A stretch of DNA of 64,000 nt from Cladocopium goreaui. Taxonomy: Eukaryota; Sar; Dinophyceae; Suessiales; Symbiodiniaceae. How positions within the stretch are numbered: the first letter of the stretch is position 1; each line of letters begins with the position of its first letter. The notes below the pieces were generated by a model. It searched no databases and had not been told where the DNA came from. It worked only from the letters and a program-made list of their open reading frames with translations. Of this stretch, positions 1 through 64,000 are shown piece after piece. The translations under genes were made by a program, and so were the position numbers. The stretch covers positions 782,353 through 846,352 of the forward strand of contig CAMXCT020000524.1 of the NCBI GenBank assembly GCA_947184155.2, written 5' to 3'.

Positions 1-1770
1 CTGTGATGTACCCGAAGTCCATATGCACCATCGCGGTCATCAATGTCCTTGAAACCTGCTCTTTTGTGGGTTCCTCCCTGCTCTTGGTGGCCGTGCACGA
101 CTCACACCAGGGAGCCTTGGGCAGATGAGTGAGCTCATGCTGCTCCTTCTCTTGTGGGCTCACATCCTTAGGCAATGGGATGGCTTCACCGTGCCTGACC
201 AGATCATCTTGGCATTTCTTTGCCAACTCCAGAGCTGCGTCAACCTCTCCATTTGCAAGAAATCAAGTCAGCCTTTCCCAGCAGTCCTTCTTGCTTCCGG
301 TTTTGGCGCAGGCTGCACTGCATCACGGGGCCTTTCCGATCCCAGGTCCTCTTCCTGTATTATAAATCTTCTTTCTTGGCTGGCTTTCCCACCAGTGCTA
401 TGACTGCCTGCTCCGTCATCGGTACCAGGTGCAACATCGTAAGGATCTGCGTCGGGCCCTCCAGCAATGGTATTGGGGCCTTCGGTTCCACCATGGATCC
501 TTCTGCAGCGTACTGTGCTGCACACTCAATGATTTTCCAGACTTCCTCATCTTGTCTCCATCCTGGATTGAGATATTGTCCCTTGTCCTGGTCAGACACC
601 AAGATCATTGTCGTACGGTAAGGGTAGTCTGAGATCCCAAACCGTTTGCGACCACCGACATGTCTGTCCGTTTCCGACCTGTAAGTGGGAACTCCATTTA
701 CATAGAACCACGTATCCTCCATGATCTTGTTGGCCTTTGGTACCAAGCAGATTTCTCGCACATACTGCTGGTTCACCCTTCGGATCTCGACGTGTACCAC
801 GAGGCTGTTTCCAGAGTAGTGGACTGGAATGATGTATCCATCCTTGTCATGCCTCAGTTGCAGCTGTCCTGAGCTGCTTCTTCCTGGCGTCCAGCCATTC
901 TTGAAGAACTTGCCTGCAGAAATCAGTGGTTGTCTGACTGATTCCGAAACCGTGGCCATCTGCCGTACTCTGGGCTTTTCACCTGTTGTTGCCTCAAAGA
1001 CAGACAAGTTCGACCTTTCTCTGCGAAGTCCCTCGCAGTTGATTTCCTTGGGCGTCTCTGAGTATCGGCGTATTGCCCATCACTTCTCCCTTTTATTGAA
1101 AAACCATTGGAAGCACAGTCATGTCGCTTCCCGAGTCCAAAATGGCCTCGACTGTTCGGGGCTCATGGTAAACTGCCCGAACCTGGAAATTCATAGGGTT
1201 CTCACTGCCTTCAACAGATGAATCATCGGGTTCGTTGTGCTTGTGGTGCAAGCTAACGCTTCTGGCTGTAGTGAAACTAGTCATGGTCCTCGTGGTCGTC
1301 GGATCACATGACTCAAGGTCAGGACTGTAGGTCCAATCGTCCTGATCATCGTCCTTGTCCATTCTGGTATGTGGACCTCACATCGTAGCGTTCGGACGTA
1401 GCTGTCACAGAACGTGGTATCCTGAGATTCTTCTTCGCTGAGGTTGTATATGACACAACAGCTTTCTGGATCAACCAAATCAATTCCCCTCACTTGTGAA
1501 GCTGAGGGTCCTGCTGTGGTCGTGGTGACACTTGTACCAGCCACCGATGCCGTGGAGCTTGCTGGTGCTTTCACCTGTCGGACTCCCTTCGCTTCATCCT
1601 GTTGCTTCTTCCAACATTCCGATTGGCGATGTCCTGCCTTTCCACAGTAGAAGCAACCATCCTTAGGTTGTTTTCCTTTTCCTTTTGACTTGGACTGGTT
1701 GTCTTGGTCCAGTTTTCCTTTCCCTTCTGACTTACCTTTTCCTTTTCCTTTTTCGCCTCCTGAAGCATGC
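1..1770 (-). pseudogene. Copia-type gag-pol fragment (zinc knuckle, protease, start of integrase), broken
   Basis: The minus strand reads, in order, a Lys/Gly-rich stretch, a CCHC zinc knuckle (CFYCGKAGHRQSEC, about 1615-1660), an aspartic protease active site (ILDSGSDMTVLP, about 1100-1140), a long linker (1007 down to 360) and the start of an integrase: an H/C-C zinc site with PWCESC (about 70-110) followed by HMDFGY, whose Asp fits the first catalytic residue. This is the domain order of Ty1/copia elements. The rest of integrase, RT and RNase H would lie beyond position 1. The coding frame is broken: a frameshift near 1350, an in-frame TAA just after the protease motif (about 1090), and a second frameshift near 1010. 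It abuts the LINE-like fragment around 1770-1800, so one element probably interrupted or replaced part of the other. The family assignment is confident; the exact ends are not. Confidence 0.8.
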
Positions 1771-1789
1771 CTAGTTCAAGGTGTCGAGG

Positions 1790-4070
1790 CGCTGTCGCAA
1801 TCCATGCATCTTGGCGCTCGGCACATTCCGTAAGGAGCAAATCAGGTGAGGTGCTGCTGCCAGCTTCAAGATCAGCAAGGCAGGGAGTCTATTGCGATTC
1901 CAAGTGAACCAGTTTTCCCCCTGGCAGGTGCGCTTTCCGACTTTTGAATTTCGGCAAAGATCGACGCAATGTGGTCCATAGCCGCTTAACTTGGTTGGGG
2001 CCCAGAAAGTCAGCACCTTCACGAAGAAGACCATCAAAAAAGGCTCGGTCATCAGCATGGAGTGCCTGCGCAACTACCTCGCCAAGAGCTCGGAATTCAT
2101 GATGTAAGCAGGGAACCAGTTGATCTTGCCGGCGTCCAAAGTGGCGCGATGTGCCTCTCCATACTTCCACGCAGAGAAAAACTGCCCAAGAGCAGCTCTG
2201 CACTGGAGGCGAGTTGCTTCAGCCAGTTGTTTTCGACATTGTCGTTTCTTCTGTACTAAGGCCCAGTTTGATGGGGAAATGATCTTCTTGACCGGTTGTG
2301 CTCCTCTTCGGACTTGATGATGTCGAAGAGCATGTTCCACAGCTCGTTGAAGCTCTGCAGCATGAGAGTGCGGATCTTGTCCCAGGTCAACTAAGGGCTG
2401 AAGGCTCGCTTGAATTTTGCTAAAATCGAGGTTGCAGAAATCAAGCTGACGTGCCTGGCGGCGGCCTAAATGAGCATGTCCAGTGCCTTCGAAGCTCCAT
2501 TCAGCAAAAGTAGCTGAGTGATCTGTGGTGATGATGGCTGCACCAAAGTCATCCATAACCCAGGAATCACAATGAAGCATTGTCCATGATCGAGGCAGGC
2601 CGATGAAATCAATACGTCGCTTGCTGCCGCTCGTGTGGGCCCACGTCTCGCTCCATGGTGTAGATCTTCAAAGGTTTCTGGAAGAAAAACGCTGCATTTG
2701 TGCACGAACTCAACGACTGGTTCAGAGCGGCTTTCATGTCGGCCTGCTTGATGTCCTCCTATGTGATCATCAATGTCGTGGCCAACCGTTGTATTGGCAT
2801 CAAGCGCCAGAACGAATGGCCATTCTTGCAGGTAGAGAGGGATCTGGTCCCAGAGATTGCGCCACCACTGTATGACTTCATGTTCATTGTGACCAAAGTG
2901 CGGCGCGTGCCCAACGACATAGACAAAGCGCAAGAAGGGTGCTGCAACTTGAAGAACTAGCACCCGTGGCTCACTCCAGAGAAGGGAGATATGTTGGTCA
3001 CGAAAGTACAGTGCTTGCTTTCCACTTCTTCATGCTGGATGTGGCCGTACGGGATGGTCTTGGAGAAGCCAGCCATGACGCCAAAATGTCCAGCTTCAGT
3101 AGCTGCACTCTTGTACAAGATGTAGTTCAGGCTGTAAGCAATCGACGGATCCGTGTCTCTTGGAAACCGAAAACATGGAATCCATCTGTGTGCAGCTGTT
3201 GAAGCAGAGCCGCTTGACGTGCTGGTCCCACAATCCCAGCGCCGGTTTCAAGTCCAGCTTTGGTACTCTTCAAGGACAGCACATTACATGACAGTAGCTT
3301 CAAGCAGAGTTGGCTAACCTCTGTAGCATAGCCAGGCTCTCGAGCAACTTCAGGTTGCACAAGAAGATCTTGACGGGGTTTGCTGTTGGGAAGGGGAAGC
3401 ACAAGATGGTGCTCCTTCCAGTAAGGGGCAAAGTCCTTGTTGAAAAGCGCCCAAAACCAGGCCACGTTGGTAGCAAAGCCAGGCCTGGTTACATCACTAA
3501 TCCAGGCATCCAGAGAGTGAAGTGCCTGTCCGCTTGCTGCTCTGCGCGCAAGTACATCAACTAGCTCATTGCCAGGATCTCCTGCATTGCATGTCCTCGG
3601 ATGTGCCAATCAAAGATGTGGATGCCAAGTCTCTGCTCATTCAAGATCTGCATGTTGCGTAGCGTTCTGCCAAGATGTTGATGAGATCGACATTGCCAGT
3701 CGCCAGAGGCTTGATGACCCACTGTTTGAGAGTCAAAGCAATGGTGCACAAGTGGCATGTCATATTGGTGGGCTCCAAACATCTTCAAGACGTCGTGCGT
3801 GAGTTTGGCAGCTAGGGTGGCACTTGCTACTTCCGCTTGATAGGATCCTGCGCGGGAAGGGAGTGAGGTGCTAAGCGCTCCCGCAAAGTACCAACACTCC
3901 TGGCTTCTGATGAACGCAGCCACCGCAGCACCACAAGAACTAGAGCTGCTGACATAGGAACCATCATAGTACAGCCAAAGTTCAGTCCCTCCAATTTCAG
4001 GAGTCCACCAGTAGTCAAGCCAGGGTGATGATGGACAGGTCAAACTGTGGTAGTAGAAAATGTCCATCAA
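1790..4070 (-). pseudogene. LINE-like element fragment: RNase H followed by AP-type endonuclease, frameshifted
   Basis: Read on minus from 4070, the first domain is an RNase H: YYDGSY, then QAEVASATLAA, then HCFDSQ, then GDPGNELVDVLA, giving all four acidic positions. It is joined by one continuous frame (3609-3127) to an endonuclease/exonuclease/phosphatase domain: LLSCNVLS and FGFQETR, then VGHAPH, ALDANTTV and TTDHSA in shifted frames down to about 2520. The last part (2500-1790) is the helical region that usually precedes the RT of a LINE; no RT is left. The frame breaks at about 3590, where ATGCA is duplicated, in the endonuclease (about 3125 and 2960-2500), and at a TAG near 1890. It is a dead copy. 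RNase H lying before the endonuclease is unusual for LINEs, where RNase H normally follows RT. Confidence 0.75.
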
Positions 4071-4337
4071 AAATCTCGAAAGTCGCGGATCGCTTCCTTA
4101 AAGGAGATGTGCTGTCCATCTTCAAGATCTTGTCGTCTCTCATCATGTTGAGGGAAACTATTGTTGACATAGTTGGCCTCATTATGTAGTACAGTCAGCG
4201 TCAATGAAAGTCCATGACGTGTGAGAAGACGATCGAGCATGCCAATTTCATGCCCACAGGCTGATTTTAAAGATCTATACAAAAAGAATTCTCCTTAGGC
4301 AACTCCATACGCGCGAAACATTTGAGTACAGAAATGG

Positions 4338-4412
4338 AAGAGATTGGTGAAGAGGTTGGTGAAGAGATTGGTGAAGAGGTTGGTGAAGAGATTGGTGAAG
4401 GAGATTGGTAAA
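4338..4412. repeat. 12-bp tandem repeat (attggtgaagag / gttggtgaagag)
   Basis: Six or so copies of a 12-mer alternate attggtgaagag with gttggtgaagag, so the higher-order unit is 24 bp. It lies just outside the LINE fragment. The ORFs through it only reflect the repeat and are not taken as genes. Confidence 0.85.
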
Positions 4413-5175
4413 GTGCATGGCAAGCGTAAAGCGTAGAATATGAAAAGAATGCTGACTTCCCCAATCACCATGGTCAAGCTGTTTTGAAGTCAACTTTTCT
4501 TCATACCATTTCTTTAATTCGCAGGTATTCGAAAACTCTGAGAAAGGCTGCGATTTGCTGGGCGCTGGGAGTCCACCATAGTTCACCCATCATGGATTGA
4601 GGACTTCACATGTCACGTACCAACTGACTTCACAAACACGGGACATGGTCAGGCTATATACGTCTGGCTCTGCGAAAACATGGGATGAGGATCGGGTCAT
4701 ACTCTTCTCTTCTGTTCCTCAACACATGGCCAATATGCCAGATACCCTGCAAAAACAAACAAACTTAGCTGGTTAGTGTTTGATGCAGGATAATCCCATT
4801 GATGCTAAAAGACTAAAGGATTAGTTTCTACCCATCCACTTGATTGACCGCTATCACGGGATCCCACACCGATGGATCAACCAATTGCATCATCGCATGT
4901 TTGCTGCTTCTATGTTGCCTGTCGTATGCTTACCTTACTGTATCCTGGTTAAAGTGTTACAAAAAGGTTTGAAAGCATGGATGTTTTCATAATATGCAGT
5001 TGGATTATTCGAATACCTTTGTTGATGGTATGCATATGTATAATAATTGCATAATTATGTGCATATATATAGTATACCTTGACAATTTATCTTTTTCCCC
5101 ATGCTCAAACCCCACAAAGTCACAAACTACAGTAATCAGAACAGTTAGCCTCAAAAAAAAACAACCTTAACTTAC

Positions 5176-5245
5176 CAATATCCAATTCGCCCGCCTGGCT
5201 GCTGGCTTTCACCGCCGCCTCTGTCCGATGTTTCTCGGCTTCGTC
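5176..5245 (-). CDS. Candidate internal exon (70 nt), charged helical peptide
   Basis: On minus, an acceptor-like CTCCAG is followed by an open frame coding for DEAEKHRTEAAVKASSQAGE and LDI, ending exactly at a consensus donor GTAAGT (5175-5170). Its GC content is far above that of the flanks. The peptide is rich in Glu, Lys and Ala and would form a helix. No family is recognised. It may belong to the same minus-strand gene as the islands at 7229, 8774 and 9963. Exon phases cannot be joined without the missing exons. Confidence 0.4.
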
Positions 5246-7228
5246 CTGGAGTTCAAGTGGTTGAAGAGTGATACATCGGTAATCCCCATGATAGAAAGTG
5301 GAAACAAATATGGAAAACATATATTTAACATGAATTTAACATAAAATAATCAACATACTTTTGGAGAACATATATTTGACATAAAATCATCAATGAGGAG
5401 GAAAGAATACATGTGTATCCCATGGTTTAATACCCATGCAAGAGGTAAATGAGAATACATGGAAAAAACTCAGGAAGTGGAAAGCTTTTGATACTGAAAT
5501 GATGCCGACCCCCCAATATTATACACTCCCATAATCGCACATAATATAGTTTAATGGTATATTTTTATGTCTGTGCGTGTGTGCAGAGGCAAATGTTTAC
5601 GTGCTTACTATACGTACTTTAGACAAACATAGACAAACTTAAGTGTCTATACATATGCATATATAATAATGTGCATATAATGCGTATAATATAGATATAT
5701 ATATATATATAGAGAGAGAGAAAGAGCAACCTCAATTTCATGTAAGGTTTGAATGTAATCAAAGTTCAAGTCTCAGAGACACTCCAAAAAATTATTCTCT
5801 TTGAGCCTTCTCAATTTCTGTCGAACTGCGCGTATTTGGTCAAATTTGGTGGATTTGGGGAGATTCACGCTGCACTAGGCTGCATTTACCAAACTTGAGT
5901 CTCTGTCCTCAAGAATTCCTGTGGGATGCATGGTTTGGGCATCATGAACTTGTTTAAACGAGATTCTGTCCAACGTGTTAATGTATGTTAATGTTGGGAA
6001 GCATATTAAACTGAGGTCAAAAGGGAACCTTCGCTCCCATCTGACTCATCTTCAACAACTTCCCAGAGACGTCACAAGCAACATTTCATTGAAACAGGCA
6101 AAGGTGCAATGCATCTGTTTACCCATGGCCCGTAATTGTTTAAAGCTTGAAACATAAGTCCCACTCGTGTATCCAGCCCAATGTTTCTGGCTCATTTTTT
6201 CTGTTCCCCGATTGTACTTCACTAACTTCAGCGACATCAACGTCGGATCCTTCTCGACTTCGGCTTCCTTCTTCTTGACCTACGGATCACCGATGACGAA
6301 ACTCGGGCAATTCGTCGCGAGATCCGACAGTCAGATGATAGGCTCACCCTTGTTGTGGGCGGAAATCAAACAGATGTTTGAAGAAGTTACGTACAATAGT
6401 TGCAAATAGTTGCAAATAGTTGGTGCAGGCTTGGTATCACTTGGTATCACTTGGTGCAGGCTTGCCTTAAGCACCTCGCCCCATTTGAGGCCGATCCAGG
6501 TCCCGCACCCCTCGACACATGCCCCACAAAGTCAATCATTTTCAGCTGGATCATCCAGCCAAGTATCAATGTAATGCACTATAGACTATATATATATATT
6601 AAATGTGTATATTATATATATATATTTATTTATTTATATATTATATGTATAATTATGTAATATGATGTATACACACTATATAATCCACCATTCATGGCCT
6701 TTTTGACGGGTTTCTGTTGGGTTCTAACTACAATGACCTGGATTTATGGCGCATATATCTACAGTATTTTGCAGTTTCATCTGTCTATAGACCAAAATGT
6801 AAGTGCGGAGGCCACACCGTGTAGAAATCTTGGCCAAGCTGAAATGGGTCCTTTGAAGTATTTCCCACTACTACCCATCATTTATGGTGACGTTTTGGTG
6901 ACGTGGTCAAAAAAGATTAAGAGATCTATGGATGTTTAATGATGTTTACTTGTGGAGATTTGTCAAACCTGCAAGTCAGCACAAGAAGAATCTTAGCAGT
7001 TGCAGAATGGAAAAAAGATTTGTCAAACCCTGGTACCCTGGTTTTGAGATCAAAATAGTTGGTGTATTATTTGTCAATAGTCAATAGGTCTCGCATCCAC
7101 AAGCAACTCAAACTGGAATAGCACAAAACTGAGTGACCATAATTGTTGTTGCAGACAACTAAAATAAATGAGATTAAATTCGTATGTCTGGAAAGTGGGG
7201 TATACCCCCAAAACTTGATGGTGGCCAC

Positions 7229-7266
7229 GCCTCAGCTTTCAGCGTGCGACGCTTTTCCATCCACTC
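7229..7266 (-). CDS. Candidate micro-exon (38 nt)
   Basis: On minus, AG precedes an open frame coding for EWMEKRRTLKAEA, and a GT follows (GTGGCC). The island is GC-rich within AT-rich DNA. The peptide is charged and helical like the other islands on this strand. Support comes only from composition, frame and the AG/GT borders. Confidence 0.3.
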
Positions 7267-8773
7267 CTCACATGCCCGGGAAGATGTGGGGCGCTATGGA
7301 GTCTCTGACATCAAGAAACTACTAAAAGCTACACAGGGTGATACTCCCCAGTTAATAGATTTAATCTCTACAAACCCTCATAAAATTGGGAGTTACCAAC
7401 CTAACAGAGCTAACGAACTGGGGCGCGTCAACCCACGTCAACCTGGGCTTTCAATGGGTCCCACACGTTAGTCTATTGTTGGGACTGCAGAATAAAACAT
7501 GATTGGGATCCCTCCAACATGAATATACTAGGTGTAATTGCCTGAAATCCATTCACCCAGAACTCAAGGAACGCGAGGATCAACATATTATATATCAAGG
7601 TGAGGATGTTATATCCAAATATGCTATATGACCCACATATACCCAATGCCGTAAACCTCCTATGCCATGGACTTGTTAGTGTGGTAAATCCTGGGTTGCA
7701 AGAATCATCCCCCGTGGGTTTCTTGTTGGGTTTACCTCATTACAAGCCACTGCCGTATGACCACCCAGCAAGGACATGTGTTAACCCCGCGGCCTCCAGA
7801 GCCACACGCGCGGCACGCGAGAAATCTTCCAATTCCTCTCCTTGGGGGGTGAACAACTTATGTGAGGTTAACTATATGTACAATTATGTTTATAGTACCA
7901 TATGGTACCATATAAGTACCATTATGTGAACTAAGTTGGTTATAATGTTTATAGTGAGGTCAACTATCAACTTATGTATTTATAAAATACTTGGATGGGA
8001 CATGGGACTATAAACCACCTCATAACCAGGGGGTTGACCACCTTGAAACAGCTTCATATGGTGATGTCAAGTCACAAAATAATCAGATTCTTGGCGTCCC
8101 ACCTGTTACTTAGATAAGAAATGGAATTACAAATATAGCCTCTTAAGTAATGATCCACAGTTTGCGATGAAATCTCGACTGTCCCCAGTTTGTCCATGTT
8201 TTGGTCAATCATCGAACTAATTGTTAGGCCATTTTCCATGTTCCATGGGCTCCCATCTGCCCGAATCGTGACATTTGCCTATCTTGGGATAGCCCAATGG
8301 TGATCACCAGTTTAATGTATATATATATATCATAATATATTTATGGCAAACGATTGAGCAGTACTAAAATCATCATCCAGTTGGTTTTCCTAGAATTGTT
8401 GGTTACATCCAAAAAAAAATCCGCATTTTTTTGCTGAAAAATATGTTTGTGCAAGGTTATATCTCCCTGTTATTCCACCATTGAACTTGGTTAAACCTCC
8501 ATTTTTCGAGTCATCCCTTGTGATTCCCATGATTCCAGCGTTTGTTGAAGTTAAACCATTCAAACCTTTGAACAAGAAGAGATAAAGTATGATAAAGTAT
8601 GATAAAGTTGTATATAAGTTGTACTGCATATAAGTTATAGTCATTACTCCATTATACAGTATTATACATCATATTTTGTCATACCTTCTGGTAAAGATAC
8701 AAAAAAACTATGGGAAATTCACCATGTTATAGCTGGGTAAATCAACTATAAATGGTCATGTTCAATAGCAAAC

Positions 8774-8819
8774 TGGGCGCCGTGCCCAGCTGAATGTCCT
8801 CCATTCGCTCCACCAGGTC
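8774..8819 (-). CDS. Candidate short exon (about 46 nt)
   Basis: On minus, the acceptor-like TTTCGCAG is followed by a frame coding for DLVERMEDIQLGTAP. The 3' border has no GT directly; a GC-type donor inside, or a non-canonical dinoflagellate donor, is possible. The peptide again looks helical and charged. Confidence 0.3.
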
Positions 8820-9235
8820 CTGCGAAATTCTTATGGTGAAAAAACGTCAGGGTGGAAGAAATGGCACCATTTAAAGAAATGATTTTGTTGGCTGATGTTA
8901 AGCCAATTTTATCTGGTTTTAACCTGATCTACTGTAACTTAATTTTAAACTGATTTAAACTGATTTTGAATGAACTTACCCTGATTTGCAGTAATCATGA
9001 AAGATCCTGATTCAAGCACCAAAATTTGGGATGCGACCCTACAGTATATGTTTTAGCCATCAAACAAGCGCGCAAGCCCGTAATAAGCCCACTTCTCATC
9101 AGCTTGGATGCAGGTGGTGTAGTCTCACTAGAGTTGTTACACATAGATATCCAGAGAATGTGGATCATATCAGCAGGTATACGTCATTGTTTATACAGGG
9201 AAACCATCAACACGTATCTGTATGTATATATATAA

Positions 9236-9450
9236 ATGTATGGATGGATGGATGGATGGATGGATGTATGGATGTATGTATGTCTGTATGTCTGTCTGTA
9301 TGTATGTATGTATGTATGTCTGTATGTCTGTATGTCTGTGTGTCTGTGTGTCTGTGTGTGTATGTATATATATATGTATATGTATATGTATATGATAATA
9401 TGTATATGAGAATATGTATATGTCTATGATAATATGTATTTATTCATTTA
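9236..9450. repeat. Tetranucleotide microsatellite (ATGG, ATGT, CTGT units)
   Basis: A run of ATGG units passes into ATGT and CTGT/GTGT units and then into TATA-type hexamers. The tract is a compound microsatellite. The Met/Asp/Gly and Cys/Val/Tyr rich ORFs that cross it are repeat translations and are not called as genes. Confidence 0.95.
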
Positions 9451-9962
9451 TTTATATATGTAACGTATACCAAAAGCATTGGCTGTCTCAATCAGCAAAC
9501 ATCCTGTGCAAGGTATGCCTGAAAATTCTCGTTTCAAGCTGTCGCTCCTGCGTTGATGTTTTGGGACTTGGCATGAAACAGAGAAGTTCAGCAGCCAAAT
9601 AGTGCGCTGAGTTATTGCTCATCAAAAAGAAAATCTCCCAGAAAATGAACTGGTATAATGTGGGCCTTCTATGCCGCACCCACCAACAATTTCTTGGGTT
9701 TGTCTAAAAATAAGGTAACCCATTCCATCCAGGGGTTGAAAGTTGAAAACATCATCTTCCTATTAGCAACAAAAATAACATGGTAACATGGCCATATATT
9801 GAGTGTAAATTCACTATTTTAACCAAGTCCACATCATGTGGTTGGTGAGTAAACATCATATCCCATTCAATGGTTCTATTTCAATAATCAGGATTTCCCA
9901 GTTGTTTGACTATGATATCCCTGTTTTGCTCGTGAAATCCCCGATTAAAACACCTCACCCAC

Positions 9963-10005
9963 CCTCCACCTGCGTCACGTGCGGCCGGGCTTCCTCCACC
10001 AGCTC
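9963..10005 (-). CDS. Candidate short exon (43 nt)
   Basis: On minus, GGGGCCAG borders an open frame coding for ELVEEARPHVTQVE, followed by GTGGGTGAGG, a good donor. GC content rises sharply over these 43 bases. It fits the same minus-strand, intron-rich gene as the other islands between 5 and 10 kb. No protein family can be named. Confidence 0.35.
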
Positions 10006-10847
10006 CTGGCCCCAAAATCTTGGGCAGAAAATGTATGGGGCTTGTGCGGCTGTGCCAATCCGAGATATTTTGGTCGTTTGCTGATAAACATCATTAAACA
10101 TCCATATCAGGCCATATGTCCATACGATGCAACATCTCGCGACGCGATCTTCACTGGAGGTCATTTCAATATATTTCAATCATGTCATCTGACAACCTGT
10201 CAGGATATGTCAGGATCGTCTCCAGTAACTTTCGACCATCCCAATCTTGCGAACAGGTCAGGGAAAAAATTGAAGAACATAACTTGTCAAGAAAAATGAA
10301 AAACAATGTTCAACACCTTCACAAGGGACATTTCAGTACCTTTACGGAATCAGATGTTGGGATAAAAACAAATTTGAGTAAACCTTGGTTCAATCACCCA
10401 AAAAAGAATCGCCCAAAGGCCCAAAGGTGCAAAGTAAACATGTTGATCGAAATATGGTCTACTGTAGTGCGGAATCCAACATGCAATCCGAACCTGAGGG
10501 TTGTCAATCCATCTAACTTCCTATTACTTGTGGTAAAGTCCACTCTTCAGTGTTGTTTCTCACATCAGCCATCCACCATGCGCCAAGTCATACCCACTAT
10601 GCATTGGTTGCCTCACCATGTGAAAATCCCAGTTTATCCAGGTCAAATCTCAAGAATTCTGTTTGGGCTGAGCTATTGTCATGATACGTTTATTGGTTTC
10701 TTCAATGTCTCCATGTTTGCATGTTGGCCAAAGCCCACTGAAACTCCAATGGTATGGACATTTGGCTAGTGACGGCCAGTGATAGGGATCCCATCACGGG
10801 AGAAGTGCGCCTCACCGTATGATTGGCCATCAGCTTCAGTGGCAGCC

Positions 10848-10902
10848 ATGGCACGGAGTCGGAATGGTCGTCGGCCTTTCAGGCAAGGCACAGCTGATGA
10901 CC
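10848..10902 (+). CDS. Candidate first coding exon of a plus-strand gene
   Basis: An ATG in good context (gcagccATGG) opens a frame coding for MARSRNGRRPFRQGTADD and stops at a consensus donor GTAAGT (10903-10908). Eight bases before the ATG lies CTTCAG, which could be an acceptor for spliced-leader trans-splicing, the normal way dinoflagellate mRNAs get their 5' end. The basic, Arg-rich start could be a targeting or nucleic-acid-binding segment. Possible later exons on plus are at 12842-12910 (KDLAKMKEWAQKFELYCFKA) and 13042-13134 (DYKYINDRYHKGKAAIGTFM and onward). The link between them is inferred from strand and order only. Confidence 0.35.
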
Positions 10903-11147
10903 GTAAGTCCTACATTGAGTAGGGCCACATAGGGCCACCAAGCTACACCAAAACTGGGATTTCACGATCAACACGAGGCATCAAATGTGAGGCACTGTAA
11001 ATGAACTCGGCGTTACAATCCAACTTTGCAGTGTTTCAATGTGTTTCAAGGGTTTTTGGGATCGGCAAGCAATTCTGTTGGAACATCTCCTAGACATTTC
11101 ACTGTGGGACCACGATTCACTGAGCTCATTTTTTTCTATCCGATCTT

Positions 11148-11534
11148 TTATAATAACTTTGCCGGTCGATTCTTTGCCCATGGAGCATCAGGGTGAAGCG
11201 CTTTGCGCTTTTGGTTGTGCTGGCAGCAACGAGTTTTCTGCCTGCGAGCCTTCTTTGAAGGCGGAAGGTCTTTTGCCTTCTCCAAAACCCTAGGATGTTC
11301 CCAAAATGCCTGCGCTGCCGACTCTTCGGCTTCTTTCTGGGTGCTACGCTTCCGTCCTGTGAATTCTGCTCTCACAAGGCCGCCCAGAGCTGTTTGAGAT
11401 TCGCGGCTGATTTTCAGTACTGACTGAAACCTGCCCTTATCATCGGTTGCCGTCTCGTAGGTTGCGAATGCAGGCTGGTCGGTTTTCCAATGAAGCAGCC
11501 GCCTGCAAGTTCTGTGGGCGAATGTCGGCGACAC
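11148..11534 (-). CDS. dsRNA-binding-domain-like coding block
   Basis: The 128-codon minus-strand frame contains a stretch with the double-stranded-RNA-binding-domain pattern: an aromatic segment (FATYETATDDKGRFQSVLKI), a basic turn (FTGRKRSTQKEAEESAAQAF) that matches the usual KK-x-AE-x-x-AA helix, then a basic tail (LPPSKKARRQK and more). GC content is high compared with the flanks, as for an exon. There is no clear start codon, so it is probably one exon of a spliced gene. The RS-rich block and the terminal block at 11627 lie just upstream on the same strand. A stop at 11627 separates them, so whether they form one gene is open. Confidence 0.45.
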   Translation of the reverse strand: MSPTFAHRTCRRLLHWKTDQPAFATYETATDDKGRFQSVLKISRESQTALGGLVRAEFTGRKRSTQKEAEESAAQAFWEHPRVLEKAKDLPPSKKARRQKTRCCQHNQKRKALHPDAPWAKNRPAKLL

Positions 11535-11626
11535 GTTTCTGATTTGAGATTTCGGATTTGGTATTCAGTCATTAAGTAAATATATAAATATAAATTCAGT
11601 GCTATCTCTTGAAATGCTATGTTATC

Positions 11627-11779
11627 TTATCTCTGGTTTGTGCTCAGCCGCCTCAAAAAATCTCCAGTGCCGCGCTTGAAGTCCTTCTCATAGTTTCGGA
11701 TGTCAAAGCCTGTCAAAACAGGACCACGTATTCGAACTGGTCCTGACTTCTTCGGAGCCTTACTGGAAGACCTCGGTGT
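11627..11779 (-). CDS. Candidate terminal exon
   Basis: On minus, a GC-richer frame begins near 11779 after CTTCCAG-type sequence and codes for SKAPKKSGPVRIRGPVLTG, then FDIRNYEKDFKRGTGDFLRR and a short tail ending in TAA. The AT-rich, Phe/Leu-rich sequence upstream in the same frame does not look coding, so the exon border is likely near 11770. It may be the last exon of the gene that carries the RS-rich block at 12.1-12.4 kb. No family is recognised. Confidence 0.35.
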   Translation of the reverse strand, partial: TPRSSSKAPKKSGPVRIRGPVLTGFDIRNYEKDFKRGTGDFLRRLSTNQR

Positions 11780-12098
11780 CTCGGACACCAGCAACATCCA
11801 TTTCGAAAAAGCTTGCAAAATGTGTAAACAACCTGCAAAATACACAGTACTCCACAGATAATGGCAAACGTGAAAAGAGATGAATATGTCTATGTGATGA
11901 AATGATGAGAAGAGGACAATGACAAGGCATATAGCGACGATGAAAGAGAGGTTGCAAGAAATTCCACACAGGCCAGAGATTCGTGTCCAGAAAAAAAAAA
12001 GAACAACACCCCCTGGCACATGGCTTTGAAGTTTTTCCCGGCACACCCAAGAAAAAGGGTGGTTTTGTTATCTCTACTTCTCAGACTAATCAAGCTAT

Positions 12099-12437
12099 TC
12101 AAATGCTCGGAGTCTGAGGGTAGAACGCCGTCTGCCTTCCTCTGCTGGCGCTTCGTCTTCGGCTCCTGCTTCGCCTTCGGCTCCTGCTTCGACTTCTACT
12201 GGAGCTGCCTCTGGAGCTTGAGGAAGAACTTGAAGATGGTGCCCTCTGTGCTCGCTCCGCTCTCTTCTTCTCTGAAGGAGCTGGGCTCTGCGGCCCCATT
12301 CTTGGCGTTGCTTCCGAGAGCTGCTGTTCGTTCATGGCAGGGCAGAACAGCAGCTGTTGCGAAAGTCTGAACGCCGGGTCAAAAACATACATTCCCAATA
12401 TGTCTGTGCGTGTATGTGCCGTTTTGCTGCATGCCAA
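12099..12437 (-). CDS. Arg/Ser-rich (RS domain) coding block
   Basis: The minus-strand frame carries a Ser run followed by alternating Arg-Ser dipeptides (RGSSSRSRSRSRRRSRSRRR), the signature of SR-type splicing factors and RS-rich nuclear proteins. Before it is a Pro/Ser/Glu-rich linker starting near MNEQQLSEATPRM; the first 30 codons of the frame do not look coding. The overlapping plus-strand frame is its shadow. No RNA-recognition motif is visible nearby, so naming an SR protein would go too far. Confidence 0.45.
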   Translation of the reverse strand: MACSKTAHTRTDILGMYVFDPAFRLSQQLLFCPAMNEQQLSEATPRMGPQSPAPSEKKRAERAQRAPSSSSSSSSRGSSSRSRSRSRRRSRSRRRSASRGRQTAFYPQTPSI

Positions 12438-12439
12438 TG

Positions 12440-15400
12440 GGCCTATCGACTCAAGTTGAAAATTGATTTTGTCACATGTTGTCTGTGTTTAACTCTCACT
12501 GAAACTTAGTCACCGCCAGGAACTTTCAAAAGCAGCAGGACACTGGTTTATGAGCGATGCGGCACAGGACAATCAGCAAATTTGGAACAAGATGAACATG
12601 ACAGCAACTTTACATTTCGTAGTTTCCCTGGCCAGGTGGAATCGCAGTCAAACCAGAGGGTGGAGCAGTTACTTGTCTGAATTTCATGGACAAAATAGTT
12701 GATATATGTTGATACCTCCTCCTTTTATGCATTTCAGTTGGCCCCGAAACTAGCCACTGAATCATTCAAACTTTGAACACCCTAGGCTGTCAGCGCAACT
12801 TCTTCACACCACATGGCAGCAAACAGAACTCCAGTTTAGCTTAGCAAGGACTTGGCAAAGATGAAGGAGTGGGCCCAGAAGTTTGAGCTATATTGCTTCA
12901 AAGCAGGCCAGAGATAACAGTTCTCAAGAAGAAAAATCTCATTGACTTTAGTCCTGCTGTAAATATGTAGTACATGTTAAGATCAATCCATAAATCTACA
13001 AAAGTTTGGGTCCCCCAATCGTGCCCTGACAGGCATCGCTCGACTACAAGTACATCAATGACCGCTATCACAAGGGAAAAGCGGCCATTGGGACCTTCAT
13101 GTCGGAAAAGCACCAGATCCTCCGAGTTTCTTCCTTGCTTTTGGCACATTCTACGATTGTCTAGCAGTATTATACTTAGCCATAGCTATTTGCAAATGAT
13201 TAGCCATTCTCAGCCATACCTATTTTGTATTTGGTTGCTTTGATCTGGTAGCAAAGGTTGACCATCCTTGTGGGTGATTGCACACTGTGGCCGAGCCACT
13301 GAGATGAAATTCATTCTCAAATTTGTGTGTGACCGCAACTTGGATGGGAGCAAAATTGACAACTGTCATTGTGATCGCATCCCAAAACTTCTCAAGGATT
13401 GCTGGCTGTGGACAAGGCAGTGACACTCGCAGAATGAAAACTTCATAGCTGACCAATTATTCCCTCAGCAGATACTCAGATACTTAATGAATGTATTAGA
13501 ATTTATGTGGATCAAGAATTGTCAAATAAACTCAAATACCACCGTGGTCCATTGCATCCCACATGCCACCCAGGGTCAGGTCTCCGTCCGCTGCGAAGCC
13601 ACCACCATCCATAGTACTAGACCGAACATCTCTCACCTTCGTTTGTTGTTGGATCATGGGTATCTGCAGCATCCCATCTTCGTGGCCACAGCCATCGTTC
13701 AACAGCTTACTCCAAAATCATCCACGGCATTCCACGGCCATTGATGCAGTTTCAAGAAAGATTCTGACACTAAGAGCGAAACAAAATCCCGAATGTTTAA
13801 ACAATCCAAGGAACTGTCAGGCGAGATCTTGTCAAAGTGAATGACCCCTCGCTGAAAAAGGTGCCACCAGATGGTGGAGTTTGGATCCGATGGAGCTTCA
13901 TGCCACGCTTCGACGTGAGCATCTGCAAAGTTCACAGTCCTCAGTTGAATTCTTCATAGTCTCACATGGCACCCTCAACTCTGCATGAAATAAATCCGAA
14001 CTACCCCATTCTGCGTGTGTCTTTTTGCAGCATGCTATGAGAAACTGTTTGTAGTGCAATAATTTAAAAAAAACAACCACAAATAATTTTGGACTCGCTA
14101 TCTAGAGCTCCTGGTGCAGGCAAGGTTCTTGGCTGCCAGGCGGAGAGAAGTCATCTGAATTTGCCTTGGGAGCTGCGCGAAGTTTCTGCACCGATTAATG
14201 ATATCCATGGAATCCAACGTGTCAAGGGTCAAACTACATCCGTTGAAGGAACTTTTGGAAGATTCTCTTGAAGAACAACGAAGCTTGCCAAGCACTTCTA
14301 GACGACCAAGCAAGTCTGTGACCAAACTTGGCTCAGAACCATCATGGAATCAGAATGAATCAGACATGATTTCCTCTAAGGCACCCGGTGATGCGTAGCT
14401 CCCCTGATGTCAAGGTCAGAATCCCGGCAGTCGCTGGGCGCAGCTGCGACGGCGCCCCATGCGGCCCTTGCAGCTCGCAGAGTGGCGCTTCGGCAGTGGG
14501 CCTCGGTTTTTCGCGGGACTCAGAAGTTTCTGCAGGGTTTGAATGAAGTATGAGTATGTTTCAATTTTCATTGTGAAAAATATTTGACGTCTCTGAGGTC
14601 CTTAGAAAAGGTCATAAAGTTGCAATACCCGACAAGTTTCGGAAGAATGGGAAAGGAGCGCAACTGACACCTCTGCTTTGGCCCAAACTTTTCCAACCGT
14701 ATCCAACCCACAACCAACACGCAAGCATCGCATTCTTCAGATTCCCTGTGACCAAGCCACTGGAGTTGAAAGCACGACCCGGCCGTCAATTTCTTTTGTT
14801 CACAAAGCTCGGCCCAGCCAATCACCTCACAGTCCTGCCAGCAGGGACCGCACAGTTCGGTGATATTTGGGTCTTGGAAATTCCAAGAAGGTAACTGGGA
14901 AAAACCAACCAGACACAACAGAACATCGACTTTCTGTGAAACCCCACGCCCCACCTGCAGATGTCTGGAGCCCGCTTCAGCTGCTGGTTGGGGTACAGGG
15001 TGGCTACCTTGCAGTGCGGCAAAGCGAATCCAACAGTCCAAACAGAAAGCTGAAAAGATTGTTGGGCCTCACCCGGCACCAAATCTGTTTAACTTGAACA
15101 CATCGCATCTACCAATTCTGGGAGTTAGAGATGCGAGTTGCCACTTCAGCTGATGGCCATCTGGCTAACTTACGGCAAAGGATGGCAAAGACCCCAAAGT
15201 AGACACTGTGGCAATGCAAAACATCTAGTAGATGCCTGTTGTAGCTACCCATGTCACGACTTGTTGAAACGGCCTGACCAATGCACCCCCAGCAAACCCC
15301 GAAACCGCAGCCGAGGCGCTTTGTTGTCCCTTCGTGCTCTGCCTCGAGACACGCAGCTCAGCAGGACAAAGAATGACGAAAATCGTTGCGAGGAACCACT

Positions 15401-16440
15401 GCATCATGCGCCAAGTCATGGTGTATGAGGCATCAGGCGTTGTGCTCACGATACATGTTGAATGATGATAAACGCTGCATCCTATTGAGGACTCTGTCAT
15501 AGACCATGTCCATGTGCCCATGGGTCTGATTCAGCTATAATGTACACAAGGAAACATTGATGCCAGGGGGTAAAACCAAGCACTTGCGAGTTACAAACCA
15601 TGGGTATCATCCAGTTGTCCAGAAGTTCATGAGCAGAGAGCAGACCTACTAAACTGAAGTTTCGAAACATTGCGCCGCGAGTCGCATGCACATGACAACC
15701 ACAACAGCCCCTGGAGGATGGGGGAAGGCAACGGTTACCATTACAAAAATGATACATAAGGCATTCTGCCCAAGACCGCCCTCACAACCATTGGTAAAAC
15801 ACATTTAAAAAAAATTAAAGGCCGGATAACCCCACAAATCAACTTCTTCCAATAATGAGCAACACATGTTGTAGCAAACACGGGGAAGGAAGGAAAGACA
15901 AAGGAGGTGATGGAAGATCGAGATGTAAAACAAGTTGTATGTGAAGAGTTGTGTGTGACAAAGTTGCACATGAAAGATGGTGTGTTGCAAAGAAAGGGCC
16001 CTTTTGCACGAAGCGAACGAAAGATCGGCTCTACAGCAATCTTCACACGCAAGTGTCACACGCGAATGTCACAAGCATTGCCAAGTCCCCAATGTCACCA
16101 AAAAAATTTTACATGACAATAAGAAATGAAACGTTGCATCAACCCATGCTCTAAACGGTGTAAACAACATTATCTCCAACAGAAAAGGTTTGACAACATC
16201 GCACGGCCGAAACTAGTGCGCGCTCGTTGCTGGCGAAGATTTTTTTCACGGCAACTGTCAATTTTCACAGGAAACTGTTTCGTTTGCGGTATAAGTTTGC
16301 CCTTGTGTTTTATTATTGCGCAAGTTCCAAAACAGAAAAAAAACACATGGAATCCAGTTCTTCCAAATTGATGTTGCTGGCCTTTTTTTTCCCACTGTGC
16401 GCCGTGCACTGTTTTTGGTGCATGCGTGTCCTGTGCTAAC
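12440..16440. other. Gene-poor stretch with weak exon candidates
   Basis: No long coding frame is convincing. GC-richer islands at 12842-12925, 13042-13134, 13560-13620 (minus reads MDGGGFAADGDLTLGGMWDA), 14200-14400 (plus, KELLEDSLEEQRSLPS) and 14428-14540 could be exons. The last is open on both strands. The remainder (14.5-16.4 kb) shows only short overlapping frames typical of non-coding DNA. Confidence 0.35.
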
Positions 16441-16445
16441 ATCCT

Positions 16446-17200
16446 GGCTGGGAAAAAATAGGATTATGGATTCCCTTAAACGATTTTTTTTTCAAATAAG
16501 AAAATTTTAAAATTCAAAAACGGCTGGGAGAAGATAGGATTTGGGATTTCCTTATTTGTTTTTTTTCAACTAAAAAATTTAGATTTTTGTTTTGATTATG
16601 GATTTATATGATTTTTTTAAACGATTTTTTTCAAATAAACAAATTTGAAAAGTCAAAAAAGGCTAGGAAAAGATAGGATTGTAAATTCCCTTAAACGATT
16701 TTTTTTTCAAATAAGAAAATTTTAAAAATCAAAAAAGGCTGGGGGAAGATAGGGGGATTCCCTTATTTGATGTTGTTTTCAAATAACATAATTTGAAAAT
16801 TATTAAAAACATAGTTTTTTTATGAATTTTTTAAACGATTTTTTTCTCAAATAAGCAAATTTGAATCTTCAAAAAAGGCTAGGAGATGATGGGATTGTGG
16901 ATTCCCTTATTATGCCCTTATTTGATTTTTTTTCAAATAAGAACTTTGAAAAAATCCAGGATTTTTATATGAACAAATTTGAAAAATTCAAAAAAAACTA
17001 GGAGAACATAGGATTGTAGATTCCCTTAAACGATTTTTTTCAAATAAGAAATTTTAAAATTCAAAAAAAAACTGGGGGAAGATAGGAGGATTCCCTTATT
17101 CGATTTTTTTTCAAATAAGAAAATTTGAAAATTAAAAAACGGCTGGGAGAAGATAGGATTACGGATTTCCTTAAACGATTTTTTTCAAATTGATTATAAT
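16446..17200. repeat. AT-rich satellite array, unit about 72-75 bp (forward orientation)
   Basis: At least eight copies of a unit reading ggctgggagaagatagga, then attcccttaaacga, a T-run, caaataag and an A/T stretch. Copies of the GGCTGGG-type core begin near 16446, 16523, 16662, 16735, 16876, 16995, 17068 and 17140, giving single (72-77 bp) and double (120-140 bp) spacings. The same unit appears reversed at 25.7-25.9 kb, on the other side of the Copia insertion. Confidence 0.9.
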
Positions 17201-17585
17201 TGGTTTGTGTCCCCCACAATCTGTTTTTTTGATCAAAAACACAAAAAAAAACAAAATCCAGGGACACAAGCGACAATAAAAATCAATTAAACTTATTTGA
17301 AAAAAAACAAATAAACTTTTTGCTTGTGTTTTAAGTTCCGGTCAAAAAAATCACAATCAACTACAATCAACTTCAATCAACTGCAAAAAAAAACAAGGCT
17401 GACTTTGTTTTTTCATAAAATTTGTTTCCAAACTGGTGTCTATTGTTTTTTTTGTTTTTTTATTGTTTTCATGTTTTGGTTAATTTTTTTTGGAATGTTT
17501 TTTTTTTAAATTGTTTAATTTAGTTTAAATATATAAACAAAAACAATACACATCTCTCTGACTCTATTCTACTTACAGTTTTTTT

Positions 17586-17590
17586 GAATC
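17586..17590. repeat. Target-site duplication GAATC, left copy
   Basis: The five bases GAATC directly before the left LTR are repeated directly after the right LTR at 25680-25684. A 5-bp duplication is what copia integrases make. Confidence 0.9.
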
Positions 17591-17725
17591 TGCGGATTTT
17601 CCTTGAGTTGAAAGCGCCTCAAAAGTCTCACCATGTTACACTGCTCGATTTGTGCAGTGTCAAGTGACAAACATGACTGCTATGGCATGTACATGTACTG
17701 ATGCAAGGTGCGTTACATTTCTGCA
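17591..17725 (-). repeat. Left (3') LTR, 135 bp
   Basis: It runs TGCGGATTTTCC to TTTCTGCA on plus and matches 25545-25679 throughout. Because the element reads on minus, this is the 3' LTR. At 135 bp it is short for a copia LTR. Confidence 0.95.
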
Positions 17726-17734
17726 CCCCACCTC
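17726..17734 (-). promoter_or_regulatory. Polypurine tract (plus-strand primer)
   Basis: On minus the bases GAGGTGGGG lie directly before the 3' LTR (TGCAG). A purine run at this spot primes second-strand synthesis in LTR elements. Confidence 0.8.
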
Positions 17735-17930
17735 AGACTGTATTTCTAATACTAGTCTGTACATTCCTAGTCTCACCCCTTAGGACTGTGGTTAGTCCAT
17801 CGTTTCGCTTCTATTGGGGCTTTTCTGCGCTAAAAAAAAAAACTTTTGCACTGGATCCCACAGACGGCTTTTATCCTAACCGTTTGTGGAACCACTTCTG
17901 TGGTGCTGTCTAGTCCCGCTCAGAATCCCT

Positions 17931-19019
17931 TCAGAATTCCATCAGGTCATCTCTGCTTCCGGTTGCATCGTCTCCATTGTCATCTCCATCTGCTGGTCCA
18001 TAATGAATTGTGGCCCAGAGGTCTGGGTCTGACACCTCGCATTGTTCTGCGTTCTGGTACCTTTGGACTCTCTCCTCCTCTGTTTCTGTCATGGCCTCAT
18101 CTGATGTGGTTGCTGGGCTCGGTGGATTGGGCGGTTCTCTGAGTGAAGTCCCAATCCCACGCACCAAGTCCAACACATTCTCAAATCTTTCCAGTTCGAG
18201 AAGTCTCACCACCAAGTGGAAGATCTGTCCATGAGTTGCGGCAAGCAACTCACGCTCCACCACTCCATAGCCATATGTCGGAGAGTCATCTTCTTCCTCC
18301 AACTCATTGTCTTCCGTGAGAGCAAGTTGGATCCTCTCACGTTGGGCTGGAGTGCCATGTACCAGATCTACAAAGCGTTTCTGGAGCCAATTTCGTGATT
18401 CAGTGTATTTTCTGATTCTTCCGAAGTTGTTGTCCCTGTTTGCTCTATCAAGCCTGCCCAAGACACGGGCATACGTCCACGTCAGCAACCCTTCCAGTAC
18501 GTTGGTGTCATGAGTAACCATTGGTCCAACTGCAAGTTCAGTTGGTGTAGGAAGTGTCACTGGTGCTGGACGAGGATGTGGGCTACGCAACATCCACCAT
18601 GTATATGCTGCGAGCAACAACGTCCACACGGTCAAAACCAGAAATGAAAATGGATTGGTTCCAGTGTCTTTGTGAGCATCTTCATTTGTCTCAGCTTGAA
18701 GACATCCTCCAAGTCCCATGGTCATACTACTCTGCAATGAAATCATCACAGCGTGCGCTGTACTCAACCTTCTCTTCTTTGCCTCTGATGGCTCGTCTGC
18801 TGCATATGTTGGGCTCCCTTCATCAGATGAAAGGTCTGGCATCGTGTTGAACATGTCTGCTGCTTCTTGCCTTACATTGTCATCGGAACCCATCACATGA
18901 TCAAACAGATCCACCAACAGCGTCATACGTTGTGTATAGGCCAATGCTCTGCTGTTGTTTCCACTGCAAATGGAGTCCTCACGTCGACGGAAGCATCTTT
19001 CAAACATCCATGAAATCAA
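17931..19019 (-). CDS. Extra ORF downstream of pol with one membrane segment
   Basis: This is a 362-codon frame between pol and the 3' LTR. From the N-terminus it has a Cys/Arg-rich start, an acidic segment (DLSSDEGSPTYAADEPSEAKKRR), a hydrophobic stretch long enough to cross a membrane (FSFLVLTVWTLLLAAYTWWM, near residue 125-145), a Pro-rich hinge and a helical, acidic C-terminal half. The frame is already open upstream of its first Met and overlaps the end of pol, so it could be a separate product or a frameshift extension of pol. Plant Sireviruses have an envelope-like ORF at this place. Position and a membrane segment are the only parallels here; no sequence relation is claimed. Its function is unknown. 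Confidence 0.75.
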   Translation of the reverse strand: MISWMFERCFRRREDSICSGNNSRALAYTQRMTLLVDLFDHVMGSDDNVRQEAADMFNTMPDLSSDEGSPTYAADEPSEAKKRRLSTAHAVMISLQSSMTMGLGGCLQAETNEDAHKDTGTNPFSFLVLTVWTLLLAAYTWWMLRSPHPRPAPVTLPTPTELAVGPMVTHDTNVLEGLLTWTYARVLGRLDRANRDNNFGRIRKYTESRNWLQKRFVDLVHGTPAQRERIQLALTEDNELEEEDDSPTYGYGVVERELLAATHGQIFHLVVRLLELERFENVLDLVRGIGTSLREPPNPPSPATTSDEAMTETEEERVQRYQNAEQCEVSDPDLWATIHYGPADGDDNGDDATGSRDDLMEF

Positions 19020-19056
19020 AGCTTCAGGACTGAATGCAGAAAAGTCTGGAAGACCA

Positions 19057-22000
19057 TCACAGGATTCCCGTCTCGCTGCAGGACATTTCCACAGAAGTCA
19101 AATCATCATCGCTGGCTAAAACTTCGTTGCGCACAGGTTGATCATTGCGCATCCACAGGAACACCATGTACAAGGTCAACAAGGTGATCCAGCTTGTCAC
19201 GATGGTTGCCTCCATGGTCAACCCTTGAAAATTGCAGTCCATGGCTCTGGCTGGAACGTCCGACCCGCAACCCTGAAGAAGTAAGCTCAAGGCGCCGATC
19301 AACATGTTGATCTGATATCTGGAAGCGCTGTTCTGTTCAGGTTGAGGAACATTTCTGAAAATTCGACCTGGGTCATGTTGTCCCACAAGGCTGTTGTTTG
19401 CACTGTCCCAGATACCAAACAAATACAACAATGATTCCAATCTGCTGATGCTGAGTCTTTTTGTGGCTATGTCTGATGGATTGATTGCTCCTAAGACTGC
19501 TTTGACCATCAACAGTTTTTCACCAACCAAGTTTTGAAGCCAAAGGACTCGACAACTGAGGTGACGCAAGCGACCAACTCCACGTCTTGATAGAATTCCA
19601 CGTGCTGCTGATGAGTCGATGTACAAACACATGAGAATGGTTGACTGAAGTACCCATGAAATGATGGCTCTGATGAGAATTGCATCCATCACTGCGCTGG
19701 CTGCTGCATACGTTTCTGACTCGGCGCTGGACAGTGACACAATCTTCTGTGTTCGACTGGAGGAGTAGACCAAGCAACCTCCAAAGAAAATGGCAGCTCC
19801 TGACACCGATCGTCGGGTGTCACGGTCTGATGCCCAATCTGCATCACTGAACACTTCCAGCACTGGTTCCTCACACTCATAGTCTTTGATGAGTCCAGAA
19901 TGGATTCCTTTCCATCTGAGAGAAACATGTTGGTCTGCATGACCAGCCAGATATCCCACCAGGTGCTTCAGCACAATCATCGTTTTCTGCGTTGGCTTCG
20001 ATGAGAACGTAGAGAGATATCTAATCACATACTGACATTGCGGAAGGTCAGGTGAAAGATAAAGCAAAATTCCCACGCATGAACGGTAAATTGATCCATC
20101 ATGAGCACTCAGCTCCTCTGTCTTGTCAGGGATCTCAATCTCTGAATGTCCAGGTGATTTCTTGTTCTGCAAACGCTTTGACAGTTGTAACAACTTGCAA
20201 AGTTGATCCAAATGCTTTCCATGGATCTTCACCACCATACGTCCAGATTCCAAAAGCTGGTGGGTGCGCTTGAGAAAAGTCAGTTCATCACCAACGTTGG
20301 ACATGATCTCGATGGAAACTTCATACCTTGACTGCATGTGTGGGATCAGCTGTTCTGTAACTGCTTTGCGTGACCCAACCACCAAGAGGTCATCCACGTG
20401 AATCATCAGCAAGCAATCACCAAGTTTGGAACGTAGGATGGATGGATAAGCTTCAAATTCCTCCATCCCAAGGGTGCTTTCACCAACAAACTTGACCAAA
20501 TCTCGATGCCACAGAAGGCTGCCATCACGCTGACCTGGGAGAACTCGACCTAAGCTGTATGTAACGCTTTTCCCTGAGGCATCTGTGCAACGTACACGTG
20601 TTGGCTGTTCCTGCTTCACTGTCAAGAAAGCGTCTTTGACGTCAATGGCCAACATCATCGTGTCTTGATGCTCTCGCAGGGCCAAAAAGCAAATGGGCAA
20701 AATGCGGCTGGCAATGTTCGAAGTAGCCGGTGAGAAAAGTGCTTCTCTGTCAGGCTGCAACCATGTGTACTCCCTTGCAACCAAACGACTACGACGTAAC
20801 CAGATAGCATTGCCTTCCTTGTCCTTCTTCTCTCTCCAGGTACGCACAAAGCGTGTGCTCAAGCTCTTGGCATCGTGAGGCAAATTGTCCTCCTGCAAGA
20901 CTTGGAGACCAGATAGCCTTTCGACCTCCACTTGATCTGCAATGCTGTCCAAACGCTGAAGCTCATCTGCACTGAGTTCAGGCTCTTGAGGACTGTGTGG
21001 AAAACTGAGCTCATCCCAGTTGGGTCTCACATCATCCATAGTCTCATAGGGATCCTCGTTGAGATTCAGTTCATGCTGAATCATCGTGTCAACTTCGTCC
21101 ATCTCAAGGTTGACATCTGGCTCAATGTCCAAGTGCTCAATCTTCAAAATCTGCCCCAAAAGTCCAAGATGTCCAGTGTCATCACGCTTGGCAGCTTTGC
21201 TGACAGGCTGCATGCTTTCAAAAGAAGCATCATCCAAAACTTCAACTGCTGTTTCTGACTGTGGCGTTTGTGGAACAACGTCTCCATGAGCTGAAGAAGC
21301 TTCCACTGCTGTTGCATGAAAACGCTTTGGATCACCACCAGTCACTTCATGTTGTGTGTCGTGTTTGCCAGTAGATTGAGAAGAAGTTTCACCATAGACG
21401 GGGGTCTGAGGCACATCCACATTCATAGATTGGGCCTTTGAGTCACGTTTTGCTGCTGCAATGGCCTCTTCTAAACCTTCATCGTTGAAGATGGGGTCTT
21501 GTTCACCATCTTGCGGCTGCTGAGCTTGACCAAGCAGCCCCGCCTCGGCAGAGATTGCAGTTTCATCAACATCCTCAAAAGGGTGTGCTCTGGCATACTC
21601 TTGAACATCCTTTGCATCTCTGTCTGGCAATCGAAGGCTGTTGTCAAACGCAACTGCAGGTGGTGGAACAGCACGTTTTGCATGGACAAGTCTGTGCCCC
21701 AAACTTGCACATCCATAGTTCCAAGGTGAAGCTGTAAGTTCTCCAAGCAACTCCAAATCAAAGGAAGTTGGCAATCTTCTGATGCTGCGTGTGAGAAAAA
21801 TTCCGTTTGGAGTTCCAATGATGTGAGAGTCATTTGAAATGGCTTTACTGAGCCACACACCACGCGTCCATTGTGGTAAAACTTTTTGGCTTGTGCGCAA
21901 GAATCCCATGACTGCCTCTCCAAACATCGCCATCTTTCCACTGTAAAATCGTCCACAAGCACGTTCATATGCAGTTGTAGCACTCTTCACTGTGAAATGG

Positions 22001-24809
22001 TTGTGTAGCCAAGAAGAATGAACAATGGCCCATGTATACACCGGGTGATAACATCCAAAAATTGGCCCTTTGCATCCAGTTTCCCATTCAATCTGAGATA
22101 CCAGCAAGTTGGCTTTGGCTCTGATAACCTCCACCATTGCCTCTGCTGCGCCGTTTGCCCTGTGGTCTCCTGTTGGAGCAGGTTCAGCATGGGCTGTAAT
22201 CCTCAACGTTGCACATGCCTTTCGAACTGCTTCAAGCAAAGAAAGAGTTGATGGTTCTGAATCACAACGCAAACCAATTTCAGTGTGACCACAATGGACA
22301 ATGAAGCGGCACATCTCAGTGACAAGGTAATTGAGGCTTCTGCCACCCTTCTGTTGTGTTGGCAGGGCAATGCACATTCCAGTGTCACGGTCAGTCACAA
22401 TCAGCACTGTCAACTTGTCTGACTCATCACGCATTCGAGAGCAGTAAAAGAAATCAAATGACACAACGCTATGGTCAGTTGTTTCATGAGTCTGTCTCTT
22501 GTGACCATCTTGTTTTGCGCGGTGAGCTACACACAAAGGACACCATGTTTCATAAGGCTCATGCACCAAGTTGTGGGCCTGTTTCATGGACTCCGTGGGC
22601 TCAACAGGTTTCTTCTGAGGGATTGCAACACGTTCTGAATCCTTTTTGAGGGTAGCCTTCACTGCATGGGCTTCCATGAGCTCACGAGTCTTCACAAACT
22701 CCAACATGCGACGCATACATTCCTTTTTGGACCCGCGTTTTGACAAACCCAAAGCTTGACATCCAGCTCGAAGAGCTTTCAAAGTGTTGTCACAACTGAG
22801 CACTACTCCATCAACTGTCACTGTACTCTCATCTGCAAATGGCAGAACGCGTTCCTCATCCAACGGCTCTGCATCAGGCAATTCAGCTGGGACCTCTTGC
22901 ACAGGTTGTGGGGCATGTTCCTGTTCACCTGTGTCACCATCACCAGCTTCTCCAACCAAGACGTCTGCGTCAAAATGGGGTGCCTGTTCTCCATCTACCA
23001 AGGCAAAACCAAGCTGTTCTGAAGCAACGTTGTGAGCATGCGCAAGTGTGAGAACTTCTACAACAGATTCTGGGTCGTAAATTTCACCTTCCAAGTCTTC
23101 CAATTCTGAGATGGGTTCTCCAAATTCAAGCAACTCCCAACCTTGAGCATCTCGAAACACCAGCGTTGTTCTATACCACATCATCTCACCTCCAGGGCAA
23201 AGTGTAGTATCCACAAACCTTGCACGTCGAGTGGTCAATGCATAGACCTGTGGATTCACTTTGTTCCATCCAGGGAGCAAAGGTCTCAACACTGGCTGCA
23301 AATGGATTGCTCTCAAGGCCTTTGGTCCTGGAGCTGTTGAAGTTGGACTCAAACAGTCATCCTCAGAAATCATTCGAATGGAACCTTTCACACAAAGTGA
23401 GTTGCGCTTGAAGCTCACGTTGACAAACTTGCCATTCTTCACAAGAAAAACTCCATCACTGAAATGCTGAATCTCCCAGCCTGCTCGAACTATGTGACCA
23501 AGTGCAAGCAAAGGACAACTGATGTTTGCAATAATGAAACGTTCACGCAAAATCACTCCATTGCCAAGGTCAACAGTTGCAAGTCTTGTGTCACGTATGT
23601 CAAGTTTTCCACCTTGTGCATCAATGAAATCTTGTCCAACTGTTTCATGTTGACATGACTCACCAACATCAGCGTAAGTCAACGGCAGTGCGCTGGTATC
23701 TGCACCTGAGTCCAAAATGATCTCGGCAGAAGAAACACCTGCAAAAGACATCATCCTGACATGGTGCAAACGGTTGGGCTCATCATGCAAAGTTGGTGAA
23801 CACGTCCAAGCATTGTCATCATCACTGCAAGACATGTCAAAGTGGGTGACATCTGACTGCTGCAACATTCGAACAAGGCCAGAACCAGAAGTTCCTGAGT
23901 TCGAGAATTCTGTGAGGTCCTCAATGATCACAGTGCTATCGCTGAAAGCAACACGGTTGACATTCCCAGAAGAACGATATGCTGAAGAACTGGGTGAATG
24001 CTGTGCTGTTCCAACACTGCTTGGGCTTGATGCTGCATGTTGAGATGATCCATCAGCTTCAACTTGTCGAACAACACCATTGGCTTTGTCAGCCTGAAAT
24101 TTGCGGCAATCTCGTTTCCAGTGTCCCATGGCACCACAGTAGTTGCATCGGTTAACATCAGCGGTTTTCGACTGCGTTTTCCCACCTCCTTTGGAGGGAG
24201 ATCCATAACCTTTGCCACTCTGCTGGGATTTTCCCTTGCCTTTGCCACCCTCTTTCGATTTGCCTTTGTCTTTTCCTTTCCCTTTCTGTGTTCCCTTGCC
24301 TTTCTGTCCTTTTCCTTTGGCCTTCCCTTTGACCTGATTGATCTCCATTGGAACCACGCCTGAATCACCAGTCGCATAGGAAGTCACTGTACCAAGGGCT
24401 GTACCATTGATGTCAGCCATCACTCTGTCTTTAGACCATGTTGAAGAAATCCTTTCATGAGCAAGAACTTGTTCACGCACTTGTGTGTATGTTGCATCTT
24501 CTGTCATTGTGAGCTGTACGTGGCATTGAACATCTTTTGGTAAAATGCGCACCAACGTGGACAACAAAATGTCAGGTGCAACTTGATGACCTGCGCTCTT
24601 GGTGTACTCGTCTGACAGTCTTTCCAACAGAAGGATCTGTTCCAGAAGAGTCTTGTCCTTGGTCATCACCGGGAACTGCATCACAGCATTGAGCAAGGCT
24701 AAACTGCGGCCTTTGGTGCGTGGCACGTACAAGGCACTCAGTTGCCTCCATGCCTCAAGTCCATTCTGATGCTGCACCTCCTTAAAATCTTCAACGGCCT
24801 ATGTTTCAA
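19057..24809 (-). CDS. pol: Copia gag (C-terminal part)-pol polyprotein
   Basis: The frame opens after a TAG near 24810 and runs about 1,900 codons to 19057. Domains in order (residues counted from 24777): gag helices; a Lys/Gly-rich stretch and CCHC knuckle CNYCGAMGHWKRDC (about 210); aspartic protease ILDSGADTSALP (about 354); a linker; integrase zinc site HEPYETWCPLC (about 740) and the core with FDFFYCSR and RANGAAEA; RT with IDVKDAFL and the catalytic HVDD in place of the usual YVDD (about 1459); RNase H with SDADWASD, SSAESETYAA and CLYIDSS (from about 1642). All catalytic motifs are present. After RNase H the chain continues with a hydrophobic segment (WITLLTLYMVFLWM) before the stop. 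No start codon of its own: it needs a -1 shift from gag or the loss of a base near 24800. Confidence 0.95.
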
Positions 24810-25181
24810 GATTCCACCCAGGATGAGAAAGAGCTTCCTGGATCTCTCCTTCGAAGCTTCCCCGGCTGCAGTCTCATTGAAGGTTACTGTCAAACCAGGA
24901 TTGTCCTCTATGTGCTTGAAGTCAGGCTCATACGCTGGGTCTGCGAAAAACAACCATTGTCTGAAAGAGAATGCAAAGTCCGACCAAAGTGCTTGATCAT
25001 CGGCTGAAGTTGCACAGCCAAATTCCTTTGGGCACTGAACTACTTTGCTGGCCTCTGAGAAACCAGTCTTCGATTGTCTCGACTGCTCATTGGCCTCTTT
25101 CAAGGCTATGGCAGCTTGGGATGCTGCTTCAGCAGCTTTTGTCACTGCTTCCAAGATCTGCGTAGCTTGCGTGCCAGACAT
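24738..25181 (-). CDS. gag: Copia gag N-terminal part
   Basis: The ATG at 25181 (MSGTQATQILEAV) starts a frame with an Ala-rich helix (TKAAEAASQAAIALKEANEQ) and the beginning of a copia gag fold (QALWSDFAFSFRQWLFFADP). It stops at 24738, about 70 bases past the point where the pol frame opens. Sequence past about 24800 in this frame (HRPLKILRRCSIRM) loses gag character, while the -1 frame continues it (EDFKEVQHQNGLEAWRQL). The true joint is therefore near 24800-24805. I see no standard slippery heptamer there, so a one-base deletion is as likely as programmed frameshifting. Confidence 0.85.
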   Translation of the reverse strand: MSGTQATQILEAVTKAAEAASQAAIALKEANEQSRQSKTGFSEASKVVQCPKEFGCATSADDQALWSDFAFSFRQWLFFADPAYEPDFKHIEDNPGLTVTFNETAAGEASKERSRKLFLILGGILKHRPLKILRRCSIRMDLRHGGN

Positions 25182-25530
25182 GTTCACGGCAGCAACAGCT
25201 CACCAAATCCAGTAAAAGCTGAGACCCCAATGCCAAACCCCAGGATCCAAGCCAACAGTCGTCACTGAAGTCCAGAAATTGCAAAAGGCTCTACCGTTGC
25301 AAATCAAACCAGTCCAATCTGCACGTCCAGGTCAACCCAAAATGCAGTCAATGGTCCAGTAAAATTGCAAAGTCACTTCCAGGTTAGTTCACAGGCAATG
25401 ATTGCAAGAAAGAACACCAAGGGAATTACTATGGCGCTACCTAAAACCCTTTGCTGCAAGTTCAGCAGCTGGTGGATAGGTTTCAGTCCACCTTCGAGCC
25501 CTCACCAGAGAGTTGCCAATCTGGATCCTT

Positions 25531-25544
25531 GGGCTCCGCTACCA
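25531..25544 (-). promoter_or_regulatory. Primer binding site, complementary to an initiator-Met-like tRNA 3' end
   Basis: On minus the bases directly after the 5' LTR read TGGTAGCGGAGCCC. Their complement ends in CUCCGCUACCA; the acceptor strand CUCCGCU would pair with AGCGGAG, giving the A1:U72 pair typical of eukaryotic initiator tRNA-Met. The primer tRNA identity is inferred from this end only. Confidence 0.75.
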
Positions 25545-25679
25545 TGCGGATTTTCCTTGAGTTGAAAGCGCCTCAAAAGTCTCACCATGTTACACTGCTC
25601 GATTTGTGCAGTGTCAAGTGACAAACATGACTGCTATGGCATGTACATGTACTGATGCAAGGTGCGTTACATTTCTGCA
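25545..25679 (-). repeat. Right (5') LTR, 135 bp
   Basis: It is identical to the left LTR. On minus it begins TGCAGAAATG and ends CCGCA. Followed on plus by GAATC (25680-25684), the second copy of the target duplication. Confidence 0.95.
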
Positions 25680-25689
25680 GAATCATTTT

Positions 25690-25930
25690 CTTATTTTGAT
25701 CTGATATTTGTTTGATAAAAAATAAGGCAATCTTCTCCCAGCCTTCTCTGAGTTTTTATTTTTTTTATTTGAAAAAAAAACGTCTTCTCCCAGCCTTTTT
25801 TTAATTTTGAAATTTTCTTATTTGAAAAAAATCAAATAAGGGAATCCCCCTATCTTCCCCCAGCCTTTTTTGAATTTTATTCTTTTTTCATTTGAAAAAA
25901 ATCGTTTAAGGGAATCTACAATCCTGTCTT
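25690..25930. repeat. AT-rich satellite array, reverse orientation
   Basis: The sequence reads as the reverse complement of the 72-75 bp unit at 16.4-17.2 kb (for example cttctcccagcc, T-run, caaataagggaatccccc). Three to four copies are present. The two arrays therefore form an inverted pair split by the Copia insertion. Confidence 0.85.
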
Positions 25931-26473
25931 TTGAGCCCTCAAGGTTGTTTAGAAGGTAACACTTCCAGGTTACACCAAACGTCCTAAACTACGCACGCGC
26001 AAACTTAAAACTTAAACAACATTAAAACTTAAACAGTTTGAAACATCAACTGCGGTGACATGTAATGCACAACTGAGTCCGACGGTCTCTCTCTTTTTGC
26101 TGCCGGTCGGGGGATGAATCATCTGGCAATCGGACTTAGGTTGCTGGATCGCCTTTTCAAAGGCCTCAGCTTTGAAGTTGTTATCCACTGGATTGTTTCG
26201 TTTGAAACCTCAGTGTTATCTAGTTGTCATCCTTTTTGGGGGTGGGGATGACTGAAAGGAATGGGTGGGAGCAAAAAGGAAAATGGTTGCACAATTTTGT
26301 GCTCCCTCCCACCGCTACCCTTGAGTGGTAAGTCCGGTACAAAATAAATAAATAATGACACAGGGTGATCAAGTTTTTTTTTTTGGTTTGACTCCGGTAC
26401 CTATGACACCGCCACTGGAATCAATACGCAGGCCGGATCTCCTTATGGTGGCCGTAGGCAGGTTGTTAAGACA
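25931..26473. other. Non-coding leader region before the zinc-finger/EEP-like gene
   Basis: No coding frame is seen. It holds a GTCCGA...TCGGAC inverted pair (about 26077-26140), a G-rich patch (26238-26265), and TCCGGTAC present twice about 60 bp apart (26333 and 26392). It may be the 5' untranslated part of the gene that follows. Confidence 0.4.
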
Positions 26474-29283
26474 ATGGCACGCCGTGAAATGAACGCCCAG
26501 GCAAAAGACTTGTTCCGTGATGCGGACGCAGCCCAAAAGTTTTTCTCAAAGTTTAAAAAGGATACAGACGAAATTCAATGGTTTCCTCGCCCTGCGGGTC
26601 CTCAATGCTGTAAGAATTTTTCCGAATGCGGAAGTGCAGAGGCAATGTTCTGGTGCCACCCTTGTGGCTTTGCCTATTGCTTGGAATGCCGCACCTGCGG
26701 CTTAGCCTGCAATCATAGCATTGTTACAATTATTCCTCTGAGTTGTCCGCCGATTTTATGCCAGACAGCATCAGTTCATCCAAGTCGCCTTTCGATATCG
26801 AAGAATTGGTTGATGCTGTTCTTGCTGAATCTTCGTATTCCGGAGCCACACGAAGCGAGCATGCTCAAAACCGTCACAGGAAAAATTCTCGGAACTTATC
26901 ACGCATCTGCGTGAAGGCCGATCCATGGGGAATACCTACCTGCAGTCTTTTGCACGGCATGGTATTGAGGATTTCGACTACACAGAATATATTTATGAAA
27001 TGCCATTTGGAAGTCGAATCCCCTCTCTCCAGGAGCACTTTGTTGACGCCCAGGACCAGACGCCACTTCCGATCTGGCGACCTGAGGCTTTCTTCAAGTA
27101 CCCTGACGGCGGTGACCTTAAGGAAGGAGAGATTCTCCGTTTATTGGAGCTCTTCAGATCGTGCCTTCTTGGAAAAAGAGCAGTCCTCGGTGTTGCCAAG
27201 CGCACTAAGGAAAACATCCATGAATTTCAGAAGGACACGTATCAGCTTGGCATTTTGACGTTGAACCTTGGTCACATCAACCGTATTCCGTATATCGGAG
27301 GTTGTTCAAAATTTCCAAAATGGGTCAGAACTGATATTAACCATCGTGCCTTGCCACATTTAGTGTTCCGTAATGCGGCCCATATTGTGTGCTTGTGCGA
27401 GGCTTCCGACGAATACGGAGGAATTGCCGTCCATCGAGAACTTGCCGAAGAGTATGGGATGATCGGCATGGTAGTCCACCCGGCAATTCAATCACAGTCC
27501 GTTGCAATTTTTCTCCGTGGCTCACATGATGCAGGCTCATTTATTGAACTTTTATGTCAACACCAGATTGAAACAGAAAATAAAGATTCGCCTTTCTGGA
27601 TTTTGCATGGCGCCATTTTTCGCCTTTGCCATGGCATGAATACGTCAGGAGAATTTGTTGACCCTTCTTCTGGCGCTCGTGTTCCGAAACCGGACATCGA
27701 GAAAAATGCCGAATCTGCGGTTTATCAGCATGATCGTCCACTTGCATCGACGCTTGATTTTCTTGATCACTCGATCTGCGAGATCGACGGAGACGATGAT
27801 CTTGCCGTCTCCGGCGTGGAAGTCTGTGAAGTGAACCTGGGTGCTAACACCCACGACGTACGACGTCTCATGTTAGCCGAATGCCGTGTAGCGGTTTTTC
27901 ATATTTCGTCATATGCATGGAGTGGTGCCTATCAAGAGACGTGCCAGAAATGGCTTCAATTTGTCGCAAGCTGTGTCGAGCACCAGTGTGACTTTTTGTC
28001 CGGCGACGGCAACCTTTTCGCACAGCGAAGTTTTAAGTCTGATGACCATTCCGATTTCCGGACATGCATCATGATCGACATCCTTGAACGCTTTCTCCAG
28101 CAGATCAACCTTCACCGCAGTCCGATCAACCGTATTACGTATAACGTAGTTTCATCGACCACTGCCGCTGATTACATCCAAAGCATGCGTGGAGAAGATG
28201 CTGATTGTGATTCAATGCTTTTAATTTCTCTTTGTTACGGTAAGCAGATTGCTGTCACGGAAGCACGTGCCAAAGAAGATTCCGCTTCTGCGGATGGATT
28301 CGCAGGATCAGCTTTCTCCGATGAAGTTATGCTGAATGATGTTGAACAGTTAAAACATTTGCTGGCATATGATCTTGGTTTGGCTGAGAAGGACTGTGGA
28401 TGGCATTCACCTCTACTTACATATGCCCAGCTAAATTCATTGAAAAATATGCGCATTCGATCCAAGGAATCTGAAGATAAAAGACGTGAAAAATGGATGC
28501 AGAAAACTCAAGGATATCTCGACAAACGAGAAGAAAGGAGAGACTGTGTTCCGCCTTTGCGGACTGACTCACACCGGAATGTTGGACAGACTCGATCACG
28601 ATCAGTCAGCAGGAACAGGAGTTATCGTTCAAGGGCAGAAACACCAAGGCCACCTCCTGCACCTGCAAGAACACCTGTAACACCGCCACAGGGTCCAACT
28701 GAAACTGCTAAGCCAGTTCGCTATAAGGCAGCTCCGGTGTCTCAAACAATCATCAGCACCGAAGTCGTCGGGATCCTCATCAAGTACTCGGCCGCCTGTT
28801 AAGGCACCTCCAGTTCCGGCGCCCGGACGAACATTAGGTTCACAACAGCCAAGAACGCCACCCGATCCGCCGGGTCCACCGAAGACTCCACCGCCGTGGA
28901 GAGAGAGATCGCAGCAGGCCGACCAGAGGCACACAACCAGAAAAAGGCCAATCAACGTACCTGAGCCTCCTGCGCCTCCATCCCGCATGACGGGTTCGCA
29001 ATGGCTTGACCAAGGAACAGCTTCCAGCTCTTCCGGGTACCGTAATTACGGTTACACCTATGATCAGCCGTCATACTATAGAGTGAATCCTCATACCTCT
29101 AATGTAGAATACGTCCCAGGGTACCAAGTACCAAGACAGCGTTGGATTCAAAAATACGACGGATCGTGGCTTGACCTAATTCCGCAAACACCGGACCAGT
29201 CCATTTTCTTTCATCAGACCGGTGAGCTCAGAAGGAGGAACGAATTGAGTTTCTACGGTTACTATTTCACTCTGGGCTTGTAG
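26474..29283 (+). pseudogene. Zinc-finger plus endonuclease/phosphatase-like gene with three frameshifts
   Basis: One protein can be followed through four frame segments: 26474-26745, 26743-26860, about 26865-28740, and 28740-29283. Its N-terminus has a B-box-like cysteine cluster (CCKNFSEC, then FWCHPCGFAYCLECRTCG and CNH). The 600-residue core resembles the endonuclease/exonuclease/phosphatase fold: TLNLGHI near its start, CLCEASDEYGG with the possible metal-binding Glu, VAIFLRGSH, VAVFHIS and SGDGNLF. The usual final SDH motif is not seen. A basic Ser/Arg-rich stretch (SRSVSRNRSYRSRAE), a long Pro-rich tail and a Tyr-rich C-terminus follow. The joints look like single-base indels in otherwise well-kept coding sequence, so this is either a young pseudogene, a mobile-element gene or a sequence-error-affected gene. 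Introns are less likely because the frames join without gaps. The function is unknown. Confidence 0.6.
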
Positions 29284-29680
29284 CCCCAAAAAAATTGCAA
29301 TGTTCCGCATTTGCGGTCGCTTGCCAACAGCCGAGAACAACCGCTTGCCAACAGCGGAGAGTAGCTTCTTGTACAGTTTTGTTTTTGTCTTCGGACCGTC
29401 TCACAGCAGATCACAGGCTGAGCGCTACCTGTGAAACAGAGTTGCATGTTCCGACACGAAGAAAATTTGTGTCTATTTGTGATTTCTTTTTGTTTACGTG
29501 TCTACACAATGCTGTCATGCATGTTGACATGTACACTTAATTCATATCTTTCATGCGCACTCCGCATGGCTCAAGATTAGCAGCAATTCCGCGCGTAGTA
29601 AAAAGAGTGCAGCAGCTTACGCTTGCCTCAGGTGTTGTACAGATAATCCAGGGCTCCCTTAAAGGGGAAAGCTACCTCAC

Positions 29681-29730
29681 CCCCCTTGAAGCCCCCCCTT
29701 AAGCCCCCCTTGAAGCCCCCCCTTAAGCCC
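29681..29730. repeat. CCCCCCTTAAG/CCCCCCTTGAAG minisatellite, short left block
   Basis: Four units of the same 11-12 bp repeat that fills 30.17-30.58 kb precede the triplet array. The two blocks show that the triplet arrays lie inside the minisatellite. Confidence 0.9.
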
Positions 29731-29731
29731 C

Positions 29732-29858
29732 TTACTACTACTACTACTACTACTACTACTCCTACTCCTACTCCTACTCCTACTCCTACTCCTACTCCTA
29801 CTCCTACTCCTACTCCTACTCCTACTCCTACTCCTACTACTACTACTACTACTACTAT

Positions 29859-29890
<32 letters not shown>

Positions 29891-29908
29891 CTGCTACTAC
29901 TACTACTA

Positions 29909-29971
<63 letters not shown>

Positions 29972-30166
29972 TACTACCACTACTACTACTTTTCTTGGTC
30001 CGCATTGCGGGGGGAGGCGCTGCGCCCTCCCCCATGCACCCCCCCACCCGCTTTTTTTAACAGGCTCCCCTTGCTGGCTACTCCTACGTCCTTTGTTCTC
30101 ATGCATCGTTTTTACTACTATTACTACTATTACTACTACTACTACTACTACTACCACTACTACCCC
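29732..30166. repeat. CTA triplet and CTACTC hexamer microsatellites
   Basis: CTA units, then about 15 CTACTC hexamers, then CTA/CTG-interrupted units fill 29732-29990. A second CTA block with TTACTA variants lies at 30112-30166. Between them a short unique piece carries a C-rich patch. ORFs here (poly-Thr, poly-Val, poly-Tyr) are repeat translations and are rejected as genes. Confidence 0.95.
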
Positions 30167-30580
30167 TTCAGCCGCCCCTTGAAGCCACCCTTCCCCCCTT
30201 GAAGCCCCCCTTAAGCCCCCATAAGCCCCCCCCTTGAAGCCCCCTTGAAGCCCCCCTTAAGCAGCCTTAAGCAACCCCCTTAAGCTCCCCTTAAGCCCCC
30301 CTAAAGCCCCCCCGCTTGAAGCCCCCCCTTAAGCCCCCCCTTGAAACCTCCCTTAAGCCCTCCCTTAAGCCCCCCCTTAACCCCCCTTTTAAGCCCCCCT
30401 TAAGCCGCCCTTAAACCCCCCCTTAAGCCCCCCCTTAAGCCTCCCCTTAAAACCCCTCATAAGCCCCCCCTTAAGCCCCCTTTGAAGCCCCCCTTGAAGC
30501 CCCCCGCTTGAAGCCCCTCCTTAAGCCCCCCCTTGAAGCCCCCCCTTAAGCCCCCCCTTAAGCCCCCCCTTCAAGCCTTC
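30167..30580. repeat. C-rich minisatellite, units CCCCCCTTAAG and CCCCCCTTGAAG
   Basis: More than 30 degenerate units of C5-C8 followed by TTAAG or TTGAAG. On minus this gives runs of five to eight G spaced by CTTAAG or CTTCAAG, which meets the usual pattern for G-quadruplex formation. Every TTAAG unit carries the palindrome CTTAAG. Confidence 0.95.
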
Positions 30581-30599
30581 TTCGTGTGAAGGGTAGTGG

Positions 30600-31305
30600 G
30601 CCCCATATGGACAATTGAGTGTGTATTCATGATGAATCTGAGGTGGCTCTGAGTGCTGTTTTGCGTCTGTCTTTTCACCTTAGCTCTGGTTCACACCACG
30701 TTTCACCTTTTTAATCTCACTTTCCATGTGCCACATGGTAGTGTCATTGCTGGCTTTTGGATCGTGTCAAGAATGGGCAATCTGTGTGATCGTTGCCTTG
30801 GCTCGCACTTTGTGATCTCGAGGCTCCTGGCTGGGGGGAGCCTCGGTTTCCGCACTGTGCTGTGTTGCTTCTCATGCTCACAGATTGCCGTATGGCTATT
30901 TCGTGGTTTGTGTTTGCGCTTTCGGTGTTTGGCATACCTATCCATTGGTGATATATCATCTTTGCCAATACGTTTCACTTTTAATGAACTGACCAGCTGA
31001 TCATCACCGTGCTGTTTTTTTGTGGTTCGTTGGTTTCTTTTTTGGTTGTGGTTTTTGTGGTTTGTGTTTTTGTGTTTTTTCTTTTGTTTGTGTTCTGTTT
31101 TGGTTTTTGTCGTTCTGCTGGGTGCTATTGCACAGTGACAGCTCAATGGATTATGTATCGATCCAATTCAGTTCTCTTTTGGATGCACATTGTCGTAATG
31201 ATTGATGTTGCCACTGCACTAATTCGGTGAATTTGCAAAATGCAACTGGCATTCCGGCTTGATAAACGACCTGGCAAGAGCCATATAGCGTTGGACGGAA
31301 AAAAA
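30600..31305 (+). mobile_element. Copy A: detached 3' end of the giant helicase/methyltransferase element
   Basis: This block aligns by eye with the 3' non-coding end of copy B (about 60360-61080). Shared landmarks in the same order: TTTTCACCTTA; TTTGTGATCTCG with a hairpin holding loop TGGCTGGGG; GGTTTCCGCA; a GT-rich tract; GGATTATGTATCG; CTGGC(A/G)(A/G)(G/A)AGCCATA; and the terminus GCGTTGGACGGAAAAAA. The similarity stops right at the A-run (31299-31305). No coding part of the element precedes it; the C-rich minisatellite lies there instead. A 3'-only copy ending in an A-run is what 5'-truncated reverse-transcribed insertions look like. Confidence 0.75.
30819..30845 (+). promoter_or_regulatory. 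Conserved 3'-end RNA hairpin, copy A
   Basis: A perfect 9-bp stem CGAGGCTCC / GGAGCCTCG encloses the loop TGGCTGGGG. The same loop sits on different stems in copies B and C. Confidence 0.85.
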
Positions 31306-31681
31306 TACAGCATGCGCATGAATTGCCATGCAGCCCTTCCCAACCGTAACATGCTTCCATGAGATGGATTAAAAAAGTCACTGCGCGTTTGCTTTATCCT
31401 TGTTGTTGTTTCTGCCTCTGGCGTTTTGAGTTTTCTTCCCAGCCCTTGGCTCCAGCTGTATCATGACCAAACGTGATTCCCTACTTGCCGGTTTCACTTC
31501 TCCTTCACCTCGATGAGCATGCCGCGTCGTCATTCACGATCTCATGGATATCCCAGCAGCACTGCCGCACCATCCGATTCAAGCCATCCCATCGCAGTGT
31601 CACTGATCTCACTGAACCCACTGCTATGCAGGATCCAGTGGCCAATCTTCTCATTACGGATACTCGACCGCGGCTCCAGCA
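31306..31681. other. Non-coding stretch between copy A and the next ORF
   Basis: No convincing frame or repeat is visible. Short frames on both strands overlap from 31473 onwards, and the better one continues into the ORF at 31682. Confidence 0.4.
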
Positions 31682-32341
31682 GTGCCCTCCCGGCCTCCAC
31701 CGATCATCAGACTCCGATCTCTCCAAGACGAGAAGAAGCGTATCCACTCCAGATTGAGATTGAAGGAAAAACGCCGCCAACTTCATGCTCATTACTTTAC
31801 AGAAGTTCGAACACCCCAGGCCGATAGCTCCCAGCCAGACCTTCGTCGCCTTATGGTGACGGAAGTGGATCGACATGGAGTACATCGAAATAGGCAACCG
31901 GAGTTCTTCTTCAATGGGATCGTTGGCCACATCCGTGCTGATCAAAACGGATGGATAGACTCTATTACTGGCGTCGGCATTTCCAAATTCCTGAAGTGCG
32001 ATGGAAATTGGTATCAATACTCGCAAAAGTCCAACAGCGGGAACCAAGCGGGCCAAGAATCTCTGCCGGGATCGGATATTGAGGACATGGATTCCCGCGT
32101 CGTCCATGCCGAAGCCGCATCGGCACCGAGTCAGATCCACCAGCTGGCCACCGTTCTTTGTAACATTCTCAACAATGACAGAGAAGGCAACTTGGCTATC
32201 CTCGAGAAATTGGAGAGCCCAAGAACTAACCCGATCCAGATCTTTTCCAGCAGACTTGGGCCCACCTTGCTAGACCACTTGCCAATTGTCGCAGGAAGCC
32301 AACAAATGGAGGCGCTTTCCGACATCAGCGATTCAGTCTGA
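31682..32341 (+). CDS. Hypothetical protein, 219 codons
   Basis: The frame reads as a plausible protein: a very basic N-terminus (RSLQDEKKRIHSRLRLKEKR), then a mixed segment (FFFNGIVGHIRADQNGWIDS, ITGVGISKFLKCDGNWYQYS) and an acidic, Leu-rich C-terminus (ATVLCNILNNDREGNLAILE). Such composition is better than in the competing minus-strand frame at 31505-32140, which is mostly a mirror of it. The first Met is probably not the true start, since basic sequence precedes it without a clear signal. I do not recognise the family. It lies just after copy A, so it may belong to another mobile element. Confidence 0.4.
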   Translation: MPSRPPPIIRLRSLQDEKKRIHSRLRLKEKRRQLHAHYFTEVRTPQADSSQPDLRRLMVTEVDRHGVHRNRQPEFFFNGIVGHIRADQNGWIDSITGVGISKFLKCDGNWYQYSQKSNSGNQAGQESLPGSDIEDMDSRVVHAEAASAPSQIHQLATVLCNILNNDREGNLAILEKLESPRTNPIQIFSSRLGPTLLDHLPIVAGSQQMEALSDISDSV

Positions 32342-33452
32342 AAACCTTGGGCCGGTGTTCTGAGCAACTCGGATAATTCAGCTGCAGATTTCCTCCCTGT
32401 ATTTTGATTTTGTGTGGAAGGTAACCTCAACCTTCGAAACCTCTACTTGGGTCAGCTTCCAGGACGTCGTCCTTAACTCACTAAGACCGTCCACGCAACC
32501 AAGTCAACCACTCCCAGAGCTCAGCCACTTTTACCACAACACACAAGAGAAAAGATGTTTGCTCATGTCGCTATGGTTCTTGTTGGTGTGTCACGCCTTG
32601 ACACAAAATGATGCGGAGTCGCCAGTTAGCATCTTTCTGCCAACTTCACAAAAGCGATCAAAAACACATGTCCTCACAAAAAGTCTTTACATCAAGACAT
32701 GGTTTGTTTGTTTAAATAAGTTTGAGTGTTTGAAAAACGTTGAAACATTTCAAGCACCAAAACATGATTCATGATGTCTCCCTCAGATCTGTTAGCAACT
32801 CCAGTTCTGAATGCCTTTCAGAACGTTGCTCTCGCTATCATCATTGAGAGACAAACAAACTAAACTTCTCCGATCAATGTCAAACAAAGTTCCTTCTTCC
32901 GAAGTCACAAAAATGAATTCTACGATCTTCTCACGATTCCTTCGTGCACTTCGTCGACGACAACTAAAGCAAAACATATGGAAAATGGTTTGATTTTCCA
33001 TGTCACTATACAAATTCAAATCCTCAATGTGTTCTCCGTGCAATCAAAGTACTCAAAGAAGACGAAAAGTATATCGATGTAGGGTTTCGTCATCTCCAAT
33101 AAAACGTGCAGAACATGAAACGTGCAAATACGATGTCAACCATCACGGTTGAGCCCACCATCAAGGTGAAAACCAAATTCACTTCTTCCAGTGCAGAAAA
33201 CATCCAATGGATTCATCTCACCACAGATGTCAAATTTTCACACCCCCTTTTGAGATGAACTCCATTCCATATACAAGCTATAACCCATCCAGACTTCAGC
33301 ACATATCGCCCAAGCTCGACAGGTCAATACATAAGGGTGCCCTTAGCCGAAGGGCTACATAGTGACCACTCATCCAGTTCGACAATCTTGCAAACTACAG
33401 TTGTCCACATAGAATGAGATCCTGTATAGATCCAACCACCATCCCAGTGTCA
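32342..33452. other. Non-coding stretch; possible 3' end of the second Copia element
   Basis: No long frame is seen. The second Copia element reads towards it, so its 3' LTR could lie here. I compared it by eye with 41.07-41.4 kb, where the 5' LTR would be, and found no matching repeat, so the LTRs are either lost or too diverged to see. Confidence 0.35.
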
Positions 33453-33995
33453 TCAATCACAAAACTCTCGACGTACGGTAGTTCCTGCATAGAATGGCAC
33501 ATTAGCCGCTTTGCAGTCCACCAAATCTCGGGCCTTAATGTACCTGGACCAATCCCAGGCAGGACCCTTCGCTGAGTCCTTGGTCAAATGTTTTCGACTC
33601 CATGAAACATAGCTGGGATCTTTCTCGAAGACAGTCTTGTAACTCATCTTCTCTTTCTCATACTTTCCAAATGCAAACTTGGTCTTTCCCCACATTGTCA
33701 TACTTGTAACACCAGCTGGAAGCAAGGCCTTTGTGGCCAAATCTTCGGTGCCTTCCACGGGCTCCATGAAACTACTTCCAACCACCCAATCTGACTCTGT
33801 GTCGACCTCAAACTCTGCATCTTCAATTCTGCGCTTTGATGCATCGGTCATTGCACCACTTGATTCAGCTGTCGGCAATGGCATCTGAGAAGTACGACGC
33901 TGTGCCAACTGTTGAAACATCTTCTCATCCTCAATGCTCCAATTGGATGACGCCATGGCTGCAAAATCAAACCGCGTCCGGTAGTGAAAAAGCAC
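33453..33995 (-). CDS. ORF downstream of Copia-2 pol, with a GK-x(n)-DPSYVSW motif
   Basis: The 180-codon frame begins with an acidic/polar part (MASSNWSIEDEKMFQQLAQR; this internal Met at about 33956 is a better start than the listed first one) and ends with FAFGKYEKEKMSYKTVFEKD, PSYVSWSRKHL. The pattern GK-(basic)-Y-x-x-V-x-x-x-DPSYVxW recalls the small C-terminal domain found in exodeoxyribonuclease X-like and related DUF3820-type proteins ('FGKYKGK ... YLRWL'). It lies between pol of the second Copia element and its expected 3' end, on the same strand, so it is probably carried by that element. The match is to a short motif only. Confidence 0.5.
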   Translation of the reverse strand: MLFHYRTRFDFAAMASSNWSIEDEKMFQQLAQRRTSQMPLPTAESSGAMTDASKRRIEDAEFEVDTESDWVVGSSFMEPVEGTEDLATKALLPAGVTSMTMWGKTKFAFGKYEKEKMSYKTVFEKDPSYVSWSRKHLTKDSAKGPAWDWSRYIKARDLVDCKAANVPFYAGTTVRREFCD

Positions 33996-34282
33996 TAGAC
34001 CGTGGCCAAACTCTTAGGAGCAATCAACCTAGAACGTTAAACGAAGTGTCGAACCGCCATCACTTTCGTGATAGGCACAGTGACCTTTCATATTGTTCTG
34101 CGCTGCGCACACCGCATCTTACAGCATCGCGCAACAAAACTCTGCACAAAATGAAACACAGTGAAAACTCCTGTTTGTCTTTGGCAACGTTTGTTTGAAA
34201 CAACATGCAAAACAAGAAAAATGAAACGTGACGTCAACTTCTGTCTCTCTCTCTGTCACAGGGCCCCCTTTCAAACGAAAAT

Positions 34283-34620
34283 TCACTTCTTCTTCGAAGC
34301 ATGTTTGACCGCAATCAAAATGTATCTTGCCAACTTTCGGTTGTAAAACGCTGTCTCAGCATAGTTGATTTGATAAAGTTCTGCGTGTGTCTGACATGTA
34401 CATGTAGAAAGCTTGGAGTGGAGATTTAATGCAAACCAAGCTGAATTGGAAACAAACTTCAATGTCTTTCCAATCGGAATACCATCCTTGTTCTGACATC
34501 CAGTCTTGCACAATCTCACCAAAGCCTGATGCCTCATGTCAAAACTCTCCAAAAGATTCACTGTCTCAGGTCGGGACCAAATGGTATTTCGTTCTGGAAG
34601 CTCAAACGAAACATGAGTCT
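34283..34620 (-). pseudogene. Frameshifted C-terminal continuation of Copia-2 pol
   Basis: The pol frame loses its character after GGYFKHADS near 34615, while the neighbouring frame continues with VSFELPERNTIWSRPETVNL, then LVRLCKTGCQ and GIPIGKTLKFVSNS. Together with the preceding ASTPCGSGSPLRNF in the pol frame, this looks like one domain behind RNase H, split by a one-base change. The motif set (TPC...; FELP.N.IW) has a faint methyltransferase-like look, but I cannot assign it. Confidence 0.5.
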
Positions 34621-37052
34621 GCATGTTTGAAGTAACCACCAATCGCATTGATGATCTCATCCCATTCCTGGTCCTTTTCAGTGACTGAGTCCGGATTGAA
34701 ATTGCGAAGCGGACTTCCACTTCCACAAGGAGTCGATGCATGAATATGCACCCAAGGTGGACATGACGAGTTCTTCCACTGTTGAATGCAAACAGCTACA
34801 CGACTCAACGTTCCAGAACTCTGCACCTTAGCAACTACACCAATGTATGGGACCTTTGAAACTTCACAAACCTTTCTCAATTGCAAGTTCGAATGTTCCG
34901 AACAACACAGTTCCACAATCGCAATTGAAGAACCCTGAGTCAACACCCGCTGCAACACACACAGCTCACGAAGTTCTGCTAACTCAGCTGTCAAACCATC
35001 TGGAACAACAAACCCAAGAGCATAACGGTGTTTGTAGAAAGCTTTAGCACTCAAGCATTTAGTGAAAAGATCTGCTGGATTTTCAACACCACTTCTGTGT
35101 CTCAACTTCAACAAACCCTCTCTCATCTGCTCTCGTAACCAATGCAATCTTATTTCAATGTGTCGTGAACGTCGTGGCACGTCCATGGACCTCACAAGTT
35201 GCAATGCGGAGCTTGAATCGCTCTCCCGCCAAATCACAACTTCTTCTGGCTCATCGATCTCATGAAGTGCAAAAAGAAGACGGTGAACCAGTCTTCCAAA
35301 CGCAACACTTTCTTGACACACTGATTGCAAACCATAAAGCTCTGCCTCACATGAACTCAGACTCAAAGCTTGTTGCTGTCGGCTCAGAGACCTTACCAAA
35401 GACCTCTCAAAGAAAACAGCTCCACCGCTAACACCTTTGCGGTTATTGAAACGATACGGCGCATGTGAAGCGTCGCTGAAAGAGTGGAGATGGACTGATC
35501 TCAGTTGAGCATCGTCAACCTGACTCATGATGGTCTCATCTCTGCTCGGTAGACACAAGCATGCATGCATGTCAACATACAAGAATCTCAAGACTGCTTT
35601 CAATGCTTGTTCAGTTCCGTGCATCGGTTTTGCTTGCTGAGTCCCAAGAACAGACATCCATGTCTTCAAGTCATGACGCACCTGTGACAACCAAAGCAAT
35701 TTTCCCAACGCCTTCCTGAAGCGTGAGTATGCTTCATCCGACAAGGGTTTCTGAAAGTTGCTATCCGTGAGTGTTTTCTCAAGATGTCCCGAAATGTCAG
35801 GAACATTCTCAGACCCACGGGTGACACCATAATCCAGAAACGTAGAGTCAAGATAATGTGGATCAACACCCAGAGTGATCTCAGAGGAATCTCTTTCTCT
35901 CTTGATAACACGACCAATAAAGGTCAGGGATCCTCCCTCTTCTCCGATCTCTCCAGTTGTCTTCACAGGCACTACAGACGACAAAGTTGCAACCACGTGT
36001 TCTTCGGCTTCCTTCGTGGTCGACAACAACAGAATGTCATCAACGTACACCACACACAAGCAAAATCCAATTTCATGACCATCTTTCACAATCTGTCCAC
36101 CATACACACATGGTTCCAACGAATCAGACCAAATGCCTACATGTTCAACCGTAAATGTCAAAAGCTGCAACCATGCCAGTGAAGCATCACGTAACCCGTT
36201 CAATGCCTTTTCAAGCAAATAGTAGGTCGCTTCACCTGATGGAAAGCTAATCGACAACGGCATTTTCAAGACTACATGTACACCAGTTCCCAATGGGCTA
36301 TGCATGAAGGCATGACTCACGTCCAATGCACGCAAAAGCATCTTCCGTGTCGCTGCCATTGCAAGCACCAAATGAACACTTGCAATCGAAGGGGTAGGAC
36401 TACTAAATCCCAAAGATCTAGCTGAGGAGCCACGATTGAAGTCCTTTGCAACAATCCTGGTTCGAACCCTCTCACTGCTTTTGTAAGCTGCAACCCACCT
36501 CGACTGGATCAAACGAAGGTTCGGAACAGCCTTCTTCATGTCGTCCAGCTCTGACTGGGTGATGATGCGGCCAGTCTTGCAGTGTTCCAAGTTCCTAACC
36601 TCTTCTTGCATACCTTTGAAACCTTGTTCCAAATCAAGCTCTTGCAAACTCTGGTCATCTATGATACTGTCCGGTTTCCAAACCAAGACATCTTGACCTC
36701 CAAGACGCATCTTCACAAAATCATGCTCATTGCCTCGATTGAAACAAACAGAATCAAGAGAACCAGAAAACATTTCTGGAGATGTTGCCGGAGCAAAAGA
36801 TGCTGGACCTTCAAGTGTACCCAAACTCGCAACCAACACAGGCTCACCACTACCAACCCAAAACCAGTCAAAATCCATGTTTGTTTGAAGCAGTTCCTCA
36901 GAATCTTCACGGATCTCTCTTTCCAACTGTTCTCGGTCGGTCTCAGCTTTCCTTTTAAACCTTCTAGTCCTAGTGTACTCAACCTGTGTTTCCGGCTGTC
37001 GCCGAGCGGCCTCAGGTGTCGGTACCACGTCATCATCATCGACCTCTTGCAC
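34602..37052 (-). CDS. pol: Copia-2 RT-RNase H
   Basis: The 816-codon frame begins with an acidic/basic linker, then the RT: WVAAYKSSERVRTRIVAKDF, LRALDVSHAFMHSPLG and the catalytic box CVVYVDDILLL (about residue 335). RNase H follows with SFSDASHAPYR, LSLSSCEAELYGL and WRESDSSSALQL. All metal-binding Asp/Glu positions are present. A further domain of about 130 residues follows RNase H and runs into the frameshift near 34610. The RT frame itself has no stop, so decay is mostly upstream and downstream of it. Confidence 0.9.
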   Translation of the reverse strand: MQEVDDDDVVPTPEAARRQPETQVEYTRTRRFKRKAETDREQLEREIREDSEELLQTNMDFDWFWVGSGEPVLVASLGTLEGPASFAPATSPEMFSGSLDSVCFNRGNEHDFVKMRLGGQDVLVWKPDSIIDDQSLQELDLEQGFKGMQEEVRNLEHCKTGRIITQSELDDMKKAVPNLRLIQSRWVAAYKSSERVRTRIVAKDFNRGSSARSLGFSSPTPSIASVHLVLAMAATRKMLLRALDVSHAFMHSPLGTGVHVVLKMPLSISFPSGEATYYLLEKALNGLRDASLAWLQLLTFTVEHVGIWSDSLEPCVYGGQIVKDGHEIGFCLCVVYVDDILLLSTTKEAEEHVVATLSSVVPVKTTGEIGEEGGSLTFIGRVIKRERDSSEITLGVDPHYLDSTFLDYGVTRGSENVPDISGHLEKTLTDSNFQKPLSDEAYSRFRKALGKLLWLSQVRHDLKTWMSVLGTQQAKPMHGTEQALKAVLRFLYVDMHACLCLPSRDETIMSQVDDAQLRSVHLHSFSDASHAPYRFNNRKGVSGGAVFFERSLVRSLSRQQQALSLSSCEAELYGLQSVCQESVAFGRLVHRLLFALHEIDEPEEVVIWRESDSSSALQLVRSMDVPRRSRHIEIRLHWLREQMREGLLKLRHRSGVENPADLFTKCLSAKAFYKHRYALGFVVPDGLTAELAELRELCVLQRVLTQGSSIAIVELCCSEHSNLQLRKVCEVSKVPYIGVVAKVQSSGTLSRVAVCIQQWKNSSCPPWVHIHASTPCGSGSPLRNFNPDSVTEKDQEWDEIINAIGGYFKHADSCFV

Positions 37053-37411
37053 TGGTACCTGAGCCTGACTACCGGGCTCTCCGGAGAGAGTGCAGGTTCA
37101 ATACGCCTTTCCTTTCTCCGTTGTTCCTCAAACTCAGAAAAACGCTTCCTACATTCCTTGTTGTGCCTAATACCAGGTGCTTCCATGCCACTCTCACATG
37201 CTGGACATCGACGAGTCGGTTCAAAACGTGATACGTTAGGTGAAGTTCTTTCAGAACTCTCAGGACTACCAATAGCTACATCTGCAGTATCTGCTGGTGA
37301 CGTAGGAGATGGAGTGACAGAAACTCGAGACGGCTCTGCTGGAACTTCCTGTGGAGTCACGACAACGTTTCGATCTTGCCAATGGCACTGCTGGCGCCAA
37401 ACGCAACTCAC
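36990..37411 (-). pseudogene. Copia-2 linker with CPAC...H...C zinc site, between integrase and RT
   Basis: In this frame the Pro/Ser-rich linker (PSRVSVTPSPTSPADTADVA) is followed by RRCPACESGMEAPGIRHNKE, then CRKRF, a C-x2-C-x(n)-H-x(4)-C site. The integrase tail joins it by a frameshift near 37390 and the RT frame takes over by another near 37070. The part of this frame below about 37060 is a shadow of the RT frame. Confidence 0.6.
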
Positions 37412-37973
37412 CAGATTTCTTCTTCACACTGCTGGACTCTGGCAAGACAAGTTTGGGCTGTGAAGGTGCCGGCAAACTCTGACCTTTCAACTTCCGCAAC
37501 TCTTCAGGAGGTAGCTGACTCATGTCAGCTGGTGCAGTCCCACTGTCATTCACAATTTGGGGTCTACTACCTACAGTCCCAGTGTCAAACTGCGTCAAAA
37601 CTCCCTGTCCCGAATTCAAATCCCATCTCAAAGGTGAAATAGCCCTGATGTTCCTAGCTACAAAACGCATCAACTCAGCTTTGCCATCCACACGAATGAA
37701 ACCTTGTACAACTGGACCTCGTTCCAATCCCATGTGAATGAAAGTACACTCAACATTCCTTGTTGAAAGTGGTGAATGCTGACGAATTGAATCAGGAATT
37801 TCGGCAAGAACCTGCGCACCAAACAAAGCCGAAACTGGTTTGGATAACTTCCTACCTGAAACCATTTCCAATGGACTTCTGTCTGAACCTCTCGATGTCG
37901 AAAAATTGTTGTTGCACAAAGCCAAATACGTCAAAACATCAACCAAATTCTCATGTGAAAACGTGACATCCAA
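37266..37973 (-). pseudogene. Copia-2 integrase C-terminal part
   Basis: It is in the same frame as the preceding ORF, separated only by the TAA at 37977-37979 (LRADLNA, stop, GLDVTFSHENL). It continues the integrase with YLALCNNNFSTSRGSDRSPL, EMVSGRKLSKPVSALFGAQV and the C-terminal beta-rich part (FIHMGLERGPVVQGFIRVDG). The frame drifts out of the element's sequence after about 37400. Confidence 0.75.
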
Positions 37974-37976
37974 CCC

Positions 37977-39230
37977 TTATGCATTCAGATCAGCTCGCAA
38001 CACAGAAAAGGATTCTTTTAATTCCCTAACTGTTCTTTCAGCTGATCCAATTGATCGATGTTGTTGTGGTGCGGCTCGACGAATGGAGAACGCGTAGCGA
38101 CCAGTGGAATTCCCAATGATCTCTCCCACAGCCCTCTCACTGTCGGTGTGGACATCAATGGAGACTGCCTTCGAAGTCAACCCAAAATGTTGAAGCCATA
38201 CAACAATCTGTCTCCTGGCTGCTTCGACATCTTCTCCAACCACCACATAGCCAATGCACCTCGACATCATCTCAGTTAACACAAGGATCTTCACAGAACC
38301 TGGGAGTTCGTCTGCAACGATCTCACCTGTTGTGTTGAGGACTGCAAAATCAGCCTGAATTGAAACCTCTTTCCTGTCACCTTTGTCTCTTCTGTGCTGA
38401 AAGACAGAACGACCTTTGGCACACTCCAAGCAATTCGGATTGAATGGAATATGTCCCTGTCTCCGGTGACGTGCCAGTTCACTGTCGTCTCCTCCAGACA
38501 CAGCTGCGACAGAAAAGTCATGAGTGTTACTCACAGTCAAGTCAGACCTGTATGCACTACTACTACCAACATCTGGATACAAACGAACCCAAGGACAATT
38601 GGCAAAATAAGCAACGTCGAGACAATGCATTCCAAGCTTTTCGTGAAACAAATCAAAACCTTTTGGACCTTGTGTGAATCTCCATCCCGAATCTGCCAAT
38701 GAGGTAATTGACAAAATGTTGTGCCGGATGGAACCCACCAAAACATTCAAACGTGCTTTCTTCCAACACGAATCATCACCTGATGTGCCTGACATGTGCA
38801 TCTGTACTCCAATCTCAGCAGTGCCTGACATGTTGACTGAGGATCCATTGGCAGCTTTGTAGCCACCTAACCCCTCACTGTCCTGCAGCACTGACCTGAA
38901 GGCTGACAAGTTCGACTCAGCCAAAACACTTGTAGATGCACCAGAGTCAAGAAGCCACCAAGAAGCATCAGTGTTGTCAGCGACCTGTGAAAGCAGAGGT
39001 CGCAAAAACTTCAAATAAGGTTCAATCTGTTGTTCAACCGAAACCTCACTGTGGTCGTCAAACCAATCATGTGCACGCACCAAAACGACTTTCATCGGTA
39101 CAGTGGCACACAAGTCTCGGCTGGGATCATTAACAAAACGTGTTTCTAAGCTGGAACTATCACCAAGTCCAACTTCATCTCCAAACTTCAAACCACAAAA
39201 CCATGGCTCATGAGTACAGCTGTCGCAACC
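37977..39230 (-). pseudogene. Copia-2 protease and integrase core, ended by a premature stop
   Basis: The protease active site reads WWLLDSGASTSVL (38930-38955). The integrase zinc site follows (ARHRRQGHIPFNPNCLECAK) and then the core with D, D and E: IQADFAVL, DVHTDSERAV and GSAERTVREL. A TAA then cuts the frame before the integrase C-terminal part. The start (39326 down to 39218) lies in the tandem-repeat segment and is in a frame different from gag. Confidence 0.85.
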
Positions 39231-39420
39231 TCTTGCCAGCACACAACCCATGTCAGCCACTTCAGTTTCCAATACTTCTGACTCACGAGTACAGTACAGC
39301 TGTCGCAACCTCTTGCCAGCGCACAACCCGTGTCAGCCAGTTCAACTTCCCCTGACTCATGAGTACAGCTGTCGCAACCTCTTGCCAGCACACAACCCAT
39401 GTCAGCCAGTTCACTTTCAA
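39218..39420 (-). repeat. Tandem repeat at the gag/protease junction, three units of 69-80 bp
   Basis: The core agctgtcgcaacctcttgcc begins at 39218, 39298 and 39367. On minus each unit codes for a variant of ELADMGCVLARGCDSCTHE. Unit lengths of 80 and 69 bp are not multiples of three, so successive copies are pushed into different frames and disconnect gag from protease. Confidence 0.9.
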
Positions 39421-41067
39421 AGCCTTTGCAATCAACCACAAGCCTATTTCGGTTTCCATGTCAGCAAACTCCAGTTCAGCGCCATTGCTATCACACCTGG
39501 ATCCGCAACTCGGGCTGTCAACTGCGATCTCATGCTCATGCACAAACCTAAGACCTCCAGTGGCTTCACCTGTCAAATCATACAACAAAGGATTTATGAT
39601 CATGCTGCCGACACTGCTAGTCTTTTGGACATCAGACCTATTGTCGTGACTTGCACTCGGTTCCGCACTTTGGACTGGTCCCTGTTGCCAGGTATATCCA
39701 TACCCGTCGCAATACCATCCAGAACCATCGTCCCACCATGTCTGCGAAACTCCCCATTGACCATCACAGCTCTCCGGCCATTGGTCATGCCACCAATAGT
39801 CATCATCGTCCCAACTCTCAGCAGTCCAGTCGGCCCAATCCTCTGAAACTTCATTCAATTTGCCTTTCTTTCCTTTTCCTTTGCTACCTTTAGAGCCTTT
39901 TCCTTTGGAACCTTTCTTGTCCCACGTGTCAGATTTTACAATTCCCTTACCTTTTCCATTCTCAGGGCAATTGAAACTGACATGTCCTGCTTTCCCACAT
40001 CGAAAGCATCTGATCTTACTGACGTCCGCGGTGCAAGATCCTGCAGTATGCTTTCTGCTCCCGCACTTCCCGCATCGGCCTTCTACCGCGTCGACGCCGA
40101 ACTCATCAAAGGAATGGTTCTCTGCATTCCCCTCCAGAGAGTTCACTTTCTTATTGTTACCTGTTGTCTCGAAATCACTGAACAGGCGTTGTTGCTCTTC
40201 CCACCGCATCGCAGCGTTCCGGTAAGACTCATAGTTGTCTGCGCCGCTGTGGTGGAGGACATAATTCTTCACTATTTCAGGCAGGCTTTTCAACAGAACA
40301 ACTAGCATGTCTGAGTCTGCCAGCTTCAGTCCTGTGGTGTCCACCTGCATAGGGAGAGTTCCTAGCAACCTTGAGAACCTTGCGACTTCATAATCAATTC
40401 TTCTGATAGTATCACTAACCAAGGAACTCGGCGATGTTTGTGTCGCCGCCAGGACAAAGGATCTCCCTGCAATCTGCGTCCTTAGTGAGAGCGCTTCGGA
40501 TCTTGACCTCAGAGAAAATTCAAGAGTAAGTTGCCTAAGCAGTTCAAACCCGTTTGCTTGTTGGTTTACTGCCACTGCCACTCTGTCACTAGATCCTACT
40601 CCATGTAATGCCACACCCTCACTGAAGGCGTTCACCAACGCCACACACCTGGGGTTGTCGTGAAACGCAGCTTTTAAGATGGACATAAGCCTTCGAGACC
40701 TTGCCTGTTGTGCTCCACTGAGAGCACTCCATCTGATAGGACCGGGCCAACGGCTACTATGCTGGATTTCTGCAGAAAATTCTAAGCTTCCACCAGCTGC
40801 CCAGGATGACAACTCATCCAAATAGCCAGCCCAACCTAACACCTCTTCTTCTCTTGTCTTCCAAGTTCCTACTGGCGTTGGTGCCGGTGTCAACCATTTT
40901 TCGCTTTTGGCGAAGACGTCCAATTGCTGTGAATTTCCATGACTGTTTGATTGTTGAACACCAAAACCAGGCAAAACATCAAATGGCTGCGGAGTCACAA
41001 ACGACGAATCAGCTGCCCTACCAAGACCATCACCAAACACTTCTGGAACCCCTCTTCTTTGTTGCAT
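39283..41067 (-). CDS. gag: Copia-2 gag with two zinc knuckles
   Basis: From the ATG at 41067 (MQQRRGVPEVFGDG) the frame gives a Trp-rich N-terminus (VLGWAGYLDELSSWAA), a helical capsid-like region (RRLMSILKAAFHDNPRCVAL to LKSLPEIVKNYVLHHSG) and two CCHC knuckles, CGKCGSRKHTAGSC and CFRCGKAGHVSFNC (about 39980-40070). A Lys/Gly repeat and an acidic Trp/Asp/Tyr-rich tail (DWADWTAESWDDDDYWWHDQ) follow. After about 39470 the frame runs through the tandem repeat in a non-native frame. Confidence 0.9.
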   Translation of the reverse strand: MQQRRGVPEVFGDGLGRAADSSFVTPQPFDVLPGFGVQQSNSHGNSQQLDVFAKSEKWLTPAPTPVGTWKTREEEVLGWAGYLDELSSWAAGGSLEFSAEIQHSSRWPGPIRWSALSGAQQARSRRLMSILKAAFHDNPRCVALVNAFSEGVALHGVGSSDRVAVAVNQQANGFELLRQLTLEFSLRSRSEALSLRTQIAGRSFVLAATQTSPSSLVSDTIRRIDYEVARFSRLLGTLPMQVDTTGLKLADSDMLVVLLKSLPEIVKNYVLHHSGADNYESYRNAAMRWEEQQRLFSDFETTGNNKKVNSLEGNAENHSFDEFGVDAVEGRCGKCGSRKHTAGSCTADVSKIRCFRCGKAGHVSFNCPENGKGKGIVKSDTWDKKGSKGKGSKGSKGKGKKGKLNEVSEDWADWTAESWDDDDYWWHDQWPESCDGQWGVSQTWWDDGSGWYCDGYGYTWQQGPVQSAEPSASHDNRSDVQKTSSVGSMIINPLLYDLTGEATGGLRFVHEHEIAVDSPSCGSRCDSNGAELEFADMETEIGLWLIAKALKVNWLTWVVCWQEVATAVLMSQGKLNWLTRVVRWQEVATAVLYS

Positions 41068-41407
41068 AGTTTATTTAAAATTTTTAAGGCTCACGAAATT
41101 CAAACCAACGATTCCAAATAAGCGCAATGGAAATGTGACAAATCGCATCGGCAGCTCTCCTCTTCCTTTTTTAACCACGATGGGTACATTCGACTTTGGT
41201 TGAATCGAATTGTTTCAAGCTGACAATTGTCCTTGAAATGAAATGATGAAGTTCCAACGTGTCGATGGGACATGAACGAAAATTATCTTATTGAGTTGGA
41301 AATGACATCAGAGTAAAGGATAAATCGTTCTTTCAAGAAGATTATTTGATCAGTCAACGAATACCATCCCATCCCACACATTGAAAGTAGCAAAAACAAA
41401 GGCACGC

Positions 41408-41965
41408 TTAGGGCTCAATATCATGCCAAAAGAGGCCATTATAGCCTGATCCAGTCATATGTGCATTGAAAGATTCGACATCTTGAGCGTTTTGCTCTTC
41501 GAGATCCAACTCATGCTGACGTAAAAGATGAGCATCAACATCATCTTGAGCGTCTTCGAAATCAGAAGTTGGTTGATCCAGCTCTGTTATTAAACTTAAA
41601 GCTGGCGAAAAAGGTGGATTTTCAACGGTTTGTTGCAAGGGAATTAAGGGCGGAACACTTCGAATGAACTTGACCAACAGTAAAACAGAAAGAAAATCTG
41701 CAGCAGAAAACAACACAGAACTCAACAGCTCAGGTGTTCCGAGTCCCTTAAATTGATGAAAAGAAATCAACTCGCGGATCAAACAATTTGCAAAAGAGAG
41801 ATCGTCAATCAATTGATCGAGAGCCACATTTGAAAGAGAGGAAGAGAACAAATAGATAGAAGTAGCAGGATGAGGGACAAAGAAATTTGAAATTGGTTCA
41901 AAATGGCCGGAAAATGCAGCGTGAATTATGTATGGAGGATCAACTTGACCAATTAGATCAATCAT
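41408..41965 (-). CDS. Hypothetical protein, 185 codons
   Basis: The minus-strand frame has protein-like composition: a hydrophobic middle (LFSAADFLSVLLLVKFIRSV) and an acidic, Gln/His-rich C-terminus (DDVDAHLLRQHELDLEEQNA). It overlaps the first 80 bases of the plus-strand ORF at 41887, whose first codons are the weaker reading. No family is recognised. It lies between the 5' side of Copia-2 and the giant element and could mark a divergent gene or be an element remnant. Confidence 0.35.
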   Translation of the reverse strand: MIDLIGQVDPPYIIHAAFSGHFEPISNFFVPHPATSIYLFSSSLSNVALDQLIDDLSFANCLIRELISFHQFKGLGTPELLSSVLFSAADFLSVLLLVKFIRSVPPLIPLQQTVENPPFSPALSLITELDQPTSDFEDAQDDVDAHLLRQHELDLEEQNAQDVESFNAHMTGSGYNGLFWHDIEP

Positions 41966-44103
41966 CTCTGGTACAATTACTAAAACAAAAAGTGGGGGCT
42001 GTTAATTTTTCCATTCGTTGGTGCCAGGTTGACCGGTCGCAGCAAAAGTGTCTGTGTTTTGACATCGAGATTAAACATGAAGACTCTCTACCTCTTTCAC
42101 TGGATTGTGACCCTTGCCAAGTTGTAATTCAGCACCAGTGCCCCTCTGCAGAAGATTTTCGTGCTGATGTCTCCCTTACCGAAGTTGAAACTAGGCGGGA
42201 TCACTGGAATAAAGTCATTGCTCAACAAATGATCCCTAAAGAAGGCAGAATCAGTCATCTTTCCTTTGAACCAAACAAGAAACAGTCAGCCAAAAGATAC
42301 TATGATTTGCGTACCACTGTCATTGATTCTATGCAGGACTTCACCAACATCATTGCCATTGCGTCTCAACCGCCTGCGTGGTTTTTCTCGCCTAAAGAGT
42401 TGCATATACCCTTGATGGAATGCTTACAAAAAGTTAATTTTTGTGACAACTCTTTCATCCAGGAATCCTTTGTGACGAATCCTGACACTGTCAAGATTGA
42501 TTTACTTCATCACGAATTTATCAAGCATAGGGACCACCAGAAGTGGCTTTTTTATCATATCGTGCTTGGTCCAGAACATTGTTTTCATTTGAAATCTATC
42601 CACCTTGAGCGTGATGAATGGAAGGTACGATACTACGATGAATTGATCATACGTACTTTTGAACCCTCCTCAATTTTTGTCACACTCCCACCTGGAATTT
42701 CAATATCGCAGGTCGTCGACAAAACGCAATGTTGTCACCTCCGAGAGGCACATGCCTGTATCGTACCATCACAAAGAACCCCTGACGTTGGCACTATCCA
42801 TGCGGGATTGAAAGAGCAGTATACTAATGCCACACCGACTGCTAATTTTCCAAACGGTCATGGAATGAACAGCGCTAAGAGTGTGCCCTCCCACGGGCAA
42901 TCGAGTCCAACACCATCAGGTAGCAGACCTACTTATCGCCCACCTCACAAACCCAGGCAGGTTAGAGGATCTCCCAAAATGCCTCCTGAGGGTGATGTTG
43001 AAATGCAGCCTGCGCCAACGAATGACAGCAAACACCCAGAACCTCCGGAAACGCACCTTCAGTCAGATACTGGCGAACACTGTGAAGATGTACCCATGGA
43101 ATGTGTTGCAACAGCTCTTGATCCGGTTGACGACAACACTCATAGTTCTGACAAAGACTCCCAACAAGACAATGATACCCTCCATGGTCGCAACCCCCTT
43201 GCCTCTGACAACAACCTTGCCATGGCCAACCTCGGTCAGAATCACCCTCGCGAACCAGGACAACATGCCCATGATGGCCTTACGAACAACCCCAGTTCCC
43301 CCAAGGCAAAACACTTGCATCACAATGCGAATATGCCCACTGATCACAAAGATGTCGCCAACGTGGGGTACCCACGGTTGTGTGACACTTCCCAATCTAC
43401 TGCCCAGACAAATTTTGTACCTAAAGCCACTGCGCAACCCTTACTACTGGACTGCCCCACTCAGCGACATGATGCCATCCACAGACCCACTCGCACCCAT
43501 TCCACGCCTCAGGCCACAGGACCATTCAACCCTCCTACATGTATCGCCAATGACCCAACGTCTAAGCAACAAGACCATTCTAGCAATCTTTCCTTAAAAG
43601 CTGGCTTACCAACACAAAAGAGTCGTCAGACCAGCCGACAGACGAGCCGCAGCCAAGATGAGCATAGGAATGTTCCTAATCAGCCACCCGAAACTGTCCT
43701 AGACCTTTTAACACAAAATGCCCCCTATCAGCAACTAGATGACAATGCTAATGAACATGCTCCTGGCGATGAAGTGATCTTTGTCAAGGCCTCACATAGC
43801 CCTATCGACAACATTCTATGTGGCAGCGAACAAAGCAGTAGTCTCCTTATTTCCAATAGAGAAATCATCACTGGATGGCCCAGCTCATTTTCCCATGCTG
43901 ATTGCGACTACTTTGCCAAGCTTGCAACGTGTTATCTTATTAAATTCCCAAGCTACATGTGCTATGCGGTTACTGCACTTCGTGTCCTCACCCATGCACC
44001 TTGGAATGATAACATGTTTCATGGCCACATCAGAGAATTAGTCTTATGTGCTATCGGCAATGGATGCATGAGGGACTACTTAGATAGATGGTTGAGTGCG
44101 TGA
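41932..44103 (+). CDS. N-terminal half of the protease-methyltransferase protein (USP Cys box)
   Basis: The frame is open from 41887; the Met at 41932 (MEDQLDQLDQ) is my choice because it starts the protein-like part. Residues about 20-290 form a folded domain of unknown type (FFSPKELHIPLMECLQKVNF, WLFYHIVLGPEHCFHLKSIH, WKVRYYDELI). A long disordered Pro/His/Asn-rich region follows, including a GYP element coded by a palindrome at 43362. The end reads KFPSYMCYAVTALRVLTHAP, which matches the Cys box of ubiquitin-specific proteases (catalytic Cys near 43961), and then a helix ending in LDRWLSA and TGA. The rest of a USP fold is missing here but is found, on the other strand, at the start of the methyltransferase ORF. 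Confidence 0.7.
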   Translation: MEDQLDQLDQSSLVQLLKQKVGAVNFSIRWCQVDRSQQKCLCFDIEIKHEDSLPLSLDCDPCQVVIQHQCPSAEDFRADVSLTEVETRRDHWNKVIAQQMIPKEGRISHLSFEPNKKQSAKRYYDLRTTVIDSMQDFTNIIAIASQPPAWFFSPKELHIPLMECLQKVNFCDNSFIQESFVTNPDTVKIDLLHHEFIKHRDHQKWLFYHIVLGPEHCFHLKSIHLERDEWKVRYYDELIIRTFEPSSIFVTLPPGISISQVVDKTQCCHLREAHACIVPSQRTPDVGTIHAGLKEQYTNATPTANFPNGHGMNSAKSVPSHGQSSPTPSGSRPTYRPPHKPRQVRGSPKMPPEGDVEMQPAPTNDSKHPEPPETHLQSDTGEHCEDVPMECVATALDPVDDNTHSSDKDSQQDNDTLHGRNPLASDNNLAMANLGQNHPREPGQHAHDGLTNNPSSPKAKHLHHNANMPTDHKDVANVGYPRLCDTSQSTAQTNFVPKATAQPLLLDCPTQRHDAIHRPTRTHSTPQATGPFNPPTCIANDPTSKQQDHSSNLSLKAGLPTQKSRQTSRQTSRSQDEHRNVPNQPPETVLDLLTQNAPYQQLDDNANEHAPGDEVIFVKASHSPIDNILCGSEQSSSLLISNREIITGWPSSFSHADCDYFAKLATCYLIKFPSYMCYAVTALRVLTHAPWNDNMFHGHIRELVLCAIGNGCMRDYLDRWLSA
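43362..43376. repeat. Palindrome CGTGGG-GTA-CCCACG
   Basis: Perfect 6-bp arms with a 3-nt centre. In frame it codes for the NVGYPRL part of a disordered region. One of a set of GGGTACCC-centred palindromes in this element. Confidence 0.8.
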
Positions 44104-45829
44104 AGCAGTTTCAATCAGCTCTATCCTTTAAAAAAATGGGGGTATACCTACAATGTGACGACTCACTTGTTAGAGGGGTTCTATGGTGGTTTCGAGGGAG
44201 TACGGATTGCTGACTGCTTGACTGTTTCTTGGTGGCAGGTGGGCACTCAGCGCAGCCAAGTTAAAAACTTCTATCTGTACATTGCTGCTCCGCACTTCAT
44301 CGCAGTAGTATACGCAGGATGCGTTGTTCCGTCGTGAGCATCGTTCGGTCACAACGGGCGATAAATCCACTGATCTCCAGGTGGGCGGTTCGCAATACTC
44401 CGCTTAGTACTTGCTCGTCAAACCCTATGTCGTCCAGGTCATCCATGGTTTCCTCCAACTGGTACTGCAATCTCATGGCCAAAAGTTTAACACGATGGAC
44501 AAAAAGGAGCTGCTGGAGTAAGGCACGAACATGGTCAGCAGTTGCGCTACGTGCTGCCCTGTGCATGGATAAGGTCCGAAATGCTGTACAGCGCTAATGG
44601 ACGTCCTGCAGCAAACAGGGTGGTGGACAGGAAACACAGAGGCGGGTAAGCTCTAGCCAAAATTCACGGACGCAATGACAAAGATAGACAAGTAATATGC
44701 ACTTGAAGCACCTCCTACTGCAACATGCCAATAGTATGCTTTGGGGCCCTAGCGGCTATTCGGCTGTTCCTAGCGTCCTGCATACTTGGGAGACCTAGAT
44801 TGGACTGTGGCAGTAGAGAGGCAAATGTTTAAGCCGTTACTATACTGTAGTGGTATTTGGTGTCGTGCCATCATCGGATAATTACTTAAGGGCAGCCAAT
44901 GACTAGATAAACACCCCTTTGGCTCAGAACCAGGGATAAGGGTACACTGATGGGGTATGAGTACCCTACAATGGCGGACGGTTGCTAAGCATAGTGGGCG
45001 GTCCTAATCAGCTACATCCACTGGTCAAGTTGGATATATTTAGGCAAGGGGGATAATGGTTGGCATGGGGAAAATTTATCTGTAGAGACAGAAACCAATA
45101 GCTACCATTCCCTGATTGTGGAAGCCCATAGAGTTAGTGCTGCTCTGTGCTTTGGATTTGGGGACGTACTTCCACCTAGGTGCCCCTCCCGTATCCAGTA
45201 GACTGTTCCCTTGGTCCGTGGGCCTTGGCAGAAACAAGCGATTCTGGGAACGTGCTGCCTACTTAACGCACAATGGGCTGCTCTAAGGGAGTGAACTTGC
45301 CATTTCACGCAGACTTTTGGTCCTTATCATTGTCCAGTGGCTGAGGTCCTGCATAGTCTCTCTAGGTTGGGAAACTATTCTGCAATCAATTTGTTGAGCT
45401 TTGCAACCAAACAAGGAAACAAGCCATGATAATTTAACGGCAAGATGCTGGCCGGAGCTATGTCACCAGTAATCAGGAAGCACAAGCCTTTGCAGCAGCT
45501 GTTGTCAGCATGTCTGAAGAGTTCATCAACCTCTGAAATATTATTGAATACTTGATTGGTCACTCAGTGTTTGCAAAGGGCCCGCAATCAAGAGACCTCC
45601 AACTGGATATGCCCGATACTTGGTAAGAACATTGAGACCATGCGGTAAAATGCATTTTTTGAGCTGCTTACTTGGCGCACATGTATGCGGGCTATAGTAG
45701 ATCAATGCCTGGTGCTCAGGTTAAACTCCGTCCAGGACACCAGCGCCAGGACTTGCTGACCAAAGAGGGCTTCAAGCTGCATGCCACCATCTGTCATATG
45801 GGGCAAGGCAAAGGCTGTTTCGGCGCGAA
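44104..45829. other. Spacer inside the element, with one small minus-strand ORF
   Basis: Apart from the ORF at 44297-44566 no coding frame is convincing. Under the inversion model this is the spacer that originally lay downstream of the methyltransferase ORF. No repeat or known site is seen in 44570-45829. Confidence 0.45.
44297..44566 (-). CDS. Small helical protein, 89 codons
   Basis: The frame codes for a Leu/Arg-rich helical protein (ADHVRALLQQLLFVHRVKLL, LEETMDDLDDIGFDEQVLSG, LTTEQRILRILLR). It lies on the same strand as the methyltransferase ORF, 1.3 kb downstream of its stop. This agrees with both being in one inverted block. It has a size and helical character like the ORF at 59921-60334, but no clear sequence match. 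The overlapping plus frame at 44319 is its shadow. Confidence 0.4.
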   Translation of the reverse strand: MHRAARSATADHVRALLQQLLFVHRVKLLAMRLQYQLEETMDDLDDIGFDEQVLSGVLRTAHLEISGFIARCDRTMLTTEQRILRILLR

Positions 45830-48415
45830 TTAAGTAGCTAATTTTTCGACCTCATCGCAGAGCAAGATTCTCATGGGTGCTTTGATGTGGGGATGATGGA
45901 ATATTGGCAGAATAGCACGGACAAGCCGGTCTCTATCAATGGTGCTCACATTTGTTTGTTGGAGAGACTGTAGGAATCGATTCCATGCACGCAGATAATG
46001 TGGCGGCAGAGATTTCTCAAAGTCAAGGGCAGGGATTATGTCACTGGAATGCATTTTGGCTTTGGTTTGGAATTGAGCTTTATCTCCCCAGAAAAGGTAG
46101 TCCCATATGAGAGAAATTGGTTGATATGCCGTCCAAGATAGCTGATACACATTGTGTCCCAGGACTGATCGAACACGGAGGAGTGGCCCAAAAGGAATCG
46201 GATGACCACTAAAATCCAACAAAGGCCCTTCTATGTCATTCGGTTCAAGGACAACCGTCCTGGGGACTTTGACACAGTCTTGGTAGTTGCGAAAGTAGAA
46301 TCTGTTACGCCTTATGCCATGTGTATTCTTGGGGTCAACGCGGAAGCTATCGGGAGTCGAATCAGGGTTTAGTCCAAGGGCACGCAGGATTGCTTTACGA
46401 TGGATGTCAAGCATTGCACCTGCATTTTCAAGCAGAAAGCGGATGTGTTCCAGCGGATAGTTCATTTGCAAAAGCCACAGGATTAGATGGACATAGTAGA
46501 AAAGGGAGCTACAACGACCAGTGAGTCCGAGGAGTCCTTTCAGGGGGCCGGCTGGGGTTAGATCCTGGCAGGGTGAGCCAGCAATGACAAACCAACGACA
46601 CTGTGGCCCAGCTAATGCAAATGCTTCCTTAAGTGTTCGACATTGGTTTCGAAGAAGCTGTCGCACATCGTCAGCATAAAGCGTGTAAGTGTCCTTGCTG
46701 GATTGGGTCCATTCACCGTCAGTTCGAAGAGAAAATTGTTCACCAACGAGCTGCCTGAGGATGGGGTCACATTCTGCAACAATGATGATGCGTGGGGCAC
46801 ATCCAATAGCTTTAGTGATGGCCGGAATAGCTGAGCCTACACCGTCAAAAAGGCTAATGATAGCGTATGGGTGAACTTTGGAATACTTAGCCCTTTTGGG
46901 AGGGGATGCATCTTTTTCCTTAGCAAGGGAACTATGGGAAGTACCACTTTCACCACTGACTGGAGGGCGTAGACTATCAGTATAGCTACAGGATGGGTTT
47001 ACTTTGTTGCAATTATCAATGGGGCGTGACCGGACAGCCTCCGCTGGTGCATGCTCATGCGTTGGACACTGGGCACTTGCGTTAACACTGACCGGTGTCA
47101 AAGCCTCATTTTCATGAGGGTGAGGGACAGCCACAAGCTCTTTACTACCTGGGTCTGCATGGGATGGTGTACCGTTATCGTTTTGAGGGGTGTCCGTCAG
47201 ACCAACTGTGGGTACCCCACAGTGGCTTTCTGACGTGCCACCCGCGATGTCGTTGTTCTGGTCAGCATGTGGAGGGTGTGTACCAGCGTGAGGAAACGGC
47301 GGAACAAGTCCAACCATGGGTACCCCATGGTGGCTGCAATGACCATTGCCGGCCGGCTCATTTTGCAGAGGGGGGGACGTGTGTTCGTTTCCGGGCGGGT
47401 AACCAACCACGGGTACCCCGTGTTGATCACCCGCCCCACTGTGTGCAGGGTGAGTGTGTTTCGGGGTATCGGTATGGTGAAGGCTCTCACCTGGTGGTGG
47501 GGGGTCAATTGGCTTACTTTCCAATGCTTCAGTTGACTTGTCCGGAGTATTATTATTTCCCAACTTCTTTCTTGAAAGGCTGGAGACCTGATATCGTCTG
47601 GCACTAATGCCGAGGGTATTCTTGGGTTTTGACTTTGGTTTTTTGGGGCGATGAGACTGCTTGGTACACTGAAGTGTGGCAGGTGCAATGGCTTTGTACT
47701 GTGGAGGTTGGAAAGAATAAGGCTGATGTTCATGTCGTCGAAAGACAAAACCCCAGACAAAGGAGGTTGCTTTTAGTTGTTCGACCGGGATCCATGCATG
47801 GCCTCGGAGGTTGTCATAGACGAGAACCTGTCCTTCGTTCCACCGTTCAATGATAAGGAAATGGTGTGACGACTTTCCTTGAACAATAATGATACCAGTG
47901 ACGATGAAAGATTGAGAAACAGGATTTGCACTCAGGGTGGGAACATTGAAGAGCTGTCCAAGGAGGTCTAAAGCCTTGGTAGCAGTTGGCAGTTGCTCAA
48001 TGGGGCTTGTAATTTTGAGGGTAAAAATCAAACAACCTTCAATTTCTTCATTGTTCTGTTGGTCCTGATTATAACAGTCACTGACGTGAGAAAAACCAAC
48101 ATCCTCTCTGTCAAGTGCAAGGCGCGGAGTCCGATCTGCAATCATTTGTGGAAGATCAATGGTATCATTCTCCAGGTTAATACTCAGCATTGTATCAAAC
48201 AGAGCGGCTGAAACCTGGCCCGATGCGCTGCATGAAAGGCAGTTCACCTGAAATTGCGCAAAGAAGAGTTCGCTATGGTCTGGAAATAAGTCATCACAAG
48301 CTGCAATGATAGCGGTGTCAAGGTCAGAGACCTGTCCAGGCGGAAAGGCGTTCACGTTCAGGTAGCTAGCAAAAGCAGCGCAGACTTCTCCAATGCTTAC
48401 TCGTCTTCCTTGCAC
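45830..48415 (-). CDS. USP-like protease C-terminal half fused to a DNMT3-like C5-cytosine methyltransferase
   Basis: Residues about 10-225 fit the second half of a ubiquitin-specific protease: FPPGQVSDLDTAII, a CLSC zinc-type pair (about 59), LFDTMLSINLENDTIDLPQM, then the His box IIIVQGKSSHHFLIIERW (about 183) and the VYDN site (about 198). A disordered linker with three GVPxVG repeats follows, each coded by a palindrome. The C-terminal 350 residues are a DNA (cytosine-5) methyltransferase: motif I SLFDGVGSAIPA (about 521), the catalytic PC in VIAGSPCQDLTPAG (about 612), ENAG in place of ENV (about 663) and the RxR motif GIRRNRFYF (about 703). The GSPC...L.G.TGR..LF.Y order and short target-recognition region are DNMT3-like. 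Upstream on minus there is a stop (TGA near 48443) and no Cys box; that box is at 43.96 kb on plus. Confidence 0.85.
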   Translation of the reverse strand: MQGRRVSIGEVCAAFASYLNVNAFPPGQVSDLDTAIIAACDDLFPDHSELFFAQFQVNCLSCSASGQVSAALFDTMLSINLENDTIDLPQMIADRTPRLALDREDVGFSHVSDCYNQDQQNNEEIEGCLIFTLKITSPIEQLPTATKALDLLGQLFNVPTLSANPVSQSFIVTGIIIVQGKSSHHFLIIERWNEGQVLVYDNLRGHAWIPVEQLKATSFVWGFVFRRHEHQPYSFQPPQYKAIAPATLQCTKQSHRPKKPKSKPKNTLGISARRYQVSSLSRKKLGNNNTPDKSTEALESKPIDPPPPGESLHHTDTPKHTHPAHSGAGDQHGVPVVGYPPGNEHTSPPLQNEPAGNGHCSHHGVPMVGLVPPFPHAGTHPPHADQNNDIAGGTSESHCGVPTVGLTDTPQNDNGTPSHADPGSKELVAVPHPHENEALTPVSVNASAQCPTHEHAPAEAVRSRPIDNCNKVNPSCSYTDSLRPPVSGESGTSHSSLAKEKDASPPKRAKYSKVHPYAIISLFDGVGSAIPAITKAIGCAPRIIIVAECDPILRQLVGEQFSLRTDGEWTQSSKDTYTLYADDVRQLLRNQCRTLKEAFALAGPQCRWFVIAGSPCQDLTPAGPLKGLLGLTGRCSSLFYYVHLILWLLQMNYPLEHIRFLLENAGAMLDIHRKAILRALGLNPDSTPDSFRVDPKNTHGIRRNRFYFRNYQDCVKVPRTVVLEPNDIEGPLLDFSGHPIPFGPLLRVRSVLGHNVYQLSWTAYQPISLIWDYLFWGDKAQFQTKAKMHSSDIIPALDFEKSLPPHYLRAWNRFLQSLQQTNVSTIDRDRLVRAILPIFHHPHIKAPMRILLCDEVEKLAT
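47205..47223. repeat. Palindrome ACTGTGGG-TAC-CCCACAGT
   Basis: Perfect 8-bp arms around TAC. In the methyltransferase frame it codes for GVPTVG. Confidence 0.9.
47313..47331. repeat. Palindrome ACCATGGG-TAC-CCCATGGT
   Basis: Perfect 8-bp arms around TAC; codes for GVPMVG. It lies 108 bp from its left neighbour. Confidence 0.9.
47408..47422. repeat. Palindrome CACGGG-TAC-CCCGTG
   Basis: Perfect 6-bp arms around TAC; codes for GVPVVG. The outer bases (ACC / TT) suggest an original 8-bp arm now mismatched. Confidence 0.85.
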
Positions 48416-48430
48416 AGTAGCTGTCTGGTC

Positions 48431-49229
48431 AGCCCATGTCCGCCCTCACCCCCCGCTGTGCCCCTCACATCAGTAGGAACACGACACATGTGTCTCTCAT
48501 TCCCCTACTGTTCCCAAGGGCACCTTGGGTAATGGTGAGGGTTCAGCTCCGCTTTCACTCTACCAGTTACTCATCTCACATGGTCCACACACTCATGACT
48601 ATCACCCTCTTCCCAATATCCTGACGGCCATATATCTTCTCTATAATGTGTGCTCCTTGCTGATAGTGCTCCTCAGGGTCCATCGTTTCTAGCATATCTT
48701 GCACAGATAGCCACCTCCTTCTGTCATGCGCTGCTGCCCCACCACTTGCTCCGCTCCTTGCTACTTCCTCCTGTGTCATGCCTCTACAACTGAACCACAA
48801 TGCACCTTCACTCCAACCCTGTCACCGGTAACATGTTGTACATACTTCCCACAGTTGCAGTGTCTGGTATTTTGTTAATTTGTGCCTGAACCGAACATGA
48901 TTCACTGTCTCCGTCAGCAGCCGTTGGCTCGAACTGCGAGGACACCGCACCTGCATAAGCCAGTGTTGCCTGGATCCTCATTGACCCTAACTTCTAATTT
49001 GCTCGCCCGTTCATACATCCAAGCCAACACGGGGTTCTCGTTGTTTGGCCGCTGCCCGCAATAGCGAGTGGTTCCTGTCGTTTGGTCTAACCATACGCCA
49101 CGCAATTGCCTCCACTCCGGAGAGTGCTGCCACTGCAGGGTACCTGTTGCTGGTATGCCGAAGCCAAACCCTTTTCCGTCCGGCCAAATCAGTGTTTCCG
49201 ATCAACACCTACTGGACATATCGGCTGGA
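48431..49229. other. Spacer between the methyltransferase block and the Pro/Gln-rich ORF
   Basis: Short frames exist on both strands. A minus-strand piece at 48576-48770 (RRRWLSVQDMLETMDPEEHY) reads somewhat like protein but has no support beyond composition. The plus frame at 49068 becomes protein-like only from its Met at 49230. Confidence 0.4.
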
Positions 49230-50717
49230 ATGAATTGGGACATGCCAGCAGCCAGCAACGTTCGCTTTCTTGCAGTGAGGGGCACAATATGGGTAGGAGA
49301 TTGCCAAACAACATATAACTTTACGCTGGTGGAATACCAATTGTATATCGACGAGGTACCATGGCTTATCTTTTCTACTCTTGCTGACGTCCTTGAAAAA
49401 GAGTTTGACCCTGCCTTTTGGGAGACCGTTAATTACGGCCGGAAAGAGCGGTGGGGCTTTCTTGAACCACCCTGGAAAAGTCTACGGTGTTGCGCCACCG
49501 TATACCAAAGTCCGATTATCCATATTTAATAATGTCGCTCATACCATGCGTGTCGTGCAACCCTTTGTGTGGAACCAGACCCACCTCAAAGTTCATCCGA
49601 ACGGAGCAGCGATCTTCCATGAGCAAAAGAGACTAGCTTTCCTACTACCTTTGATTGTAGAAGCCCACGAGTTGCTACCGCCTAAGCCACTGTTCTGGGT
49701 CAATGATGACAATACCATCCCATTGTGGAGAACCACCCTGTGGACGCATGAAGAAACTATACAGTGGTTAGCTGAGACAGGAGAGCCGTACCCACCTGAA
49801 TTGCGAGATGAAATTCAGCCACGCATTGACCAACTCAAATCTTCTCAGCATGCGAAACGTACACAACCTCCGCCTCCGCCGCTACCAACCAGGTGGACGG
49901 AGCGATCCGCAGCAAAGCAGCCAGTACAAAAACTGCAAGCAGATACTCCACAGGACCCCAAGGGTACTCAGAGCACGCCACAGCAAGTGGCTGACCGAGA
50001 GCGGCAATATATGGAATTGCAGTCTATTATTCATCAAGCAAACCAACGAACGTTGGCAGATAGCCGACGGCGGCCAGACAGACCCAAAAACCAGCCAATT
50101 TGCTGGCCGCAAGTCAACAAAGCACAGACAACGCGGCAACCGCCGCATCGTCCAATCCCAGTACAGGCGTGGTGGCAGAAGCTCCAACCCCGCAGCAAAG
50201 CAATCCACCAGACAAAATCAGTGCACAATCATTATTTAACCGAAGACCAGGCCCACCATCGGCCCCGCCTGCGAACAACTCACAAACGGATACCCCGGGT
50301 ACCGGCGTGTTATCCTCTGACTCTCACTCTGCAGCTCACAGCAAAGATGATGAGCAGCAACAACCTCCGGAACAGCCCGCAGATCACGACGACACACCAA
50401 CAGAAGAATCGTCGCCTGCAGATACACCCAAAGAATCGCCAGAGACTCAAGCAACTGACACTGCTGGTGCTAGCAGCCCTGAGCCCGCCAGCGAATCCAG
50501 GCAGGACGTCGACCTCGCCGCAGCGGACATCCCGACGTTACAGAACATGGAGAAGACAGCCTGTGAAAGAGTGGCCTTCCATGAAACGCGGCTTTTCAAT
50601 GCCCGCGAGCATCTAACGCGCATCAGAAAGCGCCTTAAAAGAATGCAAGATGACCAATCACCAGGCACTCCGCAACCCTCTCCTGTTGCAGATATGGAAA
50701 TGGAAATTATTGACTGA
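49230..50717 (+). pseudogene. Pro/Gln-rich protein of the giant element, with two offsetting frameshifts
   Basis: The protein starts at ATG 49230 (MNWDMPAASNVRFLAVRGTI), shifts frame near 49480 (EPPWK to VYGVAPPYTKVRLSIFNNVA), and returns to the first frame near 50100. The N-terminal 170 residues look folded (WVGDCQTTYNFTLVEYQLYI; LIVEAHELLPPKPLFWVNDD). The rest is disordered and rich in Pro, Gln, Ser and Thr, ending in a charged helix (CERVAFHETRLFNAREHLTR) and a short acidic tail. Two frameshifts that cancel suggest decay or sequence error in a gene that was recently intact. It lies upstream of the hydrolase-helicase ORF on the same strand. The family is not recognised. Confidence 0.55.
50295..50305. 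repeat. Palindrome CCGG-GTA-CCGG
   Basis: A short member of the palindrome set (context ACCCCGGGTACCGGCGTG). A near copy (CACCCGGGTACCGGCTGT) is at 51314-51324. Confidence 0.65.
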
Positions 50718-51350
50718 CCCTGCAGACAGCTAGCACCGCGTGCACCTGACTGTGTGAAACCACCTGATCAGTGCCATTTCTAATGCCGCCTATTCCACAG
50801 ATGCGCCAAGAGAAAAGCAGCTGCGTGCCAGGATAATACCCCCTAAACCTACCGTATGGGAGAGTACCCACTCAAGTATGGCCCACATAAGCCGGAGTAA
50901 GGGGATTTATGGGGATTTTTGTCTACTAAGCTGTCTTGGTTAGGCGTGTGTCCCAGGTCCTGTCGCCGTCAGTCAATTCAACTTCTGTCGAACTCACATG
51001 TACTTTGGGCAAAGAAGGTTGCATAAACTGTCAGTGGCTCAATTGTTCGCACTGCAGCTTTTGTGGCTCCACTAGTTTTCATAGCTAGGTCAGCCATCCA
51101 ACATCAATTCGCACACCAAGGTGTTAGACAAACCCTGATTGTTTTGTTTCCTACTTGTTTCACCTCCAACGAATTGGCCCCGCAACGGGGAACCCTGACC
51201 CCGGGTGCCGGGCGTTTGGGGTTTCCCTAGCCTAGCCAATCCTGTTGACACATTTTGCACTCTCTGCCCATATAGCATTCACTATTTTCGGCTGGTCACT
51301 TGGCACCTGACACCCGGGTACCGGCTGTTCAGGGTCAAGCCTGCGTCAGC
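50718..51350. other. Spacer before the hydrolase-helicase ORF
   Basis: No coding frame is seen. It contains a G/C-rich near-palindromic piece at 51183-51225 (ggggaaccctgaccccgggt, gccgggcgtttggggtttcc) and the palindrome CCGG-GTA-CCGG at 51314-51324, 27 bases before the first ATG of the next ORF. Confidence 0.45.
51314..51324. repeat. Palindrome CCGG-GTA-CCGG upstream of the helicase ORF
   Basis: Same core and nearly the same flanks as 50295-50305. Confidence 0.65.
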
Positions 51351-54300
51351 ATGCTGCAACAGCTTATGACACCAAATAGGTTCATTTCATTGGCGTCGCC
51401 TGACCCTGATGACTCAGATACAGACATCGAACCAGCAGAGCCAACCGCCCCAGATAACACAGTCGAGGATGTGTCAATGGACAGTGATACAGAATACTTT
51501 GACGCCCTCGAAACAGAAGATGACGCTCCGTATTTCCAACAAGGGGCTGAGCCTCCCCCAAGGGAACAGTGGGAAACTGCCGCACCTATAGATTTCTTCA
51601 ATGTACAGGAGGTCACACAAATAAGCCACCAGCTTGATGAACTTTTCCTCTCGGAAAAAGAAATTGAGACCCCACTCGGCATGGACGATATCAAACAAAG
51701 GTGGAAATGGGCCGATGTCGGCTCTTGTCGAATGCCCCGGTCACCCCTGACATACCCTGCGCTCATGGTCGACGAAGGGAACGGCATCCGACGCCCCGCA
51801 GCCAGCCAGGTCCATCATAGAACGCTTTTCCAGTGGATCATAGATAATCTCTCATGGTTGCCACAGTATGCCACTGTCTATGTTTATGTGGACAACCGCA
51901 AACTGTCAGGCACTGATCCTCCAGCCTACTGGCCGCATTTTGCACCCTGGATCAAAGGCCGATGTACAGTAACTGGCCCCTACCGGGAGAAAACGACTGC
52001 TATCCACTTTCCCATTCATGCTGACACAGGTTTGCATCAGGTCCATTATACCTGGGCTGGTGCTGCAGCCCTGGAGGCGCTGTGCTTAATGTTTCCCACT
52101 GTAAATTTTGCACTCATCGACTCTGACTGCGTGCCGACCTCATTGTTTGAGATAGCCGAACTAATCAATCTTATGACGGATAAGGCAAGCAGAGCCGAAG
52201 CAATGCAACACAACACAATGGCCAGCTCTAACCAGTGCCCTCCTGCAGTACTTCTTGCCACAGAAGCCAAGGCTGAACTCAATGCCGGCTTGATCATTGT
52301 GACAGGGCATATCCCGACCGATGCAGCTGATGTTGAAATGGACCAAGCAACCCCGGCAGCATTCATGCCCCCGGCTGCTGCCCAAAGCTCCTCTCCGAGT
52401 GATGCACCCGCCCCAAAGGCACGACGAATAGCCCACCCTGCCAACCGTAGATCAGCAGATGACTGGGTCACCGCACTCCAAGATAGCCGAGCCAGTTTCC
52501 TAGCTACAACCGCTGTGCCAGAAGACCCCGCGGAAGCAATGAGGGGCGGGCTACTTCTCACCCCCCTACTAGGATGTAAAGCTAGAACCCCGCTTGATTG
52601 GACACATGCATGGGCGATGCTGGGCGAATGGGCGGGAGCCATTGCTTTCCCCATCCCGGAGCAAGGAGAATGGCCGCGTCATGGAGATGGCCGATACCTT
52701 AGACCGGACTTTGTCGAGCGGACCCCGCCCTTCCTTACCTGGGCGCGCCCCATTTTCGAGCAAGGTGCACTCTCCCCTATGTCAATTTTCCCAGCCGACT
52801 TCCCCATACTCTGTCTTCCAGGAGACAAATTGTTCCAAAGCAAGGAGTTAATCATAGGGTATAGCCTGCCGCCAATAGTGCACGCCTTCCATGGGAGTAA
52901 AGTAGGCCTAGGACACCAACTTCAACAGTGGCTAAGCAAAGGGCTGCAACCGCTTGCTGTGTCGCTCATAGGAGTCGACGAGGCCCCCCCGTTATGGACA
53001 CACCCCACAGGCTGCGATTTTGTTAGAGGGAGTAAAATAGTCGCCAAGCCGCATGTCCCGCAAAACCGAAGTCTTACCAAGACGCAGGTGTTGCTTCTCC
53101 AGAGCCTTTGGACACCAGTGGAAGCCCCCAACAGCAGCAATGACCATACACCCTGGCCCAAGACTTGCGAGCTTGCCTATGTCTTCTGCGGTCAGCATGC
53201 GAGCCTCCAGCTCCCTACTGCCCCAATCCTCCCTCTGCTGGAAGCGCTGCAACGACGACTGGAAATTGACCCTAGCAACGCAGAACTAGCCATCAATGAA
53301 GTTCTTGCTAGCCATACGGACCCCAAATACACTGATTGGAAAATCACTGTCATGGATAACACCTCCTGGCAACTCAATGACGCTGACCCAGGGTCCCTGG
53401 ACGTTCAGTGCACTGGGTTGGGTGGAGGAGAACTCGATGAAGATTGGGACGTACTGCTAGCTTGCAAAAAGGAAGCACATGTGTACGGGCCATCCCTTAG
53501 CAAACAGGACGATTGGAATGCAAGGGCTGGCACAGTAGCAGGCACTGCCCACACACAAGAATACTTGCTACTGCACATCGCTATGTTTCCCATAGGTGCA
53601 CACATCTGGTGCCGTGTCTTAGGAATGCCCAGTGCGGACCAATTGCAGGCGCAGATCATCAGTCGCGCCATGAAACTGTTGCGCTTCTGTCCTATCATCC
53701 CAGCACACAGGAAACCGCCGTGGCCAGGGTACATGCATGGCCTGCGGCTTTTCACTAAGTTACTTGTTGCACATCCGCTAGTCGGAGTATGTCTGCCCCC
53801 TGAAATCCGCCCAGTAGATCTTCTGAGATTAACAGGATACATGGTAGGCTCTCTCTACATTCGAGGACACAGCGCTGGCTCGTATGCAGGAATGGTATGG
53901 GAAACCATCCTCTCGGAATTCCCAGACGTTGGTGGCAAAACCGTACTAGCAGCCATTGCGCTACCACCGTCGCTGCTGACGGCACACAACTTATCTCAGC
54001 TGAGAGAGATCCACCTCATTCACCATGCAGATGACAGGCTTTGCGTATGGAACCCGTCGAACCATGACATTAAACTGCTTAGGCAACGGGGCTTTGCAAT
54101 TACGCATATCACAGGATGGAGAGCGTACCTCGGCACTGCACAACACAACTACTCACATTGGACACGAGTTGCCCTCCCAGAGGGACGACCAGATATGGCG
54201 CAGTTAGAAGGTACCCCTGGAGTGCTCCCCTTCGAAGTGTACTCACAGGCTCCCCTCCGTCTGATCTCATGGTGCAGCTTTGAGCTCCCAAGAACAGCCA

Positions 54301-56081
54301 GAAAACTCCTGCGCGAGTTAGCTGAAATGTGCGAGCTACCTGAAACCACGACACAGGCACTTGTCACCCATATTGCTGCTCATAACTCAGAGGTCAAAAC
54401 TGAGCAGGAGGCAACCCAATACTTAGCCACGTTGGCAACTGTCACCATCTCGTCAAGGACCAAATTGCTCAACTATACCACCATGGTTCAACATTTCCTT
54501 GGCACCTTGCAATTGCCCATGGCTGTCTACATGTTAGACTACTACTTGCCCATGCTCAGCCCCAATGAAGGCTATAATGAAACAGGGTTAACAATGCAAA
54601 GTGCAGGACCTATCCGGCAACCATGGCAACCCATCGCCCTCGAATTCCTCTTCAAAGGCAGCGAGTTTGGACACTGGAAAGTCAAAGGCGGACAAGATGC
54701 ATTTGCGTTCCGACATCCAAGCCTGGGTAAAACTGAAGTGTTCAGCCTACTAGCCAGTGATGCGCACCATCACAAAGTCAGCCCCATTGGCACGGGTAGG
54801 CTTATTGCAATGGTAGGTACAGCAGAAGCACCAGCTGATGACGGAGATGACCTTCAAATCCTGTTTGGCTTGGTCCTAGCCATCACGCCGCGCGCATCCA
54901 AAAAAAAGGATGAGCTGGCTGCCTCACGTATATACAGACAGTGTAACCCAAATTCATTGAAGTTGCCTTCCTCACAGTACCAGCCATTGAATTTTTTGCA
55001 AAGGAACAACTTGAAACCCTCCAAGACTGGTATACTGATTCCGGACCAACGCCTGGACCCCATTGATGCAACCGTCCAGGGACAGAAAAGCCCGGTCCCA
55101 AAGACCTTCTTTCTCCATACAATGTGGATGTTTGGATGTACCAAGCCCACCCGCGAGCTTACCGCTGTCGCGCAAACCTCCCCGTGCAGATACCACCTGG
55201 GATTAGGCATCTATAATGTCCAAACAGCAGTGGAGGGAATGGAGGGCAACAAAAGATCACATTTCTTGCACTTGTGCGGCCAGTTGCTACGCCTAGTGCT
55301 AATTCCATGTCACGTTGAGGGCGAGCTTCACCCCTGGACCCGCTCCACAGCACTATCCTTTGCCGCTGAGCTTGACGGACATGTTTTAGGCACACTCTGC
55401 GCAGTGACAATGGCGTTGCTCACCAACCGGCTAGATCTGTGTATCCAAGGGCTTTTCGGAGCAGGCAAGTCGAAATCGATGGCAATCCTCATCCTGGCCT
55501 TGATTGAAATCGATACTACCGACAGCCTCAAAATATTATTCATTTGTAAAGAGAACTCCGGCACTAGATCCTTTGCTGACCTCCTCCTATGGCTCGACCC
55601 CCCGTCGGGGGTGTTTGGGCGCATAGGTAGGCTAGTGGGAGACCAAGAGCGCAACAAAAGCAGTTACTCCCACACGAAATTTGACATACACCCGAGAGAA
55701 AGAAGGCAAATGCTGAATAAGTGTCAGTTAATTTTAGCCACCGGGGGAACGGTAGCCCAGGATCTTACCATGCAATGGTCCACAATGGGTGGTTTTATGC
55801 AAGAGCTCTCCCTCCTGGTCATTCATGAAGGACAGCAATATGGCACTGACCGTGAAATTGCAGTCATCAGCCTGCTGAGACAGCAACCCCTGGTCTTGTG
55901 GACAGGAGACTCTGAGCAGACACCTGGCGGCATTGATCGTGCAGCTCGCAACGCAAAACGATCACGACAACTCCTGCTAGCCAAAAAGCATGGACTGCGA
56001 AGCGACCGCAATTATTACATGCCAGCCAACCTTGCCGATGCAATGATCCGACTGCTGGACGGTTCGGCCAATGAAGGTTAG
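51351..56081 (+). CDS. Giant protein: DSD-motif domain, alpha/beta-hydrolase and N-terminal part of a Upf1-like SF1 helicase
   Basis: The frame is open from 51300; the first ATG is 51351. Residues below are counted from 51300. After an acidic N-terminus, a domain with FALIDSDCVPTSLFEIAELI (about 268-290) has a DxD-like site as in some glycosyltransferases; this is a weak call. Around 840-960 lies an alpha/beta-hydrolase: nucleophile elbow RGHSAGSYAG (about 856), a possible Asp in HHADDRLCVW (about 908) and a His in AQHNYSHW (about 950). From about 1370 the helicase begins: Walker A GLFGAGKSKS (about 1386), LLVIHEGQQYG at the place of motif II (His where Asp is usual), and LVLWTGDSEQTPGG as motif III. 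The frame ends in TAG at 56081 in mid-helicase and continues one frame back. Confidence 0.8.
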   Translation: MLQQLMTPNRFISLASPDPDDSDTDIEPAEPTAPDNTVEDVSMDSDTEYFDALETEDDAPYFQQGAEPPPREQWETAAPIDFFNVQEVTQISHQLDELFLSEKEIETPLGMDDIKQRWKWADVGSCRMPRSPLTYPALMVDEGNGIRRPAASQVHHRTLFQWIIDNLSWLPQYATVYVYVDNRKLSGTDPPAYWPHFAPWIKGRCTVTGPYREKTTAIHFPIHADTGLHQVHYTWAGAAALEALCLMFPTVNFALIDSDCVPTSLFEIAELINLMTDKASRAEAMQHNTMASSNQCPPAVLLATEAKAELNAGLIIVTGHIPTDAADVEMDQATPAAFMPPAAAQSSSPSDAPAPKARRIAHPANRRSADDWVTALQDSRASFLATTAVPEDPAEAMRGGLLLTPLLGCKARTPLDWTHAWAMLGEWAGAIAFPIPEQGEWPRHGDGRYLRPDFVERTPPFLTWARPIFEQGALSPMSIFPADFPILCLPGDKLFQSKELIIGYSLPPIVHAFHGSKVGLGHQLQQWLSKGLQPLAVSLIGVDEAPPLWTHPTGCDFVRGSKIVAKPHVPQNRSLTKTQVLLLQSLWTPVEAPNSSNDHTPWPKTCELAYVFCGQHASLQLPTAPILPLLEALQRRLEIDPSNAELAINEVLASHTDPKYTDWKITVMDNTSWQLNDADPGSLDVQCTGLGGGELDEDWDVLLACKKEAHVYGPSLSKQDDWNARAGTVAGTAHTQEYLLLHIAMFPIGAHIWCRVLGMPSADQLQAQIISRAMKLLRFCPIIPAHRKPPWPGYMHGLRLFTKLLVAHPLVGVCLPPEIRPVDLLRLTGYMVGSLYIRGHSAGSYAGMVWETILSEFPDVGGKTVLAAIALPPSLLTAHNLSQLREIHLIHHADDRLCVWNPSNHDIKLLRQRGFAITHITGWRAYLGTAQHNYSHWTRVALPEGRPDMAQLEGTPGVLPFEVYSQAPLRLISWCSFELPRTARKLLRELAEMCELPETTTQALVTHIAAHNSEVKTEQEATQYLATLATVTISSRTKLLNYTTMVQHFLGTLQLPMAVYMLDYYLPMLSPNEGYNETGLTMQSAGPIRQPWQPIALEFLFKGSEFGHWKVKGGQDAFAFRHPSLGKTEVFSLLASDAHHHKVSPIGTGRLIAMVGTAEAPADDGDDLQILFGLVLAITPRASKKKDELAASRIYRQCNPNSLKLPSSQYQPLNFLQRNNLKPSKTGILIPDQRLDPIDATVQGQKSPVPKTFFLHTMWMFGCTKPTRELTAVAQTSPCRYHLGLGIYNVQTAVEGMEGNKRSHFLHLCGQLLRLVLIPCHVEGELHPWTRSTALSFAAELDGHVLGTLCAVTMALLTNRLDLCIQGLFGAGKSKSMAILILALIEIDTTDSLKILFICKENSGTRSFADLLLWLDPPSGVFGRIGRLVGDQERNKSSYSHTKFDIHPRERRQMLNKCQLILATGGTVAQDLTMQWSTMGGFMQELSLLVIHEGQQYGTDREIAVISLLRQQPLVLWTGDSEQTPGGIDRAARNAKRSRQLLLAKKHGLRSDRNYYMPANLADAMIRLLDGSANEG

Positions 56082-59000
56082 CGGCTCTTAGTCAAATCCT
56101 CAAACGAGGACAGCCCACGTTAGGTCAGCTATGGACAAGTCACCTCTCGCCGCAGGATGAGGAAGACCTCAGGGCAGCCAGCACTGTGCTTCCAGGCCTC
56201 AAAGCCCAATTTGAAGCCGCCCAGCCAAATATGCAACGACACTCCCGATTTGTGGACTCAGAACTGCTGGCAGGTACCGCTCTTAATTTTCCACGGTCCC
56301 TCGTGCGCCTTGCCTGGATTTTGCAGCATGCCGCTACCCTCCTGCCCATGGCTGGTGACATACAAGCAGTTTTAAATTCCCAGACCGCCGGAGTGAGTGA
56401 CATCCATGCTTGGGGGTTAATGCTTCCCTCCAGCTCCAGGGTTAGTCCTGTGACATACCATGCAGTGGTTGCAGTTAGATATCCCGATCTTTGCAGGCAG
56501 ATCAATGGCCTATGGGAACTGGGAAGTTTTGCCTCGGGAGGACTTCCCGACAAGCCACCAGGCTTCCAATTAGTGCTTTGGGATACTAATGCTAGGATTA
56601 ACGGGTTGGTAGCGACAGATCTAGAGACTCTTGTGTCAGAGGTACTCACCCCCTTCCCCCACAATGCTGGATTTGCAGATGGACTTTTTATAATGACCAC
56701 AGCAACTGATCACAAGAACAACTTGAACCGCTCCGTGCTCAAAAGGGATTATGTTCGCACCTTGCGTGTCGAAACAATTGCCAATTCAGCAGGAGGAACA
56801 GCACAGGTGTCAATCGTAGCTCAGCCCAGTATTGGATTTCTCAACACTAAATACTACTCCAATGGCTCTCCTACAGAAGATACCGAAGACTGCCTTGGCA
56901 GAATCACTGTCGGGCTCACCCGGTCCAAATCGTTAACCTTGCTTGTCTCTCCGCTGGACATGATGGGGCTCATGGGCATGGCGCAGGTGATTGCCACAAT
57001 TGCATACGGCATCCGGGGCCTCCGGAGAGGAGAAACGACATGGAGGTGGCCAGACTTTGATCCTGACCCAGTTCAAGAGAATCTTGCACAGTTAAGCCGA
57101 TGGTCACTGAATTCGGCAACAACCTGGGAGTTCCCTCCCCTTGCAATCGCCAATCAATACTACGATCAGCAAGCTGACGAAGTGAAGCGAGCGAGATACC
57201 GTCTGATATTGGTGCGAGGGTCAGACCTTCGATGGCTAAACAGGGAGCGCTTCCAAGAAGTTAAAGCAGGCTTACGAACTCAACACAAGTGGCTCCCCGA
57301 GCAAAATCTCCCTTTCACTGAAGTTGTCCTATATGCCTACGCTGCTGATCGCACACCCTTTCCCACCTACGTGTGCCTACCCTCAGGACTGTACAAAGCA
57401 CGCACCGGGCACATAGTAGCACAGACGGGCCCAGAACAGGAGATCCTGTCCCTGCCTGGCATATACTTCTTTGATGGATGGCGATTACACCCGAAGTTGC
57501 CAATCCCAGACCACTTGCCGCGCGCAAAAGAGGCGCCAGTCCAAGGTACCGCTCTCAATGCACCTGCACCTGATACGGAACCCAAACGGTCGCCAGAAGA
57601 AGAGGCAAGAGACATCCTTGCAGTAGCTGCCAAGAACCAGCCCGAAGATGGGCCAAACACAAGAAGAGCAGCTGTCCGCGCATGCAAGTACTTAAGAGCC
57701 ATGGTCAGCCAATATGAGACCACCATCCAAGCCGTGCATAGTGCCGCCCGCACTCACACGCAAAAAAGCAAAGGCACGGTAGGACCTGCAGTTGACTATC
57801 GCCCGCAAGGAGAAGCCCTCCCAGTCATCTCAGCAGACCTAACCTCCGAATTACTGCATTGTTTGTCCACGCTCCCAGACCCATGGCCCCTGGCTAAGAT
57901 CACCATAGACATGGAGAAACCGAGCCAGTGGGTCTCAAAGTTGTGCAGACTTTACTTTGCTGACGAGTATGCCAAGCGAACAGTTGGATTGCCCTCACGT
58001 AGGCATGTCCCGGACATCGCGGGTGCACTACGAGCAGTTCAAGCCATCCTCCCCAAACTCGAAGTCAAAATGATTGAATTCTTAGCTGAATGGATGGTCA
58101 CTCTTCTAATGCCAGCCTCGCACGTATTGGAAGTGAGGGCACCTCACCTTTCCTTTATGATGCTCAAGGAATACTGGTTTAGAGAACTGTACCTAGGCCT
58201 GAAAGTCACAGCATCCTTCGACCGCTCTGAATCATACACCAGAGTGATCGATGGTCAGGTAAGATGTATCACGCCTGAAGTCAAGCCGCAGAATTTGCAG
58301 GTCATTTGGAATGTGCAGTTTATCACAGTCTTTGTGCCGGCATGGATGATCCCGCCCGTCTACCATAGCCTGCGCAGAGAAAGCATTAAAACCGCTAGTT
58401 CTGCAAGTCCCATAGGAGTCCAGTCAGTCCGTCCCACCTGGTTTGAAGACACAACACCCAAGGACACTACATCTCAATCACCTCAAGACCCTCAAAAGGA
58501 GCAACCCCAGCCACTACATGGGCTAAAGTTAGTCATCAAAGAAGAGGTGTTACCAGCGAATGACCAACCACAATTCCCTTCGCTCGAGCTGTTGGCTGGC
58601 AGAGGCCTTTTAGCACCTGACACATGGAAGTGCAAACGTGCGCAAGTCAGCCTCAAAGCAACTATTGATGTCCCCATGTTGGGTACAATCATAGAGCAAA
58701 ATGGTGATGGACTCCTGGAAGACTCCCACATGCCCGTGGGATGGCCACTCCACATCGATGGCGCTGTCAGACAATGTTGTATTCACAGAGCTGCTAGCTT
58801 ACAAGAATTAGATGATATGCTCAAAGAATATGACATGAAAAGGGATTCAGTGGAAATCAACCATGACGCGCCTCAATGGTCCCATCATGCAGTGTGGAAC
58901 CGTAAGTATATGGAACCGAAACCAGGATATACACTGGAGCAACTATGGGCTGACTCCGAGCCTGCCATAAGCAAGAAAACAACCACGTCATATGATGTGC

Positions 59001-59482
59001 AAACAAATGACGTCCAACGTGCAGTAGCGGCCATTCAGCGTTTCCCATCCCCCATTCCTCCCGACAGCCCCTTCCTACGAGCGTTAGGGACAACAGCTGC
59101 ACTAAAAGCCCCACCGCAGACTGACACCCTAGCGCAAAGAGCTCTGGAGGAATGGGAACGCACTTTGTGTGAAAACAAGGCAGTGGCAATCCTCGCCGAG
59201 ATACAAGCCGGCCGACCAACTATAATCCACAAAGATGGTGGCGAAATGCTCATTGCCATTGTCCTTGACAGGCCACTGGCGGAAGCGAAGAAACTGGTTG
59301 ATGACCCTGCGGCATTCACTCGCGAAATGACGCGGATCCTGCGTGACAAGCAAACCCACCCACTCATCGCCCAAATGATGAAACCAGCGGAGAGCAGTAA
59401 TCCACCCACCGCCACTGCTGCAGCCAGTGGTGCTAGTAGCAGTGGAGAACCTCGCACCACCTCACACGAGCAGTTCCAGTAA
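56075..59482 (+). CDS. Continuation: helicase C-terminal part and conserved post-helicase region
   Basis: This frame opens after a TGA at 56072-56074 and is -1 relative to the previous ORF. The two overlap by only seven bases, and the sense continues (LLDGSANEG to RLAALSQILKRGQPTLG). It holds the second RecA-like domain: NSAGGTAQVSIVAQPSIGFL and the motif VI region GRITVGLTRSKSLTLLVSPL (about 56896-56955), as in Upf1-type helicases (usual form VALTRAR). A 750-residue region follows with YAYAADRTPFPTYVCLPSGL and LPGIYFFDGWRLHPKLPI, also found in copy C, then a mostly helical C-terminus and a Ser/Ala tail. The split is best explained by one lost base; a programmed -1 shift within seven bases without a slippery site is unlikely. 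Confidence 0.8.
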   Translation, partial: RLAALSQILKRGQPTLGQLWTSHLSPQDEEDLRAASTVLPGLKAQFEAAQPNMQRHSRFVDSELLAGTALNFPRSLVRLAWILQHAATLLPMAGDIQAVLNSQTAGVSDIHAWGLMLPSSSRVSPVTYHAVVAVRYPDLCRQINGLWELGSFASGGLPDKPPGFQLVLWDTNARINGLVATDLETLVSEVLTPFPHNAGFADGLFIMTTATDHKNNLNRSVLKRDYVRTLRVETIANSAGGTAQVSIVAQPSIGFLNTKYYSNGSPTEDTEDCLGRITVGLTRSKSLTLLVSPLDMMGLMGMAQVIATIAYGIRGLRRGETTWRWPDFDPDPVQENLAQLSRWSLNSATTWEFPPLAIANQYYDQQADEVKRARYRLILVRGSDLRWLNRERFQEVKAGLRTQHKWLPEQNLPFTEVVLYAYAADRTPFPTYVCLPSGLYKARTGHIVAQTGPEQEILSLPGIYFFDGWRLHPKLPIPDHLPRAKEAPVQGTALNAPAPDTEPKRSPEEEARDILAVAAKNQPEDGPNTRRAAVRACKYLRAMVSQYETTIQAVHSAARTHTQKSKGTVGPAVDYRPQGEALPVISADLTSELLHCLSTLPDPWPLAKITIDMEKPSQWVSKLCRLYFADEYAKRTVGLPSRRHVPDIAGALRAVQAILPKLEVKMIEFLAEWMVTLLMPASHVLEVRAPHLSFMMLKEYWFRELYLGLKVTASFDRSESYTRVIDGQVRCITPEVKPQNLQVIWNVQFITVFVPAWMIPPVYHSLRRESIKTASSASPIGVQSVRPTWFEDTTPKDTTSQSPQDPQKEQPQPLHGLKLVIKEEVLPANDQPQFPSLELLAGRGLLAPDTWKCKRAQVSLKATIDVPMLGTIIEQNGDGLLEDSHMPVGWPLHIDGAVRQCCIHRAASLQELDDMLKEYDMKRDSVEINHDAPQWSHHAVWNRKYMEPKPGYTLEQLWADSEPAISKKTTTSYDVQTNDVQRAVAAIQRFPSPIPPDSPFLRALGTTAALKAPPQTDTLAQRALEEWERTLCENKAVAILAEIQAGRPTIIHKDGGEMLIAIVLDRPLAEAKKLVDDPAAFTREMTRILRDKQTHPLIAQMMKPAESSNPPTATAAASGASSSGEPRTTSHEQFQ

Positions 59483-59920
59483 GCCACTTGAGGTGACGCA
59501 GAGTACCCAAGTTTCCCATCCATGCATTCAGCCTGTAACTTGACCTAGGTTGAGCGGCGTTGTCACCATGGGGTACTCATGGTTGATTACTGCCCGCTGC
59601 GACTACCTTTGCTGTCAGCATGCCGGAGCCAGTATGGGACGGGAGGCGGTGGGGGGCGGTTATAATAATCCTTTTCAGGGTTTTTAAGTTGTTTTGTTCG
59701 TGTTGTTCTATCTTAATTATTGCATGGTAGTGTAGTGCGATGTCAAAGTACATCTAGCCATGGTGCCCGTCGCCGTTTGACCTTCGCTCAACCAATTTTT
59801 CGACCGGCCAAATGATCTTCACCACACCTCCACATGCCCGTTCTCGACCAAGGTGGCAACACGGTGAGTACCAGTTGAATGCCCTGAAGCCTTAGTCCAC
59901 CTACAAACCTGTAGACAAAT
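59483..59920. other. Spacer between helicase ORF and small ORF
   Basis: No gene is seen. It carries the palindrome at 59565-59583 and a G-rich tract followed by a T/GTT-rich stretch (59640-59720). Confidence 0.5.
59565..59583. repeat. Near-perfect palindrome ACCATGGG-GTA-CTCATGGT
   Basis: Seven of eight arm positions pair. The left arm equals that of the palindrome at 47313. It is the only clear member of the set outside coding sequence with long arms. Confidence 0.75.
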
Positions 59921-59935
59921 TTGTCCTTTGGAATG

Positions 59936-60334
59936 GAGCGACCGACTCCTATCAAAGACGCCGCTGTCCATCGTCTTGCGCAGTCCATCACTCAACTGAC
60001 CCTCTGCCAGGTCACTACCAGTGAAGTCGATGATGCCACCAAACTTCTAGAGAAGGCCCGACAGAAGCTTCAAGGCATCCAAAACATCCCATCCCAGAGG
60101 GTTATTGACCTTGAGGCGGCTATACGCCAACTCCGTCAAATTGGCTGTATCTTGGATAGCTGTACCATATCTGCCAGTTACGAAGTAACCCAGGCACAGA
60201 AAGCCATACTACAGCTTCACCATACAGCCAAGGGAGCCAGCACCTCGTCTGAAGAACTCAATGCACAGATATCGCCACGCACTGATGACGAGTACAATCT
60301 CCCATACCATGAAGACGAGTTGCAAGAGCACTAA
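59936..60334 (+). CDS. Small helical protein of the giant element
   Basis: The frame is open from 59921; ATG codons lie at 59921 and 59933. It codes for about 135 residues with a strong helical pattern: VHRLAQSITQLTLCQVTTSE, VDDATKLLEKARQKLQGIQN, RVIDLEAAIRQLRQIGCILD, and an acidic end (YNLPYHEDELQEH). It is probably a coiled-coil or helical-bundle protein. It is the last ORF before the 3' end of copy B, 246 nt upstream of the conserved hairpin. No family is recognised. Confidence 0.6.
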   Translation, partial: ERPTPIKDAAVHRLAQSITQLTLCQVTTSEVDDATKLLEKARQKLQGIQNIPSQRVIDLEAAIRQLRQIGCILDSCTISASYEVTQAQKAILQLHHTAKGASTSSEELNAQISPRTDDEYNLPYHEDELQEH

Positions 60335-61080
60335 CACAGTGGTGCCTACCGGAACCAAGTTTGAGGCAGTATGATGATTGGAAAAGCAGTTCTGAGCGGA
60401 CTCTGAGTGTGCCCTGAGTGCCGTAGCCTCGATGTCATTTTCACCTTAGATCATGTTTCACTCTCCTGTTTCACTGCGGTAGTTTTTCTCACCACTTTGT
60501 TGTGACCCGGCGTTGTCGGTGTTTGCTTCAAAGTGTCAGGGTGAATGTCATGCCGTGAAGGCTGCTCTTTGTGATCTCGGGGATCCTGGCTGGGGGGATC
60601 CCTGGTTTCCGCATTGAGCTTTGTTGCTTCCTGCACCCTTTGAAGTGGCCCATGGTGATTTTGTGGTTTTTCCTTTGTTGTCTTGTGTTATGGGCCTGCG
60701 TTACATGACACATAAGTTGTCATCTGCATGCGCCGAGATGATACTAAGCTATCACCTCTTGCCTCAACAGATCTTTTTCACCCATTAACTGGAACCTGTC
60801 ACGTCACTGCTGTGTGGTTTGGTGCTTGTTTGTTTTTTGTGTGGGTTATTTTTGTTTGTGTTTGTTTTTTGTGTTGTTTTTGCTTTTGGTTCTTTGTGTT
60901 TTGGTTTTTGTTCTTTGGAACGTGACAAGGGAATAGGATTATGTATCGGTCCTCTACCAGTTTACTTTTGCGGCCCTACAGCTCGGCCCCTGCGTGAATT
61001 AATTATTAATCTCATTTGCAACATGCTTGGAAACATGTTGAACAACCTGGCGGAAGCCATACGGCGTTGGACGGAAAAAA
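60335..61080 (+). other. 3' non-coding end of copy B
   Basis: The segment contains, in order, TTTTCACCTTA, the hairpin at 60578-60604, GGTTTCCGCA, a GT-rich tract (60810-60920), GGATTATGTATCG, a small GGC-GGAA-GCC hairpin (61049-61058) and the terminal GGACGGAAAAAA. Copy A shares all of these. ORFs predicted here (for example the Phe/Val/Cys-rich ones at 60.7-61.15 kb) only translate the GT-rich tract and are rejected. Confidence 0.7.
60578..60604 (+). promoter_or_regulatory. Conserved 3'-end RNA hairpin, copy B
   Basis: Stem CGGGGATCC / GGATCCCTG (nine pairs, one G-T) around loop TGGCTGGGG. The stem differs from copies A and C while pairing is kept. Confidence 0.85.
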
Positions 61081-61256
61081 GCTCGAAAAATTATTTTTTT
61101 TTCCTTCCGATTTGGCCGATCGCACTAGGCACGGTCCTTACAATTGCGTAAGCGGTGAGAAGCAGTAAAGTATCGGACACGTGTGGTCCAAAAACGCTGG
61201 CAAATCATCACTAAAAACAAACAAAACAAAACAAAAAACGCAACCAAAAAACGACC

Positions 61257-61281
61257 CGCAAATCCCCCAGCCAGATTTGCG
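61257..61281 (-). promoter_or_regulatory. Conserved 3'-end RNA hairpin, copy C
   Basis: On minus, a perfect 8-bp stem CGCAAATC / GATTTGCG encloses the same loop TGGCTGGGG. No stem position outside the closing C-G is simply inherited from copies A and B, which shows compensating changes. Confidence 0.85.
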
Positions 61282-61764
61282 TTTCGCCACAAAGCAAAAC
61301 AGCGAAGCGACAAAGAAAGGGGCAGGGCCCAACAAAAAAACAAACCAAAACATGAGATTTGCCTTGGATACAGTGACCTAAGCCACTGTATCATCCTCAA
61401 AAACATGCAAACTAATTAATTGCGGCAGTGCATAGAGTAGAGTGCACGATCGTCCAGACTGTCTTACCTGAGAAGAGAGAAACGAATCCAATTTGCAGGC
61501 AGACTGATGTGTAACACGACAAAGGCCGCCTGTATGGACTTCTTGTCAATAGCAACTTCGCATCGCTGCTGTCCACTCTGTATCGTTCAGCGCATGCAGG
61601 GCAGTCTGTTCCTGTCAATATGCACCACCGCAAGGGATTGTAATCTATTTCCCCCCCTAGGTGGGGAGGAGAGCACTGGACAGCCTGCAAAATGGTATGA
61701 GCACTCGCAGGAACCGTCTGAGCGCAATGGGCCCAAGACCCTAAGACCATGGGTAAAAAGGTGG
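61282..61764 (-). other. 3' non-coding part of copy C upstream of the hairpin
   Basis: No coding frame is convincing. A small ORF corresponding to the one at 59936 in copy B is not visible here, so copy C seems to lack it or has lost it. Confidence 0.45.
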
Positions 61765-64000
61765 CTATAGGCCTGCCCGGCACAATACGGCCATGACAGA
61801 CTGATGAAACTTCCGACCATAGCATGGGCTTGTGAGCACTTCCAGTATGATACTGCCGCTATGAGATGTGATAGTGTCGTTCCATTCGTTGGTGAGTCCA
61901 AACGAAACTGGGTTCACTCCTTGCTGAGCAATAGCACGCTGATGAAGCGCTTGGATTGCCCTTTGATGTTCGTCCAGATCTTCAGGAGAGACTCTCTTGC
62001 GGACTTTCCTGTCCGGGAAATTTCGTTCCCGCAGGTTGGTTTGCAAGGCATGTCCCGCGACATAAACTGCAGGTTGCTGGAATAAAACTCGCTCTGCAAA
62101 TCTGTGGAGATGCACTGTCCACTCAGCAAACATATGACTGTGTGACAGTTGATTCCTGAGTCGCGCTTCTGTTTGATGAAGGCTTCCATTGGTATGCCAC
62201 AATCGCAACAGACTGTAGTTGGAAGGCCAATCAAGTGGGCACAGTGTGGCTGTTTCTTTCCACTTTTCAGGTGTAAGCCCTACTTGAGAGGGTATGATCA
62301 CTTCCAGAGTAGTGCGATTCGGTCCCAACGGTTGAAGACCTCGCATCATGTATGGTTCAACGAGCCCTGTGGTATATCCATGGATGAGCTCCTGGAAACA
62401 TCCAGCCATTTGAAAGTCTTCATCCAATCCAAGGCGAAAACCAGGCATGTTTTTGGCAGCAAATTTAACTGCCTGGAGTAGCTGCTTTGTTCCCTCCACT
62501 GTAGTCTCGTCACAGGAACGTTTCGGGCACGTGATGTTGATTTCTTGTGGTTTCTGCACATTCTCAGGCGCATTCTCGAGAAGTTTGGGAGCAATTTTGC
62601 AGGCCCAGCTAGCCGGGAACCATGCCAGTAGGGCAGAGGCACCACTCGTAAGGTCCACTAACCCAGTAGTGCGTCGATGAGGCCGATCTGTGACCAGGAC
62701 TTTAACTGGGCCACTCGGCGCTCGACTTCGATTCACCTCAGAGCTCTCTCGGGCCGAGCCAATGAGTTCAGACAGGATGGGCCGAAACCAGTAAGTGGCA
62801 TACAACAGGCATTCAGTTTCTGGAGTCACCATGGATTCAGCCAATCTCATCAGCGAGCTCATCGCCTGGGCGAGCTTCTCTGCCAGTCGAATTGTGAGAG
62901 CTCTTGCCGTCTGCTGGAGGACATCCTCCACACTGGCAATTTGCCCGCGCAACCACAGTTCACAGGCCACACTCAGCAAGATGCGCGCAAACTTTTCTTG
63001 GATGGCAGTCAAAGACAACGTCAATCTCGCCTGTAGCCACAGCGGCGGGAGAATTCCAAGGTTTTCGGGTATGCAAAAAGGGTTTCCGTGAGGTTGGACA
63101 TTAGTAATCAGAATTGCGAGCTGGTCAGCTGCACTCGCGATCTCGTCTTCAGAGGGATCTTCAGCTGCATCAGGTATGGGTGGGCACCACGCAACTGTAG
63201 GGTCTTCTGGATCGCTCTCGCCATCGGTAGAGGCTGCTTCCTCATCCGAGGAGGGGTCGTTCACTGTGTCTCCTGCACCCTCAGGGCTTGCGAGTTTCAT
63301 AGACCCTGGATCAAATTGGCGATCCAATGTGGCCAAAAGGTCCGGCTGCAACCGATGGGCATCGAAGTAATGGATACCCGGGATTACGACAAGTTGTCGA
63401 TCCTGTATACCCACGTGAAAGAAGACTTTGTGGCCTCTATGTCGATGAACAAGTGCAGGGGACCCATTATAGGCTGCACATAGCCAAAGGGGAGATCTGT
63501 AGCCATCAGCAGCGTAACCATACAAGTATTCACGATCAATCGAGCAAGGAAAAAACCCGCTGGCCGTCAGCACATGGTCACGTGTGCGGGACTCTAGCGC
63601 TGCGAGGACATTAGGGGGAAGGCGTAGTTTGTCTCTGCATGCCACAACCAACCGATATCGCCGCCACGCTCGTGTTCCATGAGCGGTCACTATCATGGCA
63701 ATAGCAAGGGGGGGTTTATCTTGGGGTATGAAAGGTGCCTTTAATCCCCAGTCCAGTATGGCACTTTTGTCGCTGGGGTAGCTTGTAGGGCCATGGTACT
63801 GAATGTCTCGGCCTTTCAGCGTGAAGTATCCGTAATGGTACACTCCTATTGTCTGAGCCATGCCAATCATGCCTGCCATATCAAGAGGCGAGACAATATA
63901 GGTATGTTCAATGGCTCTTGTGAGCGCTACAGTTGCTCTTCCATAGCAGTCCTCACGCTCGTCTGCTGTTGCATCCCGACGTCCTCCACTTAGAAACCCG
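61765..64000 (-). CDS. Copy C helicase C-terminus and post-helicase region (partial)
   Basis: The frame is open from the window edge. It begins with GFLSGGRRDATADERED and YGRATVALTRAIEHTYIVSP, the helicase motif VI region in its canonical VALTRA form, then LDMAGMIGMAQT. This lines up with copy B (LDMMGLMGMAQV). Further matches to copy B are YGYAADGYRSPLWLCAAYNG and IPGIHYFDAHRLQPDL. A long acidic linker (SSDEEAASTDGESDPED) and helical regions follow, ending with FGLTNEWNDTITSHSGS and a stop at 61765. It has no internal stop or frameshift over 740 codons, unlike copy B. The upstream helicase and other ORFs would lie beyond 64000. Confidence 0.8.
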   Translation of the reverse strand, partial: GFLSGGRRDATADEREDCYGRATVALTRAIEHTYIVSPLDMAGMIGMAQTIGVYHYGYFTLKGRDIQYHGPTSYPSDKSAILDWGLKAPFIPQDKPPLAIAMIVTAHGTRAWRRYRLVVACRDKLRLPPNVLAALESRTRDHVLTASGFFPCSIDREYLYGYAADGYRSPLWLCAAYNGSPALVHRHRGHKVFFHVGIQDRQLVVIPGIHYFDAHRLQPDLLATLDRQFDPGSMKLASPEGAGDTVNDPSSDEEAASTDGESDPEDPTVAWCPPIPDAAEDPSEDEIASAADQLAILITNVQPHGNPFCIPENLGILPPLWLQARLTLSLTAIQEKFARILLSVACELWLRGQIASVEDVLQQTARALTIRLAEKLAQAMSSLMRLAESMVTPETECLLYATYWFRPILSELIGSARESSEVNRSRAPSGPVKVLVTDRPHRRTTGLVDLTSGASALLAWFPASWACKIAPKLLENAPENVQKPQEINITCPKRSCDETTVEGTKQLLQAVKFAAKNMPGFRLGLDEDFQMAGCFQELIHGYTTGLVEPYMMRGLQPLGPNRTTLEVIIPSQVGLTPEKWKETATLCPLDWPSNYSLLRLWHTNGSLHQTEARLRNQLSHSHMFAEWTVHLHRFAERVLFQQPAVYVAGHALQTNLRERNFPDRKVRKRVSPEDLDEHQRAIQALHQRAIAQQGVNPVSFGLTNEWNDTITSHSGSIILEVLTSPCYGRKFHQSVMAVLCRAGL

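Follow-up and report, generated by a model that had tools for sequence, protein, structure and literature searches.

The window analysed here, a 64-kb stretch of the Cladocopium goreaui genome, harbors three hairpin-bearing stretches, designated E1, E2 and E3. E2, on the forward strand, encodes a polyprotein in two open stretches (51276..56078, 1601 aa, and 56075..59479, 1135 aa), the second of which shows weak helicase matches in its relatives, followed by a small downstream ORF (59915..60331, 139 aa) and a 3' UTR (60335..61080). E3 lies on the reverse strand, and the 3' part of its polyprotein ORF (61768..63999) continues past the window edge, beyond which it is broken by another retroelement; the E2 and E3 ends are positioned tail to tail, 13 nt apart. 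Their polyproteins are approximately 27-32% identical over long stretches and up to 43% in short ones. The helicase-type relatives P0086 and P0094 match DEAD (PF00270) with E values of 9e-06 and 9.4e-06 (26 and 25.9 bits against a 26-bit cut-off), and the window ORFs themselves gave no helicase profile match in Pfam. By eye, the E2/E3 polyprotein carries GAGKS, DEGQQ and a final arginine motif, which we take to be putative motifs of an SF1 helicase. At E3-type loci the upstream sequence seemed unrelated; to judge from L041, it belongs to the same element, whose 3' UTR is longer and of which the window copy lacks a part.

The 3' stretch of E1 (30640..31304, forward strand) is homologous to the E2 3' UTR, with identities of 86% around the hairpin (72 nt), 71% in the GT-rich tract (168 nt) and 73% in the final 64 nt. 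Upstream of it is a 657-aa open frame (26829..28799, forward strand) that gave no match in the Pfam scan and in which motifs of a putative endonuclease/exonuclease/phosphatase-like domain were recognized by eye. The ORFs preceding the E1 and E2 tails have no detectable similarity, though the tails are common to both. Thus, contrary to what the initial annotation had supposed, the three do not form one close family: E2 and E3 are too divergent, and the E1 tail follows an unrelated ORF. Structure models of E1-type proteins were poor both times (mean pLDDT of 37.7 and 40.3), and Foldseek returned 0 matches at E <=0.001 (best E 0.2); below this threshold, DNase I ranked 4 and 8 (E 0.66 and 1.3) and ANGEL2 ranked 30. 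In some E1-type relatives, the nuclease-like protein is fused to Tpt1. A single copy is the basis for treating the E1 ORF and the E1 tail as one element, and the tail might be a 5'-truncated insert adjoining the ORF; no target-site duplication speaks for such an insert, the best approximate match around the tail being equalled by 10 of 40 random controls.

The 9-nt loop TGGCTGGGG occurs exactly at 30828-30836 (+), 60587-60595 (+) and 61273-61265 (-) and, as first described, is closed by three different stems: CGAGGCTCC and GGAGCCTCG in E1 (30819..30845, forward strand), CGGGGATCC and GGATCCCTG in E2 (60578..60604, forward strand), and CGCAAATC and GATTTGCG in E3 (61257..61281, reverse strand), with contiguous lengths of 10, 10 and 8 bp, respectively, when G-T pairs are allowed. 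The loop occurs exactly once more, at 58513-58505 (-), where its stem is limited to 4 bp; at least four loop matches were reached in 0 of 100 shuffles. Counting the hairpins whose 9-nt loop is closed by eight or more Watson-Crick pairs gives four distinct ones in the window (eight over both strands), and two of these, both with the loop TGGCTGGGG, are those of E1 and E3. The predicted folds of E1 and E2 exceed the apical hairpin: that of E1 (30805..30860, forward strand; z -2.56, predicted for 30780-30880) adds a 2x2 internal loop, a lower stem and the outer stem GCAC/GUGC, and that of E2 (60564..60619, forward strand; z -1.55, predicted for 60540-60640) adds a lower stem and the outer stem GCUC/GAGC, so that the two outer stems would represent an additional compensatory change. 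The E3 hairpin (fold z -0.98) can be extended by two pairs at most. Whether the loop might pair with a complementary stretch of the 3' UTR was also considered; the pieces searched, CCCCAGCC and CCCAGCCA (8-mers) as well as CCAGCC, CCCAGC and CCCCAG (6-mers), were absent from the 3' UTRs of E1, E2 and E3; the sole 9-nt complement of the loop (58505) falls within the E2 coding region.

Across E1, E2 and E3 together, seven of the nine stem pairs have changed on both sides (8 of 27 cells). In a shuffle test of this covariation, four of five measures were reached in 0 of 500 shuffles and the fifth, pair types, in 3 of 500, and the proportion of paired cells was 96.3% in the hairpins, compared to a shuffle mean of 69.1% and to 19-59% in slid controls. 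The fold of the hairpin is therefore preserved by compensatory change beneath an invariant loop. The earlier statement that most stem positions had changed on both sides holds for the three copies but not for E1 and E2 alone, in which double changes could be read in two of the nine pairs; thus, the covariation signal comes mostly from E3. It is highly improbable that the hairpin is a relic, that is, a chance palindrome or a tail shared by descent without present function. The E1 and E2 hairpin regions are indeed 86% identical by descent, and the stems are near constant inside each lineage among the matches listed; however, such a relic does not fit the double changes around an unchanged loop, nor the outer stem, which is predicted to be compensated as well.

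In all three copies the hairpin is situated upstream of a GT-rich tract and an A-run, in agreement with the initial annotation, and the A-run starts 472, 489 and 172 nt past the loop start in E1, E2 and E3, respectively. The 3' termini consist of GGACGG and the A-run in E1 (31293..31305, forward strand) and E2 (61069..61080, forward strand), and of GGAAGG and the A-run in E3 (61094..61108, reverse strand). A GT-rich tract followed by a terminal A-run is also what favors a signal for 3'-end formation or processing of host or element mRNAs. We consider this improbable, as no known RNA family was found by the Rfam scan of the window at gathering scores, and the distance from hairpin to A-run differs approximately threefold between the lineages (mostly 168-180 versus 408-533 nt).

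Pattern searches of the 1.17-Gb host genome yielded 728 matches to the E1/E2-type pattern (control, 0) and 252 matches to a second, E3-type pattern with the stem left free (control, 3). Matches had been expected near A-run termini, and this was confirmed: GA6+ was present in the expected window, defined after the first copies had been seen, at 35 of 38 inspected loci versus 1 of 76 control windows. Among the window copies and these loci, the hairpin lies 160-530 nt upstream of the A-run, and it keeps near the 3' terminus in the inspected copies. Loops without a pairable stem, which would speak against a conserved structure, were sought in part of the matches. Among 100 matches listed of the 252, the free 8-bp stem of the E3 type was exact in 89 of 95 places and carried one change in the other six, while 3 of 10 E1/E2-pattern loci were without a contiguous stem, one of them being cut by its own insertion boundary. 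The hairpin bins were the most conserved in 12 E1/E2-type copies (0.94-0.97, versus 0.43-0.93 in the remaining 20-nt bins up to the A-run) and reached 1.00 in 29 E3-type copies (versus 0.66-0.97); both values are inflated, since part of the hairpin had been fixed by the search patterns. In viral contigs, the hairpin pattern was unmatched and no relatives of the E2 or E1 proteins were detected.

Target-site duplications were found in four 5'-truncated copies: L023 (19 bp), L024 (approximately 18 bp; 17 by script), L037 (20 bp) and L064 (17 bp). The script, applied to the 38 loci and the three window copies, covered 1.5 kb, most copies being longer, and found none for E1, E2 or E3 of the window. 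5' truncation was observed in the same four copies, in L033 and in a second copy in L001, and the 3' end with its A-run was constant. The short A-runs, the 5' truncation in some copies and the four duplications of 17-20 bp thus indicate LINE-like target-primed reverse transcription, and the hairpin sits in the retained 3' tail of the RNAs inserted in this way. As A-tailed, 5'-truncated and duplication-flanked copies of RNAs without their own reverse transcriptase (RT), these elements resemble the products of L1-type relaxed retroposition and processed retrocopies; unlike processed retrocopies, they are not copies of host mRNAs but occur as multi-copy lineages that carry a covarying 3' hairpin.

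Among the window ORFs, those of E1, E2 and E3 gave no match to the RVT profile, although divergent RTs might escape it, and neither did 10 helicase-type relatives (P0001, P0002, P0006, P0009, P0017, P0086, P0094, P0193, P0201 and P0202) or 10 E1-type relatives. In the form searched, the x-DD motif was absent from the window ORFs of E1, E2 and E3 and from the long L041 ORF, which was covered by the motif scan. The host contains 4498 RT candidates, 150 of which were scored, and a covariance model of the hairpin matched 0 of 20 RVT_1 loci (20 of the 150 scored, with approximately 1.5 kb beyond the RT match covered). One RT gene, on C1344, adjoined a hairpin among the matches listed and was considered as the missing partner; the hairpin, approximately 2.5 kb downstream, is a separate 5'-truncated E3-type copy with a 17-bp target-site duplication. 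The initial annotation had proposed, as one possibility, a 3' structure with which the element recruits its own RT. A covarying hairpin near the 3' end of A-tailed, 5'-truncated copies with target-site duplications supports the structural half of this proposal, this being the context where recognition of LINE 3' tails takes place, but no RT was found in the scanned ORFs and none of the 20 RT loci matched the hairpin model. Recognition by an RT would therefore have to be in trans.

The reading that we tentatively favor, at somewhat less than an even chance, is that the hairpin may be an RNA tag in the 3' tail, read in trans and most likely by a LINE protein, by analogy with stringent LINE/SINE pairs. 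The tag would be a structured RNA within the 3' UTRs of retroposons that are large and protein-coding, and its reader would probably be the ORF2 protein of a LINE and not a protein that each element encodes for itself. On the model of eel UnaL2 and zebrafish L2, this LINE protein might read the loop, accept any stem and start priming at the A-run, and the element RNAs would ride on the LINE much like SINEs. The same loop, TGGCTGGGG, is common to two divergent polyprotein lineages and to a tail after the unrelated E1 ORF (one copy), which makes a trans-acting reader more likely than the element's own protein. It is accordingly unlikely that the element's own polyprotein is what the hairpin recruits, in a cis preference, with E1-type RNAs, if real, hijacking that polyprotein. 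Such recruitment would agree with the presence of the hairpin in both polyprotein lineages and with E1 as a different ORF carrying an E2-like tail, but the loop is identical while the E2 and E3 polyproteins have diverged to the low identity given above.

Several observations run against a tag read by a LINE: in the window copies, 172-489 nt separate the loop start from the A-run, A-tails alone may suffice, no RT-bearing element with the hairpin was found (0/20 RT loci), and the contiguous stem is missing at some E1/E2-pattern loci. There is a substantial possibility that a relaxed, poly(A)-reading LINE performs the insertion and that the hairpin serves another step, such as binding of a protein in RNP assembly, nuclear export, stability or translation. 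The A-runs preceded by G that end the three window copies and 35 of the 38 loci, the RT loci without the hairpin and the position of the hairpin 160-530 nt upstream are all in favor of this alternative; by itself, however, it leaves the likeness of E1 and E2 at the hairpin, the GT-rich tract and GGACGG unexplained, unless the E1 tail is a truncated insert.

These two possibilities have counterparts in known systems. According to PMC4176376, the loop decides recognition by the LINE protein and the stem is exchangeable in eel UnaL2 and zebrafish ZfL2-1/ZfL2-2. Relaxed LINEs such as L1 need no more than an A-tail. The elements described here share with the stringent LINE/SINE tails of that account a 3' tail stem-loop with a conserved loop and a tail common to the partners (PMC4176376). 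They differ in that their copies end in A-runs and the hairpin lies 160-530 nt away from this end; moreover, they are large and protein-coding, unlike SINEs, and no partner that encodes an RT and bears the hairpin was found. The SymbioLINE-Dnmt retrotransposons of Symbiodinium (PMC5890265) likewise have target-site duplications and a conserved 3' UTR, but encode a DNA methyltransferase together with an RT and are described there without poly-A tails; the word helicase occurs 0 times in the main text of that paper. In the helicase-bearing insect LINEs (PMC4686597, PMC5563155), a helicase domain is tied to a retroelement, as the putative one is here; in those LINEs it forms part of the ORF2 protein along with the usual LINE domains, whereas no RT was found here.

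A covarying tail hairpin is thus present on large protein-coding elements with no RT found, at hundreds of places in one genome. To our knowledge, loop-specific recognition of 3' tails has been tested in few LINEs. If the reader were a LINE protein, LINE parasitism would be open to multi-kilobase coding elements, beyond short SINEs, and the tag would provide a simple way to find the RNAs moved by that LINE; if the reader were something else, the hairpin would point to a new RNA-binding step in these retroelements. A broader view, which is possible but on balance doubtful, is that of giant retroposons that lack an RT of their own and form a consortium, in which at least two unrelated protein-coding types would be united solely by one fixed-loop 3' hairpin tag and mobilised in trans by shared machinery. 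As part of this same doubtful view, one type would be a helicase-type polyprotein of approximately 2700 aa, represented by two deep lineages, and another a nuclease-like protein, Tpt1-fused in some relatives, and the tag, as the only thing uniting these RNAs, would define membership instead of the coding sequence. The E1 type is known from one copy: its stem, CGAGGCTCC, was found in 0 of the 100 matches listed of the 728 for the pattern admitting it, so that E1 is a single observed case, and the stems of these 100 matches were CGGGGATCC in 95, CGAGGATCC in three and CGGAGATCC in two.

Three hairpins with the same loop, TGGCTGGGG, were found where the initial annotation had placed them: at 30819-30845 and 60578-60604 on the forward strand and at 61281-61257 on the minus strand, in element copies designated E1, E2 and E3, respectively. 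The loop occurs four times in the window, whereas four or more copies were present in 0 of 100 shuffles, and it is closed by 10, 10 and 8 contiguous pairs in the three copies and by 4 bp in the fourth. In an ungapped alignment of the three hairpins (29 columns, 27 pair cells), 96.3% of the cells were paired, and the suggestion that the stem had changed on both sides together was borne out for seven of nine pairs across E1, E2 and E3. For four of five covariation measures, none of 500 shuffles reached the observed value; for the remaining measure, pair types, 3 did so. Slid-alignment controls lay far under the observed values. The predicted RNA folds of all three copies contained the same apical hairpin; those of E1 and E2 continued below it through an internal loop (2x2) and a lower stem to an outer stem of four pairs, predicted as GCAC/GUGC in E1 versus GCUC/GAGC in E2. 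As the folding z-scores were modest (-2.56, -1.55 and -0.98), the structural case is built on covariation rather than on folding energy. Overall, there is good support for a real, conserved RNA structure in the 3' tails of these retroposed elements, while recognition by a reverse transcriptase (RT), also proposed in the initial annotation, is plausible but unproven.

Across the assembly (1.17 Gb, 6202 contigs), a pattern admitting the E1 and E2 stems matched 728 places, against none in the control. The size of this genome and the nature of its elements suggest a dinoflagellate host. Among the first 100 of these, the arm was CGGGGATCC (that of E2) in 95, CGAGGATCC in three and CGGAGATCC in two, and the E1 arm, CGAGGCTCC, in none. 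A second pattern, with CTTTGTGB, the loop and the following GGT fixed and the stem free, matched 252 places (control, 3); by hand count, 100 of these 252 rows represented 99 places, comprising 95 E3-type, three E2-type (one being the truncated copy at locus L024) and one unrelated. Although this pattern left the stem free, the 8-bp stem was exact in 89 of the 95 E3-type places listed and bore one change in the other six. Among 38 loci inspected for both patterns, at least 8 contiguous pairs were retained in all 28 E3-type loci and in 7 of 10 E2-type loci. Of the three exceptions, L024 is interrupted by the boundary of its insertion, and base changes or a deletion affect L006 and L007. L006 additionally holds an intact E3-type hairpin, found by chance outside the pattern. 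E2-type sequence lies upstream of the hairpin in nine of the ten E2-type loci (the exception being truncated L024), and the E3-type UTR in 28 of 28 E3-type loci.

The hairpins do lie near terminal A-runs, as initially described: GA6+ was present in the expected interval at 35 of 38 loci, compared with 1 of 76 control windows; the intervals had been chosen once the first copies had been seen. The loop mostly precedes the start of the A-run by 168-180 nt in copies of the E3 type (335 nt in L034) and by 408-533 nt in those of the E2 type. The main rival to reading of the hairpin by a LINE protein is priming by poly(A) alone, the hairpin then having a different role. Conservation per 20-nt bin was highest at the hairpin, at 0.94-0.97 versus 0.43-0.93 before the A-run in 12 E1/E2-type copies and 1.00 versus 0.66-0.97 in 29 E3-type copies, values to which the search patterns contributed by selecting for part of the hairpin.

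Several copies are truncated or flanked by repeats. The copy at L023 is cut about 105 nt ahead of the loop and has a 19-bp flanking repeat; that at L024 starts within the 5' arm of the hairpin, with a repeat of about 18 bp; L037, inside an E2-type UTR, has a 20-bp repeat, and L064, adjoining a LINE, one of 17 bp. Truncated copies with flanking repeats are the signature of target-primed reverse transcription. The duplication search covered 1.5 kb per locus; most other copies are longer, and absence of a repeat there is uninformative. At L001, a truncated copy starts immediately after the A-run of another. Tails bearing the hairpin are often closely spaced and point the same way (L001, L006, L037 and E1/E2-pattern matches). 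Two on contig C2, for example, are 593 bp apart, with a truncated copy beginning right at another's A-run; possible causes are template jumping and a preference for A-runs.

E1 and E2 have a common 3' stretch: they are 86% identical across 72 nt at the hairpin, 71% across 168 nt of the GT-rich tract and 73% in the terminal 64 nt. The ORF ahead of the E1 tail (26829-28799) showed no similarity at E 1e-3 to the three E2 ORFs (51276-56078, 56075-59479 and 59915-60331). Since about 1.3 kb, much of it made up of simple repeats, lies between 29280, where the final open frame of E1 ends, and the common tail, the E1 tail is possibly an old truncated insert adjoining the 26829-28799 ORF; exact and approximate searches for its target-site duplication gave none above chance. 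A long simple-sequence tract of (TAC)n and (CCCCCCTTAAGC)n arrays occupies 29680-30577 in this interval. Of the 68 relatives of the E1-type protein, five are EukProt entries; by eye the protein resembles EEP nucleases, which predicted models and a fold search did not establish. A Tpt1/KptA domain was found in two of the 68; in these proteins, P0137 and P0181, the RNA 2'-phosphotransferase is N-terminal (E 1.5e-08 and 1e-07) and odd in a mobile element.

The E3 ORF (61768-63999, minus strand) is distantly related to the E2 polyprotein, with about 30% identity over 217-231 residues; in flanking or related copies the identity is 27-32% over longer stretches, with short ones reaching 43%. It is broken past the window edge by another retroelement, and L041 has an open frame, at least 1982 aa long, that is 98.6% identical to it across 712 residues. 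The interrupting retroelement (L039-L040, approximately 1418-9430 of the joined stretch, minus strand) bears RNase H-, RT- and methyltransferase-like ORFs and is DIRS-like by eye. The C-terminal part of E2 had 121 database matches, with clusters of up to 801 sequences (best 7992 candidates scored); its polyprotein relatives include the 2707-aa P0201, and helicase profile matches among them were weak. None of the scanned proteins, whether polyprotein or E1-type, gave an RT match.

Two deep polyprotein lineages (and, should E1 be a single element, an unrelated ORF as well) have the loop in common, and the stem drifts; the reader of the loop should therefore be a shared factor that recognizes it whatever the stem sequence. 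In a zebrafish L2 study, ZfL2-1 retained roughly half of its activity when given the stem of the other element, and the ZfL2-2 ORF2 protein bound according to the loop (PMC4176376), the loop thus being seen on an exchangeable stem, as proposed here. Because of this likeness, a host LINE protein would be the likeliest reader of the loop, and the hairpin elements would travel as its passengers, an explanation by analogy that we hold tentatively, at somewhat under an even chance. That these elements form a consortium of RT-less retroposons, united by the hairpin tag and moved in trans, is rather unlikely. Confidence in both readings is reduced because the E1 type is a single copy. Host RVT_1 candidates numbered 4498, of which 150 were scored, and a hairpin covariance model matched 0 of 20 RVT_1 loci, each covering about 1.5 kb beyond the RT match. 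The one RT gene neighbouring a listed hairpin, on contig C1344, was rejected as an RT-bearing partner, the hairpin copy being a separate insertion.

Neither the elements nor the hairpin is described in the titles and opening lines of abstracts of the papers listed in searches of the dinoflagellate retrotransposon literature, with Repbase and most subscription journals outside this coverage; the papers compared were PMC5890265, PMC8045281, PMC11114475 and PMC4176376. Methyltransferase-bearing retrotransposons are reported in Symbiodinium (PMC5890265), and an ORF at 45830-48415 (minus strand) with C5 cytosine methyltransferase-like motifs by eye may belong to such elements; a peptidase-like stretch (weak Peptidase_C39, E 0.076) precedes it. 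Convergent with this ORF is a 745-aa open frame (41866-44100, forward strand), with no Pfam match up to E 5. A Copia-type element at 17591-25679 (minus strand) lies between 135-bp direct repeats (17591-17725 and 25545-25679), and is probably a recent insertion, as the repeats are 100% identical.
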